DNA from: Owenia fusiformis
Taxonomy: Eukaryota; Annelida; Polychaeta; Sabellida; Oweniidae
Assembly: GCA_903813345.2 (NCBI GenBank)
Contig: CAIIXF020000009.1
Coordinates: 4,616,347-4,680,346 of the forward strand
Direction of reading: 5' to 3'
DNA: 64,000 nucleotides
Shown here: piece after piece, positions 1-64,000 of the stretch
How positions within the stretch are numbered: the first letter of the stretch is position 1
How the letters are laid out: every line of letters begins with the position of its first letter
Position numbers and translations under genes: made by a program
Notes under the pieces: generated by a model
What the model was told of the DNA's origin: nothing
The model's input: the letters and a program-made list of their open reading frames with translations, nothing else
The model's database searches: none

Positions 1-50
1 ATAATAACATTAAAAAATAAATTTGATATTTATTGGCAAAATGAATAACT

Positions 51-146
51 GGAGGATATCGTGATGATATACTCCGGACGGAGGATATCGTGACGATATA
101 TTCCGGAAAACCCAATATGCGGAGGATATTGTGACTATATACTCCG
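51..146. repeat. three short hairpin units at the left edge
   Basis: Three related 26-nt units lie at 51-76, 80-105 and 121-146. Each begins GGAGGATAT and ends in ATA-CTCCG or ATA-TTCCG, so each can fold back on itself (GGAG with CTCC, ATAT with ATAT). They lie in the intron of TED-A below the linker exon. Function unknown; probably a fragment of a foldback repeat. Confidence 0.6.
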
Positions 147-524
147 CTTGTTGATTTCCCCAAATTGACTATATTTGGCATGAAATTCATTTGGCAATGA
201 TATTATACATTTAGTACACTCCTTCTAAGTAGAGGATAATAAGAACATCCTATGATTTTTTCAGAATATCATTTTAATATACTATTACTATGATATTGAT
301 ATATAATTATATGCACTCGTTCGCTTTGCTCTCTCATGCAGATATCAATATCACCTCGTAGATAAAAATGGTATTCCTCAAAATCATAGAATATCCTATA
401 AATATTTTTATTCTATTATGTTATATACTACTAGATAATTTTGATTTTTTAAATACTTATACTTAGAAAAATAAACTACATTATTCATTATAGGTATAGC
501 TTAGATTATATAAAAGAAGCGTAC

Positions 525-3500
525 TATTTGCTGTCCACTGACACCCGCAGCTAGAAACACCAACGACATCTATAAAGAAAAGGGTAACAACACTTGCATT
601 AATAAGATATAAATACTGTTAATAGTGGTGGAAATGGTACGATAAATTGTTTGTGCCTCACCTTGCGTTGATTTGAATTTCTTTATATTCGAAAAAAGCA
701 TATAGGAACTCGGAGTCAAGCATAATAAATTGATTGATCAAAAGTGATTCCTAATAGATTTACAAGTTTAACAAGTCGTATAAACTTATTAACTCAATCT
801 ACCTCCTCGTCTCTTTTTCTGATTTATCCATCTAATTACCAAAATAAAATAGAGAAGAAAGAGTCTAATGCTATGGCCTATGGCATTATTTTTGCTTCTT
901 TATTCATTAAATTCAAATATATTCGATATATGAAACATTCATATTCGCTAAATCATTTTTCCATTCGGTAAAAACGTTTATATGTTTGTTACAGCAAATT
1001 AAGTTTTCAAAGTAGCCAATCACTTAATACTATGTGCATTAAATTACATATTTCATTCGTTAAATGATATTTTTTGCGTTATGGTATTTCTTAAGAGTAA
1101 CACATTATATGCACAATATTGAATTTCTATTTGAACCCTACCGAAATAAGTTTGCCTATATTTACCAAATGGTTTATTTTTCTATGACATAGTAAATGCA
1201 TTTTACCGAAAGCTAATTTGCTATTTACCGAAAGCAAAGTAATTTCGATAACTTGCGTTGTTGTTCGATATTTTGTTTGTCACGTGACTTCGAGATTTGC
1301 AAAATGGCCGCGCAGCTATTCTACATCGTACAAATATATCACGTGACTGAAAGTCTCGTAAATTATCGAAAAATAACGAAATTTATCGAATGTGGGTTCG
1401 GTATTTACCGAATATAAATAATTTAAATACCGAATGTACAAATAATTAATTGAATTATGCGTGCGTTACGGAAAACAAATTGATTCGCTGCATCACACAA
1501 ATACATGTATACATATCAAATGTGAATGTCAATACAAAGAACAAGTGAAACTATTCAGCGAATATAAATTGTATATATTATTACATTTGATAAAATAAAA
1601 AAAACATTCGATAGACTGGGTAAAGGTTTGGTAAATTGTCTGTTTTATTTGGTATTTATGGAATATTAATGTACCGAATAAAGAAGCAGTTTAAACACCA
1701 TAATGGCGGCACTATGAGAATAGTAATTCAAAAGCCGATGAACAATTAATGCTATACCTTCAGCACACTGTGGTCCTTGCTTGTGTGGAGGGCAGATGCA
1801 GCTTAGTCCATCATTCCAGGGAATAGCTATTCCTTCATTGCAAGTTTCTTAAACAGGAGAATCATACAATTACGTACATCATTTAAAAATGCCCTTGGTG
1901 ACTAGAATGTTCGATTCTAAAAACTGCAGTGCTCATTTTTAGTATAAATGAATAGAATCGTAAAGAAAAATAACTGCACATACATGAAGAAATATCAAAT
2001 TATATACGTTTGTTTTCATTTACAAATCATTTTCAATCTTTATCCATTCATTGTGCTTGTGCATGAAGGATTTAAGCCAAGTATAAATAATTTGTTCATC
2101 ATTTAATGGATGTGATTTTCGTTTGCATCTTACGACAAAGAATTTAGTAACGATTTTACACAATATGTAGCACAATGCGATGGAGCACAAAAAATCATGA
2201 ATTTTTCACAAATAGAAACATATACTATATCTAGTAGTCAAAATCCAAGCTTGTTAATTTCATACCAGGACAATCCCCATCATTGCATGATTGTGTTTCT
2301 GTAAGATCACTTGGATTACATTCGCTTCCTCCATTAGCTGGGGCTGGGTTGTCACACGCTCTTGTGCGAGTTTGGTCTCCATCTCCGCATGTTGTAGAAC
2401 ACGCTCCCCATGCTGACCAGGTACCAGGACCACCATTAACTGAAATATAAAAAAACATTTCATATGGACATTTAATTTTTTAAATTAATCATAGTTCAAT
2501 AACGAAAGTGTTTTGAGTTGTACGTTTGTACAACATACAGCTCAAATATGAATTTGCGTTCATTGACCATCACACTGTATAGTTGTTTAGAATCTAGTAA
2601 TATCAAGTTCGTATAGTACCTGGGCATTCCCCATCATTACATGACTGTGTTTCTGTAAGATCACTCGGATTACATTCGCTTCCTCCATTAGCTGGAGCTG
2701 GGTTGTCACATGCTCTTGTACGAGTTTGGTCTCCATCTCCGCATGTTGTAGAACATGCTCCCCATGCTGACCAGAGTCCGGGACCACCGTTAACTGAAAT
2801 AAAAATGATAAATTAAAATTTCCCGATATATTACTTATACATAAAATTCCTTTATTCCATCATACTTCTAAATGTATTGAATCTAGCCTATACTACATTC
2901 AGTACTAAAATGAATTTGTGTTCATTGACCGTCGCATACTTTTACTTTTGTTTAGAATCAACCAATGCAACATTCATACCTGGACATTCTCCATCATTAC
3001 ATGACTGTGTTTCTGTCAGATCACTTGGATTGCATTCGCTTCCTCCATTAGCTGGAGCTGGATTGTCACATGCTCTTGTTCGAGTCTGGTCTCCATCTCC
3101 GCATGTTGTAGAACACGGTCCCCATGCTGACCACGTACCAGGACCTCCGTTAACTAAAACATAGCTCAGTACAAATAAACGGATTCTCTCTCTTTATATA
3201 AATCACGTTTAATTCTCAAAATAGTGTACTTAAAAGAAAAAGTATTGCAGAAAACGTGCAAATCATTTTTCGAAGCAATTTGAGTTTATCTAACATTGTG
3301 ATATTTACGTTGCATAACGTATATTCTCATGTCAATGGTATAGTTAATTTTCTAAGCATTACTAGCTGAATTCTAAAGAATGAAACACTCATTTCATTAT
3401 AAAGTAGCAGATATGATCAGAACTAACAAAATATTTCTAACGTATAAACATTCTGATTGATCTGTCATCATAATACCTGGTATCTGCGTAGCTGGTGGTT

Positions 3501-4696
3501 GACTTTCGAGGGTAGTGGTTGGGAGAATAGTAGTAGTTGGTAGTACTGTTGTTTCCAATAGGGTAGTCGTTGGTATTAGAGTGGTTGTTGGTAGGATTGT
3601 TGTTTCCAGTAGGGTAGTAGTTGGTATAAGAGTGGTTGTTGGTAGGATCGTTGTTTCCAATAATATGGTAGTTTCCGGTTCAGTCGCACGCGTGAGAACT
3701 AAAAAAACATATCAGAATTACTCATTTGAACATATATAGCAGATATAACTACGCATCTTTTCGTGAAATAGCTTAGCTAATTAAATAAAAGTAAAATATG
3801 CTTATGATACACAGGTAGTAATATACAAGTCTCTTGGGAAACAGACAATTAGCATACATTCAATGAGTTTTAATAATAGTTAGAATGTAAACGGCAATTT
3901 GTGTGAAAGCTATTCAAGTACATTTAAATGATGACCTGTGTTGGATCTAAATCGTATCAACCACAACCACAATATTTAGCTTTTCATTTCGGCTATTTTG
4001 GTTATGTTTTTAAACTTGCTACACTCATAGAAAAGAAACTCGTACATATGTAGAAATATATGCATTATAACAAAGTGGTTTGTTGTTTTACCATGCTGTC
4101 TAATAAGAAACTTTACCTCTTCACTGGGGATCGACTAGAAACGAAATCATAATGGTCGGACCGGAAGCAGACTTTGGTAAGATTTTTTGTTTTCTCGATT
4201 ACTAGTCCATCGCTTCATAAGTTATAAGCTATACGAGAATAAAAACATGCTATACGTGAGTTGAAAAATCTCTCTATTATCCAAATATTTGGCACGTATG
4301 TAGTGCGGAGATTATTGTTTGGAAATATGATTTCTCCTCAGGAAAATATAGCCCAATTGTTCTGATATTTTGTTTGTGAAATCATTTTTCGAAATAGGAA
4401 TCTACGCACTATATATATATGCCAAATCTTTAGTAGAAATTTGGAGGATAAACTACCTTTTCGATCAAAACAAAAAATATTTTCGAGTTCTGTTTCCGGT
4501 ATTCCGGCAATGTTATAATGAACACATAATGAATGTCTTCGTTTCCAGTTGATCCCTAGTGCTTTCAGGAATTTTTATATTGCCAAGCTAAATGATGCCG
4601 TGTTTTTAGAAATACGCAAATCTAGAAATTACCCTAATGTAACTTACCTGTCACACAAGTGAACAGCACTTTCACCAGCCAAATGTTTAACTGCAT
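525..4696 (-). CDS. TED-A: secreted Thr-repeat/TSP1/EGF protein, 3'-partial
   Basis: Seven exons seen on the minus strand: 4696-4648 (leader, [16 protein letters not shown]), 3698-3477 (Thr/Pro repeats, three 17-residue units), TSP1 exons 3153-2980, 2793-2620 and 2439-2266 (174 nt each), 1847-1758 (half-EGF, four Cys, starts [13 protein letters not shown]), 569-525 (15-residue linker [15 protein letters not shown]). All junctions are GT-AG and phase 1 and the frame is open throughout. The second EGF exon and the DUF3011-like end expected from the paralogues must lie left of the window. Each TSP1 has the six-Cys pattern, a WSxW motif (the middle one is GLWSAWG) and CSTTCG, sites for C-mannose and O-fucose in this family. 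Predicted secreted and heavily O-glycosylated. Exon by exon it is closest to TED-D. The binding partner is unknown. Confidence 0.85.
3511..3663 (-). repeat. 51-bp coding minisatellite, 3 units (TED-A)
   Basis: Three 51-nt units encode 17 residues each, of the form [18 protein letters not shown]; the last unit is the variant ending ILPTTT. The unit length is a multiple of three, so copy-number change keeps frame. Flanked by constant EPETTI upstream and [12 protein letters not shown] downstream. Confidence 0.9.
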
Positions 4697-4752
4697 TGTT
4701 ATCTTCTGAATTACCGCCGATCAGTAAAATACTGACATTTATGTATCTCTGT

Positions 4753-4760
4753 CTTTTATA
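4753..4760 (-). promoter_or_regulatory. TATA box of TED-A
   Basis: TATAAAAG on the minus strand, 64 nt before the ATG at 4696. The same box at the same spacing lies upstream of TED-D, and similarity between the two upstream regions continues to about 4990, so this is a conserved core promoter. Confidence 0.75.
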
Positions 4761-6218
4761 TGAATGCAGTGGTAACATGATAGGGGTGTAATTAGTTAAT
4801 TTGCATTAAACGATTACTTCTTTAAATTAAGATTTGATTATTATGGTTATTTAGAGTCTACTTTGTAATGCGATGATAGGGTTATTAGGTAATTTAGTAC
4901 GTCTCCCGGTGACCTTAGCAGCGGACTGGAGAGTACTGATTGTACAAGTAGAGCAGGTGAATGTAAACGCTAATTAAACAGAATGCATATCGAACTTATG
5001 GAAATCATATAATAACATTTTTATATGCCTCTGGTAATTAAATTGTCAAAGAGACAAAATTATCAAACTTCAAAAGATATAATTCTGTATAGTTTAAATC
5101 GTTGTATGAAAAATATGTACTGAAAAGGTAGACCTAATAACTGATTTCTATCATAATCATGGTTATATTTTTCAAATGAATAGAGATAGACATTATCAAC
5201 AAGACCGTCTCCTAATTAATTGCCCATTGTTTAATTAACACAATAAACTTGTATTTTAAGGCAAGACCGTCACATTCTGATGTTTGCTACTCTATTCAAA
5301 GGGATAGTAGGGACTGAGGATCCCAAAAAGATGCACATATTGAAAAGTAGCGTGCTAAATTACTGCTTTTATCAAACACGTTTGTCATGTTTATTTGCTG
5401 TTTTGTTTTTTTGTAGAAAATGTGACATTTTGTTTTTATGAATATATGTCTATTGTTTTTATTTTCACTCCTCACTTTATACACGACGGTTTGTATCATC
5501 ATACAAAATGGAATCAATATGCCCCGATAAGAGCCCAATTTATATCCAAAGAACATGTGTACGTTTTTATAGATTTTATTTCATAAAATATAACATTTAC
5601 AAAACATTTTGGCATGGGGAGACGGCTATCTATCGATCAGAGCTTGCATAATTGTATACAAAAGAAACGATTACCTAATCATGAGATAATGTTACGCAAT
5701 GACAGCGCAAAATCATGATTATGCAACCTTATGTAATCATTAATCTTTGGGATAAGAGCCCAAAAACAAGTATTCTCGTGAACGAGTGTTTAATTATAAC
5801 AATTGAATGCTAATTTTATTTTTTTTATTTTATTTCAAAATAATTTTTTTGTGACAAAAAGGCAAATTTTCCCAAAGAATAATCTGTTATCTTTCATATA
5901 AATCAGAGTCAACGTAAAAGAATTTCTTTGACTGAACTTATGCACTTCCAAAGATAGCAGATATCACGAAAAGCCTTTGAAATCAATGGAACACGCAATA
6001 ATTGAATAATCAACAATTTCAAATTTAACTTGTTTTTTTTTTTAATTTAGCATCCATATTTTAAGATGTTGAGCAAATACAAATCAGTGATTCAGTAAGA
6101 TATAAGATAAATGCTCGATTTGGTATTATTCCAAATGTAATTTCGGTCCATGGCATATACAAGGTGGGCCAAAAAACGCCACTTTTTTCAAAATGCTTTA
6201 ACTTTTTGAATTTTTGAT
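4761..6218. other. intergenic, shared promoter region, no gene seen
   Basis: The first about 230 bases are homologous (inverted) to the region upstream of TED-D (31560-31785), including a stretch containing GGTGACC and GAGAGTA motifs. The rest is AT-rich with short ORFs only; nothing recognisable as a gene. A lone AGGTGGGCCAAAAAACG near 6161 resembles a mariner-type terminal sequence, but no partner end was found. Confidence 0.5.
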
Positions 6219-8106
6219 ATTAAGGTAACGCTTAAGTTAATCAAAAGTACAAAAAAATGGCAGGCATATTTTTTGACTAAGTCACAAGATTTTGTTTTCT
6301 GTTTTCCTTATATGTGAATGCATTTCCTGACTAAAGAGACATGTCAAAGAAAGCTTCACATTTAAACGCATTTTTAACGATGAATTGGAGGTGCATGGGT
6401 CCCTAAAACTAGCATGGAGACAGTGAAGTGAGGATAACTTTTTAAAATTTCAAGGAGTAGGATTGCAATGGAGACACATTTGTAAGACTTCAAAATTTCC
6501 ACAAATCATCTTACCTAACACCCCAGTCACATTTGTCGTACGGAGGCCGTGCGTCGACCGCAGATCAATTAAATCAGTGTATTTCTGCCGCGAGCGTAGG
6601 AAAACTACGATCGCCTTGCGGCCTTCGTACGGCGTATCCAGTTTTTTGAAGGCCGCAGGGTCGCCGTAGAAATTATAAATCGGAGTTATAATATATGTTC
6701 ATTTCTGAGTTCCCCGTAGAAATCAACTGGCTCAACAAGATTGAATCATTATTTGTCAATGTTTCACGATCACTTTTCATTTGATATTACATCCTTGCAC
6801 TATGAATAACATTTATAAATTTTACCGATGTAAATTAAATGAAAAAAATCAACAGTAATTTAAAATTCACCGTGCGGCTGCCGTGGGAAATGTGACTGCA
6901 AAAGTATGAGAGCGCAGAAATTCCACAGCGAGCGTAGAAATGTTACTGGCCGCAGAAATGATAGACCGCAAGGTCGCCGTAGGAAATGTGACTGGGATGG
7001 TCAATAATAAAATGCCATATTTAATGGGCCACTTCAATGTTTTAGCATATCAAAAATATTTTGAAACATTAGTGATGTCACTAAGGTACCAAAAACTTTT
7101 TTTTTTTTTTAAATTTTTCGATGTCAATCTTTTCTAAATATGTTAGACTTTCATAAAAAACCAATGTTGATTGTCTAACCAAGTTAAAAGAAAAAATAAA
7201 TTATGTTTTAGATATCATTGTACCATTGGTTTCTATGAGAACTAAAATTTTGAAATGCATTTTTCTCAGAACCATTTTCATTTTCAGTTCATTTCTCGCT
7301 TATTTATGAACCGATTTTCTTAATTTTTTCGGCAAAAAACACGGGAGGATGAAAGCTATGCATTGGTATAAATTGTGGCTAATTAGAAGATATGAGTGAC
7401 CTCTAAAAGTTGGTTTTAAATAAATTCACAAATTTTGGAACAAAAAGTCTATCAAAAACCACTTTTTGAAATTTAAAAAAAAAGTTTCACATATCACACT
7501 TTGATAACATTGGGTAGGACTACAATATAAGCCAAAGTGGTTTAAACTTTATATGGGGCCTTTAAAAAACATCAATTATGTATCTATCATGATTATTATA
7601 CTGTTATATATAAAGTATACTAGTGATAATCCATGCCACTTGGTGAAGTCACAAAAACTTATATGAGGATTACAGGAAGTCTAGAAGTAGTTCCAGCAAG
7701 AAAAATGGTGGACATGAAATATTTATCAGAAACTATGGTTTGAGCTTTATCATATTCTAACAATGCAAGAAGAGCACATTTTCATGCTCCCTCGATGTTC
7801 CTTGGTAAGGTAAGATGATTTGTGGAAATTTGGGATTCTTGCAAATGTTTGACTGTTGCAAGGCTACTCCTCAAACTCTCAAAAATTAGCCTCATTTCAC
7901 GGTCTTAATGTTAGCTTTGGGGACCCATGCACCTCCAATTCATAGTTATAAAAAATGCGTTTAAAGGTGAAGTTTTCTTTGACATGTCTCTTTAGTCAGG
8001 AAATGCATTCACATATAAGGAAAACAGAATACAAAATCATGTGACTTAGTAAAAAATATATGGCTGCCATTTTTTGTATTTTGATTAAGTTAACGGTTAC
8101 CTTAAA
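6219..8106. mobile_element. large foldback element with about 300-bp inverted arms
   Basis: The arm at 6219-6517 is the inverted copy of 7808-8106: for example the AAGGTAAC motif, the GCATTTCCTGACTAAAGAGACATG motif region and AGATGATTTGTGG occur in mirrored order. A second inverted pair is nested inside (6522-6996, ends CCCAGTCACATTT and its complement), GC-rich next to its termini. No transposase ORF is visible. A diverged piece of the right side reappears at 45335-45535, so this is a dispersed family. Confidence 0.7.
6522..6996. mobile_element. nested MITE with CCCAGTCACATTT ends
   Basis: Starts CCCAGTCACATTT at 6522 and ends with the exact complement at 6984-6996. The interior is locally CpG-rich (GCCGTACGG-like motifs, repeated GGTCGCCGTAG), unlike its surroundings. 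About 475 bp, no ORF of note. Sits inside the larger foldback element at 6219-8106, so it inserted later. Confidence 0.55.
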
Positions 8107-8528
8107 TCATAATTTGCATACCAAATTAAACTTGAGGTTGTTATCTAGCCATTTGGGAAATACATTTTCTACACATACAATATAATGTTCAAATTTTTGG
8201 ACCAAAATGTATATTTACAATTGTCATAGTATGTTAATAGTCCTTCCACAATTCCTGGTATGTTATGATATTATCTATTTGCATTTATAGAAAACATTAA
8301 TTTATACTTAAAACAATTTAGAGATATAATTAACCTATCTGTTTCTATATCACTGCCTAATTAGCGGTCCTGCATACACCTGCTGAATCCCATGGTTAAA
8401 GGTCTCCGGGATACTTACCAAATTACCTGATACCCCTATCACATTGCAAATCAGGCAATCAGGCATTAAGAATCACATTGATATAATTATTTTATGTAAA
8501 ACTCAACTAATTAGAGACCTGAGATTTG

Positions 8529-8536
8529 TATAAATA
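8529..8536 (+). promoter_or_regulatory. TATA box of TED-B
   Basis: TATAAATA 63 nt before the ATG at 8592, the same spacing as in TED-A and TED-D. Confidence 0.7.
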
Positions 8537-8591
8537 GCGAAAATCTCGCATTTTCAATATTCGTCTGATCAGTTACAATTCAGGAGAAAAG

Positions 8592-11500
8592 ATGCAGCTC
8601 AAATTTTGGCTTGTGAAAGTGATGTTCGCTTGTGTGACAGGTAGGTCTATGTTACATTATACACTTTAACAGGTATTGGTTAATTTATGAATTAAGAATT
8701 GTTTGTATATCTATAATATTTGATATTTTAAAATATTTACACAGACGTTCCTAGAAGTCTTGGTGGTGATTCAAAGAATTTTAAACCGGTTATAATTGAT
8801 GTTATATTTCTGAACAGGTCATGAACGCAGTCCATTTTGTAGTTTTAAAACCATATTTCGGGTTCAGTTTTGTGCTTAACAAGTCTTCATATGATTACAT
8901 TCTAATCGAAAATTGAACAGTTTATAAATTAAAGTTACACATTATAAACGTGTATAACATTTGTAAAAAATATTTATCTTAAAGTGTGTAAAATGGATAA
9001 ATCTAAAATTCTAAAAAGTCCAGTTAATAAAAATAGGATTTTTGGTTTGTTTAGAGATGAGAGAGCACATTAATATGTTAATGGTAATTCTTGACGAGCT
9101 ATGGTTTTTTATATTGCCACCAAATCATGGAACAAAATTGTAAGAAAATGAGAAAATATTTACAATTGTTCTTTAAAGAGATTAAGAATACTGTAAAGTA
9201 CACATCAATTTTAGTTTTCAAACATTTGTGCGATAATTGTAGTGCAATCTGCCTGTTTTCTGCAAATTACTCGATTCTAATATGTATTTTCAGTTCTCAC
9301 AAGTGCGATTGAACCGGAAACTACCATATTATTGGAAACAACAATCCTACCAACAACCACTCTTATACCAACTACTACCCTACTGGAAACAACAATCCTA
9401 CCAACAACCACTCTAATACCAACTACTACCCTATTGGAAACGACGACGTTACCAACGACTACTATTCTTCCAACCACTACCCTCGAAAGTCAACCACCGG
9501 CTACGCAGATACCAGGTATATATGATGACATAATCAGTATGTTTATACGTTAGAAATATTTTGTTACTTCTGAACATATCTGCTTTTGGTAGTGAATGTT
9601 TTTTATCCACGAAAAATCAATCATACACAATTTTCCAAACACTTTCGAGAATATATTCGTTTTACTTAGTCAACTCTGCCAACGCATCTTAATAAAATTG
9701 AAAGCCCATGGTTTTGGCCAACACTTTTAGTCCATAGTTTGACTACATACTGTTCTCCATAATTAAGAAAAGGAACTCAATTTTTAAATTGAACTGACTT
9801 TTAGTAAATGGAGGACCTGGTACCTGGTCGGCTTGGGGAGCGTGCTCTACCACATGCGGAGATGGAGACCAAACTCGTACAAGAGCATGTGACAATCCAG
9901 CCCCAACTAATGGAGGAAGCGAATGTAATCCAAGTGACCTGACAGAAACGCAGTCGTGTAATGATGGAGAATGCCCTGGTATAAACTTGGTATTGCTTGA
10001 TTCTAGACAACTATATACAATGCGAACCCCAATGAACGCAAATTCATTTAAGAACTGAATGTTGTACAAAAGTACGACTCGAAACACAATTGCACTCTTA
10101 AAAATTATTACTTGGATTTCCTTATATTGAGAAATTGTACTACTCATTTTAAGTCAAAAATTACTTAAATAATCTTGAACTACTGAATAATTTTTAAGTA
10201 ATTTTTAAGTAATTCATTTATGGTGAATTTACTAATGCAAGGAGAGAAATTGAAATACTTATTGTATAGTAATTGTAATACTCATTTACATAATTAAGCA
10301 ATTAAAAAACTCAAAATGACAATATAAGTTAAACCTAAGTAAAATGAAGTAAAACTAAGTATTTAACTTTAAGTAATTTTTATACTTGGGAAATACTCAA
10401 GTAATTCATTTTTAAGAGTGTGGTAATTGAAGTATGATTAACTGAAAAATTATCTATAAGCAATATTTTCTAATTTAGTTAACGGAGGTCTAGGATTCTG
10501 GTCAGCATGGGGAGCGTGCTCTACAACATGCGGAGATGGAGACCAAACTCGTACAAGAGCATGTGACAACCCAGCCCCAGCTAATGGAGGACTCGAATGC
10601 AATCCAAGTGATCTGACTGAAACGCAGTCGTGTAATGATGGGGACTGTCCTGGTATGAACTTCGTATTGCTCGATTCTAAACAACTAGTTTTAAATTATT
10701 ATACGCGTTAATAAGAAGAATAAGAGGCAAGAAAAAAGTTTATATTCAATTATATTCTCCCATACTTGAAATAAGATGTTTTATATCACCAAATGATACG
10801 GAAAAAAACTTAACTTGATATAATACAAGCGGTAATTTCAGTATATATTGCATTACTTCGAATTCACCTTCTATATTGCTGTATCTACGGTAATAATTCC
10901 TATGATTTTCATAGCTTTCGTAGTGACTATACAATGCGAAGCCCGATGGACGCAAATTCATTTTAGAACTGGATGTTGTACAAAAGTACGACTCGAAACA
11001 CTCATGGTAATTGAAGTATGATTAACTGAAACATTATCTATAAGCAATATTTTCTAATTTAGTTAACGGAGGTCTTGGATTCTGGTCAGCATGGGGAGCA
11101 TGTTCTACAACATGCGGAGATGGAGACCAAACTCGTACAAGAGCATGTGACAACCCAGCCCCAGCTAATGGAGGAAGCGAATGCAATCCAAGTGATCTGA
11201 CGGATACACAGTCATGTAATGACGGGGAATGTCCAGGTGCGTACTTTGCATTGCTAGATTCTACACAAAAAGTAATGTCAATGAACACAAATTCATTTCA
11301 GAACTGGATGTAATATAAAGGATCAATTCAATTAAGGCACTTTGAGTATGATAGAACTAGGGAATTTTATTTATTCTAGTCAACGGAGGTCCCGGTACCT
11401 GGTCAGCATGGGGAGCGTGTTCTACAACATGCGGCGATGGAGACCAAACTCGTACAAGAGCATGTGACAACCCAGCTCCAGCTAATGGAGGAAGCGAGTG

Positions 11501-14500
11501 CAATCCAAGTGATCTGACAGACACACAGTCATGTAATGATGGAGAATGTCCTGGTATGAAACTTATTAATCTGGTATACTGTATTAAGAATTAAGTAATA
11601 ATCTTTAACGTTCAATTTAAATTAGATGATACATATTCATTTTTATTTTACTTGAGTTGGTGCTTATTTTCTTATTCCAGTAACCTGCAATGAAGGTGTA
11701 AGTATCCCATGGAACGATGGACTCAGCTGTATCTGTCCCCCACACAAAACTGGCCTACAATGCGAAGAAGGTAGGATGTCGTGCGATTTTGATTTAGACA
11801 AAGCACCCCACGCGAATTTTATGTTTTGTATATAGCCTATGTATATGCATTCCCCATAGATTATATAAAATATCAAATAAACGAAAATTTAATAATTTAT
11901 TAAATGAGATAAATTGCTACATCTTTGAGTTATAACAATCGAAAAATGGCGGGACCACTGACAAATGTTCAAAGTATATTTCCACGCTAAAATTGACTTG
12001 ATTGCCGGATTTGATTTGAAAATAAATATGCATATACAAGGGGCGATCCATATATTCTGATAAAAATTCTCTCATTTTTTTTCACATATCCCTTTCATTT
12101 TTTCAGAACATGTAGATTATGTAATTACACATACGATGCTAAAATATTTAGAGCTGTATCTTAAATTAATTTTGAAATAAGGTTGCCATTGTAACTTGTA
12201 TTTAAGGTAGGCAGGTCAGTTAAATTATAACGTCTAAAATAGATAAATATGTTAATTTAATCATTCCCAGGTACCTATTTTAAGCAGATCAAACGCATCT
12301 CCCAGTCATTGCCAACTATTCATTGATCTGTTCCATACCCCTGTTGCCCTTGGTTGATAATTTATACAGTGGGATAGCTATCTTTTCATAAGTAACATCT
12401 CAATTTATCGTAGTGTTATTCTCTGTCCGCAAGCTCTTCTTGCAACCAGATTGCGGATGATCTTCAACAGTGACCATGCTTTCCTCTTTACAATACTACC
12501 TATATATTCTTTATGCAGATATAACACCTTGCCCATGCACTTTATGAGTTCATGTATGTCTCTGACAGTGTCCTCTTACTTATTCTTGAAAGAAAATCAA
12601 ATCTAATGGTATTCCCTAATGTATCCGTTAATGTGACACTCTGCATCAGCCACATTAACCTAATCTGACAATTTGATTTTTGGTGTGTCTCATAACATGT
12701 AATGTCAACTGGCCCATTCTGTCCTACAATGCTATTGTGATTTGTTGTGATGTTATAGTGAGCACATATAAACATTTGTTTAGCAACAAACAACGAGTAA
12801 CAATACCAAACTTTTTTAGAAAAAATGCAGGATTTCCGCATGCTTTAAAATAATTAAAATCACAAGTTATTTTGATATTTATATGTTATAATTAAATTGA
12901 CCTGCCTACCCTTAATACAGGTTACCATGGGAACCTTATCTAATTGATAATTTAAGATATAGCTATAATATTTTAGCATTGTATGAGTAATTACATAATC
13001 TACATTTTCTGAATACATGAGAGGGATATGTGAAAAAATCATAAAATGAGAGCATTTTTATCAGAATATATGGATCGCCCCTTGTATATTATTATCACAT
13101 TGAATTATAATCTAAACATACGATGAAGTACAATGTCTCATATAAAAAGCTTCCCTTCTATTTTTTCAGATGTTGCTGGAGCTCCAAGCTGCTCATGTTC
13201 ATGGCCCGTAACCAGTAAGTCCAGTTGAATATTATATTCACATGTCGTTTAATTTATGTAAATGTAGATAATATCGCGATGTTTTTATCCACTCACAGAT
13301 AAATATATTCGTAGTATATCGATATGGCGCTCTGTTTGCTCCTGAAGATATCGATTGAGGGTAAGATTCATTACACTAATGAATCATATGGTATCCTTTG
13401 TGTATTTTAAATGATCTGTGCTTTTTCAAAGAACAAACTGCAGGGCTGACCCAAAAATATGGGAAATGTTTTATCTGATGATAAATTGTTCATTTTCAAA
13501 ATGCAGATAATGAACTGTTTCCGTTGCGAGAATTAAAAATAGAGATTTTTGTTTTACCGTTTCACTTACGTGACCAGTATAGGACGGTATGTCATGAAAA
13601 TTTTCAAATATTCAATGTTCAAGCCATTAGTAGCAAAAATGGACCAGGCTGATTTTTCAGAAGGGTTAGGCAAATAGTCATGACCTCGTTGAATTTGAGG
13701 GCATGTTGGGCATGGATTCGTTATCATATATTTTCTTTTTCAGTAAGATAACACATGACTAGCAAACAAGGAATTGAAATACATTCAAATTATTTTGCCC
13801 CAACCTGCATGTCTTTAGAAATCGTGAACTGAAATGATTTCAATTAATACTAAAGGGTATACATTCCTCAGATAATCGAGTTATAAGGTATATCTGTGTT
13901 TTATAAAGAGGTTCATTTAACACAAATATGTATTATAAGTTATTGAATGATTTGAAGTGCAATACAGGATATATTCTGCTCGAGAAATTCCGTATTGGAA
14001 CGAGACGAACGTGTGATACTCTGTATTGCTACTGAAATTGTCCCCTCCGTACCAATATTTTCTGCATTGCGACGGAGATGATCAACGGGAACAATCTCAG
14101 TAGCAATACAGATTGGTACAGCACAAGAACTGACCAATCAGAGGGCTTCATTTTACAGATCATACGATAATTCTTTTTATTGTAGATGATCCATGTGCTC
14201 AAAATCCATGCCTTGGCGACTCGATTTGTGTCAACACATTCGGTGATAACTATAGATGTCTCTGCCCAGCTGGCTCTTCTGGGGAACAATGCGAACAAGG
14301 TATGTTGAAATAATTAGTAATATTATGTGCGCAGTGACATGGCTATCAAGTTGTTAGGCAAAAATAGACGAGGCTATAGAATAGGTTACATCAACTTCTG
14401 ACTAACTCTTTCGACACTATATTAATGACGTCTATAATAGGGTCCGTTACATCAGTCAGTTTCTTTTCAGGTACATTTTGCTTCCGGTGCTCCAGCAAAA

Positions 14501-15008
14501 GATATATCAAAAAGACGTGTGAACCGATGGCTGGTGCCCCTGCCTATACGGGATGGAACGCTCGGGGTTCCCACATTGAATAAGCAGATATCAAGGTAAA
14601 TTTCCAAATTGTCATTACAAAGTATATTTGTAAATATGTAATGCATTTTGTCTTAAGTGCCAAATTGGGAATTTTGGGTTTAACCATGAATTCTCGAACA
14701 ATGTGAAGCTTCATTTTTGGGTCACGTGCTTATTTGTCATCACATAAAATGTGAGATGTAAAGTTACACATATAACAATATACATTTTTGTGTGATTAAC
14801 CCAGTTAAAGTACATTTGTGTAACGGAAATATGTACATTTTACAATGTATAGTATAGCAATTGAAAAAATTATAATGAATGCCTTAATTCCTTTATCTCC
14901 AGAAAAACATGTACAGCTGACTTATGGGGTACAGATCAGTGGTCCTCACTACAACTATGGGTCGATGATGGATGCAGGGCCGAATTTTGCGTAACATATT
15001 CACCATAA
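8592..15008 (+). CDS. TED-B: secreted Thr-repeat/TSP1/EGF/DUF3011-like protein, frameshifted
   Basis: Exons: 8592-8640 (leader MQLKFWLVKVMFACVT), 9294-9515 (Thr/Pro, three units), TSP1 at 9805-9978, 10479-10652, 11063-11236 and 11380-11553, half-EGF 11681-11770, linker 13170-13214 (DVAGAPSCSCSWPVT), EGF 14186-14299 (six Cys), 14471-14595 and 14903-15008 (DUF3011-like halves). The exon at 14471 is 125 nt where paralogues have 127: the paralogues read CCTATATACG or CCTACATACG and this copy reads CCTATACG. The frame shifts and ends at TAA 14581-14583, giving about 442 aa and losing the terminal domain, although the final exon is intact up to its own stop at 15006-15008. It may be a young pseudogene, a truncated but working protein, or a base-calling error. 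Closest relative is TED-C. Confidence 0.85.
9329..9481 (+). repeat. 51-bp coding minisatellite, 3 units (TED-B)
   Basis: Three 17-residue Thr/Pro units in frame, the last one carrying [15 protein letters not shown]. Same length as in TED-A. Confidence 0.9.
10092..10420. mobile_element. MITE with CACTCTTAAAAA ends in TED-B intron
   Basis: Left end CACTCTTAAAAATTATTACTT, right end its inverted counterpart finishing TTTTTAAGAGTG. The interior is made of AAGTAATTTTTAAGTAA-like words. The next TED-B intron (10985-11015) carries the homologous flank without the element (CGAAACACTCATGGTAATTG), an internal empty site. No coding capacity. Confidence 0.65.
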
Positions 15009-16966
15009 AATGGATTCAAGTTTCATAAGGACTCGGTTTGGAGACTGGACACGTCAGTTAAAATAAACTAGCTGTTTTCAAATAAGACATTGATTGATTG
15101 ATTGATTTTGGAATCTACAAATGCTCTTAATTAGCAACATAAACGTTAACGTTTACATTTTTGCGATTCTGTACATAAGCGACGACAATGCAAACAATAC
15201 AGCATCAAATAGTGTTTTGATGTGCCAAAAATGGAAATTTATTTTGATCAGCTTTTCCTATATTGTTCTAATAATTCCATTTATGCTTTCGACGTCACTG
15301 TGTGCATCATATGAACAAATGTGTACTTATAATGTTAAGTGTGAACATGAAATGATAAGAAAATAGTGGTCAGTTTTGGAAAACACAAGATGCCAGTCGT
15401 TTCTTAACTTTTTGTGTGTTATTGTTGTACATGATAAATACCATATCTTTCATACTTTTATATGTCACTCTGTATAGTGTGTAAATGTATATATAATATA
15501 CATATTGAAGATTTGATCTACAAAATAAATATGTCTAAAACCATGATGAATATATTACTTTTAATTAGTTTTAATGTCAAACAGTTGAGTTTATAAATAC
15601 CATATCCATTGCCTTGGTGAAGAATATTTTGTTGACCGTTTACTTTCACTATGCCAAAAATCAAAGTAATTATTATCTCCTGTTACCACAACCCTAATAT
15701 CGTCAAAGAATATATCCCGTATTGTATAGGCATTAACTATACGCATATATTTTCCGGTCCACTATTATAATTATGATATTTATTCATTTATTTTAATATA
15801 ATTTTGATAAAATCATATAATACTCTAAAAACAAAGTTAACAAGAATTCCCATACATATTGTAACCAATGACTAATTTTTGATACCTCGAGCACTTGATT
15901 TGGTTTATGAGCATTTTTGAAAACGGACAAGTCCATATCCCAAGTCTTGATAACATTATACACACATGGAGGTCATGATAAAAACAAAGCCTCTGATTTA
16001 TGACTTTAGCATTGTATTTAATTCAATAGTTACCTGGATAGGACATTTACAAAACACATAAATGTGAACATAAATGTGAAACACATAATTATGAACATTA
16101 ACGGATACTTCTGCAATGTTTTATTGTTTTTCAATGTAGCAGGTGTCACGGATTGCATTTCTATTTCATGAAGTATTTCTTTTCACTAACATGAAACGTT
16201 GCCCGTTGTTGTAAGTTGTCAAATACAACACAAAATATGGGAAAACTGGCCATGTATAAAATTGATTCATTTTACAATCAAATAACATAGTACTATAAAA
16301 TGAAAATAAACATATTAAAATATATTTTCATTTACTTTATTACCTCGAAGTACACATCATACTTTTGTCCGATCATAATTTCGAATAATTATTGATTCGG
16401 TAAGCCTTACTATTCATGTACATCTTTCTGTTTTGAAAACGACTTGTGATGTATATTTCTGAATTTTTCAAAGAAATCTACAAAATTCCATTGCGGTTTT
16501 GTCTTAACATCATATTTTCAATCTCGGCCATCACTTTTCAGGCGATTTTCCTTGAAATATCAAAAGATTAATATGTTATTTTCATACTTAATGTGACTGT
16601 CATTCACCCTCAATTAAGCAGTGTAAAAAATGATTTGCTACATGAGTCACAAAATGTTTCTAGTTTCATGCTTATTGTTGAGTCTCGCATTGTGGGATTG
16701 TCATTTCATGCGATCTGCCTGCATAAAGTGTGTACGTACAAGAACTTTTGACAATATAGGCAGACACGACAGTTCCTGGATACGAATTAAAACCTTTTTA
16801 GTCATCTCATTGGATCTTGATACAACATGGATCTTAATAATTCGATAATTCTTGGATACAAACGTGGTTATTCAGTTCATTTGATCTTGATTCAACGTAG
16901 ACAATACTTATTCGACAGTTCTTGGATACAAACGTCATATGATGAAGTCTTATTAATTATGTCGTT
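15009..16966. other. 3' flank of TED-B; no gene seen
   Basis: AATAAA at 15062-15067, 54 nt after the final stop, is conserved in TED-E (53199-53204) and is the likely poly(A) signal. A stretch at about 15440-15540 matches, inverted, the 3' flank of TED-C near 23340-23450. At 16770-16935 a motif like TTCTTGGATACAAACG recurs three times at about 70-80-bp spacing. The rest is AT-rich without coding signal. Confidence 0.55.
15062..15067 (+). terminator. poly(A) signal of TED-B
   Basis: AATAAA within CAGTTAAAATAAACTAG. The same context occurs after TED-E; TED-C has GATAAA at the matching place. Confidence 0.55.
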
Positions 16967-17698
16967 CTATTTGGTGCAAACGACACAAGTGAGCTCTCTT
17001 CCTTGAACGTAAAGCGGACATGGAAGTGAGCCGCACTTCGCCTCTACCGCGTACAACAGTGCTCCTTGTTCTCTGGCCATTCCCCCTGGCATCGCCTCTG
17101 GCGCCTCGTCAACACATATAAAGTTTTTATTACTTAAATGAGCTCTATGTTCCGCCATTAGATACCCATTATATTCCTTCTTCCAACCTGCTGGGCACGC
17201 CTTCCATGCGGGAATCATAAGTGTTTCCGATCTCGGTACACTGCATACTGTGCAAGGAACGTCACGATTATGTAAAGAATTCGGGTCTGACGTTGGCGAA
17301 TTAGTGCCAAGGAATGGATTTCTGCGATCGGGAGGTAAAACGTCGTACTCTGCGCCAAACATGGAAGCGCCCCATCTGGCTGTTCCGTCTGTGTAGTTGC
17401 CCCACTGGGGATGTGACGGAAGGCATTGATAGTCTCCCCCACTGCCCGACTCCGACCAATATGACCCGCCAACATAACCGCTGTAAACGTCACATGCACC
17501 AACAGGGCACTCAGTGCGCCCCCATCTAATGAACGTTGTCACGGGCTGCGTTTGACGATCAACTTGGGACATCAGGCCTTCGATTTGTTTTTCCATCGAC
17601 GCAATCTTATCGTTCAAATCATAGGCACTAGCTACCCATAAGATCAGGATAACCAATGTCCAGAAGGTTAATTCCATCTTCGTCATTATGTATTGCAT
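16967..17698 (-). CDS. short-chain collagen C4-like secreted protein
   Basis: Intronless coding region of 243 aa from the ATG at 17698; the ATGs at 17686 and 17677 (MELTFWTLVILILWVASAYD) are in frame, and the last gives the neatest signal peptide (236 aa). A good acceptor (TATTTTTCAG) ends at 17701, so a 5' UTR intron is likely and the longer upstream reading to 17770 is probably intron. After the leader comes a short heptad-like segment (DLNDKIASMEKQIEGLMSQV), then the conserved domain seen in sponge, cnidarian and bivalve short-chain collagen C4-like proteins: FIRWGRTECP, YSGYVGGSYW, YQCLPSHPQWG, MFGAEYDV, HNRDVPCTVC, ACPAGWKKEYNGYLMAEH, CGSLPCPLYVQGRELTCVVC. No Gly-X-Y repeats are present, so it is the globular part only. 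Role in matrix or mucosal binding is inferred from the family. Confidence 0.85.
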   Translation of the reverse strand: MQYIMTKMELTFWTLVILILWVASAYDLNDKIASMEKQIEGLMSQVDRQTQPVTTFIRWGRTECPVGACDVYSGYVGGSYWSESGSGGDYQCLPSHPQWGNYTDGTARWGASMFGAEYDVLPPDRRNPFLGTNSPTSDPNSLHNRDVPCTVCSVPRSETLMIPAWKACPAGWKKEYNGYLMAEHRAHLSNKNFICVDEAPEAMPGGMAREQGALLYAVEAKCGSLPCPLYVQGRELTCVVCTK

Positions 17699-17701
17699 AG
17701 C

Positions 17702-20700
17702 TGAAAAATAGTAAAAGCCTAACTGACTTTCGTTGCGGAGATACTGACGTGTACTCCAAAGCGTAAACACGTAACTTATTTTTCAAGGTGATAAGTAAGT
17801 TATAATTAATTAGTTTGTTACATGTACGTACTTGAAAGCGTATTGGGATAGTAATTTGGAAAAATAAAAATTGGCTCAATCATTTTCGATCCATTCTTCC
17901 TTGATTAAACGGATATTGCTCATGAATATAATATATAATTATGGATTATGAAAATCACATTAAATCAATGGGAAATTGTGGAATTCCTGCAAATCTTTGA
18001 AAAATGCATCCAAGTACATGTTTTCTTAAGCCTACATTCTATTAAAATTTAATCAAAATGTGCACCTGCTATAGATAAATGATTTTGAGTATCCAAAATA
18101 AATGAACCCTTATTTGACCTGGTTGCAGCCACATGGAGATCTTCGACAATTCATTCATTTTCGAATTAAAAAACAACAACTAATAGTTTGACGTGTCGCA
18201 AAAAGCTCGCGCACGCATTGTTACACATTTTGTGGCGTAATCCAGAGAATCCTCGCTTTTAACATGATAGAATGTGACGTTTTTGAGAAAAATGTACACA
18301 CATGAAAATCCTTTCGTCCTCCACATTTACCTCTATATCTCAAAACATTTTAGACGAATAACTCTGATATCATATATATATTGTTAATGGGCTAGGAGCA
18401 TCATAAAACACGAATCAATTGATATTTTAGGTGAAATAAATATACGTGTTGCTGTGCTTGAAAATAGGCGAATGGCGTAAATTAGCCCTATTTTAATGAA
18501 TTTTGAAAACCTTTCGTCCTCCACTTTTCCACATACAACAGAAAACACATACTTTTGTGAACAAAATCAACTATTTATTAATAAACTAGAGTTTAGGAGC
18601 AAAATAATCATGTATGATTTATTAAAAATTGATCTCGTATTTTTTGTTTAATGTACACCTGAAAAGTTGAAAGTACCAAAAAAATGAGCAAAAAAGGTCG
18701 CTGTCAACAGATTCTATTTTTCAGACTCTATGACGTCACAATATGGGACGCTTACTAAAATTCATCCTTTGAAATAAAACTTCCATCTACCTTTATCAAG
18801 ACGAAAAATAAGTATAATAGTCATATATTGTTTGAGTTATGAGCGTTTAAAGACGAAAAATAATTCAAAATGTAACGTGTCAACATAGGATATTTGCCAG
18901 ATGTTTTGGTAAAAAACTCTTTTTTAAAAACGAACGCGCAAAAAATGTGAACGGAGTGTAGTTGATCTAAAATCTTCATCGAAACAGCTTTAAAATGATA
19001 TATAACTTTAATTAAAATATTATCTTATAATCCGGGGAATCAAAGTTACATTCACGCGATACCCTTAAAAAACAAATGCGCCACCTATTTGCGACACGTC
19101 TTTACAACAATGGAGAATGCAAAAAGGAGATATATGGAATGAACTTCCCATAACAGGATTTTAAAGATTCGAGCATATAAATAGGCGCTTGTACATAAGT
19201 TCAATGAAATTAGGTCTGAACAGTGAGAACAATACGATAGTTTGATAAAATACATTTTTAGTAAAGTGAATACGGTCGTAGCTTGTTAGAATGATAAAAT
19301 ACTCCAGAATTATTTTCTTATTCTAAACTTACTCCGGTCCGATTGATTGTCACGCACATGGTTTAGAAATAAACCAAATACTTACAGTGCTCAGGTATCC
19401 GAAAATGTTACTTTATGTAACGTTGGTATTAAAATGTTTTGCTGTTGAGTTAAACTTGAAATAACGAAAGCACTGCAGGATAAATCACTAAAACGTTTCA
19501 CTAATTGTGATCGCGAGCTATTGGTCGATTCATATATACACCCTATCCACGTGATCCATTCCGTGGCACTGGGTTTGTTGACATTACAACGGAATATAAC
19601 TGATCATTTTATAAAAAATTGTGACCATATTATTTGACAGCAAGTTGGGAAGGTGATTTGACAGCAAGTTGGGAAGGTGATACTGCGTAGCTAAGTCCTA
19701 GTGAATTGATTGTACTTTCCGTAGACAAGAAATACATATACCGGTATGTGGAGAGAAGAATGGAAAAGCCTTTTGGGTCTCAACCTCCTTTTTTACATTC
19801 GCAAAAACATGAAGAAATGAGAAAATTGTCATAACGTAACATAACATAATCATAACGTTTTGATACTCATAATTATCAAACCGATTTCACCTGTCCGCGA
19901 CGGGTATAACAGTCCTACACGAACTGAGTTGGTCGGTGCCGTTCAAGTAATGGATGATCTATTTCGATTCATAGTTTAAAGATTTGATGCAAGTCCTCGT
20001 TCTAATACGGAATGGGTCACGGAATAAACGGGTTGCGGAATGACCATTTCCGTGTTAATACGTGGTCTACCATCCAATCTTTGAACTGTTGAAATTGTTC
20101 GTTTAGATAATATACTTGTACGCATATATGTATTTGTTGTCTATTACCCCCCTATCACACCAAACTAGTTCTTACCCGTTCTTGCCAGTCCTACAAAAAC
20201 GTCGTAAAACGGGCTCAATCTGGCTGTGGTCGGGAAATATGTCTAAAATAATTAGCTACTTCGTTCATAAACAGTCTTCAATACGTCCATCTCATTCGCA
20301 GTTCGTTCAGGTCGCACCAAGGGCGTTACAATACCCGGGAATTTATCGGTTCGTCCAGTACTTGTTTGTGATAGCGCCCTCTGTAGGTCACTGTGCTTAT
20401 AGCCTACAGTAATACGGGGTAGGATATCGGGAATTCGGTCAGTTTCTATCCGTCGATTTCGCTATGAATTGAAGCAAGTGTGACCACTTTATCCACTTAA
20501 ACAATTTGATAATTGATTAAACCTTTAAACAAAATCGATAAACACGTTATACACTTCCTATCTCCTTAGAAATTAGCATGTATTTATGGATTGTGTTTTC
20601 GAACAAGGCTCGACCCACAGCAATAGGGAAATCCTTATGCTAATTAGTATGACGTCATATTTTCCTGGGGAATCCTAGATTTCAAAGCCTCAGTCTGTTA

Positions 20701-21690
20701 TTGTGTCAAATGTAAACGCTCTTGGGACGCTCTTTTGCAGACAGAAAATTGACAGATTAGCTTTTAACTTTCAGCTTTGATGTTTAAATATTCTGTATTT
20801 CTACCGGACTTCTTGCTGAATATCATATAATGTTATAACTTGATTTGGATCATTGCCTGATTGATCATTCTGAAATTTTGATTGTGATTCATGATTGATT
20901 GGCAAGAAAAATAATTCCTATTGTTTTCCAGCGAAGTCAAAATGTTACAGCATGAGTTATAATGTCGAGTTTGCATCATGTTAAATTCTGCTAGTGATTT
21001 GAAGTCCATGCACAAGCATACACATAAGAGACAAACACACCCAGGCTCCAGGCCGTGGATGGAAATATAAAACTATTTAAGGCACAAACTGGTATTAATA
21101 GACCGATATGTAGTGTCTGCCATGTATTGAAGGTAAACCAATCTGTATTATTAATGTTTCTTCTATCAATACATGGGTTGTGCAATAGAAAAGCAATGGC
21201 ACAATCAAAAATGTGCATATCAATCGTGAATATCTCTCGGTTCAAAGCTTATTTCCAACAGAATCGTGTCAAAATATGTGTCTGAGTAACAGTTACACAT
21301 TATAAGATCGCAAACTCTTACCAATTATCAGCCGAATGGCTCATTTTCAACGAAATGTCCTGAAGACAACAGCCCTGGGTCGCGCCTGAGACCAAAAACT
21401 ACTTCAAATAGCCCTCCCCTAATTATATTGGATAATCACATTTATGCGTGCGCGCGCAGCTCATCCAATGAACGAAACGCCACTTCCCGCTAAAATCACC
21501 GGGTATTGATCTTTCCCTTGGTCGCACCACGTCGGTGTGCAAACGTCGTGTAACGCGACCTTAGTATAGAAGGTCATCATGACCTGATTACAGAACGGTA
21601 TGGTCGTCATCGAATTTTGAATCGATTCAAAATTCTAAAATTACCATCCCGTCTGAGAACGTTCATGAAGTTCGTAAATATTTCATTCAT
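17702..21690. other. intergenic around the duplication axis; no gene
   Basis: Only short ORFs. Contains a MITE-like pair of GACGTGTCGCAAA ends (18190-18202 and 19088-19100) and a perfect short tandem duplication of TTTGACAGCAAGTTGGGAAG near 19635-19680. From 20152 an element with CTATCACACCAAACTAG ends begins. Nothing protein-coding was recognised. Confidence 0.5.
18190..19100. mobile_element. candidate non-autonomous DNA transposon, about 911 bp
   Basis: Exact 13-bp terminal inverted repeats GACGTGTCGCAAA (18190-18202, inverted at 19088-19100). Interior has no ORF of note. The target duplication is unclear (possibly TTT). Confidence 0.45.
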
Positions 21691-22968
21691 TTTCATTTCA
21701 TTTATTTATTTTCAAACATCTGGTGAAACATACAGATAAGGCGGATGACACCCTAATGGGCATATTATCCGCACAGAGAAGATGAACATGACAAGCAGTG
21801 TTGTGTAAATTATGTATCTCCAGCCTCGCACTCCTCACCTCCATCCCCCACCCGTCAGCATGGTCTTAACAATATGGAAAGTAAACTGGGTTGCCAGTTA
21901 CAGTCTCTGAGCAGTATATTCGAATAAGGTTAAGTGCTTTGAAAAATGATAGGCGATGATATATGTTGGCTTTGCCAATTAGATGATGGAATAAAATCAA
22001 TGAGCAGAAAAAGAAAGAACGATAACAATAGCTACTAGGTAGACAGCATAAGTGAATAGCTAATTGGAGATTGTTATCATTGATTGATCAAAAATGACTT
22101 GATCTTTTTCTTGAAAAGAGGTATAGAGTTGCACTTAGTAACTTCATCAGGTAATATATTCCATAAATCTGGTCCCTGCTTACTGATGGAATATTTGCCA
22201 ATGTTTGTTCTAAAAGTTGCTGATCTGAGTTTGAATTGTTGTCTAGTCTCATGTCTATGAATAATATTGTTTGGAGTGAAGTAATAACTGAATTGGCTTT
22301 TGGATGTTGGGTCAGTGCCTTTGATACATTTGAAAAGATATGTCAGGATACTGACTTTAAAAATTTGAAATATATTAAGAATGTTAGCATTTTTGAAGAA
22401 TGGTGCTGTGTGATCTCTTAATTTACAATTTGTATCATATATTCTTATAAATTGTTTTTGCAAACGGTGAATTTTATTTAAAGAAGACCTTAGAAAGTTG
22501 CAAATATGTTCATTCCGCTCGCACACAGTTTAACATCAGTTTTGAAGAACGCAGTGGCAACTTGTTTGGTGTGATAGCTTTATTTTTGCTAACTCGTTCA
22601 TAAGCAGTCTTAAATACGTTTTTAATCAGTTTAAACCAGTTTGCAATTAGTTCTACCTCGTTCTCAATACTTCCTTCTCAATACAGTTCAACTCGTTGTT
22701 AAAACGTCCCTAGTAGGATTGAAGTACGACGGTTCCGTTCGTAGTACGTCCAGCTCGTCGTTAGTACGTTGTCACTCGTTCTAATTGTAGAACGTATCGA
22801 CCACGAGAACATTTTGAGCATGTTCTAAGTTCTAGAGGACTTACCCGTTCGAGTACGTTCGATGAAGTTTGTAAATAGACCCCAAACAGTTCTTAGTACG
22901 TCCAGTCCGTTCGTACAAAGTTGAAGCCCGTTTTCGAGAACGTAGTGAGAACTAGTTTGGTGTGATAG
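20152..22968. mobile_element. candidate DNA element with CTATCACACCAAACTAGTTC ends
   Basis: Left end at 20152-20175, inverted counterpart at 22945-22968, with one mismatch near the inner side. A further inverted-end copy (GTTTGGTGTGATAG) lies near 22570, and an internal segment (TTCATAA-CAGTCTT) is repeated in the same orientation near 20260 and 22600. This suggests at least two overlapping or tandem copies of one family, interrupted by the LINE fragment at 21691-22526. No transposase seen. Confidence 0.45.
21691..22526 (-). mobile_element. 5'-truncated non-LTR retrotransposon, 3' end
   Basis: On the minus strand, 22526-22077 encodes about 149 aa typical of the C-terminal tail of jockey/CR1-type LINE polyproteins (HRLQKQFIRIYD, LRDHTAPFFK, NILNIFQIFK, GPDLWNILPDEV, LFKKKIKSFL). 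The 3' untranslated part follows down to 21691 and ends in AAATAAATAAATGAAATGAAA. The last 228 bp recur at 61091-61318. No RT core is present, so this is a dead fragment. Confidence 0.75.
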
Positions 22969-23561
22969 TAGGGTTAGGAAAGTACAAACATTTCCCAAGA
23001 GGGTTTGCTATACAATATCGCCCTTCGAACTTCCTGTGAAACATAATCTTCGTTTCCGAAGGATAAAAAGTTAACATTTTTCATAAAATGATCCGAAGTA
23101 ATGTATACGTAATTATAATAAAGGATAATGTCCAGGGCTGTGAGTTGTCTAGGGGAAAGGTTGGGTTCAACTGGGGTAGGGTGAGAGGGGTTCAAAAATA
23201 AGAAAATAAAGTTCGCCTTTCTAGATATAAGGCCAATTTATGATTTTCCCTAATACCCAAGTAACATTATAATAAAAATGTTTAAATGAATAAAATATCA
23301 TAATAAGACAAAGTCATATTTATCATGTTTTAGACAGTATATTTTGTAGATCAAATCTTCAATATGTATATTAAATATACATTTACAAATACAGAGTGAC
23401 ATATAAAAGTATGAAATAAATGCTTGATATAAATACATGTATCGTATTCAAGAATAAGTATAACACACAGTCAAGAAATGGATGATATCTTTTGTTTTCT
23501 ACAATCACCATGGGTTCGATCAATATTACAATCTGATCGTTCACACTTATATGTACATATA

Positions 23562-23748
23562 TAGGTTATTTACTGGGAGGGATTGAATATGGGTTTTATT
23601 CCGAGGGACAATATGATATTGACCGAAGGGTAATATGATATTGACCGAGGGAGCGCAGCGACCGAGTGTCAATATCATATTTCCCAAGTTCAATATCATA
23701 TTTTCCGAGGAATAAAACCCATATTCAATCCCGACCAGAAATAACCTA
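23562..23748. repeat. foldback element, about 80-bp arms
   Basis: Left arm AGGTTATTT...GGGATTGAATATGGGTTTTATTCC is mirrored on the right by GGAATAAAACCCATATTC...AAATAACCT. A spacer of about 30 bp contains GCGCAGCG. A much larger relative with the same arms lies at 50545-51331 in TED-E intron 9. Confidence 0.75.
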
Positions 23749-23844
23749 TTTATTCCATAATACATTCCTCCTTAAAATGTTACATTTGGATAATGCTTTT
23801 ATCTATTAGTCAAGGTTAAAAATAACCGGGAAACCCAAAAATAG

Positions 23845-23970
23845 GTTAATACGTTCCAATACGATTTTTGACCCGGGGACAATACGATTTTTCCATGTAA
23901 TACGCTCCAATACGATTTTTTCCCGGGGACAATACGATTTTTTCATGTAATATGATTCAATACGATTTTT
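23845..23970. repeat. tandem repeat of about 50 bp
   Basis: Two and a half units of the type TAATACGTTCCAATACG, then a T-run, CCCGGGGACAATACG, then a T-run and CATG. No coding potential. Confidence 0.65.
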
Positions 23971-24420
23971 ATTCCTTCATATTTCCCTGGGAAAACAGTA
24001 GTATTATGGAATAAGTAATAATATTACTGGCGTGTTAGTAGAAGAAAGAAATAGTGAAGCAAAAAGCACAAATGTAATTTTAAGAAAAAACAAAATAAAA
24101 AAAACAGATGAATACATTTTCATTTCGGTCAAATCAAAAACCTGTATGAAGTTGTATTGTTTGCATTGTTGTTGCTAATAAACCTAGTCGCACAAATCTA
24201 AACGTTTATTTTGTTAATTATGTGCATTCGTAGATTTAAATAGTCATTGTCTTATTTGAAAACAGCTAGTTTATCTTAGTTGACGTGATTCTCCTAGCCG
24301 GTTTCTTATGAAACTTGAATCTAATAGATGAGTTGTAAGGAGTCTTGTCTATTCCGCAAAACAGGGAGTAGTATTTCAAATAGTTCTATAGGAACGACGG
24401 CAGTAGGACACCCATCCATT

Positions 24421-27400
24421 CTATGGTGCTGGAGAATATGTCACGCAAAATTCGGCCCTGCATCCATCATCGACCCATAGTTGTAATGAGGACCACAGAT
24501 CTGTACCCCATAAGTCAGCAGTACATGTTTTTCTGGAGAAAAATGAATTAAAGATGGATTACAATTCTATCAACTGCTATATTTTTTGTAAAATTTCAGC
24601 AACCTTTATATCGTAATAGAGTTTCATTTTTTCATTTTTTCAAAATTGTTTGCAACATTTTTCACAACATTTAAAAAATGTCCAGCTTTTTAAAAAGATA
24701 TACACCTTGTTTATGATCTGATCTTTTATGTATTTTGCTCAGTATCGCTGATACGGGAAATAAAAAAGATACAATAAACAATATTCTATGCATATTTAAC
24801 TTTTTTGTTCGATATTCTTTTGCCAATATACCAGCAACTTTACACCCCACATCCTCTGTATTTTCATAAATATGCCTTGCTTTATTGTAATAACATTGTG
24901 AGCATAGTAATAACTCTATCCTCTTTTGTCTACAGAACAGGGATATGACTTGATATGGATATGAGTTCAAACTTCGACAAAATGCATACATGTTTACAAA
25001 TAATTCTTTGAAACAACAATGTGAAAACTTACCTTGATATCTGCCTATTCAATGTTGGTACCCCAAGAGTTCCATCGCGTATATAGGCAGGGGCACCAGT
25101 CATGGGTTCACACGTCTTTTTGATATATCTTTTGCTGGAGCACCGGAAGCAAAATGTACCTGAAAAGATTAAGTAATGTAAAGGATCCATGATAGACAGC
25201 ATATCATAAATAGAGAGCTTGTGTCAAAAGTTGATGTAACCTATTCACGCCTCGACTTTTTTCCTAACATATTATTGCTTCAAATCTTGTCTGCGATACT
25301 GCCTCTTTAAGTAGTGCGGCAGAACACCATGACAGTGACTGCCCATCAAAAAACAGGCCAATTTTAGGAAAAATAAATGTGCTGAGCTTCAACTCGATAG
25401 CCATGTCACTGCGTACATAATATTACTAATTATTTCAACCTACCCTGTTCGCATTGTTCCCCAGAAGAGCCAGCTGGACAGAGACATCTATAATTATTAC
25501 CGAATGTGTTGACACAAATCGAGTCACCAAGGCATGGATTTTGAGCACATGGATCATCTACAATAAAAAGAAATGTATAAAGTTTTAAAGTAAACACAGA
25601 TTTACGTTATAACGGGATTTATTGAAGAACGCACACCCTTCAGTAATTGGAAACATGAATAAAAAAGTAACGCTATCTGCATTTTGTGAAGTTTACAACA
25701 GAAGTTAAAGTAATTATAAATTGCATGTTTTTTCTTTGAAAAGCACGTATAATGTAAGTATGATAGTTCGAGACGCAAAAGCTCTGCGTTCATTCATAAT
25801 GTGATCATTCGAAAATATATAAAGAATGCCATGTTATTTATAAGTGACATGATTCTTATCCACCAATTGATATGGTATATGGGTGGATAAAATTATAATT
25901 GAAAAGAACATATTATTTCCTTGAATATGTTATTTAAAACGCTATGTTAATATATTATATAAGGACTTACTGGTTTCTGGCCATGAACATGAGCAGCTTG
26001 GAGCTCCAACAACATCTGAAAAAATAAAACAAGGAATGCATGTTATAGAGACATACTCTTAAGTAGTGTGAGGATGCACATTTTTGGGTTCGAAATTAAA
26101 CCGACAGACAAACCAGATGAATGTAAAAAAAAATACTGCGTATTTGTAAACAACGTCTTGTCGTTTCTGTGACTGTTACTCAAGACAAAATTATATATTT
26201 CAAATATTACATTAAATTTCCGTTTAGCACCTCGTATTTTATATAACTTGTCAGGCCCGTAGCCAGAATTTTCCAAGGGGGGGTTCGTTTTTCTAAAACA
26301 TTCTAGGGGGGGTTCACTTTGGCAAATATGGCCAAAAATCACTCAAAAAGTAGTCAGAATGGTGAAAAACTGCATGATTTTGAAAGAAATTTTGGCCAGG
26401 GGGGGGGTTCGCCCGAACCCCCCTGGCTACGGGCCTGCTTGTGTAGCATTTGCGTAATCAATTACCGACTGGCGGTTGAACCTACTAGTTTATGGCTAAC
26501 TCATTTATATATGAATAGTACTTACGACTATTCCATTCATACTTAAATGAGTTGGCCATTAAATACTAGAAGTAGGTTACACCGACGACTAGGGCTTGAA
26601 TTCACGAATGCCAGCTTATAAATTGGGTATGTCTAATCTATGTTTACTGCATAACATTAATGTGGGATGCGTTCTCCCAATAGCAATTGTCATCTTACCT
26701 TCTTCGCATTGTAGGCCAGTTTTGTGTGGGGGACAGATACAGCTGAGTCCATCGTTCCATGGGATACTTACACCTTCATTGCAAGTTACTGGAATGAGAG
26801 AGTAAACATCAACTCACGTGTAAGTTAAGTAAAAAGCCAAGAAATGCCATTCAATATCAATCTAAGGTTAAATAATCTTTTCTAATTTGTAATGTAATTT
26901 AGTAGCAATAATATGTCCTATACCGGGGCAATCCCCATCATTGCAAGACTGTGTAGCTGTCAGATCACTTGGACTACATTCGCTTCCTCCATTAGCTGGA
27001 GCTGGGTTGTCACATGCTCTTGTACGAGTTTGGTCTCCATCTCCACATGTTGTAGAACATGCTCCCCATGCTGACCAGGTACCGGGACCTCCGTTAACTA
27101 AAAAAATGAAAAATACTTTCCCAATTCTTGAAATATTAAATAACAATGTCCTGTCTATCATACTTAAATGAGCCTAATGTAGTAAATTGAACCTTTGTAC
27201 AACATCCAGTACTAAAATGATTTTGTGATCCTTGAATGACCTTCGCACTATGTAGTTGTTTAGAATCAAGCAATGCCAGCAAGTTCATACCTGGGCATTC
27301 CCCGTCATTACATGACTGTGTTTCTGTCAAATCACTTGGATTGCATTCGCTTCCTCCATTAGCTGGGGCTGGGTTGTCACATGCTCTTGTACGAGTTTGG

Positions 27401-29286
27401 TCTCCATCTCCGCATGTTGTAGAACACGCTCCCCATGCAGACCAGGTTCCAAGACCTCCGTTAACTAAATTGAAAAATAATGTATAGTACTTTCCCAATT
27501 GTTTATTAACAATGTCCTAATTCTATACTTCAAGGACCCTAATGTATTTAATTGAGCCTTTGTACAACAGCCAGTACTAAAAGGATTTTGTGATGATTGA
27601 CCATTTAGAATCTAGGAATGTCAATTTCATACCAGGGCATTCCCCGTCATTACACGACTGTGTGTCTGTCAAATCACTTGGATTGCATTCGCTTCCTCCA
27701 TTAGCTGGGGCTGGGTTGTCACATGCTCTTGTACGAGTTTGGTCTCCATCTCCACATGTTGTAGAACACGCTCCCCATGCAGACCAGGTTCCAAGACCTC
27801 CGTTAACTAAATTGAAAAATAATGTATAGTACCAGGCCCGTAGCCAGGGGGGGTTCGCAGGGTTCGGGCGAACCCCCCCCCCCCCCCCTGGCCAAAAATT
27901 CTTTCAAAATCATGCAGTTTTTCACCATTTTGAGCACTTTTCAAGTGATTTTAGCCATATTTGGGCTAAAATTGTCAAATGTGAACCCCCCCCTGGAAAT
28001 TTTTGAAAACTGAACCCCCCCCCCCCCCCCCCCCCCCCCCCCTTGGCAAATCCTGGCTATGGGCCTGAGTACTTTCCCAATTGTTTATATTATAAATAAC
28101 AATGTCCTAATTCTATACTTCAAGGACATTAATGTATTTAATTGAGCCTTTGTACAACAGCCAGTACTAAAAGGATTTTGTGATGATTGACCATTTAGAA
28201 TCTAGGAATGTCAATTTCATACCAGGGCATTCCCCATCATTACACGACTGTGTGTCTGTAAGATCACTTGGATTACATTCGCTTCCTCCATTAGCCGGGG
28301 CTGGGTTGTCACATGCTCTTGTACGAGTTTGGTCTCCATCTCCACATGTTGTAGAACACGCTCCCCATGCTGACCAAGTACCAGGGGCTCCATTTACTAA
28401 AACAGGGTTCAGTTTAAAAATCGAATTCATTTTCTTAATGAATAAAGTTATATGGAAATAGAAGGAAAAGTGTTCGAGAAAACGTAATGAAGATGTTTGG
28501 AAGTAACTTGATTTGACTGAGTTGAACAATCATGTGATATTTCCTTTGCAAAACGCAATTCCGTCGAAAGTGTTTGTAGCATAATGTAGGTATGACTAGC
28601 TAAGTTTTCATGGCTAAAACCTTTTCACTATCAAGTAGCCAATATATTCAGAAGTAAAAAAAGATTACTGAACTATAAACATGCTAATAATGTCATCAAT
28701 TACATACCTGGTATCTGCGTAGCTGGTGGTTGACTTTCGAGGGTAGTGGTTGGGAGAATAGTAGTGGTTGGTAACGTCGTCGTTTCCAATAGGGTTGTAG
28801 TTGGTATAAGAGTGGTTGTTGGTAGTACTGTTGTTTCCAGTAGGGTAGTAGTTGGTATTAGAGTGGTTGTTGGTAGGATTGTTGTCTCCAGTAGGGAAGT
28901 AGTTGGTATTAGAGTGGTTGTTGGTATGATTGTTGTTTCCAATAGGGTAGTAGTTGGTATAAGAGTGGTTGTTGGTAGTACTGTTGTTTCCAGTAGGGTA
29001 GTAGTTGGTATTAGAGTGGTTGTTGGTAGGATTGTTGTCTCCAGTAGGGAAGTAGTTGGTATAAGAGTGGTTGTTGGTAGTACTGTTGTTTCCAGTAGGG
29101 TAGTAGTTGGTATTAGAGTGGTTGTTGGTAGGATTGTTGTTTCCAGTAGGGTAGTAGTTGGTATTAGAGTGGTTGTTGGTAGGATTGTTGTTTCCAGTAG
29201 GGTAGTAGTTGGTATTAGAGTGGTTGTTGGTAGGATCGTTGTTTCCAATAATATGGTAGTTTCTGGTTCAATCGCATGAGTGAGCA
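24421..29286 (-). CDS. TED-C: Thr-repeat/TSP1/EGF/DUF3011-like protein, leader exon not found
   Basis: Exons in order: 29286-28708 (Thr/Pro, ten units), TSP1 at 28396-28223, 27806-27633, 27464-27291 and 27097-26924, half-EGF 26788-26699, linker 26015-25971 (DVVGAPSCSCSWPET), EGF 25557-25444, 25159-25033 and 24532-24421 (DUF3011-like, stop TAG at 24423-24421). All phases fit and the frame is open, giving about 587 residues without a leader. The C-terminus keeps the motif set [29 protein letters not shown], plus a two-residue AP extension. No leader exon like those of A, B and D was found between 29287 and 31849, and no in-frame ATG precedes the repeat exon (the open frame upstream opens with GTG). 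The first exon is either diverged, farther away, or lost. Closest relative TED-B. Confidence 0.85.
26252..26437. mobile_element. hAT-like MITE copy 1 (CAGGCCCGTAGCC ends)
   Basis: Starts CAGGCCCGTAGCCAG, ends CTGGCTACGGGCCTG, with G-runs just inside. Flanked by a 5-bp target duplication CTTGT (26247-26251 and 26438-26442). 186 bp, non-coding, in the TED-C intron between half-EGF and linker exons. Confidence 0.8.
26440..26610. repeat. palindromic repeat in TED-C intron
   Basis: CTAACTCATTTATATATGAATAG and CTATTCCATTCATACTTAAATGAG form an inverted pair, with outer ACCTACTAG and AGTAGGTTACACC. A related foldback occurs in TED-D intron 7 (35590-35760). Confidence 0.5.
27833..28067. mobile_element. 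hAT-like MITE copy 2 (CAGGCCCGTAGCC ends)
   Basis: Starts CAGGCCCGTAGCCAGG at 27833, ends CTGGCTATGGGCCTG at 28067, with a long C-run inside. 5-bp target duplication AGTAC at 27828-27832 and 28068-28072. The homologous neighbouring intron at 27478-27500 has the uninterrupted site (TATAGTACTTTCCC), which proves the insertion. Confidence 0.85.
28742..29251 (-). repeat. 51-bp coding minisatellite, 10 units (TED-C)
   Basis: Ten in-frame 17-residue units, the longest run in the cluster. Unit variants alternate [18 protein letters not shown] and ETTIIPTTT, with IPTTT or IPTTS ends; the last unit is the conserved terminal variant. Confidence 0.9.
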
Positions 29287-31780
29287 CTGAAAAGAGAATT
29301 AAGTAATTGGTAGAAAATTGATAATTATTGTAAAAAACTAAAATTATTATGAATATCTTCAGCCATTTTTGCACTTTGAATCATGAATAACTTTACCAAT
29401 TTATAAGATATTGTGAATATTTTGGGAGATATTGCATTTGAGATTGTAAGGAATATATTGGTAGGTCAATTATACAAGTTGCTTGTAATTTTATCACCCC
29501 CTATAGATCTGATTCTGCCTTTAAGAAAAGGGGGCTCTACCAGACATTGTCAGACTACCAGACTTCTTTGATTCATTAGCACTGTGAATGTTTTGAAATA
29601 AATGAATATAAATGACGCATTCTTGAATGATATGGACAAAATGCGGTAAAAGAGAAAAATATGATTACTTTAATATAATTTACATTGGTTATTGTTTGAT
29701 TAATCCGATCAGTTCATATTTCATTAGACGAGGCAGATGCGATTGAAGATTGGCTTGCATTGACTGTTTAATGCACACTTCCCGTAGCGAAATGCTTTGA
29801 TTTATACTCATTAGTACTAAATACAAACTTTTGATTTAGTTTGCAAACTTCTGATTATATAAATTCTAATATCTTCACGCAAACAATCAAACAAATGAAA
29901 CATCAAGATCATACAAAGCCCTAGTAGGTCAGAATGCATATGAACCCAAATATTCTAAAAATGATTTTTCAAGGTTGTTCCCTAGATCTGATTATACTTT
30001 TAATGTTACTCTATTTTAGAATTCTAGATTTATCTCTCAAAAAGTTTTTATGAAAGTGTTCTGCCGATAAATATTTGTTATGAATAGAGAGACTAAATAG
30101 TCCATGGTATGACTTCCGAATATGAAGGATCCATAGCACACTATAGCGCAGCAATATTTGAAGCAATATTTATGGAGGTGCATATGTCTTGATTCTTTTA
30201 AAATACCATTTGCTGAAAAAACTTCCGGCTTTCGAGTCGAAAAATTTCTAACATCACAAGGGGTCAAAAATCGTAAATATTTTGATTCGAACTTTTATAC
30301 ATTTTATAAGACAAAATAGATTATCATAATGTAGAAATATACTATAATTTTACTGTAGATGTCGGTTTTTAATTAGTAATTACGCAAGTGTATATTTTCA
30401 GATTTGATTTTTCAAAAATGAGCCAAGCAGATTCAACAAAATTGTTTGGAATATTTAGGTAATTTATGATTGGGAACATATTAGTTTTCTTACTATTGAA
30501 AAACATTTCATTACCAGCATTTTTTCCATATAATCGCAACAATTTTTCTGAATAAAAACGTCTTAATGGTTGTTTTATAAGCAACTGAGCTATATTCAAC
30601 TACGAGAAATAGAATTTTAGCTGTAGTCCCAATTAGTCAATGAAGAGCAATAGGTCCTCCTTTATTGATAATGTTCACCGCTGAATAAAAGTCCATATCT
30701 CAAAACGTATTTCGTGAAAATCTAGCATAATTTAAGCATTTGTCATTCTAATATAAAATTGATTCATTTGTAGCATTTATCTTATTAATACCTGAGAAAC
30801 AATACAAAATGTCGATACACTGATTACATATTTTTGGGTATTGATAAGAAAAATGACCTCAAACTTATAGCTTAGAAACCTAAATCATATATTCAAAATC
30901 CTTTTGCTTTATTTTCTGTTGCATTGTGTACTCCAAATTGTGAGAAATTGGAATTTTATTTTTGGGTAATTTTTTGACCTCTGTTAATGGCAGGCATAAT
31001 TCAGCCTTAAAGCCGGAAGTATATTAAACGGTTATAATAAAAATTATTAGGGAACATATGTAGGTATTAATGTTAGGTCAAATATCGCTGCCCTATAGTG
31101 TGCTACCAGTTCCTTTATTAGACGTCCTAAAGATTTCATACCATGGACTAATTTGTGTTTTAGTAATTTTAATATTACTCCAGTGAAAAGTCCAAATGAG
31201 CAATCAGCTTGAAAAAGTATGTTTGGACAAGTTGCGGACGATAAACGAGTGTCCATTTCGCAATTCAAAAGTAAACTTTCTCTTGAAAAAATAAATCTTC
31301 AAGGTTTGTTGAATTTTCTAGCAGAAATCACATACTCCCCTCCGTCCCATTTGCCCGATCAGCAGGCTCGTCTATTCATTTTAAAATACAACCATGATAA
31401 TGTGAAATTAAACTGATCTGCTTTTTCTGTACATATTTTTATACAACGAATCGAATCGTACATAATAAAATCATATTTGAAGTTCTGTAATTTTGCTTTT
31501 TACAATTTACCGGAGACATATAAAAATGTTGTTATATGATTTTTCCATAAGTTCGATATGCATTCTGTTTAATAAGCGTTTACATTCACCTGCTCTACTT
31601 GTACAATCAATACTCTCTAGTCCGCTGCTAAGGTCACCGGGAGACACACTAAATTACCTAATAACCCTATCATCGCATTACAAAGTAGGCTTTAAATAAC
31701 AATGATAATCAAATCTTAATTTAAAGAAGTAGTCGTTTAATTTAAATTAGCTAATTACACCCCTATCATGTTACCAGTGA
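29287..31780. other. intergenic between TED-C and TED-D
   Basis: AT-rich with short ORFs only. The right end (31560-31780) is the inverted homologue of the TED-A upstream region. The TED-C leader exon and promoter were looked for here and not found. A TATAAAAG on the minus strand near 30290 is not followed by a leader-like ORF. Confidence 0.5.
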
Positions 31781-31785
31781 ATTCA

Positions 31786-31793
31786 TATAAAAG
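31786..31793 (+). promoter_or_regulatory. TATA box of TED-D
   Basis: TATAAAAG 64 nt before the ATG at 31850, followed by ACTGATCGGCGGCAATTCAG; nearly the same as the TED-A promoter. Confidence 0.75.
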
Positions 31794-31849
31794 ACAGATA
31801 TACATAAATCTCAGTATTTTACTGATCGGCGGCAATTCAGAAGATAACA

Positions 31850-34800
31850 ATGCAATTAAACATTTGGCTGGTGAAAGTGCTGTTCACTTGTGTGACAGGT
31901 AAGTTATATCTAGATCTGCGTATTTAAAACAAAAGGCATTATTTTGTTGGGCAATATAAAATAAAAAGCACTTTGGATTAACTGGAGACGAAAAAATATT
32001 CGTCTTCGTTTCAAAATGCTCGGACTTCCGGAAGTAAAATTAGTAAAATAGTTTTTGTTTTGATTCAACGGCTTTTATTCTCCAAATTTCTACCGGATGT
32101 TTGGTAAGTATATAGAGTGCGTAAATTCCGATTTTAGAATATGATTTTATCTCAGAGATACAAAGCGTATTTGTTTAGATATTTTCAAATCAATTTCTTC
32201 GCTTAGGAAAACGAATGACTTGAAACGAAGACAAGTGGTTTTAATGTTTATATAAACATAGTGGTTATTATGCTGTCTTCGTTTCATGCTTCAGAAACCG
32301 ATGTGCGTCTTCGTTTCTAAAAGAAAATTAATTTGAAAATATTTAAACAATTATGCTGTGTATGTCTGAGGTGAAATCACATTTCCAAACGTTAATCTAC
32401 GTACTTCCTAGGTGCCAAACATTTAAATGATATTTGGGGGGATAAGAGCAATTTAATAGGTGCCAAATATTTAGATAATATTTTGGGTGATTAGAGCGAT
32501 TTAATTGAGAAAACAAGATATATCACAAAATTCTGCTTCCGGTCCGGCCATATTGTCTTCGCTCTTAGTTGCGCCCCAGTGAAGAGGTAAAGTTTCTAAT
32601 TAGACAGCATGGTAAAACAACAAACCACTTTGCTACAATGCATATATTTCTATTTAGATTCAACACAGGTCATCGTTTAAAATGTACTTCAATAGCTTTA
32701 TTAGTTTTTCCACATGTGGAGTCAGACGCATATATTGCCTTATTGAAACTCCTTGAATGTATTCTACATTGTATGCTTTCCAAGAGATCTATATATTGCT
32801 TCCTGCGAGTAAGCACACTTTACTTCCATTCCATTGTCTAAGGTATATCAAGAACATATGCTATATGGTCAAATGAGTAATTTCAATATGTTTTTTCAGT
32901 ACTCACTCGTGCAAGTGAACCGGAAACTACCATATTATTGGAAACAACGATCCTACCAACAACCACTCTAATACCAACTACTACCCTACTGGAAACAACA
33001 ATCCTACCAACAACCACTCTAATACCAACTACTACCCTACTGGAAACAACAGTACTACCAACAACCACTCTAATACCAACTACTACCCTACTGGAAACAA
33101 CAGTACTACCAACAACCACTCTTATACCAACTACTACCCTATTGGAAACAACAATCCTACCAACAACCACTCTTATACCAACTACAACCCTATTGGAAAC
33201 GACGACGTTACCAACCACTACTATTCTCCCAACCACTACCCTCGAAAGTCAACCACCAGCTACGCAGATACCAGGTATTATGATGACATTATTAGAATGT
33301 TTAAACTTTAGTTATATTAATTTTGTTATTTCGGAACATATCTGCTACTTGGTGAAGAAATGAGTGTTTCATCCATGAAAACCAAGCTAATCTATGTTCG
33401 TTATTTAACTGTAACATTGGCAAATTGTATTTGAACTGATCAGCTAAACGTATGTTTCAGTTAACGGAGGTCCTGGTACCTGGTCAGCATGGGGGGCGTG
33501 TTCTACAACATGCGGAGATGGAGACCAAACTCGTACAAGAGCATGTGACAACCCAGCTCCAGCTAATGGAGGAAGCGAATGCAATCCAAGTGATCTGACA
33601 GAAACACAGTCATGTAATGACGGGGAATGTCCAGGTGTGAACTTTGCATTGCTAGATTCTACACAAAAAGAAATGTCAAGGAACACAAATTCATTTTGGT
33701 ACTGGGTGTAGTATAAAGGTTCGACACAATACATTTAGGTCATGATAAAATAGAATCGGTAAGTTATTATTTATTATATTTTATTTTAGTTAACGGAGGT
33801 CCTGGTACGTGGTCAGCATGGGGAGTGTGTTCTACAACATGCGGAGATGGAGACCAAACTCGTACAAGAGCATGTGACAACCCAGCCCCAGCAAATGGAG
33901 GAAGCGAATGCAATCCAAGTGATCTTACAGAAACACAGTCATGTAATGATGGGGAATGCCCAGGTACTATACGAACTTGATATTACTAGATTCTAAACAA
34001 CTATACAGTGTGATGGTCAATGAACGCAAATTCATATTTGAACTGTATGTTGTACAACAGTACAACTCAAAACACTTTCGTTATTGAACTATGATTAATT
34101 GAAAAAATTAAATGTCCATATGCAATGTGTTTTTTATATTTCAGTTAACGGCGGTCCTGGTACCTGGTCAGCATGGGGAGCGTGTTCTACAACATGTGGA
34201 GATGGAGACCAAACTCGTACAAGAGCATGTGACAACCCAGCCCCAGCTAATGGAGGAAGCGAATGCAATCCAAGTGATTTGACAGACACACAGTCGTGTA
34301 ATGACGGGGAATGTCCAGGTATGAACTTGGCATTGCTTGATTCTTAACAACTACATAGTGGGAAGGTCAATGATCACAAAATCATTTTAGTAGTGGATGC
34401 TGTACAAAGGTTCAATTTACTACATTAGGCTCATTTAAGTATGATAGACAGGACATTGTTATTTATTGGAAAGTATTGCTCATTTTTTTAGTTAACGGAG
34501 GTCCTGGTACCTGGTCAGCATGGGGAGCGTGTTCTACAACATGCGGAGATGGAGACCAAACTCGTACAAGAGTATGTGACAATCCAGCTCCAGCTAATGG
34601 AGGAAGCGAATGCAATCCAAGTGATCTGACAGGCACAAAGTCATGTAATGACGGAGACTGCCCTGGTACGAAATTAAGAAGGCCTGGTTGAGACCAAGAT
34701 TTTGCCTTTTTAAACCTTTAGCTATATGTTTTCTATGTGTGAAGAGCTCGATGATCTTTTGTGCTTCACTACATTTACAATGTACTTCATGTATAAAAAG

Positions 34801-37800
34801 CTTTACTTATGCCCCTGTCCTAAGATTCAAACAACAATCTCATCTATTAACACGCGGTCCTAACTTCGACCGTTAATTTGAATTTTTGACCTACCGGATG
34901 TTTGAAAATCAAGGATTGCGAGTCTCATACTGCACTGTTTTTCTTCAAACTTATACCATTAAATGCAGAACAAAATTACCTTTCTGTCGGTGCATTACTT
35001 TATTTAAAGAGTCCCTCGTTTTAGCAGCGTTTTGGTCGCTACCTGTCAGAAGGCCTTCTTATAGCTGGGGACCAAAATGCCACTGGAAGTAGGGACTCTG
35101 TTTAAGAGAATAATTTCATTAAAACGGTCGAAGTTAGGACCGCGTGATTAAATGACTAACAAATTATTTAGACTTGGCTTAATTAAATGCCCTTGGCCCT
35201 TATGCATAAGCATGTTCAAGTTAGATAAAGATTGAAAATGATTTTTAAATAAAAACAGTTCAAACAAACTAACATAAATTGAGTCATTTACTATAAACTA
35301 GAAATGATCACTACACAGTTTTTAAAAGACTTGTTTAAATGAGCTGTAAATACGTCAATGTATGTTGCTCCTGCTTCAGAAACTTGCAATGAAGGAATAG
35401 CTATTCCTTGGAATAATGGACTTAGCTGCATATGCCCTCCACACAAGCAAGGACCACAGTGTGCTGAAGGTATAGCCATTTGACTTTTGAATTACTATTC
35501 TCATAGTGAAGCCATAGCATTAGACTCTTCTCTCTTTTATTCTGATAATTAGATGGATACTCTTAAATAAGAGACGAGGTGAGATACTGACCTTGTATTC
35601 GCGAATGAAACTAACGCCTGTCGGCTACCGGATTACGAACGTACTATTTTATTGGCAACTCATTTAAATATGTTTAGTACCTGCCACTATTCCATTCATA
35701 TTTGAATGAGTTTATCATGAAATAGTAGGTTAATCCGGTAGCCACTATTTGCATTCGCGAATGTAAGCTGAGTTAAAACAATTTGTTAAACTTGTAAATG
35801 TATCGGGGATCATTTTGGAAACTTGATATGTTTGGATGCGAGTTCCCGTTTATGCTTTTTTCGAATATAAAGAAATTCAAATCAACGCAAGGTGAGGTAC
35901 AAACAATTTATCGTATCATTCACCCACTATTACGACTTTTTTATCCTTAATAATGCAAGTGTTGTTACATTTTGCTTTATAGATGTCGTTGGTGTTTCCA
36001 GCTGCGGATGTCAGTGGACAGTAAATAGTAAGCTTTTATATAATCTATGCTTTACTACTGAATAATGCAGATTTTTTATTCATGTTTAAGTTGAAGTGTA
36101 ATTTATAAGGAATAATGTGAAGTAAGAAAATAAAATTATTGTAAGTGTTTCGTTAATTTCAAGGCAAGCTTCATTTATTTGAGATTTTCTTTGTCAATGT
36201 ATTCAGAATTAACATCCTCAAGGATTAAAATGTGCACGATTTTATCGAGGCATCATCGATCATGAACGGTCAGTCTTGGCATGAAAGTGGTCACACAAAA
36301 ATAGAATTTTAAAAAAGCTTGTCTCAGTGAATATGTTGTTTTATTGCTTTGTAACCACGTTGACCAATGCTCCCTATGTCGCGTTTTACTTCATTATGCC
36401 TACGTGTACACGGATCAGAGTATTAGAGTCTAACATTCAATTGAATATAAATCATTTGTTAATTGTAGGTGATGCCTGCGCCTCTGACCCTTGCCTTGGA
36501 CAAGGTTCAATTTGCATGAACACATTCGGTGATAACTATAGATGTCTTTGCCCTCCTGGTTCTTGGGGAAAGCAGTGTGAACTTGGTAGGTTGTAATAAC
36601 AGTGTTTGTAAAATGTCAGTACTCGTTTCAAAACAATTAATTATATTTTGCATAATATGATTCAATAACATCATGGATTTTAAAACTGGAAGTGTTTTCT
36701 CTGAGGTCCGTGTGGAATATTTTAATTATTTCAAATTTTGCAGTAGACTCGATTTTAAATGCTTCTTAATGATTTTCAAATGCTTACTATGATTTCTATT
36801 TGTAATGTTTTGTTTTTCCCGCTTCATAAAAACAACATTACCACCATTTACTCAACTCGAAAATTCACTTCCGGTCTATGGTAATAAAGATCAGCTGAAA
36901 GTTGTCGTGAACACCTTTCAATCCTTAAGTCTAAATATGGCTTTTCAAGGTTCAATAGACGACTCCGAATGGATCTGCATGCATAGAATCATCAGAGAAC
37001 TCTAGAGCCTGAAAGAAAATGTTGAACCATTTTGTCGGCTGTATATTACAATGTGCCTTTAACTAAACATATTCTTAAAGAAATGCTTAAATAAAATTTC
37101 CCACATACAAACAGTATTGCGGCTCCAAACAATAATAAACGATAAATGTTGTTCAAAATACAAGATTTATTTACTTATCAATAGGAAGATTCTGAAACTT
37201 CACCAATAAAATGTACTATTTCCCTTTCTATGCTACTATTGCTACGTAAACAGAGATACATCTTTACACACTGACCTCAACTATTATATACACCTTATTC
37301 CTCTTCAGGTGATTTTTGCTTTGTGTGCTCAAGCAGAAGATTTCGTAGAGCCGAGTGTACACCAATGGATTCTGCCCCAGCATATATACGTGATGGGACT
37401 CTTGGAGTACCAACTTTGAGCAGGCAGATATCAAAGTAAGTTTGTGGTATGGACGTTCAGAGTCACGTGTTTAAGTAATTAAATTACACCCTAGTAAAAT
37501 CATAAACTTTCCAGAGGTATATTGTTATGATTGTATATTGAAACAACTGCAAATAAGTCATATGTTTAAAATAAATTAAGAGAAATAAGGAAAACGTCGT
37601 TCCTTTGATGGATGTTTGTCATACATTAACGTTGAATATACAACACAGATAGCAATGGTCCTCACATCTGATTGGTTACATTTGATCCCAAAATACAATT
37701 GCATTTCGATCACTTGAAATGATAAATCCTACAATTTTGACTTATTATTGAGTCACTTTTAATCATGTTAAATTCTTGTTTTTCAGGGCAGCATGTACTT

Positions 37801-37895
37801 TGGATGATACTTGGGGAATGACTTGGTCAGCCAACCGAACTATGTGGGTCGATAATGGATGCAGGGCACGATTCTGTCTCACCTTTTCGCCATAA
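31850..37895 (+). CDS. TED-D: secreted Thr-repeat/TSP1x4/EGF/DUF3011-like protein, complete
   Basis: Eleven exons: 31850-31898 (leader [16 protein letters not shown]), 32900-33274 (Thr/Pro, six units), TSP1 at 33461-33634, 33790-33963, 34145-34318 and 34492-34665, half-EGF 35380-35469, linker 35983-36027 ([15 protein letters not shown]), EGF 36469-36585 ([20 protein letters not shown], six Cys), 37309-37435 and 37787-37895. Sum 1608 nt = 535 aa plus TAA. Introns are phase 1, the last phase 2. TSP1 repeats carry WSAWG and CSTTCG sequons. The last about 78 residues ([47 protein letters not shown]) match the pattern of DUF3011: paired Cys, L-x-RQ-S, WG, WVD-x-GCRA-x-F. Predicted secreted; ligand unknown. 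Compared with TED-B, EGF has one extra residue and TSP1 is the same length. Confidence 0.92.
32935..33240 (+). repeat. 51-bp coding minisatellite, 6 units (TED-D)
   Basis: Six in-frame 17-residue Thr/Pro units between EPETTI and [12 protein letters not shown], last unit [15 protein letters not shown]. Confidence 0.9.
34851..35146. mobile_element. MITE with perfect 24-bp inverted ends in TED-D intron 6
   Basis: Begins CACGCGGTCCTAACTTCGAC (24-bp terminal repeat, 34851-34874) and ends with the exact complement (35123-35146). Flanked by the 5-bp target duplication ATTAA (34846-34850, 35147-35151). 296 bp, no ORF. Perfect ends suggest a recent insertion; the homologous TED-A intron lacks it. Confidence 0.8.
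35590..35765. repeat. foldback repeat in TED-D intron 7
   Basis: Outer arms ATTCGCGAATG, then CGGCTACCGGATTA, then CAACTCATTTAAATATG are mirrored by CATATTTGAATGAG, TTAATCCGGTAGCC and CATTCGCGAATG. Related to the palindrome at 26440-26610. Confidence 0.65.
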
Positions 37896-38320
37896 ATGAG
37901 TTAAATTATCAGTCAAGATGAGTCGCTTGTAGAATCTGAATATACAAACTTGTGACATTACGTTGACACATTCACACAAGCTATGTGGACTGTGTATAAA
38001 CATTAAACAACTATCTTTACCTTTGTGCAATGTTAATGAGGATTCACCTATTGGTGCTATCGTTACACGTGCTTGTGTCATTGTATCTTTTTATATTCGA
38101 CACGACGATGAATATAAACAGTCTACTTTAATCGATCACAAGTGACAATACATTTCAGTTTTAATGTTTTAGTCATTTGAAAACGATTTAATCATACAGC
38201 AATGAACTTTATGGAATTCACGTAACAGACAATTGACTTAGGAACGTTTGATGACGAGAGAAAATGTACAAGAATGCACCCCTAGTGCTGAAAACGTTTT
38301 TATATTAGCCTGAATATATA

Positions 38321-39322
38321 CAGGGTGGTCCAAAAAAATTGAAACATTTGTTAATTGAACGCAAAACCATTATTTTTCTTCTGAAATGTACCAAACTTTT
38401 ACTGAGCATAGTTCAATCACTTATTTATCTGATGTAAAGTTTATATGTGAAAACCACAAAGTTAATGCATTAAAATAGTCAATGTTTGATAGGACCCCTT
38501 TTCTTAAATATACACTTGTCAATTCCGCGGCTACTTTTTCAAGTATTATTTATTTCAAAGCTTTAATGCACATGTTAATTGCTGTAAATATTTTATAAAA
38601 TTATATTCAGTTGACAAAGAGTATTTACATCTGGGGTTTGCCAGAAAAATATTGTGTTAACTTAAACTTAAATAAACAATACCCAAAATGATCATTTTCA
38701 TTTAAGAGTAGGGAAAAAGGAACATGTCAGAGGTGAGCGATTGCATAACCTTCACAGCTACTCAAGTGACAAAAGATTGTTCCCACTTTTCAGTAAAGGC
38801 AAAACTGACCATGGCCAGTTATTCACATTAAAAACCAATGCTAAGCACACATACAGTGTATAATATATATATAATATACCATTTGTGTTCTCTCTATGAT
38901 ATTGATAGACATATTGATATATCCAATGGATATCATTCATATCAGAACAATTAAGGGGAGGGGGCTTCATTTACCAGTCAAATCAGACTGCCCTGGCCTC
39001 TTTCTGGAGAATATTCAATCAGTAATACACCCAACAATAGCCATCAAAATATGCTTGATACTAATGAATTTGGGTAAAAAAAATGTTAAATTTGTTACTA
39101 GATTTGATCTTCCAAGGCAAACAAATAGGAAGTTTGATCAAGCTGAAATTTTTAATTGAGATGGCTTGGACAAAACAAACGAACAGCAAACTAATTGAAT
39201 ATTTACAAATCTGAGCCCCAGGCTTCAACTTGTAAGTCAGGAGAAGAGGGGTACATTTTAGAAGAAAAATAAAGGTTTTGCGTTCAATTAACAAATGTTC
39301 CAATTTTTTTAGGACCACCCTG
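38321..39322. mobile_element. non-autonomous mariner-type element, 1002 bp
   Basis: Begins CAGGGTGGTCCAAAAAAATT and ends with its near-complement; inverted similarity continues for about 70 bp on each side, through GTTAATTGAACGCAAAACC. Flanked by TA on both sides (38319-38320, 39323-39324), the Tc1/mariner target duplication. No transposase ORF inside. Confidence 0.8.
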
Positions 39323-40665
39323 TATAATTTTGCTATATGAACATTGCATGAACTTTGATTATTGTATTATAATTTTATACTTTCATATATATTTTGCAGT
39401 ATTACTTCGGTAAACATGTATACGTTTGTACTTTGTGCCGTGTCTTAAGTGACTAAATAAATGTCCTTAATCAAAATAATACGAGCATGCATTGTTTGAT
39501 ATGAAATAACAAAGGGACTCCCAATTGCAAAGTATCTAAAAAGGACAAAACAGTCAATCGGATTGGCTCTGTTAGTAAGCTGCGTGAAGGTATCAACGTT
39601 TTTGGTGGGGTAACCACGGGGTAATCAATTTGGTATTGGATGCCAATCTGACTTGGTCATTGCTCTTATTTGTCGCTTGGTCTTCAATTGTTGTAGTCAC
39701 TATGCAAATGGGTTGCCCTTCTCTCAAAATTATTGTTTGGGGTTGGGGAAAAGCGTTGGTTTTGGGTATGGGGGCACCATCAATTCAGGGTTAAATATAA
39801 ATCATCAACCTTTTTAGGTTTTAAAGTTTACACATCCAGGTAAAAAGGGTATAAGGGCAAATTTATGATCATTGATATTTTTTAAATTCCATGAATTCTG
39901 CTATTCTACCGCATCCTGCGCCATGTGTATTGATATCAACGAAGTCAAATTGGCGAAATCGATTATTGTATTTGCCCCTAAGCCCTGGACACAATGCATT
40001 CTGTGTTGAATCATTTCTCTAGAAGGTGTTGTGGCCTTAGAAAATTGAATTGTAAAAATACGAAATACAAACTGGATGCAGCTAAACGTAATGTAAGCCT
40101 TCAATAGAAGAGGACCTCTTAAAGCTACTTTGCTAAAAGGGTCGAAACTAAAAGTCCTACGTCAAAATCTGGGTCATAATAGTTTTTCCGTATCTTTGCA
40201 GGTGTACATATAGCCAAGAAAATGTTAGTTAATAATTTAGTCCTTTACCGTCAGATAGTATTTTGACCCATTTTTGAGATATGGTGTCCGGCTCAGAAGT
40301 TTTCGCGTTTTGAAATTAAAAAAACGCTAATATCCTGTATGTCATAGATTTTGGCATGAAAATTAAAGTTTTATTTGATTACATAATATTACATAACAGA
40401 CATTATGTATTTTTTGGTTGGGGCAAAAATGTCCGCACATTGGTTGAGGTACTGTATGTACATGATTATAAGTATAGCAATACATGACAAATGAGATTGG
40501 TCGGGTGGTGGCTGGGGAAAATGGGCGAGTATACTATAAAATATATATGTGGTTTTAATAATGAGAATGAAAATAAGTTGAAAATCTATCTTTTAAATGG
40601 AATCTTATCTAGGTTGTATGCTGAATAACTGTGAGACCTACTAGTTTGTGAAACAGTATCCATAG

Positions 40666-40879
40666 CAGGCCCGTAGCCAGGATTTGCAAAGGGGGGGTTC
40701 AGTTTTCAAAAATTTCCAGGGGGGGTTCACATTTGACAATTTTGCCCCAAATATGGCTAAAATCACTTGAGAAGTGCTCAAAATGGTGAAAAACTGCATG
40801 ATTTTGAAAGAATTTTTGGCCAGGGGGGGTTCGCCCGAACCCTGCGAACCCCCCCCCCCCCCCCCTGGCTACGGGCCTG
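40666..40879. mobile_element. hAT-like MITE copy 3 (CAGGCCCGTAGCC ends)
   Basis: CAGGCCCGTAGCCAGG at the left, CCTGGCTACGGGCCTG at the right, 5-bp target duplication CATAG (40661-40665, 40880-40884). Same orientation-ambiguous family as copies at 26252 and 27833; 214 bp. Confidence 0.85.
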
Positions 40880-41996
40880 CATAGAGCCTTGTCACTCGGG
40901 AGAGTGCCAAAAGTTTACAGCTTAAATATTGCATCGTTTAATAAATGTCCTAATGAAGCATTAGGAGTACTAGATATGTCATAGATTTATATTACAAAAA
41001 AAGGGAAATAAGATATATGTACATGTGGGCATCAAATTCAAAATGTTATTTGATTACATAATATTATATGTAACAGTCATTATGATAGTTTTCTGATTGG
41101 GGCAAAAATGCCCACGGGAATGCTATATGCATGAACGCCCCAGCCGAAGGTCTCTTATATCCTATGTTAAGTCATGGGGCCGAAGAAAATTAGTACAAAG
41201 AACATACGCCTTTTCTGAGTCACCGCAAATGGCATGCTTTTCGAGTCCCGACGGCTGCAAGTCAACCACACTTGGACTGATTCGTGTCGTTCCACTACTG
41301 TACGGTGCGAACGTTTTTACGGTCTCCTAGTTTTAAAGTCCAATACTTAAAACGTCATGTGGGAATTGACGTCTCTTGTTGACTACGGGACCTAGAATAG
41401 ATTAGACATACACTTTCAACCGGATTACAACACCTTGGATGATCTAAACTCTGGATATGGTAGAGTTATCGTTACTCAAGCTACACAGGCTAATGATGAA
41501 AACAAAACTAGCTTGCTCCATATGAGAGAAAACATTGGTAGAGAGGGGTTCAGATGAGCAAATTGCACCTTCTGCTGAAAAGACCAGGGAAGTTAGTGCA
41601 ACAGATTTCGCCAATTAATTAAAGAGACTGAGTCATTTCAAATTTATCTCGTTTCGACATTGAAATATAAACGGTGGTTTCAAAATTAGAAATATTCATA
41701 TGCTTATTCTGATAAAAATCTTGAGTTAATTAATTTTATGACCAGTCAGGTGCTTATATTATTGCTTATTTTTGTCAGAATATTTTACTTATTTTGTCTG
41801 TTCCACATCATTTGCTAACTGCTTCAGACAAAGTCTATTAAATAAATAAATTCTAATTTCATATTTTCACCTGTCTAATAAAGGTCATCAGCCAGATAAG
41901 GTTTTATTGTAATTTTACTCTTGAAAATGAAATGAAGATTTGATCTTGGTACGACTCAATTAATAACATATTTATCATCTGTCACGACTGTAGACA

Positions 41997-42004
41997 TATA
42001 TAAA
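41997..42004 (+). promoter_or_regulatory. TATA box of TED-E leader exon
   Basis: TATATAAA 72 nt before the ATG at 42069; surrounding sequence is unlike the promoters of A, B and D. Confidence 0.6.
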
Positions 42005-42068
42005 GACTTAAGCTCTGTCTCACACTCAGTTCCAAACCAGCGGGACAACACATCGGAGCAGAGAGAGA

Positions 42069-45000
42069 ATGAAAATGTTTGTGACAACTCTGGGAATCGT
42101 TTTGCTATCACTGGTGGCTGGTGAGTTTGTTTTACTTTGATATTAGGCTATTTATTAGGGTCGTTCAAAAAGGTTTGCATGAAAGCTTCTCAAGGAAAGC
42201 TAGACATTTTAATATTTTTACATGATTTGTTTAAACCAAAAAATCATATTAAAGTGCTAATCCTTTTTGTTGACATGGAATACCACAAAAGAATATTGTA
42301 GTCGGTTGATTACACTGTTTTCAAATTTTATATTTTTGTATATGTCCATATTATTTGAGTTCTTAACCCAATTGAAATAAATTGTGTAACCCACTATTGT
42401 GAGAATTATATTTCTTGACTGAGAGACATTACCTTCCAACATATAGAACCCTAAAATAAATTTATGTTTCCATTTGATATCACATCTTAAGATATTTCTA
42501 ATTTTTCCCCAAATATTTTGTAAAATCTGCATGTTTTTATGTCTCATATTTTTAATTTTCGAATCATAGACTTTCACATAGAAATTTTTACATCTTGGTG
42601 TTGGCCAATTACTTTCCATAATGCTTCTTTCATGTTTACTTTCTAGTAAAATATTATACAATCGTTTAGCATTGATGTGCTGTATGTATCCATTTACCAT
42701 CTTTCATAAGGTAATTGTTTTTTGCTTTTATATTTGTATGTTTTTCTGTTTTTTTTATCCAAATTTTGAATGAGTTTATTTGAATAATCTTTTATTCGTA
42801 TATATTCGATCATCCAATTATATTTCTTTATCAATTTATTCAGATAAAAATCCTTTATATAAAAAACCACTTTTTATCCAATTATGACTGTAAAAAACGT
42901 TTCCCTTGTTGCTCACTAATTTTTGATTTAGCCAAAAGATTTCACCAAAAAGATTTTTGTTGTTTAATTTGTCAATTTTACATCTATTGAATGCACTAAA
43001 AATATCTTAATAGAATTTAGGCATATTTATCTTTATCTTTATTTCTTGTTTAAATGTAGTTTTAATGAAATATTTTACCTCAAATCCACATCCACATTTT
43101 TTAATATAATGTATTGGTATATTTTTCAAGTATTATCTTCAGAAAAGATTCGTTTTACCCAACTTCCTTTGATTGAAGCTATTTCAATTCTAGATCTACT
43201 AACCCTAGACCCCCATTTTCAACTTTTCCTCTGTATTTCTTTTTAATCTATCTCTTTTCCACAAGAAATCAAAAATTATTTTATTAACTTTCTTTATAAC
43301 ATAATCAGGCACATTTGGTACTGAAAAATTATAAACTAGTTTTGAAATCCCTTAACTATTAATCACTTGAACTTTTCCAAAATAGGCCAGTTTTTTTCTT
43401 CCATGATTCAAATAATTATTCGAATTCTAACATTTTTTAGTCCAAATTCAATTCTTCACACTTTTTAAGGTCATTCCAATATAAACTCCGAGGAATTAAA
43501 TTTGTTCCTTTGTAAATTTTATATTCTTGTATAAATCTGGTTCATTGTTCTGATTTCCAAGCCATATACCATGTGTTTTATCTAAGTTTAACTTTAAGCC
43601 ACTTAATTTTGAGAATTTGTTTTTATTTCTTCGAGAAAATATATTATTGAGTCTTTTTGTCTTTTTGTCTTAACATAATTGTTGTATCATGCGCATGTTG
43701 TAGTATTTTAATTTCATTATTGTTTATAGTTATTCCTTCTATTTTAGCATTTTTTCTAATATGTTATTTGACATTATTTCTGTGCAGCATATGAATAATA
43801 GTGCAGATAATGGACATCCTTGTGGGATACCTCGTTCAATTTTAACTTCTCTTGAACAATACCCATTATTTTTCATTTTTAATTTAGGATTTGTATACAT
43901 AATTTTCACCCATTTTCGAAAATTTTCCCCAAAATTCATTTTTTCCAAGACTTTAAACATGAAATCCCAATTTAGCATATCAAACACTTTTTAAGTCTAA
44001 ACTTATTAAAATGCCTTGTACGAGGGGGTATCATTAATTAGTGAGACTTTTTTGAGGCAGCATCTTATATTCATTCAATTGCAATAAAATTTGGTAGGTA
44101 TTTGCCCTTGGGAATAGGGTATTGAATGAACACACTCATTAATTTATTTTCATAGATACCTAGCAACAGCGGTTACCATGGCAACGGTTGCTAGGGGTTG
44201 GTGGAGCAGCTAAAAAATTACCAGAAACAAGGGCACTTTTTACTATGTAATTTTTTACAAAATGACAGTTTCTTTTCAAATTTTGTTTACACAGTGCCCT
44301 GAGGTGGTTGTTATGACAACACAACCAATTATGGTGTCATCTCTAGTACATGATGTCACACATGGCTGTGACATCAGAGACACGGCCATTTTGCAGTACT
44401 TTAGGGTGGAGCAAAATTGGCTAAAATAGGGATGAATTCCAAAGAACTCAATGTTAACATAAGATCTGTTATAAAATACAATGCAATCAGAGGTATTCCA
44501 GCACTAGACACCTTAAGGGGCCTACATGAGGTGTATGGGCAGGAAAATGTGAAGCGGTCAACTGTTTACAGGTGGTATTCTACATTTAAAGATAATGGAA
44601 ACCACACTGTTTTTGATGCTCCCAGATGTGGTCGCAAAGCTGATACCGTGATTCCAGAAAACATCAAACTTATTGAAGATATAATATCTATGGATGGTAG
44701 ACACACTATTACTGAACTTTGTATTATGTCTGGACTCAAATATTCCTCAGTTCAAAAGATTCTAACCCAAGAGCTATCTATGACTCGTGTTAGCGCACAT
44801 GAAATATAGAGAAATTGGAAAATTTGACGTAAAATCTTGAAGTTTTTTTATATTAATAACTGCTCCGGGTCACTGGTCATGACGTCACATATATAGAAAT
44901 CTCTTAAACCACTATATGATAGAGTTAACTAATCAAACTACATGAGGATGTAGCATACTACCAAGATGTTATTTGGTGAAAATATCAATGCAATTGAAGC

Positions 45001-48000
45001 AAATTTGAAAAAGTTATGGTACTTGTCTCACTAATTAATGATACCCCCTCGTATATTTTCCTCATTTGCATATTCAATTACGTCAATTAGTAGTTGAGCG
45101 TTTGTACCTATGAATCTATGTTCTATGTACGCTGATCGATTTATACTTACAAGTTTTTTACTAAATGTTTTAATCTGTTAGTCAAAGTAAAAGCAATTAT
45201 CTTATAATCATAATTTTTTAAACTAATAGGTCTCTAATTAGGTAATTAGGAGACAAAGATAAGTAACACTTTCTGATGTAAAAATAAGGGGGAATGGAGG
45301 TAGAAAGGCACATCCTTCTTTTAGATAACAATACGTTTTGGGCCTCATTATTCTCTGACAATGCAAAAAGTACATATTTTCATGCTCCTCTGATGTTTCT
45401 TGGTAAGATAAGATGATTTGTGAGAATTTTGAATTCTTATAAAGAGGTCACTGTTGTAACCCTACTCCTCACTTCTCCTCACTCCATTATCCTCACGTCA
45501 TAGTCTTCGTGCTAGCTTGAGGGCCTTTTGGTACTTATGTGTGCGATTCACGTGCCCTCTGCCACTTTTCTCCCAATTAATCAATTCTTATATGTATGGT
45601 CAGTTCTCACTCGAGCGTTTGAGCCGGAAACTACCATATTATTGGAAGCAACGGTCCTACCAACAACCACTCTTGAACCAACGACTACCCTATTAGAAAC
45701 AACAGTACTACCAACAACCACTCTTGAACCAACGACTACCCTATTAGAAACAACAGTACTACCAACAACCACTCTTGAACCAACGACTACCCTATTGGAA
45801 ACAACAGTACTACCAACAACCACTCTTGAACCAACGACTACCCTATTGGAAACAACAGTACTACCAACAACCACTCTTGAACCAACGACTACCCTATTAG
45901 AAACAACAGTACTACCAACAACCACTCTTGAACCAACGACTACCCTATTGGAAACAACAGTACTACCAACAACCACTCTTGAACCAACGACTACCCTATT
46001 GGAAACAACAGTACTACCAACAACCACTCTTGAACCAACGACTACCCTAATGGAAACAACGACGATACTAACCACTGCTATACTCCCAACAACTACCCTC
46101 GAAAGTGAACCACCAGCTAGTACACAGATACCAGGTGTGTATGATGGCATAACCATCATGATTATAATTTTGTTAATCATTTTTGAATCTTCTATTTGAG
46201 TGTGATCGAAAATGTTTCTCCAATAAAATTCAACTTCTCATACCTACACAATTAAACATATAGTATTGAAATCACTTTACTTTTTGCAACGTAATTATCA
46301 CATGTTTGATCAACTCAAGTTGCTTACAAGAAATGTTCGAGTTTTCTGTAACACTTTTACTTAACAGCATTGGTATTCATAATATTTACTATAAGATTAA
46401 CAACTTTACTTTATGAAGTCCAATATGTCTCACTAAAAGACGATATATGCCAACGAATTTTACCAAATGGCCACTATTTTTCAAAACATTTTGTTCGGTG
46501 GGATTTGCGACGCCGCGAAGTTGCTGTTTTCGGGTTAATTATTTACTACTTTTATCCTAGTTAACGGAGGTCCTGGTACCTGGTCAGCATGGGGAGCGTG
46601 CTCTACCACATGCGGAGATGGAGAACAAACTCGAACAAGAGCATGTGACAATCCAGTCCCAGCTAATGGAGGACTCGAATGTGATCCAGGTGATCTGACA
46701 GAAACACAGCCGTGTAATGATGGAGAATGTCCAGGTATAAATTTGGCATTGCAAGATTCTAAACATTAATATAGTGCGAAGCTCAACGAACACAAATTCA
46801 GTTCACTATTCGGTGTGAAGTACAAATAACATTTCAATTAATTCAATATATTGAGTGTGATAGAATTGGGTAATTATTTTTTATTTTCATAGTCAATGGA
46901 GGACCTGGTACCTGGTCAGAATGGGGAGCATGTTCTACAACATGTGGAGATGGAGACAAAACTCGTACAAGAGCATGTGATAACCCAGCCCCGGCTAATG
47001 GAGGAAGCGAATGTAATCCAAGTGATCTGACTGAAACACAACCGTGTAATAATGGAGACTGTTCTGGTATGAACTTGGTATTACTAGATTCTAAACATTA
47101 ATATAGTTCAAAGGTCAATGAACACAAATTCATTTCAGAACTGCATGTAATACAAAGGTTCAATTCAATACATTAAGGTCCTTGAGAATAAGAAAATTAT
47201 TATTCTTAGGAACAGAATTGGAAAACTATCTATTATTTTTTTATTTTAGTTAACGGAGGTCCTGGTGCGTGGTCAGCATGGGGAGCGTGCTCTACAACAT
47301 GCGGAGATGGAGACCAAACTCGCACAAGAGCATGTGACAACCCAGCCCCGGCTAATGGAGGAAGCGAATGCAATCCAAGTGATCTGACAGACACCCAGTC
47401 ATGTTACGATGGGGATTGTCCTGGTATGAACCTAATAATACCTCTATAGTCTATACTGTATATCAAAAATAGAGGGTATTTACCGTTAGATTTAAATCAA
47501 ATGATATATATTCTTAGGTTTTTTGCTTTACTTACACGCGTAAATTAGATACTTTCTTTCCTTTCCCAGAAACCTGCAATGAAGGTATAAGTATCCCCTG
47601 GAACAAGGGACTCAGTTGTATCTGCCCCCCACACAAAACTGGCGTACAGTGTGAAGAAGGTAAGATGTCGCTTATTATTTGGAAAAAGCGTACAAAGAGA
47701 ATTTTCTGGAGCAGACATAGATGCACGCCATTAGTAGATTACATATAATATATAAAATAAAAATGTGTTTCATAATTCTTGAACGAATGCTCACTCGATG
47801 ATAAAAATTGCTACAGACTGTACGTTTTTGAGTTACCACTCCAATTTAAGATTCCAATTGACTTGGTTGTCGGATTTGATTAATAATGCACATTTTACAC
47901 CACATTGGACAATATACTATCATACAAGAATTCCTCAATGAATTATGTCCCTATAATATGCATCCCTTGTTTTGTTTCACAGATGTTCCTGGTGCTCCAG

Positions 48001-51000
48001 ACTGTTCATGTTCATGGCTACAAACCAGTAAGTCCCTTGGAATATATGTACATGTACTTAGCGTTCCATATGACAGATATTAAAGTAAGTAATATATATA
48101 TAATATAAAAGTTTTTATTCACTTGTGGATATTGATATGTCAAATTGAATTGGTTATTGATTGAGGTAACACATGCTTATTGAATAATGAATTGAAAAAT
48201 TTTCGAATTGTTTTGCCCCATCCTTTATGTCTTTTGAAATCCTTGCATACCGATATGTTTTTAATAGTTAAAGGGTATGCATTCCTCAAGGGTTCCCATT
48301 ATAAGATATCTATGTTTTTATAAATACTTTCCTTTAAAACTTTACATATCTCTATTTATTGTAGATGATCCATGTGCTCAAAATCCATGCCTTGGTGATG
48401 GCTCGATTTGTGTCAACACATTCGGTGATAACTATAGATGTCTCTGCCCACCTGGTTCGTCTGGTGAACGGTGTGAACAAGGTTGGTCGAAATAGTTATT
48501 GGAGACCGTACCAGACCATCTCTCTCCTAATATGGCAGTTATAACCATATATATACTTACCATGCTCAGCAAAACATGGACAAATGTTTTGATATAGTCA
48601 CTATTGATTAGTTAAAAATGTAGTGTTCACTTCCGGTAGGCTGCCATCTTTTAAGATTTCACCCAAGAAGTGATGTCATCATCTTAACTTTGCAACTTTG
48701 TATTAGGAAAGGAGCTATTAAGAATAACAAAACCAGCAGAATATTTTTTTCAATTTTGGTCTATGATTTAAATCCTTCTGAAAAACACTTCTTTAATTCT
48801 AAGTTGACAAGCTCTGAAAATATTGTTCCACAAAAGATGAGGGGTTCTTCTCTAGATGTGATTTTGTGCTACTTTCCTATACTGTAATGGCAAGGTTATG
48901 ACAGGTGAGAGTTGATGACATCACTTCCTGGATGAAATCTTAAAAGATGTATACTGATATACATTATTGTATTGATTCATTGGTTTTGCGTTGTGAAAAA
49001 TATCGCTAGCTTAAACTCTCTATTAATATTGTGACGTGAACACGGTGATCATATAGCAATAAAGTTGAAGCTTTGCATATGTATGCCAACATACGATATT
49101 CTGAGCCATAAAAGTGTGAATTTCTCTCTAACCGGGACACGCGTGTACTTTCATATATACCTGAAGCACTGAACGAAATGCATCACACGAACACATACGA
49201 AAACTTAAGTCACGTGACAGACTATACCCACCGTGTATATAATGGCTTGTATCTTGCTGTCAAAGAATTGTCTTGGTGTTTTACGGCATTTGTCCATTAA
49301 GCTCAGACAACAGGCCCATCCGAAGGATTTCCCAAGGCAGGTGCAGAGCATCGAAAGCTTGAGGGTCCTGGGTCACGCCCTCAGAAAAAAACTGGAAAGC
49401 CCCCCTGGTGCATTTTGAGCATATCTGAGAGTCATATTTGCATCATTGAATACAAAAAGCTCTAAAAAATATTCCTGGAAAATGGGGAGGGAGCTTGCAG
49501 AAAATAATGTACAGAGAGGGAGATGAGACCTGATGCAAGAATATGTTAGACAAGGATAGACGAGGCAAGGTCCTCATATTACATGAACCTTTGATTCACT
49601 CTTTTGACACTCTACATGTATTTATGACACGCTGTCTTATCTGTCTATGCTGTCTGTTTCATTACTCAATCTCTCTTTCAGGTACATTTTGCTTCCAGTG
49701 CTCAAGCTATAGATATGCTAAAAGGACATGTGAACCAATGGCTCGTGCCCCTGCCTACATACGTGATGCAACTCTCAGACTACCAGTATTGAATAAGCAG
49801 ATATCAAGGTAAGTTTTCACATTTGTTATTTCAAATTATAATTTGTAACAATGTATGCATTTTTTGTCTTTAGTTCCCATTTAGAACTTTGGGTTTTAAC
49901 CATGCGGTCGGACTCCCAGACAATGTGTTGTTTCATTTTAGGACAACATGTACTATTACTCCCTATTAAACTATATTTAGTTTTAAGATTGACAGCATAG
50001 ACTCAATAGCAATTACCTGTTCCCCCTGGAAGGAATCCCTTAGCTGATGAAATGCACATGTGCCTGCCTGGGTAAGCTATGCTGGACTAGACAGAGCTCA
50101 TGCTTCAAGGCATCATTTGGATGTAAATTATTGTACTTTTAAGGATATATTAAATGAAATAATGAGCATACAAATGCAGACTGATGCATCTGAATAAGAA
50201 TCGTAAGACCTTGACTTATAAAGAGAAATTCTTGATAAAATTTTAGAAAAAGAGAAATATAATAAAAACAAGAATTTAACATGAAGAAATGACCCTTTAG
50301 ACTAACAAAGGCATCCAGAAAATTAAAAAAAATTCTAACATTATTCCATAATAGCATGTTTTCCCTGGGAAATAAACAGGGAATAGAATTGATATTCAAA
50401 AGATCCCATATTATAGCTAGATTCCTATCTCAGATCCCGTATTGGATTCTGTATCAGCCTAATTCACATATCAGATCCTATATCAGAACCATTCTCAGGG
50501 ATTTCTCTTGATTTTTATGTTTCAGAAAAAAACAATTTAATAAATAGGTTATTGATGGTGTTGGTTGAATATGAATTTTATTTATTTTATTCGCCTCGAG
50601 AACTATCATATTTGTTACGCGGTAAACATGATGCAAAAATATGTCATATTCCGCAACGAATATGGCATATTCACTTGCGGTGTATGACAGATTCACCTGC
50701 GGAATATGGCATACACACTAACCAATGAGAATGTGATACGGAAGTACGCAATTGTCAATTGCATCGATTGAACGAACAAATAAAACTTAATAAATTATTA
50801 TAATGATTACTGAATCAACAGTACTGTGTATCGAATATATTAACTTAGCAGAAGTATCAGTCACCAATTTCAATCCAGGATTCATATATTAGTACTTGAC
50901 GCACTAACTATATTGGTAATCCAACGTAGTTTTACATTTAGAGTCGATTCTCGCAACCAATCAAATCAAGGCTTTCTGTATCACGTTTTCAACTGCAGTA

Positions 51001-53066
51001 TATGTCATATTCACATGCGGTATATGCCATATCCTGCAAGTGAGTATGACATATTCCGCAGGGGAGTATCGGGTATTCAAGAAAATCAATGTATCGCATA
51101 TTCATTGCGGAATATTGCATACTCACCTGCGGAATATGCCATATACCGCTGGTGAGTATGGCTTATTCACCCGTATCACAAATACCGTGCAAACATGAAT
51201 GTATGCCATATACCGCGTAACAATATTAACACTCGGGCTATTGCCCTCAGTCAATATGATGTTTTCCTTGGCCAATATCATATTTTCCCTCAGAATAAAA
51301 TTCATATTCAATCCCTCCCATTAAATTACCTCTATATATCACACATACATTTTTAAAATGCTACTTGGAGAAGTATTAGTACTCATTATAGAATTTCTGA
51401 TCTAATTGTGCCACCTTCACTTTCTTATATTTCTAAGGGGTAGGGGTCAACAAAGCCATATTTAAAATTCCAAATAGTATTGTATCATTACATTCTTTAT
51501 ATTACAATTCCCCACATAAATTGGAAATAATTTTAGATTACTTCTTAAAGCAGTATTGGTGCCAATTATTTCTCTGAAGCTGCAACAATAAAAATGGCGA
51601 GACTAAAAAACGAATGAAAATATGCTTATTTATTACTATAAATTGTGTTTTTGTCAAAACCGATCAACATATCTCCCTATAACTTTGGGAAACACTTGGC
51701 TACAGTGCTAGCAACATAATATGTATAAATCAGTGCTATAGTTAATGCATAACTGATTTTATAGAATGATAATATAGTACCCCCCTGAAATATTATTCTA
51801 GGGGGGTAAAACTGCCCAGAATCCTTCGTCCACAAACTAAAAAGACCCAGACATATATGAATTGATGCTAAATGAAGTCATCTTTCAGAAACATTATGTC
51901 TATCAAGTGGCCCTTGAACTTCCCAAAACCCATGCTATATCCTGGCCTAATACTGACACCAGAGAAAAATGCTTTGCTGCGCGCGTGACAATTTCCCGCA
52001 ACTTTCATTGCAGAGCGCAAATTTTACAAATAGCGCAGCTTACCGCATCTTTAAGACTTCAGATAGTTTTCTAGTCAGTATCGTCGATTCCTCAAAATCA
52101 GGGTTAAACAATTTTTCGAAAGACTTTTTAATGTCACGTACCGATTTACGTTTTCATGTAATATTGACAAAATCAGTGGTTAAGTGATCAACATTACTGT
52201 CTACACCTGGTTTACACGTTACAATATTCAAGTTTATGGACATGTATTTGAATATGAAGCAATTTTGATGACTGTCAATGAGAGAGACCCCAATCACAGG
52301 GCGCTCACATGGCACTACTTTTGTTCTTTTTCCATCGCAAGTTTAGCATACCTCGCGCCCTCTCAGATTTGAACTTCTGAGGTCAATTTGAAGCAGTTTG
52401 AAAAAATACCTTTTTGACCTTGAGGAGGTCATTGAAGGTCAAATCTTAATCTAAAGTCAGCCCTTGGCGTAGGATTTGATCCTATGTTTCAAATTAACTA
52501 ATAAAAATACATAGTCGGTCAGGAATGGCACATTGGAAAGACCATATGTGACATCACGAATAGTGTGATTGGCAACCTGGAAAGACAGGTAAACCTTATG
52601 AGGGTCCAGGGAACTGGGCATGTAAGTCATGGCAGAGAAGCCATATATGCAGTGTTGATGTGTAAAAGCCAGTCGGCTCCGTAGCTCAAGTGGTAGAGCA
52701 TCCGAGATCTAATCTGGAGGTCATGGGTTCAGTTCCCACCGAGGTGAAGTGACTTTTTCACATCATCACTTAGCCTAGGATTTGATCCTATGTTTCAAAG
52801 AAACTAACTCTATGTAACAATCCACCAATAAAAGTATATCTCTGTAACAGAAATGGATATATTTTACCACTCTATTATAGTACAAGTAAAAGCTTTACCA
52901 GAAATATAGCAATTGACAAAATCATAACCCATGCCTTAATTATTTTATCTCCAGACGAAAATGTACTTCTGACTTATGGGGTACGGACCAGTGGTCCTCA
53001 CGAAAACTATGGGTCAATGGTGGATGCAGGGCCAAATTTTGCGTAACATATACTGCAGCACCATAG
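42069..53066 (+). CDS. TED-E: secreted Thr-repeat/TSP1x3/EGF/DUF3011-like protein
   Basis: Exons: 42069-42120 (leader [18 protein letters not shown], phase 1), 45604-46134 (Thr/Pro, nine units), TSP1 at 46561-46734, 46893-47066 and 47250-47423, half-EGF 47570-47659, linker 47983-48027 ([15 protein letters not shown]), EGF 48365-48481, 49682-49808 and 52955-53066 (TAG). Sum 1596 nt = 531 aa. The leader differs from that of A, B and D, and its assignment rests on a TATA box, a signal-peptide-like sequence and matching phase; intron 1 (3.5 kb) holds a LINE and a mariner. The EGF exon uses a GTTGGT donor. TSP1 copies vary more than elsewhere (CGDGEQ, CGDGDK, WSEWG, SCYDGD). DUF3011-like end intact: [15 protein letters not shown]. 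Poly(A) signal AATAAA at 53199-53204. Confidence 0.85.
42257..44020 (-). mobile_element. LINE (L1/Tx1-like RT) remnant, 3' portion
   Basis: The minus strand reads as a decayed reverse transcriptase: [19 protein letters not shown] and [14 protein letters not shown] (43987-43739), [18 protein letters not shown] near 43560-43620, and a C-terminal tail in 42700-42257. The catalytic F/Y-A-D-D box reads HAHD (43697-43686), so two key residues are gone. Frames are broken by several shifts. The N-terminal part continues past the mariner at 45052-45240. It lies in intron 1 of TED-E, antisense to the gene. Confidence 0.8.
44021..45051 (+). mobile_element. mariner-like transposon, internally deleted, 1031 bp
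   Basis: Perfect 27-bp terminal inverted repeats (44021-44047 and 45025-45051) starting CGAGGGGGTATCATTAATTA, flanked by TA on both sides (44019-44020, 45052-45053). It is inserted into the LINE RT domain; both sides read on as one RT when the element is ignored. It carries a 125-aa ORF. Confidence 0.92.
44432..44809 (+). CDS. mariner transposase N-terminal DNA-binding part only
   Basis: 125 aa from ATG 44432 ([19 protein letters not shown]) to TAG 44807. It carries the two helix-turn-helix segments of mariner/SETMAR-type transposases: [20 protein letters not shown] followed by [17 protein letters not shown], then [19 protein letters not shown] and [16 protein letters not shown]. The protein stops just where the catalytic DDE/D domain should begin, and only about 240 bp separate it from the right terminal repeat, so the catalytic part is deleted. 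Such a product could at most bind the transposon ends; activity is not implied. The 5' context lacks a promoter I can recognise. Confidence 0.8.
   Translation: MNSKELNVNIRSVIKYNAIRGIPALDTLRGLHEVYGQENVKRSTVYRWYSTFKDNGNHTVFDAPRCGRKADTVIPENIKLIEDIISMDGRHTITELCIMSGLKYSSVQKILTQELSMTRVSAHEI
45052..45240 (-). mobile_element. LINE RT remnant, upstream portion
   Basis: Minus-strand reading includes [40 protein letters not shown], with a shift, typical of the segment just before the first catalytic Asp box in L1/Tx1-type RTs. It joins the fragment at 42257-44020 across the mariner insertion. Confidence 0.7.
45335..45535. repeat. diverged copy of the foldback family at 7740-7925
   Basis: GACAATGCAAAAAGTACAT, CATGCTCCTCTGATGTTTCT and GGTAAGATAAGATGATTTGTG match 7760-7830 in order and orientation; similarity continues through CTACTCCTCA. 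It ends just before TED-E exon 2. Confidence 0.65.
45639..46097 (+). repeat. 51-bp coding minisatellite, 9 units (TED-E)
   Basis: Eight near-identical units [17 protein letters not shown] and one terminal variant ([17 protein letters not shown]). All use LEP where the other genes have LIP, and the DNA of neighbouring units is almost identical, a sign of recent homogenisation within this gene. Confidence 0.9.
48482..49681. other. TED-E intron 8, nothing recognised
   Basis: 1.2 kb AT-rich intron between the EGF exon and the first DUF3011-like exon. Its 3' part (about 49540-49680) is homologous to the matching introns of TED-B and TED-C. No element ends or coding signals seen. Confidence 0.5.
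50545..51331. repeat. foldback element filled with GCGGAATATGCCATA-type palindromes
   Basis: The outer arm AGGTTATT...TTGAATATGAATTTTATT is mirrored by AATAAAATTCATATTCAATCCC at the right end; same family as 23562-23748. Between the arms about a dozen copies of short words such as CATATTCACCTGCGGAATATGGCATA occur in both orientations. Non-coding; lies in TED-E intron 9. Confidence 0.7.
52470..52799 (+). repeat. candidate tRNA-derived SINE with long flanking direct repeats
   Basis: A 24-bp direct repeat starting TAGGATTTGATCCTATG flanks the unit (52470-52493, 52776-52799). Inside, 52677-52750 reads like a decayed tRNA: box A TAGCTCAAGTGG, D-stem GCTC/GAGC, T-arm GGGTTCAGTTCCC. The acceptor stem does not pair, so it is not a tRNA gene. 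Confidence 0.5.
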
Positions 53067-53198
53067 AATGGATGTGTGTGGACGTTCCTCTACAATTACC
53101 TGAAAAACTACTCCCTCTCCTGCGTAATAAATAAAACTTCCTATAACAATTTGGTTCAAGTTCGACAAGGACTCGGCTAGGAGAGGCACGTCAGCTAA

Positions 53199-53204
53199 AA
53201 TAAA
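53199..53204 (+). terminator. poly(A) signal of TED-E
   Basis: AATAAA in the context CAGCTAAAATAAACTAG, 133 nt after the stop; same context as after TED-B. Confidence 0.5.
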
Positions 53205-53481
53205 CTAGATTGTTTCTAATCATACAGTGATTTTTGAATGAACATAATAAATCAGCAAAATAAACGGCAATATTTGTGCAGTTGAACTGTTTATAATTGC
53301 AAATAATACAGCTTGAAAATGTATAAACGTATAAAGCTATAAAGATAATCTAGTTGAAAACTAGTTGAAGGTTTAAGTGTCTCACACATTTAGGAATCTC
53401 TGTGATCAAGTAGTTTGCCTATTCTGGTATTTTCTTAAGTCTGTTCTGTTTTGTACTCGTATATCACTTCATTATAATGCA

Positions 53482-53945
53482 GCAAAACCGCATGAATGCG
53501 ACGTTCCCATGCAACATCCATGCAGCAAAATTAAAACTAATTCATGAAAACCATGCAAAGTCCATTCAAATACATGCACAGTCCATTCATCATCCATTCG
53601 AATCCACGCAAGGCACTCTAATCCACATGCAAAGTACATGCAGACTGCGAGAAATATATTCCATGCAAAATTTCATGCATCTGAATGGGTTTATATGAAA
53701 GGCATGCGATCCACATGCGATTTTGCAAGGACTTTGATGGTCCATGCAACATCCATTCATATCCATGCTCATTCCATGCAGCATCCATTCAAATCCATGC
53801 AATGTACGTTAATCCGAATGCAAAGTCCATGCAGGCTGCGAGAAATATTGTTAATGAGGGCCGTGCACTGTCCATGGGAAATTGAATGCAACTGAATGGG
53901 ATTCTATGAAAACCATGGAATCTCCATGCAATTTGCATGGCCAAA
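53482..53945. repeat. array of CCATGCA/CCATTCA words
   Basis: About 460 bp built from degenerate copies of TCCATGCA, TCCATTCA and AATCCATGCAA, with a larger duplicated block (CATGCA-ACTGCGAGAAATAT, near 53638 and 53830). Stops are rare in several frames on both strands because of the repeat, so the ORFs here are not evidence of a gene. Confidence 0.75.
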
Positions 53946-55080
53946 ATTTGTTTATCATTTTGGTCACATGGCCAAGCGAACACCGTAAATGACAGTTATG
54001 GAAATTCAAAAACGACTCTGAATGTGATTGGCTTAAGTTACCAACAGTCCCCCGTGGCCTTCAAATGCTGCGAACTCATGTAGTTGTTCTGTTGATTTTC
54101 TCAATATCAGCAATATTATACCCCTAAGTGGGTCTCATGTTATAAATAAGGTATGTGAGGTATGATATTTATAAAGGGACATCACCGATTTTCCGGGAGA
54201 GAAACCTATAGCATAAGGTAGCTTTAAAGGATTGGTATCGATCTGGTGAACTTTTTAAACATGTTTCTCTTAAACCAGACATCAACAAATTCTGAACATT
54301 TTACACATCGTCAATTCAATGGTCATTTGAATGGTGACACTATAATTTGAAATAAAAATATATACTTTTCTCTATATTGCTTTAGAAAACACATCAGATA
54401 CTTATTTTGTTCTTCTTGGTATCATATGTTCGGAATGAAATGAAACATCTATTCGAAACCTAGGATGAAGAAAAGAATTTTTTTTCATCCTAGTCGAAAC
54501 TCATTGGAACAAAACAACATAAACAAAACATGTTTAGGTCTCTCAATATTGTAATTGTACAAAGGAAAGTTTGGTTGATTTAAAAAAAGTATCTTGTGAA
54601 TGAAATAAAAGATTTATCTTAATTTTTATATATTTTGGGGGTTTTTGTTTTAAATTTTTTATTGAAAATCAACCTAAAATTTCCTCTGTATAACTATAAT
54701 ATTGAGAGGTCTAAAATAAGAAAATGTTGTATATGCTATTTTGTTCTAATAAGGTTCGGAAATATATTTTATTTCATTCTCAAGAATTGGTAGAAAGGAA
54801 CAAAAACATTTGCACTTTAAGAGAAAAACATTGTTAAATTCAGGTATCACCATCATATCGATACATATCCTTTGAAAATATTCAGACATAAAAAAAAATT
54901 GCTCGTTCGGGTGAGCCACCGCTTTATGCTTTAACCCTTAAATCGTTTGCCAGATCTGCCACCCCCCCCCCCCCCCGCCCCATCCAAGGATTTTTTTAGA
55001 ACATTTGTTGAAGTTGAGTCTCTTGGCCTGAAACGTTCTGGCTTTTTTAATTAAAGAAGGCATGTTTAGCGAAACAATTT
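53946..55080. other. intergenic, no gene seen
   Basis: AT-rich; a C-run at 54960-54976 is the only notable simple repeat. No family recognised. Confidence 0.5.
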
Positions 55081-55084
55081 TTAT

Positions 55085-57540
55085 TTTTTATTTTTTTTTA
55101 TTTATCTATTTGGAATTACACTTTTACAACAGTGGCACACTAAAATTAGGTGCATCCAGGTAAAATATCCATTAAAATGGTTACATCTTTACTTTAAAAG
55201 TTATGACTATAAATCTGTTTTAAAAAATTCTTTGACACTTTATCAAATTTACAATAAAAGTCATGTCCTCCAATCATTGCTCCATCTCCCAAAATCCAAA
55301 CAATTTTCTGTTCAATTGGTAAAGCAAAAAACAGAGTACATATATTTGGATCAATATTAGTGATTGAGTTATAAAATAGTATACGGTAATCGTTAAAATG
55401 GGGACATATTAAGAGTCTGTGTGTCATATCTTCTACGCTATTCAAGTTACAATATGTGCATTTATCGTCCAGTGGATCATTACTCTGATTTCTCCATTTA
55501 CAGGTTTCAGATCTTAATTTGAATCTACCACTCCTTGCAAGGAATTTATATTTGCATCCTAGGAAGTCATTCGAGAATGTTCGAAGGTATTCTTCCTTGC
55601 CATATCTGTTCTTTAAATGTACATAGGTTTTAAGACTAGTCATATTATTAACACTGTCACTAAAATCGCTTTTCAGCTTATCAGACATATTACATTCAAA
55701 CATCTGTTTTAGATCACTAAAATCAGTATTAAAATCTAGATCATATTTGTTAAGGATTCTATAGACACTACCAATGAAATCCCAACCCAATTGCTTACCC
55801 TTCTGGGCTCTTATTTCCATGTCGTTAAGTAACCTTGCATGTAAGTTGTCTTTGTTAAGGGACTTCAGGTAAATATAGTAATTTATCATGCTCTTTTCCA
55901 ACAATGTTTCTATGGGCTTCCAGCCTAGGTCACCAAACAGGGCAACTTTGGCAGGTTTGCAATGGACATCCATTATGGCGCATCCCACATTATATTGTAT
56001 GGATGACATTTTATTAATGTGCGACTTTTTGTCTAGTAAAAGTATTCCAGACCCGTGTAAGAGTGATGGGACTACTACCGTTTTATAAAGTCTATCACCG
56101 AAAGTGATTCTATTAACATTCAAGTGCTTATTCAGAATTGATGTCACATAGCCTTTTAACTTCTTTCCCTTTGGGACTATCAAATTCATAAGATGGGTAT
56201 GATCTTTTAATGATCTGTCAAATAAGACACCTATTTAGTCTAAGTATTTGTAAGTTTTTACCTCTGAAATTCTTAAGTCACCAAATGGCCACTTCTTCTC
56301 AAAATCAGTTTTTTGGCCTACAATGAGAATTTTAGACTTTTTCTCACTGAACCTGAATCCCCATTTGGTAGCAAAATCATTAGTTATTGTTAACAGACTT
56401 TTTAGTTGTTCTTCAGACTGAGCCATCAGGACTATGTCATCAGCAAACATAAGAAGTGGAATTTTCTGGTTCTCGAATGAAAGACCGAGTTGCGATTTCA
56501 TAAGCTCATCTTGCAAATCTGTCATAACAATAGAGAACAGCGTGGATGATAATACACAACCCTGCTTAACTCCAAACGATTCATCGTCATACCAATCAGA
56601 TTCAATATTATCAAAAACAACTTTATTTTTTAAACCGCTGTAGGCTTCCCTTATTAAGTTCCAGGCCTTTCCACGAACCCTTTTGCCATAATTGTACAAA
56701 CATTAAATCCCTATTCATTACATTATACGCCTTTGAGATATCAAGAAAAGCCGTAAATGTTTTGAGCCCACGGGTTTTCCTTAATCCACATAGGTGTTTG
56801 AGGGCAAATATGTTGTTCTCAAGCCTTTTCCCATTACGGAAAGCCCCTTGAAAGTCACCATATATGTTTTCTTTTTCGCAGAAAGTGGTCATGCTACGAT
56901 TTAAAATTGCACAAAAATTTTTGAAAACATTTGAACTAAGAGTAATTCCTCTATAGTTATCAAAATCTTTCCGGTCTGAATTTTTATGAAGAGGTTTAAC
57001 GATTCCCTCTTTCCATTCTTGTGGAAATTTTTCAAGTGCTTTGAAAATATTGAACATTTTATTAAGTGAATAAGCTATTGTCTGCCCTCCATATTTAATT
57101 GGAATTCATTAGGTATTCTGTCTGTCCCGGCTGCTTTCCCATTGTTTAAGGATTTGATTTGATTAGCTATAATCGTTTCATTCATTTCAATTTGATCAAG
57201 CGTTGAATTACTGCCTGCATAATGTGTGTTTTGCACTTCAATATCATCAATCTTAGACTTATTTTGTTCATTTTTATCACTAGGTTTTGTATTGGCATTA
57301 CGCTCTCCAACCTTTGACCAATAGCCTTTCATTATAATGCTTACTTCACGGGGATCATCAACGATGATGTCTTTATCAAGGGGGTGCCTGATTTGAATAG
57401 GGGAGTTCTGCTGACGATTAAACATATTTAGTGTACGCCAATAGCTTCTTGCGCTTGATGATTTGTTGTTACAATTTTGAGTGATTATTTTTATATGATT
57501 AGAAATTAAAAACAATTGTGACTCTAACCTCCTAGGGGGA
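55085..57540 (-). mobile_element. decayed LINE with reverse transcriptase
   Basis: Minus-strand segments in order: 57515-57075 (ends in NNGKAAGTDRIPNEF, the RT 0/1 region), 57057-56623 (FPQEWKEGIVKPLHK, DFDNYRGITLSS, FQGAFRNGKRLENN, AFLDISKAYNVMN), 56699-56235 (GVKQGCVLSSTLFSI, LLMFADDIVLMAQ: intact FADD, GFRFSEKKSKILIVG), 56189-55194 (C-terminal region ending with the Cys/His cluster CTYCNLNSVEDMTHRLLICPH). Two frameshifts (about 57090 and 56690) and a stop (about 56235) break it. The 3' end is an A-rich AAATAAAAAATAAA-like tail near 55085-55110. No endonuclease domain seen, so it is 5'-truncated. Confidence 0.85.
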
Positions 57541-58190
57541 AAGTTGAGCCGATAAAAGTTACTGATGTGCCCAAATTGTCAGTATTTTCCAATTGTGTTT
57601 TTAGAATAGGATTTTCTTCATTGATTAATTGAGTGTACAGTTCAGATAAAGAAGTTTTTTGGCCTTTTGTCCTTCTCAAACTGTACCAATCACAACGAAT
57701 GTGCTAGCCATGCGCAAAACTAATTAGTACTGAACGTTATCCGATTAATCATTTCAATGAGCCGAAATCATGAAAATAACTAATTTTCTCTTTCCATTAT
57801 ATTGACCGATCTGGACATTTCTCACTCATATACGCTTATTACTATACACTAGCCAATTGCCCCTTTTCATTTTTTTGAGACGCAATCGAAATTTCATATT
57901 AGCATAAATACAACAACGTTCAAAATGTTTTTTTCTATATATTGCGATGTTTTTCTTTCCCGATGGATCTTAAATATTATGCCAAACATGTACTTTCTTT
58001 ACAGCTTTGCTTTGTGACTACTGTTATCATTTGCAAGAGCTCATTTTCAGGTTCATAGCGTTTCCTCGATCAAAAATGTAAACTTCGACTCCAACTTTTA
58101 AATATGGTTAATTAATTAAGATACATTTACATTATGTTAACTCAAGCAAATAATTATAACAACTACATTATTTCTGAGAAGTACTGACAC

Positions 58191-58673
58191 CTAAGCAATG
58201 TAGCCCAGTGGCGTAGAGACTACGGACTAATCGTGATCGAACGTAGTGTGATACGGAGTTCCCAAGTTCGAGCCGCAGGTATGGAGTATTTTTGATTATT
58301 GCACTACAGAACACCCGGTATAACTATAACAGTTTTGAGCTATGTTGGTACCTGAGCAGTGTAGCCTTGTGGTGTAGAGACTAGAGACTAATCGTGATCG
58401 AACGTAGTGGGATACGGAGGTCCCGCGTTCGAGCCGCAGGTACGGAGAATTTTTGATTATTGCACCACAGGACACCCGGTATAAGTATTACATTTTTGAG
58501 CAATGTTGACACCCGAGCAGTGTAGCCTGGGTGGTTAGTGACTGTGGTCGTGCGTACCGAGGGATACAAGGTCCCGCGTTCGAGCCTCGGGTACGGCGTT
58601 CTTGATAATAGTTCTACAGGGCACTCGGCCCGAAGGTCCAACCGTTTACCGGCCCTTGGCATGGGTCGGTTCT
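58191..58673 (+). repeat. three tandem 161-bp tRNA-like (SINE-type) units
   Basis: Unit starts (CTAAGCAATGTAGCC, CTGAGCAGTGTAGCC, CCGAGCAGTGTAGCC) fall at 58191, 58352 and 58513, exactly 161 bp apart. Each has a box-A-like TAGCC-xxG-TGG segment and a box-B-like GTTCGAGCC about 55-65 nt later. Units 1 and 2 continue to ACACCCGGTATAA; unit 3 diverges after CGTTCGAGCC and runs into a unique GC-richer tail to about 58880. Confidence 0.7.
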
Positions 58674-59589
58674 CTGACTGCTCTTGTCGGAGACAGATTG
58701 TGAGACTGTGGTTGGTTCCTCCACTGACGGGCTATAGTAGACGCCGGGAGTCATACAGTATGGTAGTGGGCCCCCACCAAGGGCAGTAGTGGAACGACAC
58801 GAATCGGTCCCAGTATGGTTGCCTTGCAACTGAAGCGACTCGAGGAAATCATGCCATTCACGGTGACCCAGAAAAGACTTTTGCTTTTTGATTGAACTTA
58901 TTTTGTTATAGCAATTAAAACTAAAATAAATTTATTTCAACCATGGATACTTACCATTTATTGTGTAGTTCGTTTAAAACAAGAAAGTTGAAAGCTCTTG
59001 AGTTCAAGCAATGTAGGTCCGATCAAGAATTAAGTCTTTTTTATTCTAGGTCCGAATAATGGACCGATTTACCAAATTCTTCATCTTCGTTCACCCAGCA
59101 CCCGTAGGTCGAAGTAAAGACCGAACGCCTGAAGAAGACTACAAAGATGGAAATTCACAGGTTGATTTAAGACGGCAATGCTTTTTGTTGGACAAATGAA
59201 TGAATGAGACATCTATATTCGATCCAATATTCCTTATTTTCCTTAAAAGCAATTGCCGCGACATCTATATTTTTTCTTTATTCTGAGAGATTATATTTTT
59301 GTTACATCTGGTCCAGCGTGCAAAACTTATATATGTCAATATGATATTACACGGTGTTCATAAAGTCCCTTTACACTTTTCACATACTTTGTATTGGAGT
59401 AAGAAGACTTATACATGGGTCACATTTGCTGCGATTCATCGGCCGGCGCCCGGCCGATTGAGTATTATGTTCAATACTATTCATTACTGTTCATTACTAT
59501 GCAACCTGTAATACATTAAAATTGATAGTGACAAAAAGTTCACAACGTGGAGAGTAGCACTTCAGACTAGACTAAAGGTCAGTACTTCA

Positions 59590-59894
59590 CACTGGCGGAT
59601 TAGGGGGGGGGCCTGGGGGCCCAGCCCCCCCCCCTTGGGTGGGCCCAGAAAAAAAATTGGGGCCAAAAAAGGCCTTCAGGCCCCAAAAGTGGGCCTCTTT
59701 GGTCATTACTGGGCCTTTTAAGGCCTTATTTTTAATTTCAGGCCACATTTTGAAGAAAATGGGCCTCAAAATTTCAAAATTTGGGCCCACTTTTGGGTTT
59801 TAGGGCCCAAAATTTTTTTCGCGCAAGCACGGAATTTTTTTTCTTTAACCTGATATTTGCCTCCCCCCCTTATGGGTTCCCAGATCCGCCTCTG
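59590..59894. mobile_element. MITE with GGCGGAT ends, 305 bp
   Basis: Begins CACTGGCGGATTAGGG, ends CCCAGATCCGCCTCTG; 5-bp target duplication CTTCA (59585-59589, 59895-59899). Interior is G/C-run rich with GGGCC words. Same duplication length as the CAGGCCCG family, so possibly the same transposase class. Confidence 0.7.
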
Positions 59895-59899
59895 CTTCA

Positions 59900-60900
59900 C
59901 AGTGTATTTTTTCTACAATTGTAGGTAAAATATATTCTGATGTATGACAAAATATGTAAAAAAATAAGAAAGATTGGCCATTTAGTTATTTCTGATCATG
60001 AAGAGTGTTTTAACTTAACATTGTCCTCAACAGGAAGCATGTAGTTACTTTTGCAAAAAATAAATTTTCTGATACGTTCGTTGAAATGTATATTTATAAA
60101 ATTCAAAATTCATAACCCATATTTTAACATTTGGGTTTATCTAATTTGTTCAACATACAGATCTTTACCTTATAATAATTAGGTTTTGCCCAGTTCAAAA
60201 CAATATGATCTTAAGGTCAATTCACACATTTCCTTCCTACATGGCTACTTGATAATATTTTTGATTTATAGAAAGTTTGATAAAAAGAAGGTGTGTACTG
60301 TATGGGTATTTATGTTATTGTTGGCGTTTGTCTTTTGTGTCGAATCATTAGTCTTACAGTTAAATGTCAGAGAGCTAACTACTAGTATATAATGTCATAG
60401 TTAACTTTCATATACCACAGCCCTCTCTCACATCGCGGCATTTTTAAATAAACGTGTTATATTTCCATTGCAACTTTTGGCAACCTTATGGCACATGTAT
60501 TTGATGGCCATTTTAATTGGAAGACATTTCAATACTTTTATTGTGCGACATTTTGATTCAGTCCCATTTGGCTCATAAAAATACGGCCATCTTTCGTCCT
60601 AAAAGACCCGCATATATATCACTTATTCACAAACACCAACTACATGGCAAAATAAACACGACTGCTAGAGTAGACACACTTCTTTTATAGTATCTTCTGA
60701 TATATGTTAGATGAAATATTGGCCGATCGTCGAATGCCGAACACATATCGAACACCAACCACCGAGGCCAAACACCCTCCAGAAAACGTGGAACCTAAAG
60801 TTTTGTTTCAATAAAGGTTGAAACTGAATTCGCGTTTTGTGGTGTTGGATATATTGGTGTATTAGTACGAGCCAACAATTTCAAAAAGACCTCAGTTAAG
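59900..60900. other. intergenic, no gene seen
   Basis: AT-rich with short ORFs; nothing recognised. Confidence 0.45.
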
Positions 60901-60909
60901 CTTAGGTTA

Positions 60910-61480
60910 AGTTGTCCTGTTTAAAAGTCCATATTCCTATTGTTGAAAATGGATTCTAGCAATACTATCCCACATGAATCTACTTGTAAGACTCGTTCAA
61001 CTTGAGTCCTTCTGAGAAAATGAGGATTTTAGCACGGGTGCATACTACCGAACATGGTGGCATACATGGTGGTATTCCGATGCTAAGTCATTTCATTTCA
61101 TTTATTTATTTTCAAACATCTGGTGAAACATACAAATAAGGCGGATGACACCCTAATGGGCATATTATCCGCACAGAGAAGATGAACATGACAAGCAGTG
61201 TTGTGTAAATTATGTATCTCCAGCCTCGCACTCCCCACCCCCATCCCCCACCCGTCAGCATGGTCTTAACAATATGGAAAGTAAACTGGGTTGCCAGTTA
61301 CAGTCTCTGAGCAGTATAAGTCATTATTCAACAGTGTATATCGCCATGTTAAGGCGACGTACCTTTGCTAATATCCTCATTTTCTCGAGTTGAACGAGTT
61401 TCAACAAGTAAATTCATATTGGATGGATAGTATTGCTAGAATCCCTTTCAATAGTAAGAATAAGGATTCTTGGACAGTAC
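60910..61480. mobile_element. foldback element interrupted by a LINE tail
   Basis: Left arm (about 60915-61080: GGATTCTAGCAATACTATCC, AGACTCGTTCAACTTGAG, GAGAAAATGAGGATTTTAGCA) is mirrored by the right arm (about 61325-61480: TGCTAATATCCTCATTTTC, GAGTTGAACGAGTTT, GGATAGTATTGCTAGAATCC). The loop carries the LINE piece at 61091-61318. Confidence 0.75.
61091..61318 (-). mobile_element. LINE 3'-end fragment with target duplication
   Basis: 228 bp almost identical to 21691-21918, the 3' untranslated end of the LINE there. Flanked by TAAGTCATT on both sides (61084-61092 and 61317-61325), a target-site duplication; the simple-repeat tail overlaps the left copy. Confidence 0.85.
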
Positions 61481-62970
61481 ATTGGGCTTGCATTTTAGAA
61501 CTTTTTAGATTTTTTTTAGATTTGACAGTACTTGAATAATTGCTGTTGTGAAACATTAACTCTGTGCTATCATCTGCCTGGACACAGTTTTGGGGATACA
61601 ATACCCTGAATTCAATACAGAATGCAATTAAAATCCATTGTGGCAAAAACTCATAAAAATAAGATCAGATCCTTAGTTCATGTACGTGCAGTACTGGTTG
61701 TGACAAAAACGTCCAAAGTATGATCATGATCAAAAGATAAGAGAGTGGCATCTGATATATGGAGATGATACAGGCGTGACCCTGATTATTTTAATCAAAA
61801 ATAGTAACGACCTATATAAAAGCTAACACTTTATCAAAAAGGTCCTAAATATATTTCGTGTTGCACGCCCTGTTTATCAACATAAGGATATAAATTAGTA
61901 GGTGTCACATTCAATATTTGTAGATATATAAAAGAAAGTCGTAAACAGCCGTTTACATTATACATTTGGGTCATTAACGGTAAGAACAAATATTGCTGAA
62001 ATAATTAGATAATACGTGGTGAAATATAAAGTTAAATTGAAAGTCTTGACGATGTTTGTATTTCAACATTTCTGGTACATCTCGGAAATGTTTTCGTTTT
62101 GAACGATATACATGTAATCATATGCCATACAGGTTTCTTTATCTTTAAGTTCAACAAAAATTGCCAAATGAACATATATAATTCGAAGCATTTTTTGATT
62201 TTGAATCTGCAATTTTGTTTTCGTTATATAATTGCTATTGATCAATCACTGACATTTGACCAATCAGCGACGATTATACAGTATGCACGATGTATGTCCG
62301 TCATAGACCAATAAAAAAAGTTCATCTTAACATGGATATAGGGTCGTCTTTGAATTTAAGAGAATTTCCCCCGAATTCATAACGAAGTGGATAATGGAGC
62401 TATCATCGCTCATCTGAGGACAATCCGTGGCTCAAATACAATCAGAATATCCTAGATGCGAGTAGAAATAATCTTGATTTACGTCATTAAAAATTCACAT
62501 TTCAGTCAATCTGATGTCATATTTGGAATCTACTTGTAAAATTACATCTAGAAATGTGGTTTTGAAAAGAGTTTATCAACTTTGAAAATTTAATTTTCTT
62601 TGAAAATGTGACTTCTAAGTCGGGGAGATTCCCCATAGACCCCATGTTGTAAAACCACAAAAAGTGCAATATCTTTTCTTGTGTTGGGCAGATAATATTT
62701 TCTTTTACTGGGCATGTTCTAATTTGTATAACTATCACATACATACGGGTAATATGAAAAGTGAACCACTAAAACTGATGAATATTCAAGTTTAAGGGAA
62801 TGTAATACCCAGCCATGTTATTTCCCCTGAATCAGCCACCTGGTGGCGAAACTGGTAACTACCTACTCGCATCTGAGTAATTGAATTAAGTGTTACTTCA
62901 TTTATTGCATTATTACCAATCATATTCTTTTTTTAGCAAGCTGACCGTTCAATTTCCCATTTAAGGTCGA
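61481..62970. other. upstream region of the chitinase, nothing recognised
   Basis: AT-rich with short ORFs only. A poly-T tract ends at TTTTTTTAGCAAGC (about 62930-62942) shortly before the ATG and may be the acceptor of a 5' UTR intron. Confidence 0.4.
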
Positions 62971-62971
62971 G

Positions 62972-64000
62972 ATGAAATTGGCACTTACTCTCTTGCTGTC
63001 CCTGTTTGGGTACACTTTGGCACAATGTAAGTAACAGAATTCAAAAAATAAATGAAAGTTCAAGCAGTAGCTTGACTACACTTAATCCATTCCGTCTCTG
63101 TCTGTAATTACTTTGCTATGGCCATCGTGGTAAGCCACGCCCTCTCCACATCTGCGATGCAACAGAGAGAGATGCTATGAGTATCAGAATGCGATATGGC
63201 TAATATTCTCCTTTTCTAATGTTTTCAAATGTTCAAACAGACACGGATGGCTCATTCCTGCGAGTATGTTATCACACAAATTGGTCCCAATATCGACAGG
63301 ATCCTGCTAAATTCTACCCAGAGGACATCGACCCTTTCCTTTGTACCCATATCATGTACTCCTTTGCGACGATGACTGGCAACCAGCTTACAGCATATGA
63401 GTGGAATGACGAATCGGAGGATTGGGCAAAGGGAATGTAAGCAAACTTTTGGATTTTCCTCAAATGAAACTACATTATATAACAACATAGTCTTGCTTCA
63501 AGACTCTGGACTATCTACTCTGACTACTTGTTGTTTAGATAGAGACCCAGGTCAAGTCTCGAGGCAAGACTAATAACAATATACTTTCACTGCCTTACAT
63601 TACAATATTTGGTGATTTCAACTATTGCATTTGATATTAGTACCTTATGTTAGCAAAGCTATGATGATTTCAACAAATAAAACTACATTCTATGGAGAAT
63701 AAAGTAACGCGATTTTATATGAATAATTTCACTGCTTCAATAGAGCAAATCTCATTTCAGGAAAAGGAACTTGCAATAAAATAAGGTAGTTGCTTAATTT
63801 AAGCAAATTTTTGGTGGTTTATAAAAAACGTATGCTATTATTTGTACCCCCCCCCCTCAGGACCCTTTGTGAACTCAAGGTCGCAGTGTAACCTTTATAT
63901 AAAATGAGGCAGAACTTGACGTTTTTTTTCATTTTTCAAGGTACGAGCGTACCACAGATTTGAAGTTCATCAACCCAGCATTAAAGATCGTAATGGCCGT
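62972..64000 (+). CDS. GH18 chitinase, 5' part (runs off the right edge)
   Basis: Exons 62972-63026 (signal peptide MKLALTLLLSLFGYTLAQ), 63241-63436, and 63941 to the window end; junctions GT-AG, phases 1 and 2, frame open. The mature start YTDGSFLRVCYHTNWSQYR matches the first beta strand of animal GH18 chitinases and chitotriosidases (RVCYYTNW type), followed by KFYPEDIDPFLCTHIMYSFA (second strand), then AYEWNDESEDWAKGMYERTTDLK and NPALKIVMAV leading to the third strand. The catalytic DGxDxDWE motif lies beyond the window, so activity cannot be judged. Secreted chitin hydrolase by family; in molluscs such genes serve digestion, shell formation or defence. Confidence 0.9.

Follow-up and report, generated by a model that had tools for sequence, protein, structure and literature searches.

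The window, by which is meant the whole 64,000-nucleotide stretch of the Owenia fusiformis genome analysed here (C9:4616347-4680346), holds a cluster of five related genes, A to E, recognized by self-comparison and frame scans, and the exon models bear out the five paralogues and their strands (A and C minus; B, D and E plus) put forward in a preliminary description. Exon placement relied on conservation among the paralogues, on AG/GT borders and on phase (Table 1); as such borders were sought during placement, the presence of GT-AG at 46/46 introns of the models is not independent support. All five genes have a common plan, i.e. a Thr/Pro exon composed of 51-bp units, three or four TSP1 exons of 174 bases each, a half-EGF exon of 90 bases with four Cys, a 45-base linker exon bearing the motif C-x-C-x-W, an EGF exon, and a final pair of exons that encodes a single, C-terminal, DUF3011 domain. 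Intron phase is 1 at all internal junctions but the last, which lies inside DUF3011 and is phase 2. This order had been proposed for all five and stands from the Thr/Pro exon onwards; the leader also included in it is confined to A, B and D. Copy-number and domain-number variation, likewise claimed, is evident, with 3 TSP1 exons in A and E and 4 in B, C and D (18 in total), and 51-bp repeat copies ranging from 3.0 in A and B through 6.0 in D and 8.3 in E to 10.0 in C.

Table 1. Exons of the five genes and a candidate leader (window positions unless marked L001, the 10 kb to the left of the window)
Feature	Position	Strand	Details
Gene A, window part	525-4696	-	leader 4648-4696; Thr/Pro 3477-3698
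Gene A TSP1	2980-3153, 2620-2793, 2266-2439	-	half-EGF 1758-1847; linker 525-569
Gene A EGF	L001 9720-9836		left of window; DUF3011 exons L001 9233-9359, 8523-8631
Gene B	8592-15008	+	leader 8592-8640; Thr/Pro 9294-9515; frame-broken
Gene B TSP1	9805-9978, 10479-10652, 11063-11236, 11380-11553	+	
Gene B tail	half-EGF 11681-11770; linker 13170-13214; EGF 14186-14299	+	
Gene B DUF3011	14471-14595, 14903-15008	+	first exon 125 bases, out of frame
Gene C	24421-29286	-	Thr/Pro 28708-29286; family leader not found
Gene C TSP1	28223-28396, 27633-27806, 27291-27464, 26924-27097	-	
Gene C tail	half-EGF 26699-26788; linker 25971-26015; EGF 25444-25557; DUF3011 25033-25159, 24421-24532	-	
Gene D, complete	31850-37895	+	leader 31850-31898; Thr/Pro 32900-33274; 535 aa
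Gene D TSP1	33461-33634, 33790-33963, 34145-34318, 34492-34665	+	
Gene D tail	half-EGF 35380-35469; linker 35983-36027; EGF 36469-36585; DUF3011 37309-37435, 37787-37895	+	
Candidate leader exon of gene E	42069-42120	+	phase 1 donor GTGAGT; putative member of E
Gene E	45604-53066	+	Thr/Pro 45604-46134; 514 aa without leader
Gene E TSP1	46561-46734, 46893-47066, 47250-47423	+	
Gene E tail	half-EGF 47570-47659; linker 47983-48027; EGF 48365-48481; DUF3011 49682-49808, 52955-53066	+	

The limits first given for the cluster, 525 and 53066, do match exon ends, those of the gene A linker exon and of the last exon of gene E, but the last three exons of gene A (EGF and both DUF3011 exons) are beyond the window, in L001, and with them its whole product is 426 aa. 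For gene D the product length expected earlier was reproduced exactly, and the one copy described as broken is B, whose reading frame is lost because its first DUF3011 exon has 125 bases rather than 127. One leader exon, MQL(N/K)(I/F)WLVKV(L/M)F(T/A)CVT, occurs in A, B and D; it ends in phase 1 and is hydrophobic, the signal peptide call being from hydropathy only; the products of A to E are probably secreted. Scans of the regions upstream of C and E did not find a leader exon of this type. At most two copies, A and D, are thus complete and intact, B being broken and C and E lacking the family leader.

With exon and repeat number also drifting, it could be supposed that the cluster is mostly a decaying one, in which A and D are functional, and the other three genes are incomplete or dying copies without a role of their own. 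This is unlikely, as every exon of C and E has an open frame and canonical borders, tail dN/dS is 0.25 for C/E and 0.27-0.35 for E with D or A, and a plausible other leader for E is present at 42069. Values for the remaining tails are lower (0.09 for A/D; 0.13 for B/C without DUF3011), and over 153 TSP1 exon pairs mean dN divided by mean dS is 0.10, ratios that point to proteins that are under constraint by purifying selection. The ‘rapid turnover’ suggested previously consequently applies to the number of copies, exons and repeats, and not to domain sequence, which is constrained. The candidate leader is 3.5 kb upstream of E and unrelated to that of A, B and D. A 261-base query around it gave 40 scored matches, including itself; 35 cover the downstream, repetitive, part of the query, and four, at C5:34.07-34.18 Mb, cover the candidate exon part with 78-85% identity (the resemblance to C5 being noted for window 42013-42153). 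At one of the C5 places (L034) the same leader is followed by a Thr/Gln-rich exon and then an exon for zona pellucida that scores 34.1 bits against a cut-off of 24.6, and gene E may have captured its leader from this other secreted family, a zona-pellucida, Thr/Gln-rich cluster.

The preliminary description had named TSP1, EGF and DUF3011 as the models to be checked, and Pfam finds all three. TSP_1 (PF00090) matches four stretches of gene D (E 9.3e-38), and six Cys together with WxxW and CxxTC, the motifs for C-mannose and O-fucose sites, respectively, are present in 18/18 TSP1 exons, which places them in the TSP1-domain (TSR) superfamily. For EGF, the C tail is over the cut-off (30.2 bits versus 21.5) and D is just below it (19.7); a motif of the EGF-OGT type is present in B, C and E, and absent from A and D. 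For DUF3011 (PF11218; cut-off 25 bits) the C tail scores 29.4 and the gene D domain on its own 40.4, though DUF3011 was not among the matches when full-length gene D was scanned with Pfam. Similarly, the window exons were not among the matches of a search of the raw genome for the family, the domain being split by an intron. When joined, 14/14 domains examined (four of them from the cluster, B being left out as broken) match PF11218 at E<=0.01, the best at 1.1e-11, and have 18 invariant columns. An NCBIfam bacterial ‘lectin’ model matches the gene D DUF3011 domain at 8.7e-6, well under the model's own cut-off, and searches of solved structures with the domain yielded no resembling structure.

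Tandem TSP1 modules followed by EGF bring to mind the thrombospondins, in subgroup A of which a TSP1 array precedes EGF. Canonical thrombospondins are, however, defined by type 3 repeats and an L-lectin C-terminal domain (PMC6526912), neither of which has a Pfam match in gene D even at E<=1, and that the cluster encodes relatives of thrombospondins with a matricellular role in the matrix is very improbable.

Another comparison is with lectins from sea hare eggs. The Aplysia egg lectin, AKL, is secreted, has 218-219 aa, comprises three DUF3011-like repeats, binds galacturonic acid and is inhibited by it at 0.013 mM, and is described as the first protein with DUF3011 to have its function known (PMC5484111); AKL-40 is inhibitory to some bacteria (PMC8306185). 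From the lectin function of the one and the antibacterial effect of the other, the cluster proteins are most informative at their DUF3011 end. AKL, AKL-40 and ADEL are secreted, as the cluster proteins probably are, and their DUF3011 core motifs match those of the cluster. The difference is that AKL is three tandem repeats and nothing else, whereas each cluster gene has just one unit, at the end of a TSP1/EGF mosaic, which tells against a lectin reading of the cluster. Otherwise, DUF3011 lectins in the open-licence literature amount to a survey that counts DUF3011 as a lectin class and finds none in rotifers (PMC8878817).

The cluster is not the sole location of its tail. In the 498.26 Mb genome searched (12 chromosome-size contigs of 31.9-62.2 Mb, and others of 0.66 Mb and less), the first DUF3011 exon of the cluster as query matched only within the five cluster genes (6 pieces), and the second matched 16 places. 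With a composite of distant members there were 42 DUF3011 end-exon matches, on C3, C4, C8, C9, C10, C11, C12 and two small contigs, and a half-EGF exon query matched 60 places. A half-EGF exon is present within 20 kb upstream on the same strand for 35/42 of the end exons; random placement of the 40 that are on contigs of known length gave a mean of 0.09 such pairings and a maximum of 2 in 1000 placements. Whole or in part, a tail of half-EGF, EGF and two-exon DUF3011, as in the cluster, was read at loci on C11, C12, C4, C10, C8 and C3. At C11:3.65 Mb the resemblance extends to the front, with TSP1x3, half-EGF, EGF and both DUF3011 exons in this order on one strand in ~7 kb. There are also departures from the cluster arrangement: the CxC linker was not seen in the one family locus checked for it, in five loci read the open frame of DUF3011 continues into a Thr-rich stretch, and in at least one locus, C4:11.97 Mb with three EGF exons ahead of the tail, the head is EGF and not TSP1. 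At C11:1.20 Mb (L022, C11:1200001-1208000) a fibrinogen C-terminal domain (2426-3103, minus strand; 159 bits) is downstream of DUF3011 and an Ala/Thr-rich exon; with a transposase-like piece between DUF3011 and the fibrinogen domain, their membership of one gene is putative. A GPI anchor on other family members was considered and dropped: in two loci (L013, L004) a donor-like G|GT precedes the hydrophobic ends that lie beyond the Thr stretches, and these ends are probably intron read-through.

The cluster is apparently, from these comparisons, one TSP1-bearing, short branch of a larger, genome-wide and undescribed lectin-like gene family. The earlier statement that no named family has such an order holds to the extent that none was found in the open-licence literature; as a distinction of the cluster it does not, given the recurrence of the order at C11:3.65 Mb and of the tail genome-wide. 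Mosaic genes with about 40 DUF3011 end-exon matches in one genome would amount to a major, overlooked, class of invertebrate lectins. A considerably more doubtful extension is that a few dozen genes constitute an undescribed annelid lectin superfamily unified by the tail, with swapped heads (TSP1, EGF and others), mucin stalks, perhaps fibrinogen-like ends, and TSP1 exon exchange, which would be a recognition repertoire peculiar to the lineage with a logic like that of snail FREPs, the C9 cluster being its TSP1 branch. Exons of the TSP1 type by themselves greatly outnumber those of the tail: of 706 candidates in a search for them 150 were scored, among which are 18/18 from the cluster as well as arrays on C1, C4, C6 and C11. 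Large arrays at C6:4.04-5.19 Mb and C1:22.90 Mb have 54-71% identity to the cluster TSP1, and a further TSP1 mosaic is present at L019 (C11:338001-347500), where five TSP1 exons come before an exon for fibronectin III and a frame of the NHL-type propeller kind. The mollusc setting initially envisaged is contradicted by an annelid-type marker: a model for erythrocruorin linkers, to our knowledge an annelid-specific family, is over its cut-off at three places in C6:27.03-27.05 Mb, one with an internal stop. Molluscan haemocyanin had no match in the genome, a result that does not amount to absence, and COX1 had none either, so that mtDNA seems to be missing from the assembly.

Within the cluster, tails fall into two types. 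Synonymous difference is 0.14 for A/D and 0.12 for B/C, and 0.63-0.74 for A/B, A/C, B/D and C/D; the tail of E is nearer the B/C type, at 0.29-0.31. A/B and C/D are head-to-head pairs, inversion of the first gives the order of the second, and A and D have upstream DNA in common. Tail types, gene orientation and this upstream DNA all fit, and A/B and C/D would be best explained by inverted duplication of a single head-to-head pair.

The TSP1 exons are not sorted in this way. Whichever two genes are compared, their mean synonymous difference lies at 0.23-0.33, and within genes it is 0.27; a tree of TSP1 exons with their flanks rejects A+D (p 0.003), B+C (0.0004) and each of A, B, C and D as a clade (the range for rejections being 0.00007-0.003), but not a gene E clade (p 0.24). 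A coding-only tree has no resolved groups. The tail value minus the TSP1 value is positive, with a confidence interval above zero, in 6 of the 8 gene pairs run (B/E and C/E were left out); for A/D and B/C, the sister pairs, it is below zero. Against reading this as exchange, in a control the cluster TSP1 exons differ from distant ones on C11 at only 0.36-0.43 of synonymous sites, so that the low values within the cluster may reflect a low ceiling, and concerted evolution on the basis of synonymous distances alone was rejected for this reason. Values for TSP1 intron flanks between the two tail types, which are the best of 3-4 choices and hence biased upwards, reach 0.46-0.68, with 0.43-0.53 for tail flanks and a shuffled mean of 0.48 and maximum of 0.53. 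With flanks, the fourth TSP1 exons of C and D group at 98/99, a grouping absent from the coding-only tree. The failure of TSP1 exons to group by gene suggests exchange, a suggestion weakened by the synonymous-rate control, and it is probable that these exons have been exchanged between copies, in addition to exon duplication within genes.

What such proteins might do can be approached from their parts. The DUF3011 end would bind glycans of the uronic-acid or galactose type, like its Aplysia egg lectin relatives, the TSP1 array would bind sulfated glycans or matrix, and the Thr/Pro stretch, as an O-glycosylated mucin-like stalk, would act as a spacer. The protein could then bridge two surfaces, either as an agglutinating or opsonizing defence lectin or as a cross-linker of protective mucus, and bridging by lectin tail and TSP1 array seems the most economical reading, whether the setting would be defence, mucus, tube or egg coat. 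The immune or adhesive nature suggested in the preliminary description is likewise conjectural. Inverted duplication of the head-to-head pair would have raised copy number, with stalk and TSP1 exons varying in number and probably exchanged between copies. Taken as a whole, that the cluster encodes probably secreted, mosaic, bridging lectins of the TSP1-bearing short branch, with a role in defence or mucus, and grew by inverted pair duplication, is put forward tentatively, at a little under an even chance. A 78-aa DUF3011 domain and a mosaic that are both defined make glycan binding directly testable. Rather less probable, and on the unlikely side, is a structural or adhesive secretion, in which the proteins would lend cohesion to tube cement, mucus or egg capsule, their TSP1, EGF and lectin modules cross-linking glycoproteins without recognition of microbes. 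Owenia builds a mucus-bound sand tube, which counts for the adhesive possibility, as does the variable length of the Thr/Pro stalk. In the adhesive proteins of flatworms, modules of the EGF, lectin, VWD and TSP1 kinds occur together with repeats (PMC6410801), and Mlig-ap1 and Mlig-ap2 resemble the cluster proteins in their EGF and lectin modules (ap1), TSP1 modules (ap2) and long repeats. However, they are far larger and have VWD/TIL modules, DUF3011 goes unmentioned in the available part of their description (PMC6410801), and Pfam finds no VWD, C8 or TIL module in gene D.

Other features of the window can be noted. Rfam and tRNA scans of it gave no matches. An intronless frame of 271 aa at 16970-17782 (minus strand) has a hydrophobic leader and is Cys-rich, and has no Pfam match at E<=0.01. 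By eye, frames at 55197-57578 (minus strand) resemble pieces of LINE-type reverse transcriptase, and one at 44405-44806 (plus strand) the start of a mariner-type transposase. A direct repeat, 21687-21918 and 61088-61318, with 98.3% identity is probably a recent mobile element, and between genes A and B there is an inverted repeat, 6215-6519 and 7805-8109, with 86% identity.
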